A stretch of 64,000 bases of DNA. Source: Ascidia mentula (lineage: Eukaryota > Chordata > Ascidiacea > Phlebobranchia > Ascidiidae). Position 1 is the stretch's first letter. Every line of letters starts with the position of its first letter. Position numbers and translations under genes: made by a program. Shown in pieces: positions 1-64,000 of this stretch. The notes below the pieces were generated by a model. The model made no database searches. It was not told where the DNA came from and was given only the letters and a program-made list of their open reading frames with translations. The DNA lies in assembly GCA_947561715.1 (NCBI GenBank), contig OX387201.1, positions 18,304,001-18,368,000 of the forward strand, written 5' to 3'.

Positions 1-2217
1 AACTGCCTGCGCAAAGACGCAATCTACACCAATAGGAGTAATGTGTAGAACCAATCACCACCTTTACCAGACCAAATTTTAAGACCCGCTCCGACCTCCA
101 CTCAAAGCCATCTCTAATTCTACCGGGTTTCACTTAAACGAACTTAACGACCACAAATGCGCACAAGTATATATAACTACTGAATGCTGACATAACATAC
201 CTATAATGCCAACTACAATTTTATCTTTCAGTTTTATTAACATCCAATACCCGCATCTATCCATCTCACTCTGTCATTACCTACAGGGCAAAGCAAAGCA
301 GCAAGATCACAGAAATCACCTGTTCGTACCGAAATGTATGTTTACTCCACTCCCTTCAGTACAACCAACTATACGTGACACGGACGTTGCTTCGTGAAAT
401 AGTCTGGCCAACTTCCTCGAAATCAACCGTCTGGCACCAATATTCGGAGAATTACACTCTAATGTACAATGTTAGATACATACCAACCTAACCGAAATTT
501 CCATTTCTAAATACAAGGGAAAATCTATCGTTTTATTGTTCACTATCCCATGTTAAAAACGTTTATAAAAAAGCGGAGATGTCCCACTGACGACTTGGAT
601 TGGTTTGGGATTAAAGCGTTTAAATTCTTTCAAAAAGTGATAACTGGGACTGGCCTAGATTTATACTTAATCAGCCAAGCAAGATGTTTTTTTGAATATA
701 TAAATTGCGGCATCCTCAGTATTTTAAAAACAACAACAAGAGTAATCGTAGTGATTAGCATCCATGGCACACATCAATACTAACATGTACACATTTTACC
801 TCCAGACCGCAATCCTGTACCAAACCAAATAAAAACACACAAGCAAGCACACAAGCACAGCAGCAGTTGAACGGTAGCAACGAAACACGTTGTTGCGTCA
901 GCGGTTTGCTCGCGGGTGCAAAGATAACATTTGCAGGCACCACACCAGTGGCTGGATGGATTAGAACGGTTTAAAAGATTAAAATGTAAATAGAAAATGT
1001 AAATAAAAAATGTAAATAAAAAATAAAAACAATAGGAAAACGTTGTGTTTATCGTATCCTGGGCAACACCATGCGTTGAACGTTAATTGTTGCATTGGTT
1101 ATGGCCTGCCATTTCAACTCGCATATGTCAAGTGTTCTGCAGCAAGGTTGTTCGACAAACGTTACGAAATAGCATTTATCCAGGCTAGGCTTTGTGCTTA
1201 GCACCGTGTTGTGCTTGCTGACGTAATGCCCCAAAAGAGCAGCTTTATCATCCCATGATGACACGGATATCAACAAATTATCACGGCCATTTTATATAAA
1301 TATATCTACTACTCCTTAACTCAAACCAAACTGCAGGACGAACACATAAACTCGTATTTTGGAGCGCAACCAAATGAACAGTTGTGGCACATTTGCACAT
1401 CTCAAACAATATCCATTTAGTACTTAAAACAAACGTTACCAATGACAATATCGATTTACGACCCTTTTTGGAGCAGTTTACTGTCCGTCATGGTCGTTTT
1501 ATCATTAATTTGAGGAGTCGTCCTAAAAGTTTTTTCAGCCAAGCAAGTCTGGCAACGGTTATACCCACGTGTAAGCCCAACCCTTGCTCATTATCTCTCA
1601 CGCGCCCAAATAAACTTAAATCCCTTCCCACCAGAGATACCACTTTCCCATGAGACCGAGGTAACCCCTTCAAATGCACTTTACCATACTTTGCAAAATG
1701 ACAACGGTCAAGCACCAGCAACTCCGCCTGTTGCGTAGTTAGCCCACCTTGTCACAAAAGACGAATCTTAAACCTCCAGATATTATCGAGTGGTATATTT
1801 ACTGCATGCTATACCCCGAAACAATGTTATTGTTTCCATGAAGTTATCGTGTCATTTCCCTGTAATAACATCCGCACATTTGTGATATATTATAACGCAC
1901 CAACAACGTTTCCGTTTATTGTTGCCGCCATGTATGCATTGCATTAATTACCATCACATGTGCAATGACTAAAGGTTATCGCCACGCCCCAAAACATTAC
2001 AATAACTAAAAACCTAAATAAAAATGTGCTCAAATAAATCTGCATAATATTGATTACAATCAACGTATTATATTCTTTCTGTTATATTCGCCGTGAATAT
2101 TTCGCTTTTAAAACCACTCCTTTTCCGACTATAAAAAATATTGTTTCTACTTGTGATTATTAAGTTTAGAGGATCTTCTATAGTTTAAAACATTATTACG
2201 TCATGCCGGACAGTTTT
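1..2217. other. Left flank of the array, no recognised gene
   Basis: This stretch shares no visible sequence with the repeated units to its right, so the array appears to begin at gene 1. Two minus-strand open stretches (1049-1276, 75 codons, and 1488-1721, 77 codons) and a plus-strand one (1384-1653) are present. None shows a domain I recognise or convincing splice sites, and the last two overlap in opposite directions. I regard them as chance or as unidentifiable fragments. Confidence 0.5.
981..1030 (+). repeat. A-rich short tandem repeat
   Basis: About four imperfect copies of AAAATGTAAATA in a row, ending in an A-rich run. Such tracts often form the 3' tail of a SINE or LINE, but no recognisable element body lies upstream. 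It may equally be a plain microsatellite. Confidence 0.5.
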
Positions 2218-5200
2218 TCAATCTTGTGTTTGCAGTTTAGTCCCAGTTTTCTTTCCAGTGAGAACACTTGCGACTCCGTATTCGTCATTTCCACCATCTT
2301 CCTCGTTTTCCACCTCTTTTATCGGAACAAAATTGTTGTATCCATACTTTTTCATGAGTAGATAAACAACGACAACTACAGCAGCCAGGAAACATTGCAC
2401 GGTGCCATAGAACAGAGAATAAACAATTATTGAAACCACAACATTGGGTGGAGAATTTCTGAAAAATAGCGTGAAAGATCGGTCAGTGTGAAGATTTCTG
2501 AGCATGTTTTCCTCTCTGTAACCTATTTAATACATGACCCGATAATCTTAAAGGTCCCGAAAGTTGTGAAACTTAGTTATTTAAAAAAGCAACTTCCAAG
2601 GTGTACTCCAATCGTAAAAGTTAGTTTAACTTCGAATTTACTAAATTCCTTTATTTCGTTGTAAAACCAAGTCAATAATTCACTCACTTGTATGATAGAA
2701 AAATTACATTGAAGGCAACAGGAGCGTTTTGGAACATGATTTCTATGCCGATAGTACGTCGTTCCGGTTGAGAGAACCCGAGAAATGGTATTCGCGTAGC
2801 GGCGTAACCGATTGCGAACGCACAGAACAAGAACAAGAATGCGGACTGTGGAAAGGAACCTGATGTTAAATAGTAAAATACATGACAGTGCCATTGTTTT
2901 ACAATCTGCATGTTAGTGGTGTTTGACTTAACGGAGCGGCTTTCGGTTAATGTCTTACCCCGGCAAGTTTGGCGTCTGTTTGATTCAACATTCCTTCGAT
3001 AATTATCAAGAACAACAACCCCGCCATCATTATGGAACCAGTTATTGAAAACACCTAAAGATCAAAGGATGCTTTTTACATTTTCACATTTTTTTTGTAA
3101 ACATTGCCTCCGTTTCGATTAATCTCATGTGTGCCGCTGGTGACCATCTATGTCTGCCTGGCTAACCAGAGAAAAACGGTTTTTCTATTGGGCAACAATG
3201 CAGTCACTCTTTTTTATGATTTAAAAATGTATACCGCTTGTCAAACATTATTAAGCACAAAATAATTCATGGTGCAAATAGTTCATAAAACAGCATTGCA
3301 AGAAGATTTCCGAAAGTCGTGTCTGGTGGCAAAGATCCACCAATGGATTAAATTCTTAGGGCCAGGTGAGAGTTTGGTTATACAAACCACTTCCATTGCT
3401 ACCAACCTTTGTTAGTATTCGTGCTTTGGATGGGAGAAAGTGCTGGACAGCAATTCCTATTAAAATGGGGACAACCATTCCAGCCAAACCGATTCCTAAA
3501 AGTAAGGTTAAAATTTTCTAAGAACGCCACTGGATTTGATTTGTTCTGGCGTAGGAGTTTCACTCTGTTTTCACAAATCATTTTGACATAAATTCAAGTT
3601 TTCTCAGAAACTTGGATTTTATCAAAATCACGGTGCGATTCTGAAACTCACACCGTGACTGTGAAAGTTTAGAAAAATACAACACATTGTAAGGGATCGT
3701 CGCAATTTAGTCATCATTGCAGGCATGGCAAAGTGATTCAATGTGTGGATGGAACGGTCTCAGGTCTTAAGAGAAATCATTTTGTAAATTTTGTATCCTC
3801 CAATTGTATCCAAGTACCTTGCGACAATTGTTTATGACTTTGTTTCGAGTCAGTTTTCGAATGCACTCAGGTTGCATGCTATATATAGGATATTTTTTCC
3901 AGAAATTTTACCTAGCCACTTGTAGGGCACACGGAGGGTTTCATCCAGTTGCAAAATCGCACTGAATGCGTAAAGCCACATCGGCATAAATCCGAGCGCC
4001 AGAAGAGTGGAGACGGTAGTCATCACTATGCTGAAATATAGCTTTCAAATTAATAGGCACATACGAATAGTTCCATAAGGACTTTAGTTCTTCATTAGCT
4101 TATCAGATAGGATATACGGTGAGCTACTTGAGTGGAAGCAGACAAATAGCTTTCGCGGTGATTCTATATAGCGTTATTTTGTGGACGTTTTTCCAACAGG
4201 ACAGTATCGTGTATTTGCTAGGTGGTTATTGATTTGCGGTTAGCTTATATACCTGAGGTCCATATTTCCGTCCAACCAATAAGTAGCGATATTGCTGTAT
4301 GTTCCACCTGGTGAAGCCGACTGGATTATCATCCCAAGAGCTGTCGTTAAATTGAACCTCATCACTTGGCTAATGCAAAACCCTAACACTGTAAATACAA
4401 TTGATCGGCATTTATGCACATTATTGGTTAACCACATGATACCAACAATGTGCCCAACTAATTTTCAATCTTAAAATAAACATAACCGTGTTTAGAAAAA
4501 GTTTTGACAAAAAAGACGAATTTGTACCCTCCAAGGCGGACATAAGCAAACTGCGGTCTCAGGGCTAAACCTGGCCTGCCAGGGGTTGACATAAACTTGT
4601 GTCACTTTGTGTCACGAAATTTATTCATCCAACAGTTTTGATGTAGTCGTTGTGCAGATTTTTTAAAATAATCGATTATTCCTTAATTATCTCACGGGGG
4701 AGTAGAAGAAGTTGCAGCGAAATTCCAGTGAAAAATTTCTTTGGAGTTTTGATAAAATTAAGGATTCTGGTGGTGCTTGTCGAACAGCCCAACCCGAACA
4801 TGACGGTAACAGTGGCTGAGCTGAAAAACATGTAAACTCAAACATATTGGTATGTGTGTTGCATAAAACTAGCAAATAAAACTAAAAAAAGGAACTTTCG
4901 ACTGCAAGAGATGCCAGGTTATTTAACTATGTCAATGCACGTTGCAGAGTCCAAAAGTTTGTTGCCCATGGTTGGAAATCACGAAAAAAATTGGTTTCCC
5001 CGAAAAAGTTTTCTTCATTATTCCAGACTTTACAAACTGTGGCCACAGAAAGCCAAGAGTTCAAACGTGTCTGCTATCGAATACATTAAAATATTAGAAC
5101 CTTCTCAAATACTGCAACAAACAAAATAGACAGGCATCAAAAAGCTGCATCAAAAGGCCCCATTTAACACTGCTGCTTATACGATTATGGACAACTTTTA

Positions 5201-6161
5201 AACCGCCTTAATGGCCATTATGGCGAAAGAAATGGCAACCCAACTATCCGCGATGTATCTATCAACAGTTTACATTTTCAAGTTTACCAACCCCAGCATA
5301 AGGTGATTGATGTTTTATGCAAATTAAGAAGTTTGTTGCTTTGCGGGCACTTGAAATGCTTTTTCTGTGTCGCATTGTTACATCTAAAAAGACACCAATA
5401 CATATAAACGTACAAGGAAAGTTTTTGTGTGACATCCAATATCCATTGTCCGCCTTCTGTCGCCGAATTGTTCGCAGAAGATTCAAAACCTAAACACGTG
5501 AAGGCAGCTTGAATACACATTTGGACTTTTTGGGTGAATTGAATATATATTTTACAATCACAAAACAAATTATCCACGTCACCTTTTCTTCTAGTTTTTA
5601 GGTGGTTATAAGTAGTGATGTTTCTGTTCCAAATCATACGGCCCGGCTGAATCCGGATAAAAATCGGTCAAATCCAGCCGGATAATTTAAGTTCGCCAAT
5701 GTGCTAACCGCAATTTAAGCGTGCGTTACACTAGTGTGACAGAAATGTGTAATACGTGGACGTGTATGCTCCCCCAACATATATATCAACTAAATGAAGC
5801 ACATTTTCATGACAAAACTGATGGATTGATGTTGCTTTATTAGGTCACAAATGAGGATGACCTTGTTTATCTAGTAAGAAAAGGAGAATCGGTGTCGTCT
5901 TTCGCAGCAGGGTCCCGAAAACCAGTGAAATTTGTGTGTGTTTTTGTGTCGTAAATTTCAAAGCAATTATCCGGCCGCGTCCCTTTACCCAGATCCGGCA
6001 TGGCACATCACTAGTTACAAGTGCCCAGAATTTCCAATAATATGTACATTATGTATGGAAACTTCCACAAATATACTTATTCAAAGTTTTATCACTATAT
6101 AAAGAAAACGTGTAGACATACCTGAAACCGCAAAGGAGGAGTTTGTTGCAGACATTTTCAT
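2218..6161 (-). CDS. Gene 1: SLC10-family sodium/bile-acid-type cotransporter, intact
   Basis: Predicted sodium-coupled importer of amphipathic organic anions in the plasma membrane. Nine coding exons, E1 to E9: 6122-6161, 5414-5489, 4696-4820, 4253-4388, 3912-4030, 3407-3495, 2959-3054, 2688-2845, 2218-2458. All have GT/AG ends and consistent phases, giving 359 aa (human NTCP has 349). The start is the ATG opening MKMSATNSS, just downstream of an in-frame stop. The N-terminus has two glycosylation sequons (NSS, NNS). Residues matching the NTCP sodium sites are Q75, S112-N113 after SPGGTY, S126 and T130 (SIVMTT), E262 and Q266 (EIMFQ). The Ser126 codon is split by intron 4. E7 and E9 are the most divergent of subtype A, which fits its place at the array edge. 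Family call is firm; substrate unknown. Confidence 0.88.
5613..6013. mobile_element. hAT-type MITE in intron 1 of gene 1
   Basis: A 401-bp element with 9-bp terminal inverted repeats (TAGTGATGT ... ACATCACTA). It is bounded by an 8-bp target duplication, GTTATAAG / GTTACAAG, with one mismatch. Repeated CCGGAT and inverted CCGGATAATT motifs lie inside both ends. An 8-bp duplication with ends beginning TAGTG is typical of the hAT superfamily. It has no transposase. The same site is occupied in genes 1-6, so insertion preceded duplication. Confidence 0.75.
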
Positions 6162-6238
6162 TCAAATAGCCTGGAAACGTTTATTTTCCGGGTTGAAATC
6201 TGTCAGCTAAATTTTTTTGAATTTAAATAAGACACTGG

Positions 6239-6294
6239 CTTTGCTTCGTAAAACGAAATCTATTAATCTGTATATTTCGCTTTGAAAAACAAAG
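6239..6294. repeat. Imperfect palindrome upstream of gene 1 exon 1
   Basis: Two arms of about 21 bp, CTTTGCTTCGTAAAACGAAA and a near complement, are separated by about 14 bp. It lies roughly 80 bp upstream of the gene 1 start codon. It recurs at the same place in genes 2, 3 and 4 and is degraded in genes 5 and 6. It may be promoter architecture, a 5'-UTR hairpin or a remnant of a tiny transposon. Confidence 0.5.
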
Positions 6295-6299
6295 TCAGT

Positions 6300-8562
6300 A
6301 TCTGATTCAAATAGAGTCGTCACGGCGATTGCAAACGAGTGGAAAATGTATCTCAAAATCGGTTGGTCAGTACCAATACATTATGCAAAACATGCATTTT
6401 TTATCCTAAATGCTTAGCAGAACTGGCATAGTAAAATTGTTGGTAGATTATAACTTAACTCAGCTGACAAACGCCCGGTCCCTACTTCATGGCCTAACAC
6501 GGCATGGCTTCGTCAATAACCAAAGTAACAAGGTTTGGCATACATCGCGTCTATTACATTCAGTAATGTTCGGCTTTTGCTGTGTAGCTACTATAAAACT
6601 GGGAAGAATTACATAATCTGGGATGCTGGTATCATTTTAAACTGTGTTTATCATCAGTGCTTTTACCAACTGACTGAGAAGAGCATCGACCTCGGCTATG
6701 TCTACCAAGGGGCAAATACAAACAAAACAAAACCACAACAGGAAAATAGCGTTTCCGTGGGGGTGCAAAGCAGTGATGATGAACACAGATGAGTTTGAAA
6801 CGTCTGCATGGCATGTCCAGCATCCCATATAATACTGAGTAACAATCTTAACGCTTTTTCGCGCCTTACCAAAACATGTTATTACCATTTACCATAAACC
6901 AAACATTAGGGTTTGGCAAAGATTAACACAGAAGTTAAAATATCAATGTTGTACGCAAAGGGCTTAAGCATATGCCCCAAAATTGTTTGAAATTTTAGTA
7001 GAACAATGTAATAGCTGACTATGCTGCGTGTAAAGTTAATGCCATGTGCTGTGCGGGATCGAGAAAATGCGACGGGTTTCGTATTTACCGCGTCCTATTT
7101 TTTGTCCTAAAATGACGATCCATTAAACCGACAAATTTCTGTTGCGCTTTGGTGACGTTTCACAAGTTAAACAATCGCCATTAAACCACATCTTTCACAT
7201 TTAAATCTGTTAAACGTCAACATAACTATTCCGAATTCTATATACAGAGGAGTTAATAAATGAAAGGAAATTTGTTAACAATAATTCTGCGATTAGCAAA
7301 CATAAATAATTTAACCGAACAGTTTATACGCTTCTAAAAATTTTAACGGTACTTCCGGTTTCAGAAAAGCCACTCATTAAATTGGTAGCGGATGTTGGTT
7401 TGGCAGATAACCGTTGATGGCAATTAGTTTGGTAAGCCTAATTGTTAAGCTTGCGGCCTGCCATCTTTCGATGATGCAGTAATAAAATAGGAACTGAATA
7501 ACACCAAGTTTGGCTAATTTTACTCACCAACTCCGGTATTATAATCTAACTTATAATATTTCGGTTTCATGCCCTCACAATTTGGGGGATTTTGTCTTCT
7601 CATGTTCCTAAATATCCTGGCATAAGTAGATCGATTGCGATATACAGAAATTGATTGATTTTTTTGAAATTTTATTTTTTCCCCGTCGTAATGACAAGTA
7701 TAGTTACGCCGTAAACGAGTATAATGAACTGACGAGAACCGAACAACTTTGAACCGTAGGAGGGTGTCGAGAAGCTGTCCGGAAAAGGTTGAGTTACTGC
7801 TACAAGTTCGTAACAACCACGAAACAAAAAGAGCAAAACCAAAACGCGTTATTTACAAAGTTCTGGGTGTACGAAATTGTATACATGGGTTATGTACCTG
7901 AAACCCAAGCAAACAAAGCGGTTTACAAATATTTAAGGGAATTACATGGAAGCGCACGATTTGCTGATAAGTGGTCAATATAATATGACGTAAAACACAC
8001 ATGTACCGACAGCAAATGCAATACGTTACACGGTATATAGGATCCAGAAACCGATTTATGCAAAATTTACACATTACATGGGCATTTGTTTTCAGGTTTG
8101 TTGTTTTGAACACAAAATCAAAGCATTGGAAGACATCGTTGGTAACAAAAATTCATATCTTACTCAAAGAAACAATTCACATTACAACTAGCAAGTTTTA
8201 AAAATTCCAACCAGGTTAGGGCACGCACTCACCCACGAAAGGGAAAGTTTTTGGATTCACCCTTGCAACTACCAAACTTTAAATATGAGATTGGCAACAA
8301 ACACACGAAAATAAAATATCCCGCTGTAATATTAGGTTTTCAAGGGATTGTTTGGTTTGATATGATGAATATTTACGAACAATATAAGGCAAGCATTCAG
8401 ATGGCACATATGATTCGCTAAGCAAATGAAAAAAAGTTTTTTTTTTATGTTTTCAGCTCACGCAGCAGCTGCGAATGCGAAAGAGTTTTTGCATCGAAGA
8501 AGTGTTTTAAAACAAACATTACCAAAGTAAATCCACGTGTAAATTATTCACACTTATTGAGT
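6300..8562. other. Spacer between genes 1 and 2
   Basis: Unit spacer that recurs, with differences, after genes 3 and 5, and more altered after genes 2, 4 and 6. The first part (to about 7.5 kb) shows nothing coding. From about 7.85 to 8.33 kb it holds the decayed plus-strand coding-like fragment described separately. Confidence 0.5.
7850..8330 (+). pseudogene. Decayed coding-like fragment, family unknown (copy 1)
   Basis: The plus strand reads as a protein-like stretch containing GYVPETQANKAVYKYLRELH and ending near KWS. The frame is then interrupted, and further coding-like pieces follow. The best-preserved copy is at 21.6-22.1 kb. I cannot assign it to a family. It could be the remnant of a neighbouring host gene or of an old element. 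Confidence 0.3.
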
Positions 8563-11500
8563 TTACACCTTTGTTCCATTTTTCTTCCCTGCAGTTAGAG
8601 CACTTGTGACGTCACCTCCCTCATGTCGATCATCAGCCTTGCTCTCATCATTTTGCACAGGAACAAAGTAATTGAATCCAAACTTCTTCATGAGAAGATA
8701 AACCGTGACAACTACAACTGACACGACCAATTGCATGGAACCGTAGAAAAAGGAATATGCAACAATAGATGGCACAACACTTGGAGTATCTCTGCAAAGA
8801 GATCGTTGACAAACAGTTATAACTAGAAGAAAACCTGCTCTGGATTCGTGGCCAGGGTATCCTGGTTTCAAATCCAGGTGAGTCAAATAAATAAATATAA
8901 ATAAATGAAAGCCGACAATGGGTTTAACGTAGAATGCAAGTGGTCGTGCCGAGATGACAAGTGCTCTCAAACAAGTTTCTTCATTCTTCACACTGATATC
9001 GCATTTTAAAAGGACATATACAGAGGCAAGTAGAAAAAAGTTACCGGGAACGTTTCAAATTACACGACAAATAAACCCGATGCGTTCTTATATACTAAGG
9101 TGAGATTTACTAAATAAGAATCAATTTTCAAAGATTAAAGAACTTGTTTACCAAAACGCCATGTCGGCAATAATTATTCACCGAAACAAAAAATATTTCA
9201 CCGATTTACTTTCATTCCTGTTTGTAGGTGACATTCATATATCTTTGTTGCTGTCTGCGTATTTGCAAACGAAATGCTTTTATTCAGTACAAAAATCAAA
9301 CAAATGATTGTAAACGTCAACAGTAATTAATTTGCTTTAGTGCTATCCAAACCAAGTCAATGTATTACTTACTTGTATGAGAGAAAAATTACGTTCAAAG
9401 CAACCGGGGCGCTTTGGAACATGATTTCTATGCCGACAGTGCGTCGTTCCGGTTGAGAGAACCCGAGAAATGGTAATCGCGTAACGGCGTAACCGATTGC
9501 GAATGCACAGAACAAAAAAAAGAATGCGGACTGTGGATGGACGAGATGGTTTCAATTGTTTAAACATTTGTGGCCAACAGTAAAGTTTTCGGTTAATGAC
9601 TTACCCCGGCAAGTTTGGCGTCTGTTTGGTTGAACAGTCCCCCGATCACCGATAAAATCATTATAACCACCACCACACTGGAACCGATTATCGAAAGCAC
9701 CTGAAATAAAATCACAATTACAGAAATGCACATGGCCGGCAAACAGCGTCGCCGAGTTTAACTAAGAGTTTTTACTGAGCGTAGCTTGGTAATATCTGAT
9801 GGTATGGCCGGATAAACCAGAATCAGTCACTATTACCGTGTGGTTTTCAATTATTATCGGTTTTAAGAACTTCAATGTATCCGCAAGCACCATTACACAA
9901 TGCAGTAAGTTAAAGGCGACGAACAATAGTAACAAAACTAAGTAAATCATAAACCTGCCTTGCTGGGAGTGCTATACGACTATAGGTAAATTGTCGCGTT
10001 TAAAACGGCATATATACTTTGGTTGGTTGTGTAATTTAAACAAATAATATCGGCATACCCACATTAGCAATAAGTTGTGTAAAATTTTACTACATGAAAT
10101 CTACCTAACAAGCAGCGAAACATGTATTCTAAAACCAAAAGCGTGGACACAAAGTTGTTCTAGTAACATTTAAAATTCATACCCACCTTAGTTATGAAAC
10201 GTGATTTTGATGGTACGAAGTGCTGGACAGCAATTCCTATTAGAATGGGGATAATCATTCCCGCCAAACCGATTCCTGTACGCAAAGAGAGCAGAATTGT
10301 GTTCCCGTATTGTGAGTTCGTTATGTTGTAAGAGTAACGCATGTAGACGTGAGACAGAATAAAATCCGGTGCTGTTTGTAAGTTAGCTCCCGAAATATAT
10401 AGAACTTTTATTTAGCCACCTGCAATTGTATCCAAGTAACTTGCGACAATTCTTTATGACTTTGTTTCGAGTCAGTTTTTGACTGCACTCAGGTTGCATG
10501 CTATATATAGGATATTTTTTCCAGAACTTTTACCTATCGCTTTGTAGGGCACACGCAAGGTTTCATCCAATTGCAAAATCGCACTGAATGCGTAAAGCCA
10601 CATCGGCATAAATCCGAGCGCCAGAAGAGTGGAGACGGTAGTCATCACTATGCTGAAATACAATGTTCATATTATTTAACGCATACGTGTCAGCGGTTGA
10701 GGTCAAGCATATCTTTAGGGCGGATAATGCAGTTAGCTTATATACCTGAGGTCCATATCTCCGTCCAACCAATAAGTAGCAATATTGCTGTATGTTCCAC
10801 CTGGTGATACCGACTGGATTATCATCCCAAGAGCTGTCGGTAAATTGAACCTCATCACTTGGCTAATGCCAAACCCCAACACTGGAAATACAATTGATCG
10901 GCATTTATGCACATTATTGGTTAACCACATGATACCAACAATATGCCCAACTAATTTTCGATCTTAACATAAACATAACCGTCGTTTCTCGCAAATTTTT
11001 TCTAAAAAGACAAATTTATAACCTCCACAAGCAAACAGCGGTCACAGGGCTAAACGTGGTGTGCCAGGGGTTGGCATAAACTTGTGTCACTTTTTGTCAC
11101 GAAATTTATTCATCCAACAGTTTTGATGTGATCGTTGAGCCGAATTTTTTTAAATAGTCGATTGTTCCTTAATTATCTCACGGGGTAAGAGGAGAAGTTG
11201 CAGCGAAATTCCAGTGAAAAATTTCTTTGGACTTTTGATAAAATTAACGATTCTTGTGGTACTTGTCGAACATCCCAACCCGAACATCACAACAACAGCG
11301 GCTGTGCTGAAAAAAGATGTAAACTCTTACATTTTGGAATGTGCGTTGCATAAAACTAGCACAAAAAAACGAAAAAAACAGAATTTTCGACTGCGAGAGA
11401 TTCCAGGTTATTTAACTATGTCAATGCATGTTGCAGAGTCCAAAAGTTTGTTGCCCATGGTTGGAAATCACGCAATAAACTTTTGCCCCCAAAAAGTTGT

Positions 11501-12953
11501 TTTCATTCTTCCAGACGTCACAAACTGTGGCCACAGAAAGCCAAGAGCTCAAACGTGTCTGCTATCAACTACAGCAAAATATTAGGACGTTCTCCAGTAC
11601 TGCAACGAACCATGGCTTAACGAAATGGACAGGCAGCAAAAAGCTGCATAAAAAAGGCCCCATTTAACACTGCTGCTTATACGATTAAGAACAACTTTTA
11701 AACCGCCTTAATGGCCATTGTGGCGAAAGAAAAGGCAACCCAACTAGCCGCCATGTATCTATCAACAGTTTACATTTCTAGTTTACCAACAACAGCATAA
11801 GGTGATTGATGTTTCATGCAAATTAAGTAGTTTGTTGCTTTCCATACACCTAAAATGCTTTTTCTGTGTCGCATTGTTACATCTAAAAAGACACCAATAC
11901 ATATAAACGTACAAGGTGAGTTTTTGTGTGACGTCCAATATCCAATCTCCGCCTTCTGTCGCCGATTTGTTCATGGAAGAACCAAAACCTAAAAACGTGA
12001 AGGCAGCTTAAATACACATTTGGACTTTTTGGGTGAATTGGCAATGCATTTCACTATCACAAAAACGTCAATTTTTTTCCTATTTTTTAGGTGTAGTTAT
12101 GGTTATAAGTAGTGATGTTTCTGTTCCAAATCATACGGCCCGGACGAATCCTGATAGTAATCGGTCAAATCCAGCTGGATAATTTGGATTCGACAATTTG
12201 CTAACCGCAATTTAAGCGTGCGTTGCACCAGGGTGACACGTGTATGCTTTGTTATGGTTTGCTTACGGTGAGTTCAACAAATAAGAGTTTATCGTAAAAG
12301 TGTGTTAAAACAACTTATTTGTGATGTGGTTTAGCCTCAGTATGAAATATCTTCATTGCGGAAACCTTTCCAAACCCTGCACATACTGACCTTTTAAATA
12401 CCTTTTGAATACAGCGCATTTTCATGACGAAACTGATGCATTAAAGTTGCTCAATTAGGTCACAAATTAGAATGAACTTTTTATCCCATACGAAAAGGAG
12501 AATCGGTGTCGTTTTCCGCAGCAGGGTCCCGAAAACGAGTGAAATTTGTGTGTGTTTTCGTGTCGTAGATTTCTAAGCAATTATCCGGTAAATTTACGTG
12601 AATTATCCGACCGCGTCCCTGTACCCAGATACCGCACAGCACATCACCAGTTACAAGTGCCCAGAATTTTCCACGAATATGTACGTTGCGTATTGAAATT
12701 TCCATGAATATACATTTATAAAGAATTTTGTCGCTACGTTGTGGCGACTGAACTGCAGTGTTCGCCTGTGCATTGAAGCGTGCTCTTGCCCTTTTCTCGT
12801 GTCGCGGTTACCACCATATACTCGTGTTTTTTGTGTTGCTCGCTCTGTGACTCTGCACGACTCTCACAATAAAGCATCAACCGCTTTAATGTATTATAAA
12901 CAAGTAGACATACCTGAAACCGCAAAGGAGGAGTTTGGTACAGACATTTCCAT
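8563..12953 (-). CDS. Gene 2: SLC10-family cotransporter, intact
   Basis: Exons E1 to E9: 12914-12953, 11913-11988, 11182-11306, 10746-10881, 10534-10652, 10187-10275, 9605-9700, 9373-9530, 8563-8791. All have GT/AG ends and consistent phases, giving 355 aa. The start (MEMSVPNSS) is preceded directly by an in-frame TGA. The sodium-site residues described for gene 1 are all present: Q before LLLLP, SN after SPGGTY, SIVMTT, EIMFQ. The C-terminal tail is hydrophilic and acidic, ending NGTKV. An 8-T run on the minus strand in E8 encodes Phe codons and is in frame here, unlike gene 4. Everything upstream (5') of E7 is nearly identical to gene 4. Intron 1 holds the 540-bp form of the hAT MITE. Confidence 0.88.
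8831..8907 (+). repeat. tRNA-related SINE fragment in intron 8 of gene 2
   Basis: The sequence GGATTCGTGGCCAGGG is followed by a pol III B-box-like GGTTTCAAATCC and an AAAT-rich tail. No A box or full cloverleaf can be folded, so this is a SINE 3' piece and not a tRNA gene. It recurs in intron 8 of genes 3, 4, 5, 7 and 9 but not of gene 6. Confidence 0.5.
12110..12649. mobile_element. hAT-type MITE in intron 1 of gene 2
   Basis: A 540-bp version at the same target site: GTTATAAG before TAGTGATGT, GTTACAAG after the right end, which is ACATCACCA with one TIR mismatch. It carries about 140 bp of interior sequence absent from the copies in genes 1 and 3. A 74-codon minus-strand open stretch crosses its right edge and is not a gene. 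Confidence 0.75.
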
Positions 12954-15900
12954 TCAAATTGCATGGAAACGTTTATCGTCCAAGTTGAAATCTGTCAGCC
13001 TAATTATATATATTTAAATAAGACACTGGCTTTGCTTCGTTAAACGAAATCTATTTATCTGTATATTTCGCTTTGAAAAGCAAAGTCAGTATCTAATTCA
13101 AATAGTGTTGTCACGGCGATTGCGAAACAGTGAAAAATATATCTCAAAAGCGGTTAGTGAGTACCAATACATTATGCCAAAAATGCTTTTTTATCATAAA
13201 TACTTAGCAGAATTGTCATAATAAAATTGGAAACATATTATAACTCAGCTGACAAACGCCCGGTCCCTACTTCCTGGCACAACATGACAAGGCTTCGTCA
13301 GTAACTAAGTAACAAAGTTTGTCACGCATCTCGTCTATCACATTCATTATTGTCCGGGTTGTGCTTTCTTTCGCTGTAAAGTTACCATAAAATTGAAGAG
13401 AATTGCCTAATCTATGCTGGTGAACATATTAAACTGTGTTTATCATCAGTGCTTTTACCAACTGACTGAGAAGAGCGAATGTGATGGCTGCCCAAGGGAA
13501 AATGCAAACAAAACAAAACCACAACCGGAAAATAGCGTTTCCGTGAGCGTGCAAAGCAGTGATGATGAACACAGATGTGCTTGAAACGTCTGTATGGTAT
13601 GACGTAGCATCCCAGCTTTTACATTTTTTTTTGTCAGATCCATGTTTTTTCGATCCTTGCCAAAACATGTTATTACCATTTACCATAAACCAAATATTAG
13701 AGTTTGCCAAAGATTGAAGTTTAAATGTCAGTGTCGTACGCAAAGCTACAAACAGACCGGACATTGGGAGCAAATGTCCAAAAATTGTTTAAAATTTTAA
13801 TAGAACAATAGATAATAGCTGACTATGCTGTGCGTAAATGTAATGTCATACGCTGTGCGGGAGGCGGAAAATGCGACGGGTTTCGTAATGGCCGGGTCAG
13901 TTAAACGTCAACACAACTATTCCGAATTCTATATACAGAGGCGTATAATAAATGAAAGGAAATTTGTTGACAATAAATCTGCGATTAGCAAACATAAATA
14001 ATTTAACCGAACAGTTTGTACGCTTTTACAAATTTTAACGGTACTTCCGGTTTCAGAAAAGCCACTCATTAAATTGGTAGCGGATGTTGGTTTGGCAAGT
14101 AACTACTGATGACAGTTAGATCCGTGAGCCTAATAGTTAAGCTTGCGGCCTGCCATCTTTCGATGATGCAGTATTATAATAGGAACCAAATAACATCATG
14201 TTTGGCTAATTTTACTCACGGTATTACAATTTCTTTTTATATTACTTCGATCTTATGCCTTCACAATTTGGGGGATTTTGTCTTCTCATGTTCCTAAATA
14301 TCCTGGTATAAGTAGATCGATTGCGATATACAGAAATTGATAGATTTTTTTTAAACAATTTTATTTTTTCTCCGTCGTAATGGCAATTATAGTTACGCCG
14401 TAAACGAGTACAATGAACTGACGAGAACCGAAAAACTTTGAACCGTAGGCGGTTGTCGAGAAGCTGTCCGCAAAAGGTTGAGTTACTGCTACAAGTTCGT
14501 CATAAACCAAATAACCACACAATAACTACGTAATAACAAGAGCAAAACCTAAACGCGTTATTTACAAAGTTCTGAGTGAACGAGATTGTCTACAATGGTT
14601 ATGTACCTGAAACCCAAGCAAACAAAGCAGTTTACAAATATTTAAGGGAATTGCATGGAAGCGCACGATTTGATGATTAACTGTGTGAGAATCTGACACT
14701 CGGTTATTTGTCTTTTTCTCTGCGACAGCAAATTAATGTAATTGGCATCTTTTTGGAAACAAAACGTCTTATTTAAGCTAATCAAGCAAACTAACTTCGT
14801 CGCAATGTCTTTAAAAAATATAGACCGCAGTGACACACATCAAGGCAGGAAACACTTACTAATATCAGCAAGCAAAACGCGTGTCAGGTATCACATGTTA
14901 CAAAATTATTTTTTTGCCCTTAATAGCTGTGGTTCATAAACAGGCGTGACAAAAACGACTCTTAGCGTGGAATATGAGGATTTGAACCACTAACTGCACA
15001 TGCTGACCTGGTGATCACTACCCCTTTCGTAGTTATACACACAAAGAACACTTGCTTTGATTATCCTGGAAAGATACAGGAAAATACATTTCGCCACATT
15101 TAGCACGAAGCTATACTTTGCGTGTTTTTGTGAAAAACGGTACATTTTTGTTTTTAAATCTTATTTAAACGTGTCATTCAGGCACGCAAAATTCCACGTT
15201 GTTTTGAAAATATGAAATAAAGGAAAAGACCATCGATCGTGATACATCAGCGAGGAAAAATGCTTGGTAACAAATCACCAACAGCAGTCGCTATGTTGTG
15301 TAATGATGTTGGTTGTACAAAAAAAAGTGATTCTAAATTACAGTTAGAAAGCAAAAATATAATATAACGATTGTAAAATAATCCACATTACTTTAATGAT
15401 ATACATGGTGGGCTCGCGCACCTTTCCAAGCCACCCACACTGCAGCTATTGTGATCATTAATTTATAAATCTTAGCCTTTTCAGACAATTTTAACGAGGA
15501 TACTGTTTAAAATAAGAAACCGGCAGCATACGTTGTATATCCTATCAGTTTGTCGTGCTTATCGCCAAATACCTTTCTTTGACTTTTCAAACGTATGATG
15601 TCAACGATGAAATATTGCTTGAAACGCGGGCAAGCATAATCTTTTGGCACTTCAAGGTGTCCTACATAATAATCATGATTTTTTATTGGCAGTAAATTTG
15701 TACATAATTTCTGACGTACCCACAGCATTTAAATCCATTATACAGCCGGGGCTTGGTTGTGACGACATCTGGTAGAGTTTTTTTGATCAGCCTGTTTCGT
15801 ATTTAATGAGTAGAAAGTCGATTCAGAATCAATATATAACCACCGGTTCAACGCGTGTTTGTTTTTTGCATGCTAAGCATTGAAAAAAGGTTGTATTTTT

Positions 15901-16044
15901 AGGTTTCCAGCTCACGCAGCAGCTGCGAATGGGAAAGAGTTTTTTCTTGCATTGAAGAAATGTTTTAAACAGAGTATAACGCAGTGACGAACAACAAACA
16001 TTACCAAAGTAAATCCACGTGTAAATTATACACTCTTATTGAGT
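12954..16044. other. Spacer between genes 2 and 3
   Basis: It contains the 5' palindrome (13030-13085), a truncated decayed plus-strand coding-like fragment (about 14566-14675) and a minus-strand tRNA-like B-box fragment (14965-15033). About 1 kb of AT-rich sequence remains in which I see nothing. The short open stretches at 14642-14939 overlap in opposite strands and are not supported. Confidence 0.45.
14965..15033 (-). repeat. tRNA-like fragment with B box
   Basis: The minus strand has GGTTCAAATCC, a perfect pol III B box, preceded by GGTAGTGATCACCAGGTCAG. The T stem pairs poorly and no acceptor stem is seen, so it is a degenerate tRNA-derived repeat. Copies lie at 28631-28700, 33858-33923, 52590-52645 and 63645-63700. 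Confidence 0.45.
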
Positions 16045-19000
16045 TTACACCTTTCTTCCATTTTTCTTCCCAGTTAGAGCACTTGTGACGTCACTTCCCT
16101 CATGTCGATCATCATCCTTGCTCTCATCATTTTGCGCAGGAACAAAGTAATTGAATCCAAACTTCTTCATGGACAGATAAACCATGACAACTACAATTGA
16201 CACGACCAATTGCATGGAACCGTAGAACAAGGAATATGCAACTATAGAGTGCACAACACTTGGAGTATCTCTGCAAAGAGATCGTTGACAAACAGTTATA
16301 TCTAGAAGAAAACCTGATCTGGATTCGTGGCCAGGGTGTCCTGGGTTCAAATCCCGGTGAGTCAAACAATATAAATAAAACCCGACAATAGATTTAACGT
16401 AGTACGCAAGTTGTCGTGCCGGGATGACAAGTGCTGTCAAACAAGTTTCATTCTTCGCACTGATATCGCATTTAAAAGGACATATTCAGAGGCAAGCAGT
16501 AAAGAGTTACCGGGAACGTTTTAATTTACACGACAAATAAACCCGATGTGTTGTCGTGTACTAAGGTGAGATTTCTTAATTAAGAATCAATTTTCAAAGA
16601 CTAAGTTTCTCATGACTATCTGTGACGCAACAACCGCTAATTGTTTACAAGAACGCCATCAAGACAATAATTATTATTACGGAACAGCGGAATGTTCCGG
16701 TTTACTTTTACTGCGGCTTGGAGGTGACATTCATATATCTTTGTTGCTGTCTGCGTATTTGCAAACGAAATGCTTTTGTTCAGGACAAAAATTAAACAAG
16801 TAGTCCCATGATTATGAAGGTTAATAGTAATAACTTTTCCTTAGTGCTATCCAAACCGAGTCAATGGATTACTTACTTGTATGACAGAAAAATTACGTTC
16901 AAAGCAACAGGGCAGCTTTGGAACATGATTTCTATGCCGACAGTGCGTCGTTCCGGTTGAGAGAACCCGAGAAATGGTATCCGCGTAGCGGCGTAACCGA
17001 TTGCGAACGCACAGAACAAGAACAAGAATGCAGACTGTGGAATGGAAATGAAAGTTTGATTTGTTTAAACATTTGTGGCCAACAGTAAAGTTTTCGGATA
17101 TTGACTTACCCCGGCAAGTTTGGCGTCTGTTTCGTCGAACAGTCCCCCGATCATAGAAAAAATCTTCAAAACCACCACCATAATGGAACCGATTATCGAA
17201 AGCACCTAAAAATGAAAACCCAATTACAGAAATGTATATGGCCGGCAAACGGCGCCACCGAGTTTAACTAAGAGTTTATTCTGAGCGTAGCTTGTTAATA
17301 TCTATTGGTATGGCCGGATCAACCAGAATCAGTCACTATTACCGTGTGGTTTTCAATTATTATCGGTTTTAAGAACTTAAATGTATTCGCAAGCAAACAA
17401 GCACCATTACACAATGCAGTAAGTTAAAGGCGATGAACAATAGTAACAAAACAAAGTAAATCATAAACCTGCCCTGCTGGTAGACAAGTGTTTTATGATC
17501 ATAGGTAAATTGTCGCGTTTAAAACGGCATACGTACTGTGGTTGGTTGTGTAATTTGTACAAATAATATCGGCATACCCACCTTAGTTATCATACGTGAT
17601 TTTGATGGTACAAAGTGCTGGACAGCAATTCCTATTAGAATGGGGATAATCATTCCCACCAAACCGATTCCTGTACGTAGAGAGAGCAGAATTATATTCC
17701 CGTATTGTGAGTTCGTTATGTTGTAAGAGTAACGCATGCAGACGTGAGACAGATCGAAATCCGATGCTATTTGGGGGTTAGCTCCTGAAATCAAGTTATG
17801 TTTAGAACTTTTACCTAGCGCTTTGTAGGGCACACGGAGGGTTTCGTCCAGTTGTAAAATCGCACTGAATGCGTAAAGCCACATCGGGATAAATCCGAGC
17901 GCCAGAAGAGTGGAGACGGTGGTCATCACTATGCTGAAATACAATGTTCATATTATTTAACGCATACGTGTCAGCGACTGAAGTCTAGCATATCTCTAGG
18001 GCGGATAATATTACTTTTTTATACCTGAGGTCCATATCTCCGTCCAACCAATAAGTAGCGATATTGCTGTATGTTCCACCTGGTGAAGCAGACTGGATTA
18101 TCATCCCAAGAGCTGTCGGTAAATTGAACCTCATCACTTGGCTAATGCAAAACCCCAACACTGGGAACACAATTGATCGGCATTTATGCACATTATTGGT
18201 TAACCACATGATACCAAAAATGTGCCAAAAAACTAATTTTCGATCTTAACATAAACGTAACCGTCGTTTAGAAAAATTTTCGACAAAAAAGACGAATTTA
18301 TACCCTCAACAAGCAAACAGCGGTCACAGGGCTAAACCTGGTCTGCCAGAGGTAGGCATAAACTTGTGTCAATTTGTGTCACAAAATTTATTCATCCAAC
18401 AGTTTTGATGTAGTCGTTGTGCAGATTTTTTTAAATAATCGATTCTTCCTTAATTATCTCACGGGGAAGTAGGAGGAGTTGCAGCGAAATTCCAGTGAAA
18501 AATTTCTTTGGAGTTTTGATGAAATTAAGGATTCTGGAGGTTTTTGTCGAATATCCCAACCCGAACATGACGGTAACAGTGGCTGTGCTGAAAAAGATGT
18601 AAACTCAAACATATTGGTATGTGTGTTGCATAAAGCTAGCAAATAAAACTAAAAAAACGGAACTTTTGACTGCAAGAGCTGCTAGGTTATTTAGCTATGT
18701 TGCAGAGTCCAAAAGTTTGTTGCCCATGGTTGGAAATCACGAAAAAAATTGTTTTCCCCAAAAAAGTTTTCTTCATTGTTCCAGACTTCACAAACTGTGG
18801 CCACATAAAGCCAAGAGCTCAAACGTGTCTGCTATCGAATACACCAAAATATTAGAACCTTCTCAAATACTACAACAAACAAAATAGAAAGGCATCAAAA
18901 AGCTGCATCAAAAGGCCCCATTTAACACTGCTAATTAGACGATCAAGGACAACTTTTAAACCACCTTAATGGCCATTATGGCGAAAAAAAAGGCAACCCA

Positions 19001-19227
19001 ACTATCCGCGATATATCTATCAACAGTTTACATTTACAAGTTTACCCACCCCAGCTTAAGGTGATTGATGTTTCATACAAATTGTTACATCTAAAGAGAC
19101 ACCAATACATATAAACTTACAAGGAGAGTTTTTGTGTGACGTCCAGTATCCATTGTCCGCCTTCTGTCGTCGAATTGTTTGCAGAAGATTCAAAATCTAA
19201 ACACGTGAAGGCAGCTTGAATACACAT
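16045..19227 (-). CDS. Gene 3: SLC10-family cotransporter lacking canonical exon 1
   Basis: Exons E2 to E9 are intact with good splice sites: 19121-19196, 18463-18587, 18025-18160, 17815-17933, 17582-17670, 17110-17205, 16877-17034, 16045-16270. The region that should hold E1 is deleted and replaced by an ATGGATGT-type microsatellite near 19.92-19.96 kb. An in-frame ATG at 19225-19227 (reads MCIQAAFTCL) runs without a stop straight into E2. It could give a 351-aa protein if transcription starts there. E3 reads GLGY where the other genes read GLGC, and E7 has a Lys inside its hydrophobic stretch. Sodium-site residues are kept. It may be a gene with a changed start or a young pseudogene. Confidence 0.7.
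16311..16380 (+). repeat. tRNA-related SINE fragment in intron 8 of gene 3
   Basis: Contains a perfect B box GGTTCAAATCC with a well-paired CTGGG/CCCGG T arm, then GGTGAGTC and an AT-rich tail. Same insertion as in gene 2. Confidence 0.5.
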
Positions 19228-19298
19228 TTGGACTTTTTGGGTGAATTGGCAATATATTTTACAATCACGAAACAAAATATCAACGTCATCTTTTTTTC

Positions 19299-19434
19299 AT
19301 TATGTTTGCAGGCTTGGCAGCCCAGGCATTGCAGCCTAGCTGGATCAGCCACTTTTTCCTGACAAGTCGGAGCAAGATTTGAAAAATCAAGCTCCCGGTG
19401 AGGTTTGAACTCACGACCTTGGGCTAACCAGGCG
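19299..19434 (-). mobile_element. 5'-truncated tRNA-derived SINE in gene 3 intron 1
   Basis: A 136-bp insertion flanked by a perfect 18-bp target duplication, CAACGTCATCTTTTTTTC (19281-19298 and 19435-19452). On the minus strand it starts inside the tRNA-like head (CCTGGTTAGCCCA), passes the B-box region GAGTTCAAACCTC, and ends with the tail module GGCTGCAATGCCTGGGCTGC. The long duplication with a T-run fits LINE-driven target-primed insertion. No other gene copy carries it, so it is younger than the duplications. Confidence 0.8.
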
Positions 19435-19482
19435 CAACGTCATCTTTTTTTCCTATTTTTTAGGTGCAGTTATGGTTATAAG

Positions 19483-19882
19483 TAGTGATGTTTCCGTTCA
19501 AAATTATACGGCCCGGCCGAATCCGTATAAAAATCGGTCAAATCCGGCCGGATAATTGAAGTTCATCAATGTGCTAACCGCAATTTAAGCGTGCGTTACA
19601 CAGTGTGACAGAATTGTGTAATACGCGGACGTGCATGCTCCTCCAACATACATATCAACTAAATGAAGCACATTTTCATGACAAAACTGATGCATTGATG
19701 TTGCTTTATTAGGTCACAAATGAGGATGACCTTGTTTATCAAGCAAGAAAAGGAGAATCGGTGTCGTCTTCCGCAGCAGGGTCCCGAAAACGAGTAAAAT
19801 TTGTATGTGTTTTCGTGTCGTAGATTTCAAAGCAATTATCCTTCCGCGTCCTTGTACCCAGATCCGGCACGGCACATCACTA
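19483..19882. mobile_element. hAT-type MITE in intron 1 of gene 3
   Basis: A 400-bp copy with a perfect 8-bp target duplication GTTATAAG on both sides and TIRs TAGTGATGT / ACATCACTA. It is the best-preserved pair of ends in the window. Confidence 0.8.
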
Positions 19883-20092
19883 GTTATAAGTGCCCAGAAT
19901 TTCCAATAATATGTACATTATGTATGGAATGTATGGATGTATGGATATGTATGGATGGATTCAATTTGCTTGAAAAAGTTTATTTTCCAGGTTGAAATCT
20001 GTCAGCTTAATTTTTAAAATTTAAATTAAACACTGACTTTGCTTCGTAAAATGAAATCTATTTATCTGTATATTTCGCTTTGAAAAGCAAAG

Positions 20093-22332
20093 TCAGTATC
20101 TAATTCAAATAGAGTCGTCACGGCGATTGCAAACGAGTGGAAAATGTATCTCAAAAGCGGTAAGTCAGTACCAATACATGCTTAAATGCTTAGCAGAACT
20201 GGCATAGCAAAATTGGTAGTCATAACTTAACTCAGCTGACAAACGGTTGGTCCCTACTTCCTGGCATAACACGGCGAAGGCTTCGTCAATAACTAAAGTA
20301 ACAAAGTTTGGCAAATATCGCGTTTATCACATTCATTAATGTCCGGCTTTTGCTGTAAAGTTACTATAAAATTGAGGAGAATTGCCTAATCTGAGATGCT
20401 GGTAAACATTTTAAACTGTGTTTATCATCAGTGCTTTTACCAACTGACTGAGAAGAGCATCGACATCGGCTATGTCTACCAAGGGGCAAATACAAACAAA
20501 ACCACAACAGGAAAATAGCGTTTCCGTGGGGGTGCAAAGCAGTGATGATGAACACTGATGAGTTTGAAACGTCTGCATGGCATGTCCAGCATCCCATATA
20601 ATACTGAGTAACAATCTTAACGCTTTTTCGCGCCTTACCAAAACATGTTATTACCATTTACCATAAACCAAATATTAGGATTTGGCAAAGATTAACACAG
20701 AAGTTAAAATATCAATGTTGTACGCAAAGAACTTAAGTATATGCCCCAAAATTGTTTGAAATTTTAGTAGAACAATGTAACAGCTGACTATGCTGCGTGT
20801 AAAGTTAATGCCATACGCTGTGCGGGAGCCAGAAAATGCGACGGGATCGCGTCCTATTGTTTGTCCTAAAATGACGATCCATTGAACCGATAAATTTCTG
20901 TTGCGCTTTGGTGACGTTTCACAAGCCAGACAATCGCCATTAAACCACATCTTTCACATTTAAATCTGTTAAACGTCAACATAACTATTCCGAATTCTAT
21001 ATACAGAGGAGTTAATAAATGAAAGGAAATTTGTTGACAATAATTCTGTGATTAGCAAACATAAATAATTTAACCGAACAGTTTACACGCTTCTAAAAAT
21101 TTTAACGGTACTTCCGGTTTCAGAAAAGCCACTCATTAAATTGGTAGCGGATGTTGGTTTGGCAGATAACCGTTGATGGCAATTAGTTTGGTAAGCCTAA
21201 TTGTTAAGCTTGCGGCCTGCTATCTTTCGATGATGCAGTAATAAAGTAGGAACTGAATAACACCAAGTTTGGCTAATTTTACTCACCAACTGCGGTATTA
21301 TAATCTAACTTATGATATTTCGGTTTCATGCCCTCACAATTTGGGGAATTTTGTTTTCTCATGTTCCTAAATATCCTGGTATAAGTAGATCGATTGCGAT
21401 ATACAGAAATTGATAGATTTTTTTGAAATTTTATTTTTTCCCCGTCGTAATGGCAATTATAGTTACGCCGTAAACGAGTACAATGAACTGACGAGAACCG
21501 AACAACTTTGAACCGTAGGAGGGTGTCGAGAAGCTGTCCGGAAAAGGTTCAGTTACTGCTATAAGTTCGTAAAAACCACGAAACAAAAAGAGCAAAACCT
21601 AAACGCGTTATTTACAAAGTTCTGGGTGTACGAAATTGTATACATTGGTTATGTACCTGAAACCCAAGCAAACAAAGCCGTTTACAAATATTTAAGGGAA
21701 TTACATGGAAGCGCACGATTTGCTGATAAGTGGTCAATGTTATATGATGTAAAACACTGTACCGACAGCAAATGCAATACGCTACATGGTATATTAGATC
21801 CAGACACGGATTTATACAAAATTTACACATTACATGGGCATTTGCATTCAGGTTTGTTGTTATGAACACAAAATCAAAGCATTGGAAGACATCGTTGGTA
21901 ACAAAAATTCATATATTACGGCAACAAAGAAACAATTCACATTACAACTAGCAAGTTTTAAAAATTCCAACCAGGTTAGGGCGCGCACTTACCCACGAAA
22001 GGGAAAGTTTTTGGATTCACCCTTGCAGCTACCAAACTTTAAATATGAGATTGGCAACAAACACACGTAAACAAAATATTCCTCTGTAATATTAGGTTTT
22101 CAAGGGATTGTTTGGTTTGATATTATGAATATTTATGAACAATCTACTATATAAGGCAAGCACTCAGATGAGACATATGATTCGCCAAGCAAATTAAAAG
22201 AAGGTTGTTTTCTTTTAGGTTTTCAGCTCACGCAGCAGCTGCGAATGCGAAACAGTTTTTGCATCGAAGAAGTGTTTTAAAACAAACATTACCAAAGTAA
22301 ATCCACGTGTAAATTATCCACTCTTATTGAGT
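20093..22332. other. Spacer between genes 3 and 4
   Basis: The 5' palindrome lies at its left edge (20037-20092). The decayed plus-strand coding-like fragment fills 21.6-22.07 kb. The rest matches the 1-2 spacer and shows no gene. Confidence 0.45.
21606..22068 (+). pseudogene. Decayed coding-like fragment, family unknown (best copy)
   Basis: Open for about 79 codons from the ATG at 21626. It contains GYVPETQANKAVYKYLRELH, then CTDSKCNTLHG and LHGHLHSG. A second coding-like piece follows with HKIKALEDIV and TATKKQFTLQLASF, in another frame after a CAG/GT that could be a splice site. Copies lie in other spacers. I recognise no domain and no start or promoter is evident. Confidence 0.35.
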
Positions 22333-25300
22333 TTACACATTTGTTCCATTTTTCTTCCCGGTTAGAGCACTTGTGACGTCACCTCCCTCATGTCGATCAT
22401 CAGCGTTGCTCTCATCATTTTGCACAGGAACAAAGTAGTTGAATCCAAACTTCTTCATGAGAAGATAAACCGTGACAACTACAAATGACACGACCAGTTG
22501 CATGGAACCGTAGAAAAGGGAATATGCAACTATAGAGTGCACAACACTTGGAGTATCTCTGAGATCGTTGGCAAACAGTTATATCAAGAAGAAAACCTGC
22601 TCTGGATTCGTGGCCAGGATATCCTGGTTTTAAATCCGGGTGAGTCAAATAAATAAATATAAATAAAACCCGACAATAGGTTTAAGGTAGTATGCATGTT
22701 GTCGTGCCGACAGGTTTCTTCATTCTTCACACTGATATCGCATTCAAAAGGACATATATATAGGCAAGTAGAATAAAGTTACCGGGAACGTTTTAAATTA
22801 CACGACAAATAAACCCGATGCGTTCTTATATACTAAGGTGAGATTTCCCGGAACAAAAAACATTTCACCGATTTACTTTCACTCCTGCTTGGAGATGACA
22901 TGAATATATACGTGTTGCTGTCTGTGTATTTGCAAACGAAATGCTTTCATTCAGTACAAAAATCAAACAAATGATTGTGAACGTCAACAGTCATTAATTT
23001 GCTTTAGTGCTATCCAAACCAAGTAAATGTATTACTTACTTGTATGACAGAAAAATTACGTTCAAAGCAACCGGGGCGCTTTGGAACATGATTTCTATGC
23101 CGACAGTGCGTCGTTCCGGTTGAGAGAACCCGAGAAATGGTATTCGCGTAACGGCGTAACCGATTGCGAATGCACAGAACAAAAAAAAAGAATGCGGACT
23201 GTGGAATGGACGAGATGGTTTCAGTTGTGGTGGCTTACAGAGAAGTTTTCGGTTAATGACTTACCCCGGCAAGTTTGGCGTCTGTTTGGTCGAATAGTCC
23301 CCCGATCATAGATAAAATCATTATAACCACCACCACACTGGAACCGATTATCGAAAGCACCTGAAAATAAAACCCAATTACAGAAATGTACATGGCCGGC
23401 AAACAGCGCTACCGAGTTTAACTAAGAGTTTATTCTGAGCGTAGCTTAATAATATCTATTGGTATGGCCGGATCAACCAGAATCAGTCACTATTACCGTG
23501 TGGTTTTCAATTATTATCGGTTTTAAGAACTTCAATGTATTCGCAAGCAAACAAGCACCATTACACAATGCAGTAAGTTAAAGGCGACGAACAATAGTAA
23601 CAAAACTAAGTAAATCATAAACCTGCCTTGCTGGGAGTGCTATACGACTATAGGTAAATTGTCGCGTTTAAAACGGCATATATACTTTGGTTGGTTGTGT
23701 AATTTAAACAAATAATATCGGCATGCCCACCTTAGCAATAAATTTTGTAAAATTTTACTACATGAAATCTACCTAACAAGCAGCGAAACATGTATTCTAA
23801 AACCAAAAGCGTGGACACGAAGTTGTTCTAGTAACATTTAAAATTTATACCCACCTTAGTTATCATACGTGATTTTGATGGTACGAAGTGCTGGACAGCA
23901 ATTCCTATTAGAATGGGGATAATCATTCCCGCCAAACCGATTCCTGTACGCAAAGAGAGCAGAATTGTGTTCCCGTATTGTGAGTTCGTTATGTTGTAAG
24001 AGTAACGCATGTAGACGTGAGACAGAATGAAATCCGGTGCTGTTTGTAAGTTAGCTCCCGAAATATATAGAACTTTTATTTAGCCACCTGCAATTGTATC
24101 CAAGTAACTTGCGACAATTCTTTATGACTTTGTTTCGAGTCAGTTTTTGACTGCACTCAGGTTGCATGCTATATATAGGATATTTTTTCCAGAACTTTTA
24201 CCTATCGCTTTGTAGGGCACACGCAAGGTTTCATCCAGTTGCAAAATCGCACTGAATGCGTAAAGCCACATCGGCATAAATCCGAGCGCCAGAAGAGTGG
24301 AGACGGTAGTCATCACTATGCTGAAATACAATGTTCATATTATTTAACGCATACGTGTCAGCGGTTGAGGTCAAGCATATCTTTAGGGCGGATAATGCAG
24401 TTAGCTTATATACCTGAGGTCCATATCTCCGTCCAACCAATAAGTAGCAATATTGCTGTATGTTCCACCTGGTGATACCGACTGGATTATCATCCCAAGA
24501 GCTGTCGGTAAATTGAACCTCATCACTTGGCTAATGCCAAACCCCAACACTGTAAATACAATTGATCGGCATTTATGCACATTATTGGTTAATCACATGA
24601 TACCAAAAATGTGCCCAACTAATTTTCGATCTTAACATAAACATAACCGTCGTTTCTCGCAAATTTTTTCTAAAAAGACAAATTTATAACCTCCACAAGC
24701 AAACAGCGGTCACAGGGCTAAACGTGGTGTGCCAGGGGTTGGCATAAACTTGTGTCACTTTTTGTCACGAAATTTATTCATCCAACAGTTTTGATGTGAT
24801 CGTTGAGCCGAATTTTTTTAAATAGTCAATTGTTCCTTAATTATCTCACGGGGTAAGAGGAGAAGTTGCAGCGAAATTCCAGTGAAAAATTTCTTTGGAC
24901 TTTTGATAAAATTAAAGATTCTTGTGGTACTTGTCGAACATCCCAACCCGAACATCACAACAACAGCGGCTGTGCTGAAAAAAGATGTAAACTCTTACAT
25001 TTTGGAATGTGTGTTGCATAAAACTAGCACAAAAAAACGAAAAAAACAGAATTTTCGACTGCGAGAGATTCCAGGTTATTTAACTATGTCAATGCATGTT
25101 GCAGAGTCCAAAAGTTTGTTGCCCATGGTTGGAAATCACGCAATAAACTTTTGCCCCCAAAAAGTTGTTTTCATTCTTCCAGACGTCACAAACTGTGGCC
25201 ACAGAAAGCCAAGAGCTCAAACGTGTCTGCTATCAACTACAGCAAAATATTAGGACGTTCTCCAGTACTGCAACGAACCATGGCTTAACGAAATGGACAG

Positions 25301-26621
25301 GCAGCAAAAAGCTGCATAAAAAAGGCCCCATTTAACACTGCTGCTTATACGATTAAGAACAACTTTTAAACCGCCTTAATGGCCATTGTGGCGAAAGAAA
25401 AGGCAACCCAACTAGCCGCCATGTATCTATCAACAGTTTACATTTCTAGTTTACCAACAACAGCATAAGGTGATTGATGTTTCATGCAAATTAAGTAGTT
25501 TGTTGCTTTCCATACACCTAAAATGCTTTTTCTGTGTCGCATTGTTACATCTAAAAAGACACCAATACATATAAACGTACAAGGTGAGTTTTTGTGTGAC
25601 GTCCAATATCCAATCTCCGCCTTCTGTCGCCGATTTGTTCATGGAAGAACCAAAACCTAAAAACGTGAAGGCAGCTTAAATACACATTTGGACTTTTTGG
25701 GTGAATTGGCAATGCATTTCACTATCACAAAAACGTCAATTTTTTTCCTATTTTTTAGGTGTAGTTATGGTTATAAGTAGTGATGTTTCTGTTCCAAATC
25801 ATACGGCCCGGACGAATCCTGATAGTAATCGGTCAAATCCAGCTGGATAATTTGGATTCGACAATTTGCTAACCGCAATTTAAGCGTGCGTTGCACCAGG
25901 GTGACACGTGTATGCTTTGTTATGGTTTGCTTACGGTGAGTTCAACAAATAAGAGTTTATCGTAAAAGTGTGTTAAAACAACTTATTTGTGATGTGGTTT
26001 AGCCTCAGTATGAAATATCTTCATTGCGGAAACCTTTCCAAACCCTGCACATACTGACCTTTTAAATACCTTTTGAATACAGCGCATTTTCATGACGAAA
26101 CTGATGCATTAAAGTTGCTCAATTAGGTCACAAATTAGAATGAACTTTTTATCCCATACGAAAAGGAGAATCGGTGTCGTTTTCCGCAGCAGGGTCCCGA
26201 AAACGAGTGAAATTTGTGTGTGTTTTCGTGTCGTAGATTTCTAAGCAATTATCCGGTAAATTTACGTGAATTATCCGACCGCGTCCCTGTACCCAGATAC
26301 CGCACAGCACATCACCAGTTACAAGTGCCCAGAATTTTCCACGAATATGTACGTTGCGTATTGAAATTTCCATGAATATACATTTATAAAGAATTTTGTC
26401 GCTACGTTGTGGCGACTGAACTGCAGTGTTCGCCTGTGCATTGAAGCGTGCTCTTGCCCTTTTCTCGTGTCGCGGTTACCACCATATACTCGTGTTTTTT
26501 GTGTTGCTCGCTCTGTGACTCTGCACGACTCTCACAATAAAGCATCAACCGCTTTAATGTATTATAAACAAGTAGACATACCTGAAACCGCAAAGGAGGA
26601 GTTTGGTACAGACATTTCCAT
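22333..26621 (-). CDS. Gene 4: SLC10-family cotransporter with a one-base insertion in exon 8
   Basis: Exons E1 to E9: 26582-26621, 25581-25656, 24850-24974, 24414-24549, 24202-24320, 23855-23943, 23265-23360, 23040-23198, 22333-22558. All splice sites are canonical and E1-E6 almost equal gene 2. E8 is 159 bp instead of 158 because the A run at 23181-23189 has nine A where gene 2 has eight. This shifts the frame before the EIMFQ sodium motif. If the extra base is real, the protein ends early and loses its last membrane segments. If it is a sequencing slip, the gene is intact at about 354 aa. The last intron's acceptor lost six bases but still ends in AG. Confidence 0.75.
22601..22668 (+). repeat. 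tRNA-related SINE fragment in intron 8 of gene 4
   Basis: Same insertion as in genes 2 and 3, with a degraded B box (GGTTTTAAATCC) and an AAATAAAT tail. Confidence 0.45.
25778..26317. mobile_element. hAT-type MITE in intron 1 of gene 4
   Basis: Duplicate of the 540-bp copy in gene 2, with the same flanking GTTATAAG / GTTACAAG. Confidence 0.75.
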
Positions 26622-29600
26622 TCAAATTGCATGGAAACGTTTATCGTCCAAGTTGAAATCTGTCAGCCTAATTATATATATTTAAATAAGACACTGGCTT
26701 TGCTTCGTTAAACGAAATCTATTTATCTGTATATTTCGCTTTGAAAAGCAAAGTCAGTATCTAATTCAAATAGTGTTGTCACGGCGATTGCGAAACAGTG
26801 AAAAATATATCTCAAAAGCGGTTAGTGAGTACCAATACATTATGCCAAAAATGCTTTTTTATCATAAATACTTAGCAGAATTGTCATAATAAAATTGGAA
26901 ACATATTATAACTCAGCTGACAAACGCCCGGTCCCTACTTCCTGGCACAACATGACAAGGCTTCGTCAGTAACTAAGTAACAAAGTTTGTCACGCATCTC
27001 GTCTATCACATTCATTATTGTCCGGGTTGTGCTTTCTTTCGCTGTAAAGTTATCATAAAATTGAAGAGAATTGCCTAATCTATGCTGGTGAACATATTAA
27101 ACTGTGTTTATCATCAGTGCTTTTACCAACTGACTGAGAAGAGCGAATGTGATGGCTGCCCAAGGGAAAATGCAAACAAAACAAAACCACAACCGGAAAA
27201 TAGCGTTTCCGTGAGCGTGCAAAGCAGTGATGATGAACACAGATGTGCTTGAAACGTCTGTATGGTATGACGTAGCATCCCAGCTTTTACATTTTTTTTT
27301 GTCAGATCCATGTTTTTTCGATCCTTGCCAAAACATGTTATTACCATTTACCATAAACCAAATATTAGAGTTTGCCAAAGATTGAAGTTTAAATGCCAGT
27401 GTCGTACGCAAAGCTACAAACAGACCGGACATTGGGAGCAAATGTCCAAAAATTGTTTAAAATTTTAATAGCACAATAGATAATAGCTGACTATGCTGTG
27501 CGTAAATGTAATGTCATACGCTGTGCGGGAGGCGGAAAATGCGACGGGTTTCGTAATGGCCGGGTCTGTTAAACGTCAACACAACTATTCCGAATTCTAT
27601 ATACAGAGGCGTATAATAAATGAAAGGAAATTTGTTGACAATAAATCTGCGATTAGCAAACATAAATAATTTAACCGAACAGTTTGTACGCTTTTACAAA
27701 TTTTAACGGTACTTCCGGTTTCAGAAATGCCACTCATTAAATTGGTAGCGGATGTTGGTTTGGCAAGTAACTACTGATGACAGTTAGATCCGTAAGCCTA
27801 ATAGTTAAGCTTGCGGCCTGCCATCTTTCGATGATGCAGTATTATAATAGGAACCAAATAACATCATGTTTGGCTAGTTTTACTCACGGTATTACAATTT
27901 CTTTTTATATTACTTCGATCTTATGCCTTCACAATTTGTGGGATTTTGTCTTCTCATGTTCCTAAATATCCTGGTATAAGTAGATCGATTGCGATATACA
28001 GAAATTGATAGATTTTTTTTAAACAATTTTATTTTTTCTCCGTCGTAATGGCAATTATAGTTACGCCGTAAACGAGTACAATGAACTGACGAGAACCGAA
28101 AAACTTTGAACCGTAGGCGGTTGTCGAGAAGCTGTCCGCAAAAGGTTGAGTTACTGCTACAAGTTCGTCATAAACCAAATAACCACACAATAACTACGTA
28201 ATAACAAGAGCAAAACCTAAACGCGTTATTTACAAAGTTCTGAGTGAACGAGATTGTCTACAATGGTTATGTACCTGAAACCCAAGCAAACAAAGCAGTT
28301 TACAAATATTTAAGGGAATTGCATGGAAGCGAACGATTTGATGATTAACTGTGTGAGAATCTGACACTCGGTTATTTGTCTTTTTCTCTGCGACAGCAAA
28401 TTAATGTAATTGGCATCTTTTTGGAAACAAAACGTCTTATTTAAGCTAATCAAGCAAACTAATTTCGTCGCAATGTCTTTAAAAAATATAGACCGCAGTG
28501 ACACACATCAAGGCAGGAAACACTTACTAATATCAGCAAGCAAAACGCGTGTCAGGTATCACATGTTACAAAATTATTTTTTTGCCCTTAATAGCTGTGG
28601 TTCATAAACAGGCGTGACAAAAACGACTCTTAGCGTGGAATATGAGGATTTGAACCACTAACTACACATGCTGACCTGGTGATCACTACCCCTTTCGTAG
28701 TTATACACACAAAGAACACTTGCTTTGATTATCCTGGAAAGATACAGGAAAATACATTTCGCCACATTTAGCACGAAGCTATACTTTGCGTGTTTTTGTG
28801 AAAAACGGTACATTTTTGTTTTTAAATCTTATTTAAACGTGTCATTCAGGCACGCAAAATTCCACGTTGTTTTGAAAATATGAAATAAAGGAAAAGACCA
28901 TCGATCGTGATACATCAGCGAGGAAAAATGCTTGGTAACAAATCACCAACAGCAGTCGCTATGTTGTGTAATGATGTTGGTTGTACAAAAAAAAATGATT
29001 CTTAATTACAGTTAGAAAGCAAAAATATAATATAACGATTGTAAAATAATCCACATTACTTTAATGACATACAGGGTGGGCTCGCGCACCTTTCCAAGCC
29101 ACCCACACTGCAGCTATTGTGATCATTAATTTATAAATCTTAGCCTTTTCAGACAATTTTAACGAGGATACTGTTTAAAATAAGAAACCGGCAGCATACG
29201 TTGTATATCCTATCAGTTTGTCGTGCTTATCGCCAAATACTTTTCTTTGACTTTTCAAACGTATGATGTCAACGATGAAATATTGCTTGAAACGCGGGCA
29301 AGCCTAATCTTTTGGCACTTCAAGTTGTCCTACTTAATAATCATGATTTTTTATTGGCAGTAAATTTGTACATAATTTCTGACGTACCCACAGCATTTAA
29401 ATCCATTATACAGCCGGAGCTTGGTTGTGACGACATCTGGTAGAGTTATTTGATCAGCCTGTTTCGTATTTAATGAGTAGAAAGTCGATTCAGAATCAAT
29501 ATATAACCACCGGTTCAACGCGTGTTTGTTTTTTGCATGCTAAGCATTGAAAAAAGGTTGTATTTTTAGGTTTCCAGCTCACGCAGCAGCTGCGAATGGG

Positions 29601-29711
29601 AAAGAGTTTTTTCTTGCATTGAAGAAGTGTTTTAAACAGAGTATAACGCAGTGACGAACAACAAACATTACCAAAGTAAATCCACGTGTAAATTATACAC
29701 TCTTATTGAGT
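26622..29711. other. Spacer between genes 4 and 5
   Basis: Duplicate of the gene 2-3 spacer. It carries the palindrome (26698-26753), the truncated coding-like fragment (about 28234-28343) and the tRNA-like B-box fragment (28631-28700). Nothing else is supported. Confidence 0.45.
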
Positions 29712-29978
29712 TTACACCTTTGTTCCATTTTTCTTCCCAGTTAGAGCACTTGTGACGTCACTTCCCTCATGTCGATCATCATCCTTGCTCTTCTCATTTT
29801 GCACAGGAACAAAGTAATTGAATCCAAACTTCTTCATGGACAGATAAACCATGACAACTACAATTGACACGACCAGTTGCATGGAACCGTAGAACAAGGA
29901 ATATGCAACTATAGAGTGCACAACACTTGGAGTATCTCTGCAAAGAGATCGTTGACAAACAGTTATATCTAGAAGAAA

Positions 29979-30049
29979 ACCTGATCTGGATTCGTGGCCA
30001 GGGTATCCTGGGTTCAAATCCCGGTGAGTCAAACAATATAAATAAAACC
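29979..30049 (+). repeat. tRNA-related SINE fragment in intron 8 of gene 5
   Basis: Same insertion as in gene 3, with a perfect B box GGTTCAAATCC. Confidence 0.5.
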
Positions 30050-31472
30050 CGACAATAGATTTAACGTAGTACGCAAGTTGTCGTGCCGGGATGACAAGTG
30101 CTGTCAAACAAGTTTCTTCATTCTTCACACTGATATCGCATTTAAAAGGACATATTCAGAGGCAAGCAGTAAAGAGTTACCGGGAACGTTTTAATTTACA
30201 CGACAAATAAACCGATGTGTTGTCGTGTACTAAGGTGAGATTTCTTAATTAAGAATCAATTTTCAAAGACTAAGTTTCTCATGACTATCTGTGACGCAAC
30301 AACCGCTAATTGTTTACAAGAACGCCATCAAGACAATAATTATTATTACGGAACAGCGGAATGTTCCGGTTTACTTTTACTGCGGCTTGGAGGTGACATT
30401 CATATATCTTTGTTGCTGTCTGCGTATTTGCAAACGAAATGCTTTTGTTCAGGACAAAAATTAAACAAGTAGTCCCATGATTATGAAGGTTAATAGTAAT
30501 AAATTTTCCTTAGTGCTATCCAAACCGAGTCAATGGATTACTTACTTGTATGACAGAAAAATTACGTTCAAAGCAACAGGGCAGCTTTGGAACATGATTT
30601 CTATGCCGACAGTGCGTCGTTCCGGTTGAGAGAACCCGAGAAATGGTATCCGCGTAGCGGCGTAACCGATTGCGAACGCACAGAACAAGAACAAGAATGC
30701 AGACTGTGGAATGGAAATGAAAGTTTGATTTGTTTAAACATTTGTGGCCAACAGTAAAGTTTTCGGATATTGACTTACCCCGGCAAGTTTGGCGTCTGTT
30801 TCGTCGAACAGTCCCCCGATCCTAGAAAAAATCTTCAAAACCACCACCATAATGGAACCGATTATCGAAAGCACCTAAAAATGAAAACCCAATTACAGAA
30901 ATGTATATGGCCGGCAAACGGCGCCACCGAGTTTAACTAAGAGTTTATTCTGAGCGTAGCTTGTTAATATCTATTAGTATGGCCGGATCAACCAGAATCA
31001 GTCACTATTACCGTGTGGTTTTCAATTATTATCGGTTTTAAGAACTTAAATGTATTCGCAAGCAAACAAGCACCATTACACAATGCAGTAAGTTAAAGGC
31101 GATGAACAATAGTAACAAAACAAAGTAAATCATAAACCTGCCCTGCTGGTAGACAAGTGTTTTATGATCATAGGTCATAGGTTTTATGATCATTTTTTTT
31201 TTTCAGGCACTTAAAATGCTCTTTCTGTGTCGACTTGTTACATCTAAAGAAACACCAATACACATAAACGTACAAGGAGAGTTTTTGTGTGACGTCCAAT
31301 ATCCATTGTCTGCCTTCTGTCGTGGAATTGTTCGCAGAAGATCCAAAATCTAAACACGTGAAGGCAGCTTAAATACACATTTGGACTTTTGGGGTGAATT
31401 GGCAATATATTTTACCATCACAAAACAAAATATCAACGTCACCTTTTTCCCCTATTTTTTGGTGGTTATAAG

Positions 31473-31985
31473 TAGTGATGTTTCCGTTCCAAATTTTACG
31501 GCCCAGATGAATCCGGATAGTAATCGGTCAAATCCAGCCGGATAATTTAGGTTCGGCAATTTCCTAACCGCAATTTAAGCGTACTTTATACCAGTGTGAC
31601 AAAAATGTGTAGTACGTGGACGTGTATGCTTTGCTTCTCGTGAATTCAACAAATAAGAGTTTATCGTAAAAGTGTGTTAAAACAACTTATTTGTGATGTG
31701 GGATAGCCTCAGCATTTAATATATTCGTTGCGGGAACCTATCCCGACCCTGGACTTATTGACCATCTAAATAGAGCACATTTTCAAGATTTTAGGTCACA
31801 AATCAGGATCAACTTTTTTATCCCGTACGAAAAGGAGAATCGGTGTAGTCCGCAGGGTCCCGAAAACGAGTGAAATTTGTGTGTGTTTGTTTTTCTTGTC
31901 GTAGATTTCAAAGTACTTATCCCGTAAATTTACGTGAATAATCCGACCGCGTCCCTGTACCCAGATCCCGCACAGCACATCACCA
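31473..31985. mobile_element. hAT-type MITE in the intron of gene 5
   Basis: A 513-bp long-form copy with GTTATAAG / GTTACAAG flanks and TAGTGATGT at the left end. The right end is ACATCACCA. Confidence 0.7.
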
Positions 31986-32135
31986 GTTACAAGTGTCCAG
32001 AATTTTCCATGAATATGTGCGTTATGTATTTGAAACTTCCATGGATATACTTATTCAAAGTTCTATCACTATATATTGAAAACGTGTAGACATACCTGAA
32101 ACCGCAAAGGAGGAGATTGTTGCAGACATTTTCAT

Positions 32136-34926
32136 TCAAATTGCATCGAAACGTTTATTTTCCAGGTTGAAATCTGTCAGCCCAATTATTATATTTAAAT
32201 AAGACACTGGCTTTGCTTCGTAAAACTAAATCCAATAATCTTTATATTTTGGTGTGAAAAGCAACGTCAGTAGCTAATTCAAATAGAGTCATCACGGCGA
32301 TTGCAAACGAGTGGAAAATGTATCTCAAAAGCGGTTAGTCAGTGCCAATACATTTTGCAAAAAATGGATTTTTTATCCTAAATGCTTAGCAGAGGTAGCA
32401 TAGTAAAATTGGTGGTCATAACTTAACTCAGCTGACAAACGCCCGGTCCCTACTTCCTGGCATAACACGACAAGGCTTCGTCAATAGTAACAAAGTTTGG
32501 CATACATCGCGTTTATCACATTCATTAATGACCGTCTTTTGCTGTAAAGTTACTGTATAATTGAAGAGGATTCCCTAATCTGGGATGCTGGTAAACATTT
32601 TAAACTGTGTTGATCATCAGTGCTTTTGCCAACTGACTGAAAAGAGCATCGACATCGGCTATGCCTACCACAGGGCAAATGCAAACAAAACAAAACCACA
32701 ACAAGAAAATAGCGTTTTCGTGGGGGTAATGATAAACACAGATGTGTTTGAAACGTCAGCATGGCATGTCCAGCATCCCAGCTTTAATATTTTTTTTTGT
32801 AAGCTCCATGTTTTTCGCTCTTTGCCAAAACATGTTACTACCGTTTACCATAAACCAAATGTTAGAGTTTGCCAAAGGTTAACACAGAAGTTTAAATATC
32901 AATGTTGTACGCAAAGCTGCAAACAGACTGGACATTGTAAGCAGATGTCCAAAAATTGTTTAAAATTTTAATAGAACAATGGAAAAATGCTGACTATGCT
33001 GTGCGTAAATTTAATGCCATACGCTGTGCGGGAGCGAGAAAATGCGACGGGTTTCGTATTTACCGCGTCCTATTGTTTGTCCTAAAATGACTAAAAAAAT
33101 CCATTGAACCGATAAATTTCTGTTGTGCTTTGGTGACGTTTCACAAGCCATACAATCGCAATTTTATTAATGAAATCATTTAACCGCATCATTCACGTTT
33201 ACATCTGTTAAACATCAACATAACTATTCCGAATTCTATATACAGAGACATGTAATAATTAAAAGGAAATTTGTTGGCAATAAATGTGCGATTACAAAAC
33301 ATAATTAAGTTAAATATCCTGGTATACGTTCACAGGCTTCGCAGCCAAGGCAATGCAGCCTAGCTGGATCAGCCTCTTTTCCCGATAAGTCGGAGCAAGA
33401 TCTGAAAAATCAAGCTCCTGGTGAGGTTTGAACTCACGACCCTGGGCTAACCAGGACCAACGCTCTAGCAACTCAGCTACAGGAGCTCCGTGGTTTTTCG
33501 GGGTATTTTGTGGCCAAGGTACACAGGTGCGCAAGCGCACTTGTCAGGCAAACTTCACATACGTAGGGGATCTCCACTACCGTAATCAGACAACGCAGAA
33601 GTGGTAATGCCATGCTTTCGCATAGCAAGGCAGTATCGCCCCACTGCGCAGGCCCTTTGTGTTTGGCGATCTCAGCTCTCGTATTTTCTTTATTAGGTTC
33701 ACAGGCTTCGCAGCCAAGGCATTGTAGCCAATCTGGAACATCCACATACATCTCAGCCTCTCCAAACGATTTTAACGAGGTTACTGTTTAAACCAAAAAA
33801 AACGGCAGCAAACGTTGTATATCCTATACATTACAGGCGTGAAAAAAACGACTTTTAGCGTGGAATATGAGGATCTGAACCACTAACTGCACATGCTGAC
33901 CTGGTGATCACTACCCCTTTCGTAGTTATACACACAAAGAACACTTGCTTTGATTATCCTGGAAGGATACAGGAGAATACATTTCGCCACATTGAGCACG
34001 AAGCTACATTGCGTGTTTTTGTGCAAAAAAAAGCACATTTTTGTTTCAAATCTTATTTAAACGAGCCATTTGGGCACGCAAAATTCCACTTTTTCTTGAA
34101 ATTAGGAAGTAAAGGAGAAGACCAACGATGGTGATACATCAGCGAGGAAAAATGCTTGGTAACAAATCACCAACAGCAGTCGTTATGTTGCGTAATGATG
34201 TTGGTTGTATAAACAAAATGATTCTTAATTACAGATGGAAGGCAAACATATAATATAACGATTGTAAAATAATCCACATTACTTTAATGATATACAGGGT
34301 GGGCTCGCGCATCTTTGCAAGCCACCCACACTGCAGCTATTGTGATCATTAATTTATGCATATTAGCCTTTCCAAACGATTTTAACGATGGTACTGTTTC
34401 AAAATAAAAACGGCAGCAAACGTTGTATATCCTATCGGTTTGCTGTGGTTATCGCCGAATATCTTTCTTTGTCTTTTCAAACACGATGAAATGTTGCATA
34501 AAACACAGGTGAGCCTAATATCTGTTGGTGCTTCAAGGTGACCGACTTAATAATCATGTTTGTTTATTGGTAGTATAAATTTGTACATATAATTTCTGAT
34601 GGACTCATCGCATTTAAATCCATTATACAGCCGGGGCTTGGTTGTGACGACAACTAGTAAAGTTATTTGATCAGCCAGTTTGGTATTTAATGAGCAGAAA
34701 TTCGATTCAGAATCAATATACAACCATTGGTTCAACGCGTGTTTGGTTTTTACATGCTAAGCATTGAAGAAAGGTTTTTTTTTCAAGTTTTCAGTTCACG
34801 CAGCAGCTGCGAATGCGAAACAGTTTTTTCTGCATCCAGGAAATGTTTTAAAAGAGTATAACGCAGTGACGAAGAACAAACATTACCAAAGTAAATCCAC
34901 GTGTAAATTATCCACTCTTATTCAGT
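32136..34926. other. Spacer between genes 5 and 6
   Basis: It begins with a degraded form of the 5' palindrome (about 32211-32266), then AT-rich sequence. A composite SINE lies at 33327-33756 and a tRNA-like fragment at 33858-33923. A short segment ending in the AACGATTTTAACGA motif occurs twice (near 33.76 and 34.37 kb), which marks a local duplication. No gene is supported. Confidence 0.45.
33327..33756 (-). mobile_element. Composite tRNA-derived SINE
   Basis: On the minus strand, a roughly 260-bp non-tRNA head precedes a tRNA-like module. That module has acceptor-like GCTCCTG ... CAGGAGC, D-arm-like TAGCTGAGTTGCTAGAGC and B-box-like GAGTTCAAACCTC. A tail follows. The motif CAATGCCTTGGCTGCGAAGC occurs near both ends, so the element looks dimeric. 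It resembles the composite SINE described in Ciona; I judge this by memory of the tRNA-like module. Confidence 0.65.
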
Positions 34927-37900
34927 TTACACATTTGTTCCATTTTTCTTCCCAGTTAGAGCACTTGTGACGTCACCTCCCTCATGTCGATCATCAAACT
35001 TGCTCTCATTATTTTGCACAGGAACAAAGTAATTGAATCCAAACTTCTTCATGAGAAGATAAACCGTGACAACTACAACTGACACGACCAATTGCATGGA
35101 ACCGTAGAACAAGGAATATGTAACTATAGATGGTACAACACTTGGAGTATCTCTGCAAAGAGATCGTTGACAAACAGTTATATCTAGAAGAAATTATTTC
35201 ACCGAAACAGCGGAATGTTCCGATTTACTTTCACTGCTGCTTGAAGGTGACAAACTTAAACACTTGATTGCTGTCTGCGTATTTGCAAACGAAATGCTTT
35301 TGTTCAGTACAAAAATTAAACAAGTAGTCCCATGATTATGAAGGTTAATAGTAATAACATTTCCTTAGTGCTATCCAAACCGAGTCAATGTATTACTTAC
35401 TTGTATGACAGAAAAATTACGTTCAAAGCAACAGGGCAGCTTTGGAACATGATTTCTATGCCGACAGTGCGTCGTTCCGGTTGAGAGAACCCGAGAAATG
35501 GTATCCGCGTAGCGGCGTAACCGATTGCGAACGCACAGAACAAGAACAAGAATGCAGACTGTGAAATGGACGAGATGGTTTTGTTTATTTAAACATTTGT
35601 GGCTAACAGAGAAGTTTTCGGTTAATGACTTACCCCGGCAAGTTTGACGTCTGTTTGGTCGAACAGTCCCCCGATCATAGAAAAAATCATCATAACCACC
35701 ACCATAATGGAACCGATTATCGAAAGCACCTAAAAATGAAAACCCAATTACAGAAATGTATATGGCCGGCAAACAGCGCAACCGAGTTTAACAAAGAGTT
35801 TATTCTGAGCGTAGCTTAATAATATCTATTGGTATGGCCGGATAAACCAGAATCAGTCACTATTACTTTGTTGTCTTCAATTGTTGTCGGTTTTAAGAAC
35901 TTAAATGTATCCGCAAGCAAACAAGAACCATTACACAATGCAGTAAGTTAAAGGCGATGAACAATAGTAACAAAACAAAGTAAATCATAAACCTGCCTTG
36001 CCAAACTGTCACGTTTAATGCGGCATATATACTTTGGTTGGTTGTGTAATTTGTACAAATAATATCGGCATACCCACCTTAGTTATCATACGTGATTTTG
36101 ATGGTACGAAGTGCTGGACAGCAATTCCTATTAGAATGGGGATAATCATTCCCGCCAAACCGATTCCTGTACGTAGAGAGAGCAGAATTATATTCCCGTA
36201 TTGTGAGTTCGTTATGTTGTAAGAGTAACGCATGTAGACGTGAGACAAAATGAAATCCGATTCTATTTGGGGGTTAGCTCCTGAAATCAAGTTATGTTTA
36301 GAATTTTTACCTAGCGCTTTGTAGGGCACACGGAGGGTTTCGTCCAGTTGTAAAATCGCACTGAATGCGTAAAGCCACATTGGCATAAATCCGAGCGCCA
36401 GAAGAGTGGATACGGTGGTCATCACTATACTGAAATACAATATTCATATTATTTTACGCATACGTGTCAGCGGGAGAGGCTAAGCATATCTTTACGGTGG
36501 ATAATATTACTTTTATTTACCTGAGGTCCATATCTCCGTCCAACCAATAAATAGCAATATTGCTGTATGTTCCACCTGGTGAACCAGACTGGATTATCAT
36601 CCCAAGAGCTGTCGGTAAATTGAACCTCATCACTTGGCTAATGCAAAACCCCAACACTGTAAATACAATTGAGTGCATTTATGCACGTTGTTGAATAACC
36701 AACAATGTGCCCAACTAATTTTTGATCTTAAAATAAACATAACCGTGTTTAGAAAAAGTTTTGATAAAAAAGACAAATTAGTAACCTCCATTAGCATACT
36801 GTGGTCACAGGGCTAAACCTGGTGTGCCAGGGGTTGGCATAAACTTGTGTCACTTTGCGTCACGACATTTAGTAATCCAACAGTTTTGATGTGACCGCTG
36901 TGCAGATTTTTTTAAATAATTGATTGTTTCTTAATTATCTCACGGGGAAGTAGAAGAAGTTGCAGCGAAATTCCAGTGAAAAATTTCTTTGGTGTTTTGA
37001 TGAAATTAACGATTCTGGAGGTGCTTGTCGAACAGCCCAACCCGAACATGACAGTAACAGTGGCTGTGCTGAAAAAGATGTAAACTCTTACACTTTGGAA
37101 TGTGTGTTGAATGAAACTAGCAAAAACACCAAAGTTTTGACTAAGAGAGCTGCCAGGTTGTTTAACTATGTCAATGCATGTTGCAGAGATCAAAAGTTTG
37201 TTGCCCATGGTTGGAAATCACGCAATAAACTTTTGCCCAAAAAAAGTCTTCTTTATTCTTCCAGACTTCACAAACTGTGGCCACAGAAAGCCAAGAGCCA
37301 AAATATCAGAACTTTCCCGAGTACTGCAACGAACCATGACTTAACAAAAAAACAGGCAGCAAATACCTGCATAAAAAGGCCCCATTTCACACTGCTGCTT
37401 ATATGATTAAGAACAGCTTTGAAACCACCTTAAAGGCCATTATGGCGAAAGAAAAGGCAACCCAACTATAGCCGTGATGTATCTATCAACAGTTTACATT
37501 TCAAGTTTACCAACCCCAGCATAAGGTGATTGATGTTTTATGCAAATTAAGTAGTTTGTTGCTTTGCAGACACCTAAAATGCTCTTTTTGTGTCGACTTG
37601 TTACATCTAAAGAAACACCCATACATATAAACGTACAAGGAGAGTTTTTGTGTGACGTCCAATATCCATTGTCCGCCTTCTGTCGCCGAATTGTTCGCAG
37701 AAGATCCAAAATCTAAACACGTGAAGGCAGCTTGAATACACATTTGGACTTTTGGGGTGAATTGGCAATATATTTTACAATCACAAAACAAAATATCAAC
37801 GTCACCTTTTTCCCCTATTTTTTAGGTGGTTATAAGTAGTGATGTTTCTGTTCCAAATTTTACGGCCCGGGTGAATCCGGTCGGATAATTTAAGTTCGGC

Positions 37901-38482
37901 AATTTGCTAACCGCAATTTAAGCGTACGTTATACCAGTGTGACAAAAATGTGTAGTACGTGGACGTGTATGCTATGCTTACCGTGAATTTAACAAATAAG
38001 AGTTTATCGTAAAAGTGTGTTAAAAACAACTTATTTGTGATGTGGGATAGTCTCAGCATTTAATATCTTCGTTGCGGAAACCTATCCAAATCCTAGACTT
38101 ATTGACCATCTAAATACAGCACATTTTCATGATTTTAGGTCACAAATTATGATTAACTTTTTTATCCCATACGAAAAGGAGAATCGGTGTCGTTTTCCGC
38201 AGGGTCCCGAAAACGAGTAAAATTTGTGTGTGTTTTCGTGTCGTAGATTTCAAAGCAATTATCCGGTAAATTTACGTGAATAATCCGACCGCGTCCCTGT
38301 ACCCAGATCCCGCACAGCACAGCACATCACCATTTACAAGTGCACAGAATTTTCAATGAATATGTGCGTTATGTATTTGAAACTTCCATGGATATACTTA
38401 TTCAAAGTTCTATCACTCTATATAGAAAACGTGTAGACATACCTGAAACCGCAAAGGAGGAGTTTGTTGCAGACATTTTCAT
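34927..38482 (-). CDS. Gene 6: SLC10-family cotransporter, intact
   Basis: Exons E1 to E9: 38443-38482, 37637-37712, 36944-37068, 36521-36656, 36311-36429, 36078-36166, 35634-35729, 35401-35558, 34927-35152. All have GT/AG ends and matching phases, giving 354 aa. The start is MKMSATNSS. Ectodomain E2 keeps the NNS sequon and WILDVTQKL. Sodium-site residues (Q-LLLLP, SPGGTYSN, SIVMTT, EIMFQ) are present. The acceptor of E5 gives AGT instead of AGC for the split Ser, a silent change. Intron 8 lacks the tRNA-related insertion found in the others, so it was lost or never present here. Confidence 0.88.
37837..38332. mobile_element. hAT-type MITE in intron 1 of gene 6
   Basis: A 496-bp long-form copy. 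Left flank GTTATAAG, right flank TTTACAAG; the right end is ACATCACCA. Confidence 0.7.
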
Positions 38483-40893
38483 TCAAATTGCATGGAAACG
38501 TTTATTTTCCGGGTTGAAATCTGTCAGCCTAATTATTATATTTAAATAAAACACTTGCTTTGCCTTGTAAATCGAAATCCATTAATCTTTATATTTTGCT
38601 TTGAAAAACAACGTCAGTATCAAATTCAAATAGAGTCGTCACGGCGATTGCAAACGAGTAGAAAATGTATCTCAAAAGCGGTTAGTCAGTACCAATACAT
38701 TTTGCATGCTTAGCAGAATTGCCAAATTGGTGGTCATAGATTATAACTTAACTCAGCTGACAAACGGTAGGTCCCTACTTCCTGGCACAAAATGGCAAGG
38801 CTACGTCAACAACTAAAGTAACAAAGTTTGGCTTACATTGCGTATATCACATTCATTAATGACCGGGATGTGCTTTCTTTTGCTGTAAAGTTACCATAAA
38901 ATCGAAGAGAATTGCCTAATCTATGCTGGTAAACATTTTAAACTGTGTTTATCATCAGTGCTTTTACCAACTGACTGAGAAGAGCATCGACATCGGCTAT
39001 GCCTTCCAGCGGGCAAATGCAAACAAAACAAAAACAAAACTACAGGAAAGCAGCGTTTCCGTGAGGGTGATGATGAACACAGATGTGTTTGAAACGTCAG
39101 CATGACATGTCCAGCATCCCAGCCTTGATATTTCTCTTTTGTAAGCTCATGTTTTTCGCTCCTTGCCAAAACATGTTATTACCGTTTACCATAAACCAAA
39201 TGTTAGAGTTTGTCAAAGATTAACACAGAAGTTTAAATATCAATGTTGTACGTAAAGCTGCAAACAGACAGGACATACAATGGAAAAATGCTGACTATTC
39301 TGCGCGTAAATTTAATGCCATACGCTGTGCGGGAGCGAGAAAATGCGACGGGTTTCGTATTACCGCGTCCTATAGTTTGTCCTAAAATGACTAAAAAAAT
39401 CCATTGAACCGATAAAATTCTGTTGCGCTTTGGTGACGTTTCACAAGCCATACAATCGCAATTTAATAATGAAATCATTTAACCGCATCATTCACGTTTA
39501 CATCTGTTAAACGTAAATATAACTATTCCAAATTCTATATACAGAGACGTGCAATAATTAAAAGGAAATTTGTTGGCAATAAATGTGCGATTACAAAACA
39601 TAAATAAGTTAAATATCCTGGTATAGGTTCACAGGCTTCGCAGCCAAGGCAATGCAGCCTAGCTGGATCAGCCACTTTTCCCGACAAGTCGAAGCAAGAT
39701 CTGAAAAATCAAGCTCCTGGTGAGGTTTGAACTCACGACCCTGGGCTAACCAGGCCGAACGCTCTACCAACTGAGCTACAGGAGCTCCGTGGTTTTGCGG
39801 GGTATATTGTGGCCAAGGTACACAGGTGCAACTTGTCAGGCGAACTTCACATACGTAGGGGATCTCCACCACCGTAATCAGACATCGCAGAACTGGTAAT
39901 ACCTTGCTTTCGCATAGCAAGGCAGTATCGCCCCACTGCGCAGGCCCTTTGTGCTTGGCGATCTCAGCTCTCGTATTCTCATCATTGGGTTCACAGGCTT
40001 CGCAGCCAAGGCATTGTAGCCAAGCTGGAACATCCATATACATCTCAGCCTCTCCAAACGATTTTAACGAGGTTAGTGTTTAAACCAAAAAAAAACGGCA
40101 GCATACGTTGTATAACCTACCGATTTGTTTTGCTTATCGCCGAATACCTTTCTTTGACTTTTAAATGAGTTGTATTCTTTTATTCGAAAGACGTACAGGC
40201 AATAGCACGTGCAAATTAAGACCGGTTATTTGGGGAGACAACCGTGGTTATAAAGGGAATGCGCCTAATCACATTCCTATGCAATCAACGTTGGAATGTT
40301 TCACAGGGTGCGAAATGCTACGATACAGGGTACGAAAAATGTCACACTTCACTGATCACAACAAAACGTATGATGTCAACGATAAAATGTTACTCGAATA
40401 ACGGGTTAGCCTAATATCCTTTAGTACTTCATGGTGCCCGACTCAATAATCATGTTTGTTTATTGGTAGTAAATGTTTACATAATTTCTGATATACTCAC
40501 AGAGTTTAAATCCATTATACAGCCGGGGCTTGGTTGTGGCGACATCTGGTACAAGTTATTTGATCAGCTTGTTAGGTATTTAGTAGAGATTTGATTTCGA
40601 ATCAATATGTAACCACCGGTTCAACGCGTGTGTGGTTTTACATGCTATGCATTGCAAAACGCGCAGTAGTTTCGTTTCCCTGGGATTATTTGAAATTTGC
40701 GAGGCAGAAAAGACAACAGTTAAAGAATCGATTGATGAAAAGGTGGTATATGCACATTTGCAACCAAGAAAAGTCGTTGTCGTACAAATTGGTCAAATTA
40801 GATAAAATACTGAGTAACAATCTTAAATGGTTTTTCAGATTTACGGAGATCATATTTCTAAAATTCAACACGTATTTCTTTTAAAAAAAAACT
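38483..40893. other. Spacer between gene 6 and the receptor gene
   Basis: A degraded form of the 5' palindrome comes first, then the unit spacer to about 39.6 kb, the second composite SINE (39626-40048) and a roughly 200-bp insertion at about 40162-40365 not seen in sister spacers. A 97-codon plus-strand open stretch (40591-40884) ends just before the receptor ATG. It is not conserved at 52.8 kb, so I do not call it a gene. Confidence 0.45.
39626..40048 (-). mobile_element. Composite tRNA-derived SINE
   Basis: Second copy, with a better-kept tRNA module: GAGCTCCTGTAGCTCAGTTG matches a pol III A-box context and GAGTTCAAACCTC a B box. Acceptor arms GCTCCTG/CAGGAGC pair perfectly, but the anticodon arm is not canonical. 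Flanking the module are the same head and the duplicated tail motif as at 33.3 kb. Confidence 0.7.
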
Positions 40894-41877
40894 ATGTTGA
40901 ATTACACAACCGCGATGACAGAAGCAGCTCAACTTAGAAACCAAGCAAATATCTTTGTTGAATGGTTTTGTATTACGTCATTGATCGGAATTTCTTCATA
41001 TCTTACACTGGCTACCATCATCTTTCAACGCTGCTGTAAGCAACGTGGATTAAAGTTTAACAACCAACTGTGTGTAGCTTCGAGCGTCTGTCTTTTGATT
41101 TCCTTTTTAACCTCCACGTTGGTGGTAACCTTGAACAATCTAAATGACACAGTTTGCACGTGGTTGTCAAATATCGAAATTATTTGCACTGTCGCTTCAA
41201 ATTTTTTTGTATACTTTTCTTTGTGGCATCGTCAAAAAAGGGTGTATGAAAACGTCAATTCGACAGCCACATGGGTTGCAAGGTCAAAGATTTGCGGCAA
41301 GGTCATCTTGTGCGGACTTACTACGTTCCCTTTGGTACAAATTATAGGAACAATTCTTACAATATCGGTATACGTACCAGGTAAACGGTGTGTTAGAGAA
41401 AGAATGACAATGAGAATTGGAATGGTTTATGCGGCTGGAACAACTCTTAGTCAAATCGGACTGCTGGTCCTTTTATTTCTTCCGTTGTTCAAGTATTTTA
41501 GCAATCTGACTGGAATCGACGAAGTCTACAAACGTTGTGCTTGGAGTGGCGCAGTTTGTTTTATTGTCGATCTTCTTAAAGTGGTGGCAATAATATTTTT
41601 GCAACCCATGACGGAGCGTTTGAGTTGGTTGACGGGGCTGATTTCCGGAAGCATAATACGATTCTTTTTCCTTTTGAATTTTCTAACTCTGCTGGTTTCG
41701 TTTGCTGATTTTAAAAAAAGAATCTTTCCATTTGTGATGTTTAAGTCCAGTGGATCATCTCGGGTTGGCTGTCTGCAAACGAATGAGACACCAATGAACA
41801 TTGTTCAGGAACGGAATCCTTCGCTCAAGCCAACGGTGGTGATGACTGTGTTTCAAAAAACTAATGACGACTTTTGA
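40894..41877 (+). CDS. Single-exon seven-transmembrane receptor-like protein
   Basis: A 327-aa protein with seven hydrophobic segments at roughly residues 23-45, 57-80, 91-112, 133-161, 176-203, 217-238 and 247-271. An in-frame TAA lies 12 nt upstream of the ATG, so the start is well bounded. The N-terminus has an NYT sequon. C88 at the top of segment 3 and C166 in the second outer loop could form the usual GPCR disulfide. The cytoplasmic end of segment 3 reads LWHRQKRVYEN in place of DRY, and segment 7 lacks NPxxY. It is probably an orphan, lineage-specific 7TM receptor; ligand unknown. It is the only intact plus-strand gene here. Confidence 0.75.
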   Translation: MLNYTTAMTEAAQLRNQANIFVEWFCITSLIGISSYLTLATIIFQRCCKQRGLKFNNQLCVASSVCLLISFLTSTLVVTLNNLNDTVCTWLSNIEIICTVASNFFVYFSLWHRQKRVYENVNSTATWVARSKICGKVILCGLTTFPLVQIIGTILTISVYVPGKRCVRERMTMRIGMVYAAGTTLSQIGLLVLLFLPLFKYFSNLTGIDEVYKRCAWSGAVCFIVDLLKVVAIIFLQPMTERLSWLTGLISGSIIRFFFLLNFLTLLVSFADFKKRIFPFVMFKSSGSSRVGCLQTNETPMNIVQERNPSLKPTVVMTVFQKTNDDF

Positions 41878-43171
41878 AAACCGTAACTCAAATTGACATA
41901 TTAGCTTATTGGAAACTTATTTAACCCGAATACAACGAAAAGAATGTGAAATCAACTTAAATAGAAGAATTTATGATTATTCGTCAAACTTCTTGGAGTA
42001 ATTTTTCGTGTTTATTTACGATGTAGTGATTGCATGCATTGCGGTGTTGATGCTGTCTTGGAATGCGCAATTGTTTTTGATGCAGCAAATTCAATGTGTG
42101 AACACTTTTCTATGTTTAGTTTGATCTTTCAATTAATTAAGCAACGAATAACCTGCTGACAGCATGTATTAATTAAATGGAAAAATTATTAATTCAACAT
42201 AATGGAATTGAAAACGTGGACAACAATTTATTTGAAGCCAAGTACTTAGATTACCAAACCACATATTTCTGTTTATACCCATTAGTATGAAATTTTAATA
42301 GATATCGCAAAGCCCATAAGTGGTCAATATTATATGACGTTAAACACACATGCACCGACAGCAAATGCAATACGTCTCATGGTATGTTAGATCCAGACAC
42401 GGCTTTATACAAAATTTACACATTGCGTGGGCATTTGCATTCAGGTTTGTTGTTCTAAACACAAAATCAAAGCATTGGCAGATATCGTTTATAACAAAAA
42501 CTCATATATTACGGCAACAAAGCAACAATTCACATTACAACTAGCAAGTTTAGAAAATTCCAACCAAGTAATTAGTAACTGCAGCTTTTTATATAAGCAC
42601 CCATCAACTGCACCAGAATACGTGGACAAACACCTAAAATTTCTTAGCCCAGGGGTGGATATGGCAGGGGAGGTTTTGTGATTAGGTCTCCCCTCCATCC
42701 AGTAAAACCTGTCACAGCACTGACAAGTCGCAGCAGTTGCCGAAGGTTTGCCTTAAAATTTATCTTTGTTCGTCACACTAGCGTGATTTTATACAGGTTG
42801 TGGCAAAAACGCCCTCACCCCCGAGAGGGAAAGTTTTTGGATTCACCCTTACAGCTACCAAACTTTAAATATGAGATTGGCAACAAACACACGTAAACAA
42901 AATATCCCTCTGTAATTTTAGGGTTTCAAGGGATTGTTTGGTTTGATATTATGAATATTTATGAACAATCTACTATATAAGGCAAGCACTCAGATAGCAC
43001 ATATGATTCGCTAAGCAAATGAAAAAAGTTTTTTAAGGTTTTAAGCGCAGCAGCTGCGAATGCGAAAGAGAATTTGCATTGAAGAAGTGTTTTGAAAAGA
43101 GCAAAACGCAGTGACGAACAACAAACATTACCAAAGTAAATCCACGTGTAAATTATACACTCTTATTGAGT
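41878..43171. other. Spacer between the receptor gene and gene 7
   Basis: AT-rich sequence to 42.3 kb, then the decayed plus-strand coding-like fragment (about 42313-42895). That fragment is interrupted by a 200-250 bp segment (about 42568-42815) not seen in the spacers of genes 1-4. Confidence 0.45.
42313..42895 (+). pseudogene. Decayed coding-like fragment, family unknown (copy before gene 7)
   Basis: It carries the HKIKALADIV and TATKQQFTLQLASLEN pieces seen at 21.9 kb, continuing as VISNCSFLYKHPSTAPEYVD. Frames are broken and no start is seen. A related copy lies at 53283-53827. Confidence 0.3.
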
Positions 43172-46041
43172 TTACACATTTGTTCCATTTTTCTTCCCAG
43201 TTAGAGCACTTGTGACGTCACCTCCCTCATGTCGATCATCATCCTTGCTCTTCTCATTTTGCACAGGAACAAAATAGTTGAATCCAAACTTCTTCATGAG
43301 AAGATAAACCGTGACAACTACAAATGACACGACCAGTTGCATGGAACCGTAGAAAAAGGAATATGCAACAATAGATGGTACAACACTTGGAGTATCTCTG
43401 CAAAGAGATCGTTGAGAAACGGTTATAACTAGAAGAAAACTTGCCCTAGATTCGTGGCCAGGATATCTTGGGTTGAAATCCCGGTGAGGTAAACAACATA
43501 AAAAATAAAAAAAACGAAATATCATACATTGCATTTAAAGGACATATTTAAAGGCAAGCAGTAAAGAGTTACCGGGAACGTTTTAAATTACACGACAAAT
43601 AAACCCGATGTATTGTCGTGTACTAAGGTGAGATTTCCTAAATTAGAATCAATTTTTAAAGATTAAGTTTCTCATAACTATCTGTTACGGAACAACCGCT
43701 AATTGTTTACAAGAACCCCATCACTATAATAAATTTTATTAGGGAACAGCGGAATGTTCCGGTTTACTTTTGCTGCGGCTTGGAGGTGACAAACTTAATC
43801 ACTTGATTGCTGTCTGCGTATTTGCAAACGAAATGCTTTTGTTCAGTACAAAAATTAAACAAGTAGTCCCATGATTATGAAGGTTAATAGTAATAACTTT
43901 TCCTTAGTGCTATCCAAACCGAGTTAATGTATTACTTACTTGTATGACAGCAAAATTACGTTCAATGCAACAGGAGCGCTTTGGAACATGATTTCTATGC
44001 CGACTGTGCGTCGTTCCGGTTGAGAGAACCCGAGAAATGGTATCCTCGTAGCGGCGTAACCGATTGCGAACGCACAGAACAAGAACAAGAATGCAGACTG
44101 TGGAATGGACGAGATGGTTTCAATTGTTTAAACATTTGTGGCCAACAGAGAAGTTTTCGGTTAATAAATTACCCCGGCAAGTTTGGCGTTTGTTTCGTCG
44201 AACAGTCCTTCGATCATAGATAAAGTCAACGTAACCACCACCATAATGGAACCGATTATCGAAAGCACCTATAAAGTAAACCGTCGCGTTTAAAACGGCA
44301 TAGGTACTTTAGTTGGTTGTGTAATTTATACAAATATTATCGGCATGCCCACCTTAGTTATCATACGTGATTTTGATGGTACGAAGTGCTGGACAGCAAT
44401 TCCTATTAGAATGGGGATAATCATTCCCACCAAACCGATTCCTGTGCGTAGATAGAGCAGAATTATACTCCTGTATTGTAAGTTCGTTATGTTGTAAGAA
44501 TAACGCATGCATATGTGTAACAGATCGAAATACCGATGCTATTTGGGGGTTAGCTCCTGAAACCAAGTTATATTTACAACTTTTACCTAGCTCTTTGTAG
44601 GGCACACGGAGGGCTTCGTCCAGTTGCATAATCGCACTGAATGCGTAAAGCCACATTGGCATAAATCCGAGCGCCAGAAGAGTGGAGACGGCAGTCATCA
44701 CTATGCTGAAATACAACGTCCATATTATTTTATGCATACGCGTCAGCGGTTGAGGTCAAGCATATCTTTATGGTGGATAATATTACTTTTTTATACCTGA
44801 GGTCCATATCTCCGTCCAACCAATAAGTAGCGATATTGCTGTATGATCCACCTGGTGAAGCCGACTGGATGATCATCCCAAGAGTCTTCGGTAAAGTAAA
44901 CCTCATCACTTGGCTAATGCCAAACCCCAACACTGGAAAAAACATGTATGTACGTGTGTCTTTGCAGCTCTAACTTAACGTAACAGTTCTTTTAATACCA
45001 GTATTTCCATTAAAAATGGTTTTGTACCTAAAGTGCTGCGAATAGAAATTATTTAGAAAGCGCACATAAAGATCGTATTCAAATATACCTTCAAATTGTC
45101 TGTTTGATGTGGTCGGTAGAAATATGTTTAAATTTTCAAAAACTTGTTTTTTAGGCCACTCACGGGGAAGCAACAGGAGTTGCAGCGCAATCCCAGTCAG
45201 AAATTTCTTTGGTGTTTTAATGAAATTGATGATTCTCTTTGTGCTTGTCGAACAGCCCAACCCGAGCATTATAATAAACACAGATATGCTGAAAAACATT
45301 ATTACAGGGTGTAGCAATATCATGATAGTTTACGGTTTCAACAACTGCACGTCAATCGCGTAGGGCTTTTCACCTGCATACGCAACGCAGTTATGATATA
45401 ATTTGTTGAATTCAATATTGTGTTGCTCTGTAGACGTAGAGGTGCTTAGCTTTTTGAGTGAAAGCTAACTAATTTCAGGCATTTGAATGTTTCAATATTT
45501 AACAATTTTACATTTTGAAGGATAAATTTGCATTGATGCAAACGTTTAATTTGATTCATTCAAACTAGGATCTTTATTGAAAGATTTAAACAACAGTAAA
45601 GTACATATAAAAGCTATGGAGCCAATAATTTTTTTTATAGTGAGCTGCAGATAGGGCCACTGTTTCGATCTAACAGGTCTCATCAGTGCAGCTGTAGTGT
45701 AACTTACAAGGATCTTGTCAGTTAAAATGCCGGCAAGAATTCCACTTTGTGGTGACTATAGTAATAACATGTTAAAACGAAATTCTTTGGTCGGTATTAA
45801 TCTAGGACCAGTCACTTCAAACCTCAATAAATTTATTCTTACAAAGAAAGTTTCTGGGAGACGTCTATTATCCACCCTCCACCTTCCACGGACGAAATGT
45901 TTTTGGGAGCAAGACTCACATTTTGCGCAGAAAAGCTGATACCTGAACAAGGGTTTAAAAAATCGTTAAGGCTGTTTTTTTGTTACCTATCCGAAAGTGT
46001 AATGAGAACGAAAAACGAAAAACATGTCTACAAGCCCCCAT
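43172..46041 (-). CDS. Gene 7: SLC10-family cotransporter, subtype A-prime, intact
   Basis: Exons E1 to E9: 45987-46041, 45843-45942, 45164-45288, 44797-44932, 44587-44705, 44353-44441, 44173-44268, 43940-44097, 43172-43397. Phases agree throughout, giving 367 aa. The N-terminus is new: E1 starts MGACRHVFRFSF, and E2 has sequons NVS and NIS and ends WIIDVSQKLS, matching WILDVTQKLS of genes 1-6 at the same phase. Intron 1 is only 44 nt and intron 6 only 84 nt. SPGGSYSN, SIVMTT and EIMFQ are kept. No hAT MITE is present. E1 is less sure than the others because it rests only on phase, a GT/AG pair and the copy in gene 9. Confidence 0.82.
43441..43510 (+). repeat. tRNA-related SINE fragment in intron 8 of gene 7
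   Basis: Degraded B box GGTTGAAATCC with the same GATTCGTGGCCAGG head. Confidence 0.4.
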
Positions 46042-47165
46042 AACAGTCACGGCCAAGTAAACGTTCCTATTGTTGGGATTTTAGTGTAATTGAAGTTTAA
46101 CCTTGTTTACGTGGCTTACACTTAAACGACAAATTCGCTGTAAAATATATTTCTATTCTGTTTTAGTCATTTCCAGCGCAAAAATGCAAAACTAACCCAT
46201 ATACGTGATGCATTAACAGCATAACAGTTCAAAAACATGTACCTGACATTTCAGAGAAAGGTTTTGTTGCACCGATTTCCGTGATATCAAATTTCCAACT
46301 GAAACGACGATCTTATCTTTTGGCAAATAACTGCAGTGTACTAAAACTGTATAGCCAAAATTCTAACTGCCACCTGCAGTGGTACCTGTAATACATGCAG
46401 TGATCTTTCTCGCAAGCAATGCATGACTGCCTGAATCACTTGCAACAACAAATTTTCTCAGCAACCGCAAAGCCTTAATGAACCGGAACATTTTGCAAAG
46501 TCAACCTGACTTGATTTGAAAGTGAGCAGCGTGAGTCGGCAAATAAACTGCTGTCGGTTTACAAATTACACTTCCGTTATTTTCTTATTCCCAAGATTCT
46601 TAGATTCATTTCACACAAACATTGTTACATTTTACAAGTAATTAATTCGCTATCACAATATACCATATACAGTCTAATATTTTGACCCGCAAAGATTTAT
46701 CCTTTCATGTTGCATCCATTCTTACTTTCCTCAATTTTGTGCCCTGCAGACCACAAACCCGCCAACTTCCCCGTGCTTACGTGACTCACGAAACTAAAAA
46801 TTTGATTAAATAAAATGTGACTGAAACGTTTGCTGATATTTTGTAAATCATTGGACCTTCGTCGAACCCCAGAAACCTCGCCAGCGAACCCCAGGAGAAT
46901 GTTGATCCCAAAACTTGGCAGAGCTGCATTAGCATTTAAGAGTGTTCTATATAATACGTAATATCATCGCTTGTGTTTAACCAGTTTATTGGACTTTCTT
47001 TTGTGAGGTTATTCAATGGAAAGAATAATTCTCAACGAAAAAAGTTTTTTTAGTGTATTTCATTCGTTACGAATTACTCTCACATTTACGTGGCGACATT
47101 CGTAACTTTGCATTAAAGGTGGTTATTTGATGGATATTTTGTATGCTTTGTGATTATTTTACACT
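46042..47165. other. Spacer between genes 7 and 8
   Basis: About 1.1 kb separating the gene 7 start from the gene 8 stop. I see no splice-supported coding sequence, repeat or RNA gene. It is well kept in the second cassette (56988-58132), so it may hold the gene 7 promoter and the gene 8 3' end. Confidence 0.45.
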
Positions 47166-49867
47166 CTACTCCTTTTCATCGGTCATGAGAACATTCGTTG
47201 CCAATTCTTCGTCGTCTTTATTCTCTGCCTCGATCTCGTCGTTGGGAACAAAATATGTGAAACCGAATCTTTTCATGAGAAGGTAAGACGTGATCGCGAT
47301 CACTGAGGACATCAACTGCATGGAGGCGTAGAAGAAAGGCAGACTGACCATGTATGCTACCACTGGAGCCGGGTTGTCACTGTGAATGTAGATATGGACT
47401 TACTGCATAGTACATAGAAAAAAATACTTTGTGACCATAATTTTCAGTAAAACATACGTATACACGGCAGTAACTTACTGGTAAGATATGAGAATGACGT
47501 TGAAAGCCACAGGGGCGCTCTGGAACATGATTTCTATAGCTACAGTGCGCCGTTCCGACTGAGTGAAATTGAGAAAGGGGATTCGGGTCGTTGCGTATCC
47601 CGTCCCGAAGGCGCAAACAATCAGCAAGGCAACAGACTAGAAAATGTAAATCCAGAAGTTTAAAAGCCGCAATTTTAAACTCGAACATGTGTCCGCGATC
47701 CAGTTTATTATTATATTATTAAAATATTCTCATACTCGGGAAAAAGGTACATGTGTGTACCTATCAGTAAAATGCTTTTCTTCTTACCAGCATAGGCCTT
47801 GCCCTCGCAACGTCGACGTACAGTCCAAGAGATATTGAAACTCCCATGATTCCAAGAACGAAAAACGAACCCAAGATGGTGAAGATCTTTGTACAGGAAA
47901 TTTATCGTTAGGGGAGGGATATGTGGCCAACGACAGCAGGAATTTTAAAACATTTCTGATACGTTCGTGTTGTGGTTTTACTGAATCGACCTTAGTGCTG
48001 TCACTTGTCAGGATATTAACGCATTTAACTTGGTTCAATAAACTCAGAAGCTCTTTACATTCCAGTCGTTATCCAACGGACATACATTAAGCAAACGCGT
48101 CAGATGCCAGGCAAAGTCAGTAACAAACCGTTAACTTGTTAAAACGTGCATAGAGGAATACCTTGGTTAGAAGGCGGGATTTGGATGGAAAGAAATGCTG
48201 TACTCCCAACCCCAACAGCACCGGAACGACCATTGACGCCAAACCAATTCCTGCACACAAGCGTATTTTTCGGTGTCAAACAATCTCAAATAATCGCAGT
48301 AAATTTTGAAATTTGCTGCAATTGGGTAGGGCTACTGTTGGTGTGTTACTATATACGGGAAAGTATAATCAATTTCGCAACAGTTTACAATAAAATCTGC
48401 AAACTGATTTAAGTGTTGGGATTTTCAATTACCTAAAGGGTAAATCCATAAGCGAATTTCAAAACTACCCAAAACAATGTAAATATATAACAGCAGCAAC
48501 TCATAGCAAATACAAAACTTTTACCGAGCCAGCCGAAGGGCACTTTTAAGGTTTCCTCCAATTGCAGAACCGATGTGAAAATAAGAAGCCACATCGGCAT
48601 GAACCCCATTGCCAGGAGCGTGGAGACGGTGGTCATGATTATGTTGCAACGCACAAAAAAGTTGGTTAAGGCAAATTCTCCCTTCAATCTTATGGCGGAG
48701 ATAACTTTATTTAAGGCCGTGAACTGATAAGAAGCATGGTACGACGAACTGTTGTGGTTATTCTTTGCCGCGGGCAGATCGTATTTATAATTACACGACC
48801 AACGAAATTCATAATTTTGTGGTGACGTTTTGTTTGTATGTGGCAACATAGACATTTCATGGGTTAGTACGATGTTTGCGGCAAAGATATAAGAATTAAC
48901 TCCAGGCATTTATATCTCCGGGCTGCGGTATATTTACCGTAGAACTCTCTTTAAAATCTTTGTTTACTGTGAAGTTTTTGGCCTTGCTTGGTGACATAAC
49001 AAAAGGTTCGGCCAATGTCAATGCCTTTTGCGGCGATTTAGTAGGGTCGGCTTAAGCTGCTTCACAACGACAATATTTTAAGTTTCATGACAATGTTACA
49101 GAAATATTGAGAGATAGAAAACTGTCACCTGAGGTCCATATCCCCGTCCAACCAATACGTCACAATGTTACTGTACGTTCCACCGGGCGATGACGACAGG
49201 AGAAGAAGTCCCAGAGTTTTTGGCATGTCCAAACTTAAAATGCGACTTATGGCGAAACCGAATACTGTGGAAACAGAATGATAATATCAAGTGGTAGAAT
49301 GGAGTCTTCTCTATTTGGTGAACGTTTGATTAACTTACGTGGGAGAAGTATTAGCTGCAAAGAGACACCGGTTAGAAAGTGTTTGGGTTTCTTGATAAAG
49401 TTCACTATCCGATTTATGCTCGCCGAACAACCCAGACCGAACATAATCGTAAACACGGCGATACTGAAAATGTACACAAAGAAAACTTTCGTTTCACATC
49501 GTACCGAACTAATTTACCAAAGTTAAGACAGAATGGTTAACATCTAACTAATGCCGAAAATGTATTACTACAAGATTAAAGATTTCGAGAATGAACAGGC
49601 TGCCCCATACCGCTGTAAACATCGACATGTATATTCTCAAAATTGTGCAAGAATCCGTTACTGGTGGTGAAAGATATAATGCAACTAAAATGTATTTAAC
49701 CACGACCTTGAATAGAAGTATTACAGTCTACGGTTTATTATTTCTAATTCCTCTCCTACTCAATTCAAATTTACTCACAAAGCCAACTTTTGTGCTATCT
49801 GCAAAGCCAGATTTAGGTCTACGTTATGAGCTGTATCGCTGGTCGTGTTGGTCGTCGTTCCCATCAT
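47166..49867 (-). CDS. Gene 8: SLC10-family cotransporter, subtype B, damaged splice acceptor
   Basis: Coding exons 49779-49867 (exon runs to 49881), 49339-49463, 49129-49264, 48525-48643, 48162-48250, 47788-47886, 47479-47636, 47166-47379, giving about 342 aa. The start is an in-frame ATG (MMGTTTNTTS) about 100 nt below a TATA-like box; NTT is a sequon. SPGGTYSN, SIIMTT and EIMFQ are kept, as is Q before LILLP. The acceptor of the VMTT-type exon reads TTGCAA where gene 10 reads TTGCAG, so its AG is lost. Unless another acceptor is used, that exon, which carries one sodium-site Ser/Thr, would be skipped or the intron kept. It may be a pseudogene, a null allele or a base error. Confidence 0.78.
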
Positions 49868-49967
49868 AGTCGTGACATTATCTGAAACAAGTTATTGTAT
49901 TTATTCTAAAGTATTTGGAATTTAGATATTTGTAGTGCGGCCGTTTAAGTAAAGCTGCAACCTTGTG

Positions 49968-49977
49968 CTTTTATATA
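49968..49977 (-). promoter_or_regulatory. TATA-like box of gene 8
   Basis: TATATAAAAG on the minus strand, about 100 bp before the start codon. A start site 25-30 bp downstream would give a short leader without an intron. The box is conserved in gene 10. A short upstream ATG (reading ATG TCA CGA CTA TGA) lies between it and the main start in gene 8. Confidence 0.4.
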
Positions 49978-50283
49978 TGATTTGCCCGCAATAAAATTTT
50001 GGACACATGCACCAATCAGAAATGAAAACTGCAAAGTGTCGAGAACCAAATGCATGTTGATATTAATGCAGAAGATAAAGTTTGCAACTACACTACAGTC
50101 ATAGATTTTTTTTTAAATACGAAGAGGTATTATGCAATAGCAATGACTCGCAAACAATTGTACGCGGTACAGAAAGTACTTTGACATATGCAGTAATTAT
50201 TGAGTTATTTATAACCTGGTTGTGTTCGGTGAGGAGCGATAGAGGATATATTCATCTTTGTTCTGAGCACAAGAAACACAAAT

Positions 50284-50628
50284 TTTGTTTTTAACAGAGT
50301 TGGTCTGTAAATGAAATGCAATTACAAACGTGACTGAAACTCGTTGTAACTTAGGTTCATAATCTGTGCTGTTTAATTAGGTTAGTGTAAAATATTCAAC
50401 ACTAAACCTGGCTTTGCTTGCTTGGGATTATTCAAAACACAATTCAATAACTTTTGCAATCTGCACATTTTTTAACAAGCTGGAAATATGTCCACAAACA
50501 ATGTTTGTTGTCAAATATTCTGTGGCTCAATCGAAACAGTTAATTTAGTTCTAAACCTCCAAGCGCAACAAGCCGTCCTGCCGCCGTATAAAACCGTAAT
50601 ACTGATTATCGGTAAATCAACTGCCAAA
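50284..50628 (+). repeat. Local duplication, short copy (empty site)
   Basis: Matches 51402-51849 from TTTTTAACAGAGTTGGTCTG to ATCAACTGCC. It lacks the 105-bp insertion: CAGTTAATTTAGTTC at 50537-50551 is the uninterrupted target. The second cassette has the same pair at about 61.29-61.63 and 62.46-62.90 kb. Confidence 0.7.
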
Positions 50629-51654
50629 CGTGCCTAATGACGAGCACAGGAATTTACCGGGATATTTTCGCCTGCGGGTTCGACGCTTTAAGTTCTTGTG
50701 TGAGTTTGTCATAAAATCTAATCTAGTTTGGAAAGAAAAGCGAAAGGTAATATGCTACTCGTGCCGAGGCAATTTTGGCTATCTCCAAGTTTTTTGCATC
50801 AATTTAAACAGAAATAGAAGGAAATATTTGGACGGCTAACGTAAATTTGAAAACCCTATTATTATAACTTCACTCCAGACCAGTTGCCAACCTAATTTAA
50901 AATCGAAAAACTGGGTTTTGGGCGTTTAAAATCGGATAGTTACTTGGTACCTGGTGTTATTAAAAAGTAAAAGCAAATTCAAGCTGTATTTACAAAAAAA
51001 AACTAAATCGTTAAGGGACCGTTCCTTTGTAGTTACATAAAAGAAGAATACTTCGTTCGATCAAAAATGGACAATGCTGTACCTGCCTCTCTGGATGCAT
51101 TTGAGCTCCTGTTTGGTCAATATTTGGTTTAATATGCAGAAAAGTTTAATATGCAGTATTTAACTGAAAATGAATCGTTGAAGTATAGGCTGTCTTCTCA
51201 ATTGTGGTTCTATGCAAGCCCATCCTTTGTTTACGTAACGAAAGCAAAGTTATATTTGCTGAATAGTTGCCTGCGAGTCCCCCTAAAAGCTGTTTATTAT
51301 TAGCAGAGAATTAAAAGGAAGTCAAAATTGCGCAGAGCATAAACGACGTAAAACAAACATCATTTGGAACGTTTCTTCCAAAAACGTAGAAAACTGAAAA
51401 TTCTGTTTTTAACAGAGTTGGTCTGTAAATTACAAACGTGACTGAAACTGGTTGTAACTTAGGTACATAATCTGTGCTGCTTTTTAGGTTAGTGTAAAAT
51501 ATTCAACACTAAACCTGGCTTTGCTTGCTTGGGATTCTTCAAAAACAGTTCAATAACTTTTGCAATCTGCACATTTTAATAACAAGCTGGTAACATGTTC
51601 GCAAACAATGTTTGTTGTCAAATATTCTGTGACTCGATCGAAACAGTTAATTTA

Positions 51655-51759
51655 TTGTTGACATAACCCTGAGGAAGTCTCGCCGAATGGCAGACGAAAC
51701 GTCGGTTTCAAATAAACACTTTAGAAACTAAGTGCCAGAAGCGCAATTGCGATTAATTA
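51655..51759 (+). mobile_element. 105-bp insertion carrying a hammerhead-like motif
   Basis: Bounded by a perfect 9-bp duplication GTTAATTTA (51646-51654 and 51760-51768). It is absent from the paralogous sites at 50.54 and 61.54 kb, so it is a true insertion. It has no inverted ends and no coding capacity. A copy sits at 62710-62814 through cassette duplication. Confidence 0.7.
51665..51708 (+). ncRNA. Hammerhead-ribozyme-like core
   Basis: In order: AACC, CTGAGGA (fits CUGANGA), a stem GTCT/AGAC around CGCCGAATGGC, GAAAC, GTC (cleavage triplet), GGTT. AACC pairs with GGTT as stem I. Stem III would be only ACGU, a self-complementary pair of two base pairs, as reported for hammerheads of Penelope-like elements, which are thought to act as dimers. 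An extra A sits between the core and stem II. It resembles these ribozymes; activity is not shown. Confidence 0.45.
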
Positions 51760-52589
51760 GTTAATTTAGTTCTAAATCTCCAAGCGCAACAAGCCGTCCT
51801 GCCGCGGTATAAAACCGTAATGCTGATTATCGGTGATTCAACTGCCAAAACAAGAATGCAAGACCACTGTGGCTGACATAACATAATACCAAATTATACT
51901 CTTTTGACAAAAAAAATATTGAAAATCATTTCCACACATACGAAGTATGCTTTTTTTCTGTGTCGTTAGGAAATGTTGCTAAAGGTAGAGGTGGAGAATA
52001 AGTTTTTTGCAAAAAAAAACAAAAAAAACACGTAATACTTAAGAGGACTCAACTACCATCCATTTGACAAGTTTACATATGTTTGGCACCAACACAAGTC
52101 AAATCTCTAATCTTTCGCCTATAGCGCAACTAAGCGTTTAGATTAGTTTAAAACTTTCGTCGTTAAGCGGCGCTCCAGATCCTTCTGCGTTCCAGTCATA
52201 TCCGTGCTAAAATGCTGTTTAAATTCGGTTTTAAACTTTTCGTCGTTTTCCCCGTCGTAATGGCAATTATAGTTACGCCGTAATCGAGTACAATCAACTA
52301 ACAAGAACCGAACAGCTTTGAACCGTAGGCAGTTGTCGACAAGCTGTCCGGAAAAGGTGGAGTTACTGCAAAAAGTTTGTCATGAACCAAACCACCGCGA
52401 AAAAACTAGCGCAAAAACAAAAATATTTTTTATAATGTTCTGAGTGTACGGAATTACAAATCTTCCATCAAATCAACAAAATTGTCTACATGGGTTATAC
52501 CTGAAACCCTAGCAAACAAAGCAGTTACAAATATTTAAATTTTTGCCTCTAATAGCTGTGGTTCATAACGATAAACAGGCGAGAAAAAA

Positions 52590-52645
52590 GCGACTATGAG
52601 GATTTGAACCACTAAATGCACATGCTGACCTTGTGATCACTTTCG
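52590..52645 (-). repeat. tRNA-like fragment with B box
   Basis: The minus strand holds GGTTCAAATCC preceded by GCATGTGCATTTAGT. Degenerate copy of the element at 14965-15033. Confidence 0.4.
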
Positions 52646-52888
52646 TAGTTATACACACAAACAACACTTGCTTTGATTGTCCTGGAAGGATACAGGAAAA
52701 TACATTTCGCCACATTTAGCACGATGCTACTTTGCGTGTTTTTGTTAAAAAGGGCACATATTTGTTTGATTGTCGTAGAAATTGGTCAAATCAGATAAAA
52801 TATAAAACAATCCTAAATTTGTTTGTGTCTTAGATTTACTTTAAACATATTTCTAAAATTCAACACGTATTTCTTTAAAAAACAAACT

Positions 52889-52936
52889 ATGTTGAATTAC
52901 ACAACAGCGATGACAGAAGCAGCACAACTTGAATAG
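52889..52936 (+). pseudogene. Deleted remnant of the 7TM receptor gene
   Basis: The first 14 codons of the receptor (MLNYTTAMTEAAQL) are joined to sequence that lies beyond its stop codon in the intact copy, giving a 15-codon frame. The intact copy has TCAACTTA at 40929-40936 and 41952-41959, exactly at the lost segment's edges. This fits a deletion of about 1,023 bp between short direct repeats. Confidence 0.85.
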
Positions 52937-53282
52937 AAGAATTTCATTATTCGTCAAATTTCATGCAGTAAGTTTCGTGTTTATTTACGATGTAGTGATT
53001 GCATGCATTGCTGTGTTGATGCTGTCTTGGAATGCGCAATTGTTTTTGATGCAGCAAATTCAATGTGAGAACACTTTTCTATGTTTAGTTTGATCTTTCA
53101 ATTAAGCAACGAATAACCTACTGAGAGCATGTATTTAATAAAGTGGAAAAATTATTAATTCAACATAATGGAATTGAAAACGTGGACAACAATTTATTTG
53201 AAGCCAAGTACTTAGATTACCAAACCACATATTTCTGTTTATACCCATTAGTATGAAATTTTAATAGATATCGCAAAGCCCA

Positions 53283-53827
53283 TAAGTGGTCAATATTATA
53301 TGACGTAAAACACACATGCACCGACAGCAAATGTAATACGTCACACGGTATATTAGATCCAGACACGGATTTATTCAAAATTTACACATTACATTTGTTT
53401 TCAGGTTTGTTGTTCTGAACACAAAATCAGCGTTGTTAACAAAATTCATATCTTACTCAAAGAAACAATTTACATTACAACTAGCAAGTTTAGAAAATTC
53501 CAACCAAGTAATTAGTAACTGCAGCTTTTTATATAAGCACCCATCAACTGCACCAGAATACGTGGACAAACACCTAAAATTTCATAGCCCAGGGGTGGAT
53601 ATGGCATGGGAGGTTTTGTGATTAGGTCTCCCCTCCATCCAGTAAAACCTGTCACAGCACTGACAAGTCGCAGCAGTTGCCGAAGGTTTGCTTTAACATT
53701 ATCTTTGTTCGTCACAATAGCGTGATTTTATACAGGTTGTGGCAAAAACGCCCTCACCCTCGAGAGGGAAAGTTTTTGGATTCACCCTTGCAGCTACCAA
53801 ACTTTAAATATGAGATTGGCAACAAAC
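53283..53827 (+). pseudogene. Decayed coding-like fragment, family unknown (copy before gene 9)
   Basis: Counterpart of 42313-42895, with the CTDSKC and LDPDTDL pieces and the FTLQLASLENSNQVISNCSF piece in different frames. No start, promoter or intact frame. Confidence 0.3.
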
Positions 53828-54115
53828 ACACGTAAACAAAATATCCCTCTGTAATATTAGGTTTTCAAGGGATTGTTTGGTTTGATATTATGAATATTTA
53901 TGAACAATATACTTTATAAGGCAAGCATTCAGATGGCACATATGATTCGCTAAGCAAATGAAAAAAGTTTTTTTTAGGTTTTCAGCTCACGCAGCAGCTG
54001 CGAATGCGAAAGAGAATTTGCATCGAAGAAGTGTTTTGAAAAGAGCATAACGCAGTGACGAACAACAAACATTACCAAAGTAAATCCACGTGTAAATTAT
54101 ATACTCTTATTGAGT

Positions 54116-56987
54116 TTACACCTTTGTTCCATTTTTCTTCCCAGTTAGAGCACTTGTGACGTCACCTCCCTCATGTCGATCATCATCCTTGCTCTTCTCA
54201 TTTTGCACAGGAACAAAATAGTTGAATCCATACTTCTTCATAAGAAGGTAAACCGTGACAACTACAAATGACACGACCAGTTGCATGGAACCGTAGAAAA
54301 AGGAATATGCAACAATAGATGGCACAACACTTGGAGTATCTCTGCAAAGAGATCGTTGAGAAACGGTTATAACTAGAAGAAAACTTGACCTAGATTCGTG
54401 GCCAGGATATCATGGGTTGAAATCCCGGTGAGGTAAACAACATACAAAATAAAAAAAACGAAATATCATACATCGCATTTAAAGGACATATTTAAAGGCA
54501 AGCAGTAAAGAGTTACCGGGAACGTTTTAAATTACACGACAAATAAACCCGATGTATTGTCGTGTACTAAGGTGAGATTTCCTAAATTAGAATCAATTTT
54601 CAAAGATTAAGTTTCTCATAACTATCTGTTACGGAACAACCGCTAATTGTTTACAAGAACCCCATCACTATAATAAATTTTATTAGGGAACAGCGGAATG
54701 TTCCGGTTTACTTTTGCTGCTGCTTGGAGGTGACAAACTTAATCACTTGATTGCTGTCTGCGTATTTGCAAACGAAATGCTTTTGTTCAGTACAAAAATT
54801 AAACAAGTAGTCCCATGATTATGAAGGTTAATAGTAATAACTTCTTTTCCTTAGTGCTATCCAAACCGAGTTAATGTATTACTTACTTGTATGACAGCAA
54901 AATTACGTTCAAAGCAACAGGGCAGCTTTGGAACATGATTTCTATGCCGACTGTGCGTCGTTCCGGTTGAGAGAACCCTAGAAATGGTATCCTCGTAGCG
55001 GCGTAACCGATTGCGAACGCACAGAACATGAACAAGAATGCAGACTGTGGAATGGACGAGATGGTTTCAATTGTTTAAACATTTGTGGCCAACAGAGAAG
55101 TTTTCGGTTCATAAATTACCCCGGCAAGTTTGGCGTTTGTTTCGTCGAACAGTCCTTCGATCATAGATAAAGTCAACGTAACCACCACCATAATGGAACC
55201 GATTATCGAAAGCACCTATAAAGTAAATTGTCGCGTTTAAAACGGCATAGGTACTTTAGTTGGTTGTGTAATTTATACAAATATTATCGGCATGCCCACC
55301 TTAGTTATCATACGTGATTTTGATGGTACAAAGTGCTGGACAGCAATTCCTATTAGAATGGGGATAATCATTCCCACCAAACCGATTCCTGTGCGTAGAG
55401 AGAGCAGAATTATACTCCTGTATTGTAAGTTCGTTATGTTGTAAGAATAACGCATGCATATGTGTAACAGATCGAAATACCGATGCTATTTGGGGGTTAG
55501 CTCCTGAAACCAAGTTATATTTAGAACTTTTACCTAGCTCTTTGTAGGGCACACGGAGGGTTTCGTCCAGTTGCATAATCGCACTGAATGCGTAAAGCCA
55601 CATTGGCATAAATCCGAGCGCCAGAAGAGTGGAGACGGCAGTCATCACTATGCTGAAATACAACGTCCATATTATTTTATGCATACGCGTCAGCGGTTGA
55701 GGTCAAGCATATCTTTATGGTGGATAATATTACTTTTTTATACCTGAGGTCCATATCTCCGTCCAACCAATAAGTAGCGATATTGCTGTATGATCCACCT
55801 GGTGAAGCCGACTGGATGATCATCCCAAGAGTCTTTGGTAAAGTAAACCTCATCACTTGGCTAATGCCAAACCCCAACACTGGAAAACATGTATGTACGT
55901 TTGTCTTTGCAGCTCTAACTTAACGTAACAGTTCTTTTAATACCAGTATTTCCATTAAAAATGGTTTTGTACCTAAAGTGCTGCGAATAGAAATTATTCA
56001 GAAAGCGCACATAAAGATCGTATTCAAATATACCTTCAAATTTTCTGTTTGATGTGGTCGGTAGAAATATGTTTACATTTTTAAAAACTTGTTTTTAGGC
56101 CACTCACGGGGAAGCAACAGGAGTTGCAGCGCAATCCCAGTCAGAAATTTCTTTGGTGTTTTAATGAAATTGATGATTCTCTTTGTGCTTGTCGAACAGC
56201 CCAACCCAAGCATTATAATAAACACAGATATGCTGAAAAACATTATTACAGGGTGTAGCAATATCATGATAGTTTACGGTTTCAACAACTGCACGTCAAT
56301 CGCGTAGGGCTTTTCACCTGCATACGCAACGCAGTTATGATATAATTTGTTGAATTCAATATTGTGTTGCTCTGTAGACGTAGAGGTGCTTAGCTTTTTG
56401 AGTGAAAGCTAACTAATTTCAGGCATTTGAATGTTTCAATATTTAACAAATTTTACATTTTGAAGGATAAATTTGCATTGATGCAAACGTTTAATTTGAT
56501 TCATTCAAACTAGGATCTTTATTGGAAGATTTAAACAACAGTAAAGTACATATAAAAGCAATGGAGCCAATAATTTTTTTTACAGTGAGCTGCAGATAGG
56601 GCCACTGTTTCGATCTAACAGGTCTCATCAGTGCAGCTGTAGTGTAACTTACAACGATCTTGTCAGTTAAAATGCGGCAAGAATTCCACTTTGTGGTGAC
56701 TATAGTAATAACATGTTAAAACGATATTCTTTGGTCGTTATTAATCTTGGAGCAATCACTTTAAACCTCAACAAATTTATTCTTACAAAGAAAGTTTCTG
56801 GGAGACGTCTATTATCCACCCTCCACCTTCCGCGGACGAAATGTTTTTGGGAGCAAGACTCACATTTTGCGCAGAAAAGCTGATACCTGAACAAGGGTTT
56901 AAAAATCGTTAAGGCTATTTTTTTGTTACCTGTCCGAAAGTATAATGAATAGAACGAAAAACGAATAACATGTCTACAAGCCCCCAT
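54116..56987 (-). CDS. Gene 9: SLC10-family cotransporter, subtype A-prime, intact
   Basis: Exons E1 to E9: 56930-56987, 56787-56886, 56108-56232, 55744-55879, 55534-55652, 55300-55388, 55120-55215, 54887-55044, 54116-54341. Phases agree, giving 368 aa. E1 starts MGACRHVIRFSFYS. It is one codon longer than E1 of gene 7, and intron 1 is again about 43 nt. E2 carries NVS and NIS sequons and WIIDVSQKLS. SPGGSYSN, SIVMTT and EIMFQ are kept. Differences from gene 7 are scattered and mostly conservative in the membrane exons but denser in E1, which suggests that the N-terminus is under weaker or different constraint. Confidence 0.83.
54383..54455 (+). repeat. tRNA-related SINE fragment in intron 8 of gene 9
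   Basis: Counterpart of the copy in gene 7, with B box GGTTGAAATCC. Confidence 0.4.
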
Positions 56988-58132
56988 AACAGTCACGGCC
57001 AAGCAAACGTTCCTATTGTTGGGATTTTAGTGTAATTGAAGTTTAACCTTGGTTACGTGGCTTACACTTAAACGACAAATTCGCTGTAAAATATATTGCT
57101 ATTCTGTTTTAGTCATTTCCAGCGCAAAAATGCAAAACTAACCCATATACGTGATGCATTAACAGCATAACAGTTCAAAAACATGTACCTGACATTTCAG
57201 AGAAAGGTTTTGTTGCACCGATTTCCGTGATATCAAATTTCCAACTGAAGCGACGATCTTATCTTTTGGCAAATAACTGCAGTGTACTAAAACTGTATAG
57301 CCTAAATTCTAACTGCCACCTGCAGTGGTACCTGTAATACATGCAGTGATCCTTCTCGCAAGCAATGCATGACTGCCTGAATCACTTGCAACAACAGATT
57401 TTCTCAGCGACCGCAAAGCCTTAATGAACCGGAACATTTTGCAAAGTCAACCTGACTTGATTTGAAAGTGAGCAACGTGAGTCGGCAAATAAACTGCTGT
57501 CGGTTTACAAATTACACTTCCGTTATTTTCTTCTTCCCAAGATTCTTAGATTCATTTCACACAAACATTGTTACATTTTACAAGTAATTAATTCGCTATC
57601 ACAATATACCATATACAGTCTAATATTTTGACCCGCAAAGATTTATCCTTTCATGTTGCATCCATTCTTACTTTCCTCAATTTTGTGCCCTGCAGACCAC
57701 AAACCCGCCAACTTCCCCGTGCTTACGTGACTCACGAAACTAAAAATTTGTGTTTCTGCAATTGATTAAATAAAATGTGACTGAAACGTTTGCTGATATT
57801 TTGTAAATCATTGGACCTTCGTCGAACCCCAGAAACCTCGCCAGCGAACCCCAGGAGAATGTTGATCCCAAAACTTGGCAGATCTGCATTAGCATTTAAG
57901 AGTGGTCTATATACCACGTATACAATAACATTATCGCTTGTGTTTAACCAGTTTATTGAACTTTCTTTTGTGAGGTTATTCAATGGAAAGAATAATTCTC
58001 AACGAAAAAAGTTTTTTTAGTGTATTTTATTCGTTACGAATTACTCTCACATTTACGTGGCGACATTCGTAACTTTGCATTAAAGGTGGTTATTTGATGG
58101 ATATTTTGTATGCTTTGTGATTATCTTTCACT
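56988..58132. other. Spacer between genes 9 and 10
   Basis: Counterpart of 46042-47165 with a few small indels. No gene, RNA or element is supported. The opposed open stretches at 57732-58020 overlap each other and shift in the first cassette. Confidence 0.45.
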
Positions 58133-60825
58133 CTACTCCTTTTCATCGGTCATGAGAACATTCGTTGCCAATTCTTCGTCGTCTTTATTCTCTGCCTCGA
58201 TCTCGTCGTTGGGAACAAAATATGTGAAGCCGAATCTTTTCATGAGAAGGTAAGACGTGATCGCGATCACTGAGGACATCAACTGCATGGAGGCGTAGAA
58301 GAAAGGCAGACTGACCATGTATGCTACCACTGGAGCCGGGCTGTCACTGTGAATGTAGATATGGACTTACTGCATAGTACAAAATACTTTGTGACCATAA
58401 TTCTCTGTAAAACATTCGTATACACGGCAGTAACTTACTGGTAAGATATGAGAATGACGTTGAAAGCCACAGGGGCGCTTTGGAACATGATTTCTATAGC
58501 TACAGTGCGCCGTTCTGATTGAGTGAAATTGAGAAAGGGGATTCGGGTCGTTGCGTATCCCGTCCCGAAGGCGCAAACAACCAGCAAGGCAACAGACTAG
58601 AAAATGTAAATCCAGAAGTTTAAAAGCCGCAATTTTAAACTCGAACATGTGTCCGCGATCCAGTTTATTATTATATTATTAAAATGTTCTCATACTCGGG
58701 AAAAAAGGTACATGTGTGTATCGGCTATCAGTAAAATGCTTTTCTTCTTACCAGCATAGGCCTTGCCCTCGCAACCTCGACGTACAGTCCAAGAGATATT
58801 GAAACTCCCATGATTCCAAGAACGAAAAACGAACCCAAGATGGTGAAGATCTTTGTAGAGGAATTTTATCGTCAGGGGAGGGATATGTGGCCAACGACAG
58901 CAGGTATATTAAAACATTTCTGATTGGTTCGTGTTGTGGTTTTACTCGTCGACCTTAGTGCTGTCACTTGTCAGGATATTAACGCATTTAACTTGGTTCA
59001 ACAAACTCAGAACATTCCAGTCGTTATCCAACGGACATACATTAAGCAAACGCGTCAGATGCCTGGCAACGTCAGTAACGAACCGTTAACTTGTTAAAAC
59101 GTGCATAGAGGAATACCTTGGTTAGAAGGCGGGATTTGGATGGAAAGAAATGCTGTACCCCCAACCCCAACAGCACCGGAACGACCATTGACGCCAAACC
59201 AATTCCTGCACACAAGCGAATTTTTCGGTGTCAAACAATCTCAAATAATCGCAGTAAATTTTGAAATTTGCTGCAATTAGGTAGGGCTACTGTTGGTGTG
59301 TTACTATATACGGGAAAGTATAATCAAACGTCATTTCGCAACAGTTTACAATAAAATCTGCAAATTGAGTTAAGTGTTGGGATTATCAATTACCTAAAGG
59401 GTAAATCCATAAGCGAATTTCAAATCTACCCAAAACAATGCAAATATGTAACAGCAGCAACTCATAGCAAATACAAAACTTTTACCGAGCCAGCCGAAGG
59501 GCACTTTTAAGGTTTCCTCCAATTGCAGAACCGATGTGAAAATAAGAAGCCACATCGGCATGAACCCCATTGCCAGGAGCGTGGAGACGGTGGTCATGAT
59601 TATGCTGCAACGCACAAAAAAGTTGATTAAGGCAAATTCTCCCTTCAATCTTATGGCGGAGATAACTTTATTTAAGGCCGTGAACAGATAAGAAGTTTGG
59701 TACGACGAACTGTTGTGGTTATTCTTTGCCGCGGGCAGATCGTATTTATAATTACACGACCAACGAAATTCATAATTTTGTGGTGACGTTTTGTTTGTAT
59801 GTGGCAACATAGACATTTCATGGGTTAGTGTGATGTTTGCGGCAAAGATACAAGAATTAACTCCAGGTATTTATATCTAAGGGCTGCGGTATATTTACGG
59901 TAGTACTCTCTTTCAAATCTTTGTTTACTGTGAAGTTTTTGGCCTTGCTTGGTGACATAACAAAAGGTTCGGCCAATGTCAATGCCTTTTGCGGCGATTT
60001 ACGAGGGTCGGCTTAAGCTGCTTCACAACAGCAATATGTTAAGTTTCCTGACAATGTTACAGAAATATTGAGAGATAGAAAACTGTCACCTGAGGTCCAT
60101 ATCCCCGTCCAACCAATACGTCACAATGTTACTGTACGTTCCACCGGGCGATGACGACAGGAGAAGAAGTCCCAGAGTTTTTGGCATGTCCAAATTTAAA
60201 ATGCGACTTATTGCGAAACCGAATACTGTGGAAACAGAGTGATAATATCAAGTGGTAGAATGGAGTCTTCTCTATTTGGTGAACGTTTGATTAACTTACG
60301 TGGGAGAAGTATCAGCTGCAAAGAGACACCGGTTAGAAAGTGTTTGGGTTTCTTGATAAAGTTCACTATCCGTTTTATGCTCGCCGAACAACCCAGACCG
60401 AACATAATCGTAAACACGGCGATACTGAAAATGTGCATAAAGATAACTCTCGTTTCACATCGTACCGAACTAATATACCGGAGTTAAGACAGAATGGTTA
60501 ACATCTAACTAATGCCGAAAATGTATTACTACAAGATTAAAGATTTCGAGAATGAACAGGCTGCCCCATACCGCTGTAAACATCGACATGTATATTCTCA
60601 AAATTGTGCAAGAATCCTTTATTGGTGGTGAAAGATATAATGCAACTAAAATGTATTCAACCACGACCTTGAATAGAAGTATTACAGTTGACGGTTTATT
60701 ATTTCTAATTCCTCTCCCACTCAATTCCAATTTACTCACAAAGCCAACTTTTGTGCTATCTGCAAAGCCAGATTTAGGTCTACGTTATGTGCTGCATCGC
60801 TGGTCGTGTTGGTCGTCGTTCCCAT
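58133..60825 (-). CDS. Gene 10: SLC10-family cotransporter, subtype B, intact
   Basis: Coding exons 60740-60825 (exon runs to 60842), 60300-60424, 60090-60225, 59486-59604, 59117-59205, 58752-58850, 58439-58596, 58133-58346. All ends are GT/AG, including the TTGCAG acceptor lost in gene 8, giving 341 aa. The first in-frame ATG has A at -3 and G at +4. The N-terminus is Thr/Asn-rich with a sequon, and the tail is acidic, ending MTDEKE. SPGGTYSN, SIIMTT, EIMFQ and Q before LILLP are present. Exon 7 of this subtype has 33 codons rather than 32 and a different last segment (VARARPML). An extra upstream coding exon, as in subtype A, cannot be excluded. Confidence 0.85.
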
Positions 60826-60928
60826 GATAGTCGTGACATTATCTGAAACAAGTTATTATATTTGTTCTAAAGTATTTGGAATTTAGATATTTGTAGTGCG
60901 GCCGTTTAAGTAAAGCTGCAACCTTGTG

Positions 60929-60938
60929 CTTTTATATA
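60929..60938 (-). promoter_or_regulatory. TATA-like box of gene 10
   Basis: TATATAAAAG on the minus strand, at the same place and with the same surroundings as in gene 8. A 35-40 bp segment present farther upstream here is missing from gene 8. Confidence 0.4.
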
Positions 60939-62709
60939 TGATTTGCCCGCAATAAAATTTTGGACACATGCACCAATCAGAAATGAAAACTGCAAAGTGT
61001 CGAGAAAAAATCAAGCACTTTGGCATTTCACGTACTATCACAAACCAAATGCATGTTGATATTGATGCAGAAGATAAAGTTTGCAACTACACTGCAGTCA
61101 TAGATTTTTTTTAAATACGAAGAGGTATTATGCAATAGCAATGACTCGCAAACAATTGTACGCGGTACAGAAAGTACTTTGACATATGCAGTAATTATTG
61201 AGTTATTTATAACCTGGTTGTGTTCGGTGAGGAGCGATAGAGGATATATTCATCTTTGTCCTGAGCACAAGAAATACAAATTTTGTTTTTAACACAGTTG
61301 GTCTGTAAATGAAGTGCAATTACAAATGTGACTGAAACTGGTTGTAACTTAGGTATATAATCTGTGCTGCTTATTAAGATTAGTGTAAAATATTCAACAC
61401 TAAACCTGGCTTTGCTTGCTTGGGATTCTTCAAAACACAAGACAATAACTTTTGCAATCTGCACATTTTTATAACAAGCTGGAAATATGTCCACAAACAA
61501 TGTTTGTTGTCAAATATTCTGTGACTCAATCGAAACAGTTAATTTAGTTCTAAACCTCCAAGCGCAACAAGCCGTCCTGCCTCGGTATAAAACCGTAATG
61601 CTGATTATCGGTAAATCAACTGCCAAACGTGCCTAATGACGAGCACAGGAATTTACCGGGATATTTTCGCCTGCGGGTTCGACGCTTTAAGTTCTTGTGT
61701 GAGTTTGTCATAAAATCTAATCTAGTTTGGAAAGAAAAGCGAAAGGTAATATGCTACTCGTGCCGAGGCAATTTTGGCTATCTCCAAGTTTTTTGCATCA
61801 ATTTAATCTATTTATGCAAGTTTGAATAATAATCAAAACCTCTTTTGACAATGAGACCTGCAACAGAAATAGAAGGAAATATTTGGACGGCTAACGTAAA
61901 TTTGAAAACCCTATTATTATAACTTCACTCCAGACCAGTTGCCAACCTAATTTAAAATCGAAAAACTGGGTTTTGGGCGTTTAAAATCGGATAGTTACTT
62001 GGTACCTGGTGTTATTAAAAAGTAAAAGCAAATTCAAGCTGTATTTACAAAAAAAAACTAAATCGTTAAGGGACCGTTCCTTTGTAGTTACATAAAAGAA
62101 GAATACTTCGTTCGATCAAAAATGGACAATGCTGTACCTGCCTCTCTGGATGCATTTGAGCTCCTGTTTGGTCAATATTTGGTTTAATATGCAGAAAAGT
62201 TTAATATGCAGTATTTAACTGAAAATGAATCGTTGAAGTATAGGCTGTCTTCTCAATTGTGGTTCTATGCAAGCCCATCCTTTGTTTACGTAACGAAAGC
62301 AAAGTTATATTTGCTGAATAGTTGCCTGCGAGTCCCCCTAAAAGCTGTTTATTATTAGCAGAGAATTAAAAGGAAGTCAAAATTGCGCAGAGCATAAACG
62401 ACGTAAAACAAACATCATTTGGAACGTTTCTTCCAAAAACGTAGAAAACTGAAAATTCTGTTTTTAACAGAGTTGGTCTGTAAATTACAAACGTGACTGA
62501 AACTGGTTGTAACTTAGGTACATAATCTGTGCTGTTTTTTAGGTTAGTGTAAAATATTCAACACTAAACCTGGCTTTGCTTGCTTGGGATTCTTCAAAAA
62601 CAGTTCAATAACTTTTGCAATCTGCACATTTTAATAACAAGCTGGTAACATGTTCGCAAACAATGTTTGTTGTCAAATATTCTGTGACTCGATCGAAACA
62701 GTTAATTTA

Positions 62710-62814
62710 TTGTTGACATAACCCTGAGGAAGTCTCGCCGAATGGCAGACGAAACGTCGGTTTCAAATAAACACTTTAGAAACTAAGTGCCAGAAGCGCA
62801 ATTGCGATTAATTA
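62710..62814 (+). mobile_element. 105-bp hammerhead-like insertion, cassette copy
   Basis: Identical in structure to 51655-51759 with the same GTTAATTTA duplication. The core spans 62720-62763. Confidence 0.65.
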
Positions 62815-63943
62815 GTTAATTTAGTTCTAAATCTCCAAGCGCAACAAGCCGTCCTGCCGCCGTATAAAACCGTAATGCTGATTATCGGTGATTCAACTGC
62901 CAAAACAAGAATGCAAGACCACTGTGGCTGACATAACATAATACCAAATTATACTCTTTTGACAAAAAAAATATTGAAAATCATTTCCACACATACGAAG
63001 TATGCTTTTTTTCTGTGTCGTTAGGAAATGCTGCTAAAGGTAGAGGTGGAGAATAAGTTTTTTGCAAAAAAAAACAAAAAAAACACGTAATACTTAAGAG
63101 GACTCAACTACCATCCATTTGACAAGTTTACATATGTTTGGCACCAACACAAGTCAAATCTCTAATCTTTCGCCTATAGCGCAACTAAGCGTTTAGATTA
63201 GTTTAAAACTTTCGTCGTTAAGCGGCGCTCCATATCCTTCTGCGTTCCAGTCATATCCGTGCTAAAATGCTGTTTAAATTCGGTTTTAAACTTTTCGTCG
63301 TTTTCCCCGTCGTAATGGCAATTATAGTTACGCCGTAATCGAGTACAATCAACTAACAAGAACCGAACAGCTTTGAACCGTAGGCAGTTGTCGACAAGCT
63401 GTCCGGAAAAGGTGGAGTTACTGCAAAAAGTTTGTCATGAACCAAACCACCGCGAAAAAACTAGCGCAAAAACAAAAATATTTTTTATAATGTTCTGAGT
63501 GTACGGAATTACAAATCTTCCATCAAATCAACAAAATTGTCTACATGGGTTATACCTGAAACCCTAGCAAACAAAGCAGTTACAAATATTTAAATTTTTG
63601 CCTCTAATAGCTGTGGTTCATAACGATAAACAGGCGAGAAAAAAGCGACTATGAGGATTTGAACCACTAAATGCACATGCTGACCTTGTGATCACTTTCG
63701 TAGTTATACACACAAACAACACTTGCTTTGATTGTCCTGGAAGGATACAGGAAAATACATTTCGCCACATTTAGCACGATGCTACTTTGCGTGTTTTTGT
63801 TAAAAAGGGCACATATTTGTTTGATTGTCGTAGAAATTGGTCAAATCAGATAAAATATAAAACAATCCTAAATTTGTTTGTGTCTTAGATTTACTTTAAA
63901 CATATTTCTAAAATTCAACACGTATTTCTTTAAAAAACAAACT

Positions 63944-63991
63944 ATGTTGAATTACACAACAGCGATGACAGAAGCAGCACAACTTGAATAG
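63944..63991 (+). pseudogene. Deleted remnant of the 7TM receptor gene, third cassette
   Basis: Same 15-codon frame and same join as at 52889. The deletion therefore happened once, before this cassette was copied. Confidence 0.8.
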
Positions 63992-64000
63992 AAGAATTTC

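Follow-up and report, generated by a model that had tools for sequence, protein, structure and literature searches.

Most of what is known about the SLC10 family comes from vertebrate carriers of bile salts and steroid sulfates. A stretch of 64,000 nucleotides in the genome of Ascidia mentula (C69:18304001-18368000 of the assembly, hereafter the window) contains ten loci of SLC10 type, which raises the question of how so many copies came to lie side by side and what they might carry. The answer that we favor, at a probability of roughly 60%, is that this is a young tandem array evolving by birth and death, encoding putative Na+-coupled carriers of the SLC10 fold on a branch distinct from NTCP (SLC10A1), with a diversifying cargo that would not be bile salts. 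Among the best-ranked matches listed from the openly licensed literature, none describes a tandem array of SLC10 genes in a tunicate.

The original prediction placed ten SLC10-type loci on one strand of the window, and these are found on the minus strand, with gene 1 ending at 2218 and the earliest exon found of gene 10 beginning at 60842, exactly as predicted. The count of ten holds within the window, but the array itself runs beyond both edges. Exon models on the minus strand, covering the window and 20 kb on each side, give a total of 12 loci, genes 0 and 11 lying just outside (Table 1). Repeat families of 157-300 bases, present in 3 to 8 copies with 60-100% identity (20 listed of at least 60), rule out chance as the source of the array. 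A search of the whole genome (195.84 Mb in 79 contigs) for the SBF family found 41 matches at the level of exons, and at least 23 SLC10 loci are counted: the 12 of the array, four clustered on C73 and seven single loci.

Table 1. Loci and duplicated segments of the array, in window coordinates
Feature	Position	Strand	Description
Gene 0	-4985 to -1978, just outside window	minus	A-type; exon model
Gene 1	2218..5489	minus	A-type; exons E11-E4; intact over the 8 exons found
Gene 2	8563..11988	minus	A-type; intact over the 8 exons found
Gene 3	16045..19196	minus	A-type; intact over the 8 exons found
Gene 4	22333..25656	minus	A-type; near-copy of gene 2; +1 frameshift in T-run of E10
Gene 5	29712..31349	minus	Remnant with E11, E10, E9 and E4 only; apparent pseudogene
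Gene 6	34927..37712	minus	A-type; intact over the 8 exons found
Gene 7	43172..45942	minus	A-type; intact over the 8 exons found
Gene 8	47166..49881	minus	B-type; frames open, E7 acceptor AA
Gene 9	54116..56886	minus	A-type; tandem copy of gene 7; intact over the 8 exons found
Gene 10	58133..60842	minus	B-type; intact over the 8 exons found; TM6 exon of 33 codons
Gene 11	65182-67976, just outside window	minus	A-type; exon model
Duplicated segment	9181..17506, partner 22848-31175		98.6% identity over 8.3 kb
Tandem duplication	41953..54408, partner 52925-65474		96.1% identity; period ~10.95 kb

The membership of the family was examined by profile search with the proteins of genes 2 and 10. Both match Pfam SBF (PF01758), with E = 5.4e-35 and 121.3 bits for gene 2, and E = 7.2e-34 and 117.6 bits for gene 10, against a cut-off of 24.3. 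The predicted SLC10 membership is thus upheld, the profiles placing these proteins inside the family and not outside it. The NCBIfam model TIGR00841 (bile acid:sodium symporter, 'bass') was matched with E values of 1.3e-56 and 1.4e-53, at scores of 192 and 182 bits that lie below its curated cut-off of 326. An early, hand-joined core of gene 2 matched the solved NTCP structure 7pqg over query positions 1-242 (E = 2e-24). From the alignment to NTCP we infer that the array proteins would adopt its nine-helix fold of core and panel domains.

Eight coding exons were found in each full copy, named E4 to E11, and their phases are the same between copies. The exon plan that had been proposed for all ten loci is seen in seven, which are open across all eight exons with AG/GT borders. 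The remaining three copies of the window, genes 4, 5 and 8, are damaged. A T-run in E10 of gene 4 is longer by one T than in gene 2, which causes a +1 frameshift upstream of the residues aligned to E257 and Q261 of NTCP; the gene is either a pseudogene or carries a base-calling error. Gene 5 shows no trace of E5-E8 (tblastn over 29600-34850, E ≤ 1) and therefore lacks five of the seven Na+-site residues; it is a remnant and a pseudogene. In gene 8 the E7 exon is preceded by AA where gene 10 has AG, and this gene is probably inactive or mis-spliced. In what follows the full-length models are those of genes 0, 1, 2, 3 and 6-11; the broken genes 4 and 5 are not counted, and gene 8 is counted despite its lost acceptor.

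Since E4 starts with two bases of a split codon, a first exon is expected upstream. In genes 0-7, 9 and 11 we looked, in the region preceding E4, for ATG exons that end with one leftover base. Gene 2 candidates were ranked by resemblance to genes 1, 3 and 6; in genes 7 and 9 every candidate was considered, and in gene 11 those with a strong donor. Minimal ATG-N-GT first exons were sought in all 12 loci. Some candidate sites are common to several copies, one to genes 7 and 9 and another to genes 1, 3 and 6, and genes 0-6 have ATGTGTATT as a candidate site 31 bases upstream of E4. Scanning the region before E4 for synonymous and nonsynonymous change yielded only weak candidates. No candidate site is common to both subtypes of gene (see below) and we have therefore chosen none, so that no first coding exon or start codon has been identified in any of the 12 copies. 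In gene 2 a stop codon is found directly upstream of E4, in the E4 frame.

The array contains two subtypes. Comparison of the ten full-length models, leaving out genes 4 and 5, divides them into a B-type (genes 8 and 10) and an A-type (genes 0, 1, 2, 3, 6, 7, 9 and 11). The A-type proteins are 71-98% identical to each other, whereas B-type and A-type share 52-56%. Pairwise dS between A-type genes is 0.04-0.48, with dN/dS of 0.24-0.58; between the subtypes dS is saturated. Some copies are very close, and the near-copy pairs 2/4, 3/5, 7/9 and 8/10 lie in two duplications. The shorter segment takes in the greater part of gene 2 together with the 3′ portion of gene 3, its partner carrying genes 4 and 5, while the tandem duplication includes genes 7 and 8, with genes 9 and 10 in its partner.

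Where does the array stand within the family? We constructed a tree of 20 rows, with one intronless, very long-branched locus left out and human NTCP as the sole vertebrate member, in which the rows of the other ascidian loci are joined segments and several branches are long. The nine intact array members form one clade (100/99), and the nearest to it are L008 at C69:16.68 Mb (98/94) and then L009 at C69:22.26 Mb (99/98), both on the chromosome of the array. On including the intronless locus in a tree of 21 rows, the array was again grouped with L008 and L009. Together with the dS values of the A-type genes, this supports the local expansion that had been proposed, and a recent date for it. 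The matched segments of L008 and L009 break at the places of the E5/E6 and E7/E8 junctions of the array, although, unlike the array members, each is a single locus at a place of its own.

Human NTCP is found elsewhere in the tree, with L012 (C73:5870k; 91/76, which is not strong), L011 and L013. In AU tests of groups that were named after the first tree had been seen, a grouping of the array with NTCP was rejected (p-AU = 8.8e-8), as was a grouping of array, L008, L009 and NTCP (p-AU = 7e-4). By its placement in the tree the array is a branch of the SLC10 genes of this genome separate from the NTCP branch, and L012 is the NTCP-like gene. Two matched segments of L012 each continue across a position that is interrupted by an intron in the array. 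SOAT (SLC10A6) and ASBT (SLC10A2) belong to the same family according to the literature.

The array proteins resemble NTCP (PDB 7wsi, 7pqg) in the homology of the core and at both Na+ sites. The residues Q68, S105, N106, S119, T123, E257 and Q261 (NTCP numbering) are retained in all ten full-length models, and the A-type consensus shares all six of the mapped Na+ ligands with NTCP, as does L012. Conservation of these residues had been predicted for the ten loci of the window (with residue numbers equal to our own positions plus a constant 14), and this is correct for the full-length models; it fails in gene 5, and in gene 4 the frame is shifted before the last two sites.

The path for the cargo is very different. 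N103, N262, Q264 and Q293 are conserved polar residues of the NTCP cavity (PMC9242856), and bile-acid uptake falls to 22% in N262A and to under 50% in Q264A (PMC12810916). Q293 is retained in 10/10 full-length models. By contrast, N103 is kept in 0/10 (being T, S or I), Q264 in 0/10 (P in every model) and N262 in 1/10 (S in the other nine), while position S267 is kept in 1/10, the nine others having L, or F in genes 1, 8 and 10. L008 lacks N262 and Q264 like the array, whereas L009 keeps both; L012 keeps all of N103, N262, Q264, S267 and Q293, most of which the array has lost.

This was also true for the tunnel more broadly. Of 54 NTCP residues located within 4.5 Å of a bound viral peptide, 34 face the bile-acid tunnel (PMC12810916). 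Our tunnel set therefore consists of viral-peptide contacts and not bile-acid contacts, assigned here from the counts per helix in that source, with 24 of them in the aligned part (234 positions overall). The A-type consensus is identical to NTCP at 2/24 tunnel residues, and so differs at 22, compared with identity at 73/234 positions overall. Individual array genes match at 1-4 of the 24, identity to NTCP being below background at p < 0.05 in four of nine members taken gene by gene, whereas L012 matches at 14/22.

The tunnel also differs between copies. In the set of eight A-type paralogs, 13/24 tunnel sites vary against 59/210 others, with mean pairwise differences of 0.272 and 0.121 (P = 0.0017), a test that counts sites and not events on the tree. 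With E9 removed, 11/22 tunnel sites vary against 40/181 others (0.235 and 0.089, P = 0.0012). As a control we took contacts in the outer loops; 4/16 vary, with no enrichment (P = 0.80).

Exon E9 aligns to TM6 of NTCP, with an uncertain register for the helix. TM6 forms the panel domain together with TM1 and TM5 (PMC9242856; panel helices also in PMC9242859), and extra density in the crevice between TM6 and TM9 is probably substrate (PMC9242856). All 12 copies, even gene 5, have an open E9. In gene 3 this exon encodes a lysine, aligned to NTCP S206. Among A-type genes dN/dS is 0.26-0.36 for E5-E8, E10 and E11 (E11 in part) and 1.04 for E9. Codon likelihood on each exon's own tree gave ω = 0.26-0.36 for E5-E8 and E10 (0.31 together) and ω = 1.69 for E9, which can be separated from 0.3 (2ΔlnL = 24.4) but not from 1 (2ΔlnL = 1.84). 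An ω for TM6 that does not exceed 1 significantly is explained equally well by relaxed constraint. This helix also seems weakly conserved in general, since of ten other loci a single one, the intronless L014, has TM6 covered by the array profile (matches above 8 bits).

These selection tests used plain codon models that ignore recombination. Over six exons model M2a is preferred to M1a (2ΔlnL = 18.6), the signal falling on one codon aligned to V263. On leaving out E9 the preference is retained (2ΔlnL = 19.9), and a codon aligned to G158 joins V263; both are on the list of tunnel residues. The V263-aligned position is A or C, with V in gene 11, and genes 7 and 9 have different residues there although they are near-copies; gene conversion may therefore have spread the change. 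For E9 alone the gain of M2a over M1a is small (2ΔlnL = 3.36). Positive selection on the TM6 exon was considered, and in view of this value and the comparison of ω with 1 we do not claim it.

With Na+ sites that are unchanged, and a tunnel that is unlike that of NTCP and variable by copy, bile salts are probably not what is carried, and the cargo perhaps differs among the copies. In the mechanism that we propose, every intact copy would use Na+ to drive the uptake of an amphipathic organic solute, which, as in NTCP, would cross by a pore lying between the core domain and the panel domain. The range of cargo would differ by copy, and would not include taurine- or glycine-conjugated bile salts. 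It is possible, although we put it at clearly less than an even chance, that the copies form a diversifying cargo repertoire in which Na+ coupling is frozen while the tunnel changes by copy, reshuffled by gene conversion; the changing parts would then be TM6, the X-motif stretch of TM8, the mouth of TM5, and TM9. Such a repertoire would liken the array to detoxification or chemosensory gene arrays with diversifying binding pockets, and a cargo repertoire in an SLC10 subclade that is not part of the bile-salt group would mean that the family is used in a new way. With its intact sodium sites and a replaced, varying tunnel, the array provides a natural series on the residues that set the choice of cargo.

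Less probable than the favored explanation, though still a serious competitor, is that the array is noise in copy number. Recurrent unequal crossing-over would generate and destroy copies, which are largely redundant where intact, the variation in tunnel and TM6 reflecting relaxed constraint and not adaptation. The damage to three of the ten window copies, the two large recent duplications (98.6% and 96.1% identity), the pairwise dN/dS of the A-type genes and a TM6 ω that is not above 1 are all expected from such a process. Yet five of the six exons tested are held at ω = 0.26-0.36, the Na+ ligands are invariant, and the variation is concentrated in the tunnel and not in the outer loops.

The original prediction also raised the idea of a role in handling sulfated steroids, of which the sperm attractant SAAF is an example. 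Ciona is a relative of Ascidia, in the same order. Its SAAF is a cholestane disulfate (PMC9265791), and SAAF from Ascidia sydneiensis has been described, according to a citation in PMC6226504. Substitutions of S267 alter the substrate choice of NTCP (PMC8954283); S267F reportedly has less bile-acid transport with estrone sulfate nearly spared, although one in vitro study found normal taurocholate uptake (PMC8773476). The L or F at position 267 in nine of ten models thus leaves room for steroid sulfates in the array, without favoring them. Against this, the array lies off the NTCP branch, with their grouping rejected, while L012 lies on it and keeps the five of five cavity residues examined in addition to its 14/22 in the tunnel, compared with 1-4 of 24 for array genes. 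We regard the handling of sulfated steroids by the array as unlikely, and L012 as the better ascidian candidate for a carrier of bile-alcohol or SAAF-like sulfates.

Finally, the block identities of 98.6% and 96.1% fall within the possible allelic divergence of ascidians. The genome paper gives no heterozygosity figure (PMC11109543), but it is very improbable that haplotype copies assembled end to end have inflated the array: kaAscMent1.1 is a HiFi/Hi-C assembly made with Hifiasm and purge_dups at QV 64.9 (PMC11109543), the 104 kb examined contain zero N, the modeled proteins outside the four near-copy pairs are at most 93% identical, too divergent for alleles, and copies are unlike in a deletion and in the borders of the duplications.

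Judged by its sequence, one locus on contig C73 (L012) is the NTCP-like gene of the Ascidia mentula genome, in which all five of the bile-salt cavity residues examined (N103, N262, Q264, S267 and Q293, NTCP numbering) are retained. The same contig carries a second SLC10 cluster, whose four genes are divergent from those of the array and keep N262 and Q264. A further SBF-family frame, on contig C70 (L014), contains no introns and is very divergent; inspection by eye places a lysine where the Na2 ligand Q261 would be. From these sequence features it is a candidate retrogene or orphan SLC10.

Features within the window and elsewhere in the assembly (window numbering unless a contig is named; values above 64000 lie beyond the window end, negative values before its start)
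Feature	Position	Strand	Detail
Repeat copy 1	33300-33790		tRNA-Thr-like stretch 33412-33487, minus strand
Repeat copy 2	39599-40082		tRNA-Thr-like stretch 39711-39786, minus strand
Second SLC10 cluster (L005-L007)	C73:966001-994000		4 genes
L012	C73:5866001-5876000		NTCP-like gene
L014	C70:18299001-18306000		SBF-family frame 2617-4005 (numbered within L014), 463 aa
Flank translation (L003)	70851-71612	minus	domain scan
Flank translation (L001)	about -17132 to -16623	minus	domain scan

Five translations from the array flanks were scanned for domains; one matched a protein kinase (PF07714, E 2.5e-8), one a BACK domain (PF07707, E 2.5e-4), and the remaining three gave no match. Upstream of the SLC10 array, L001 also holds a long repeat array built from a 9-base unit (about -11993 to -11354), in which several frames are open on both strands.

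Across the genome, at least 121 pieces match the repeat with the tRNA-Thr-like stretch, and in places they lie head-to-tail with a spacing of about 369 bases; the repeat is probably a tRNA-derived SINE or satellite.
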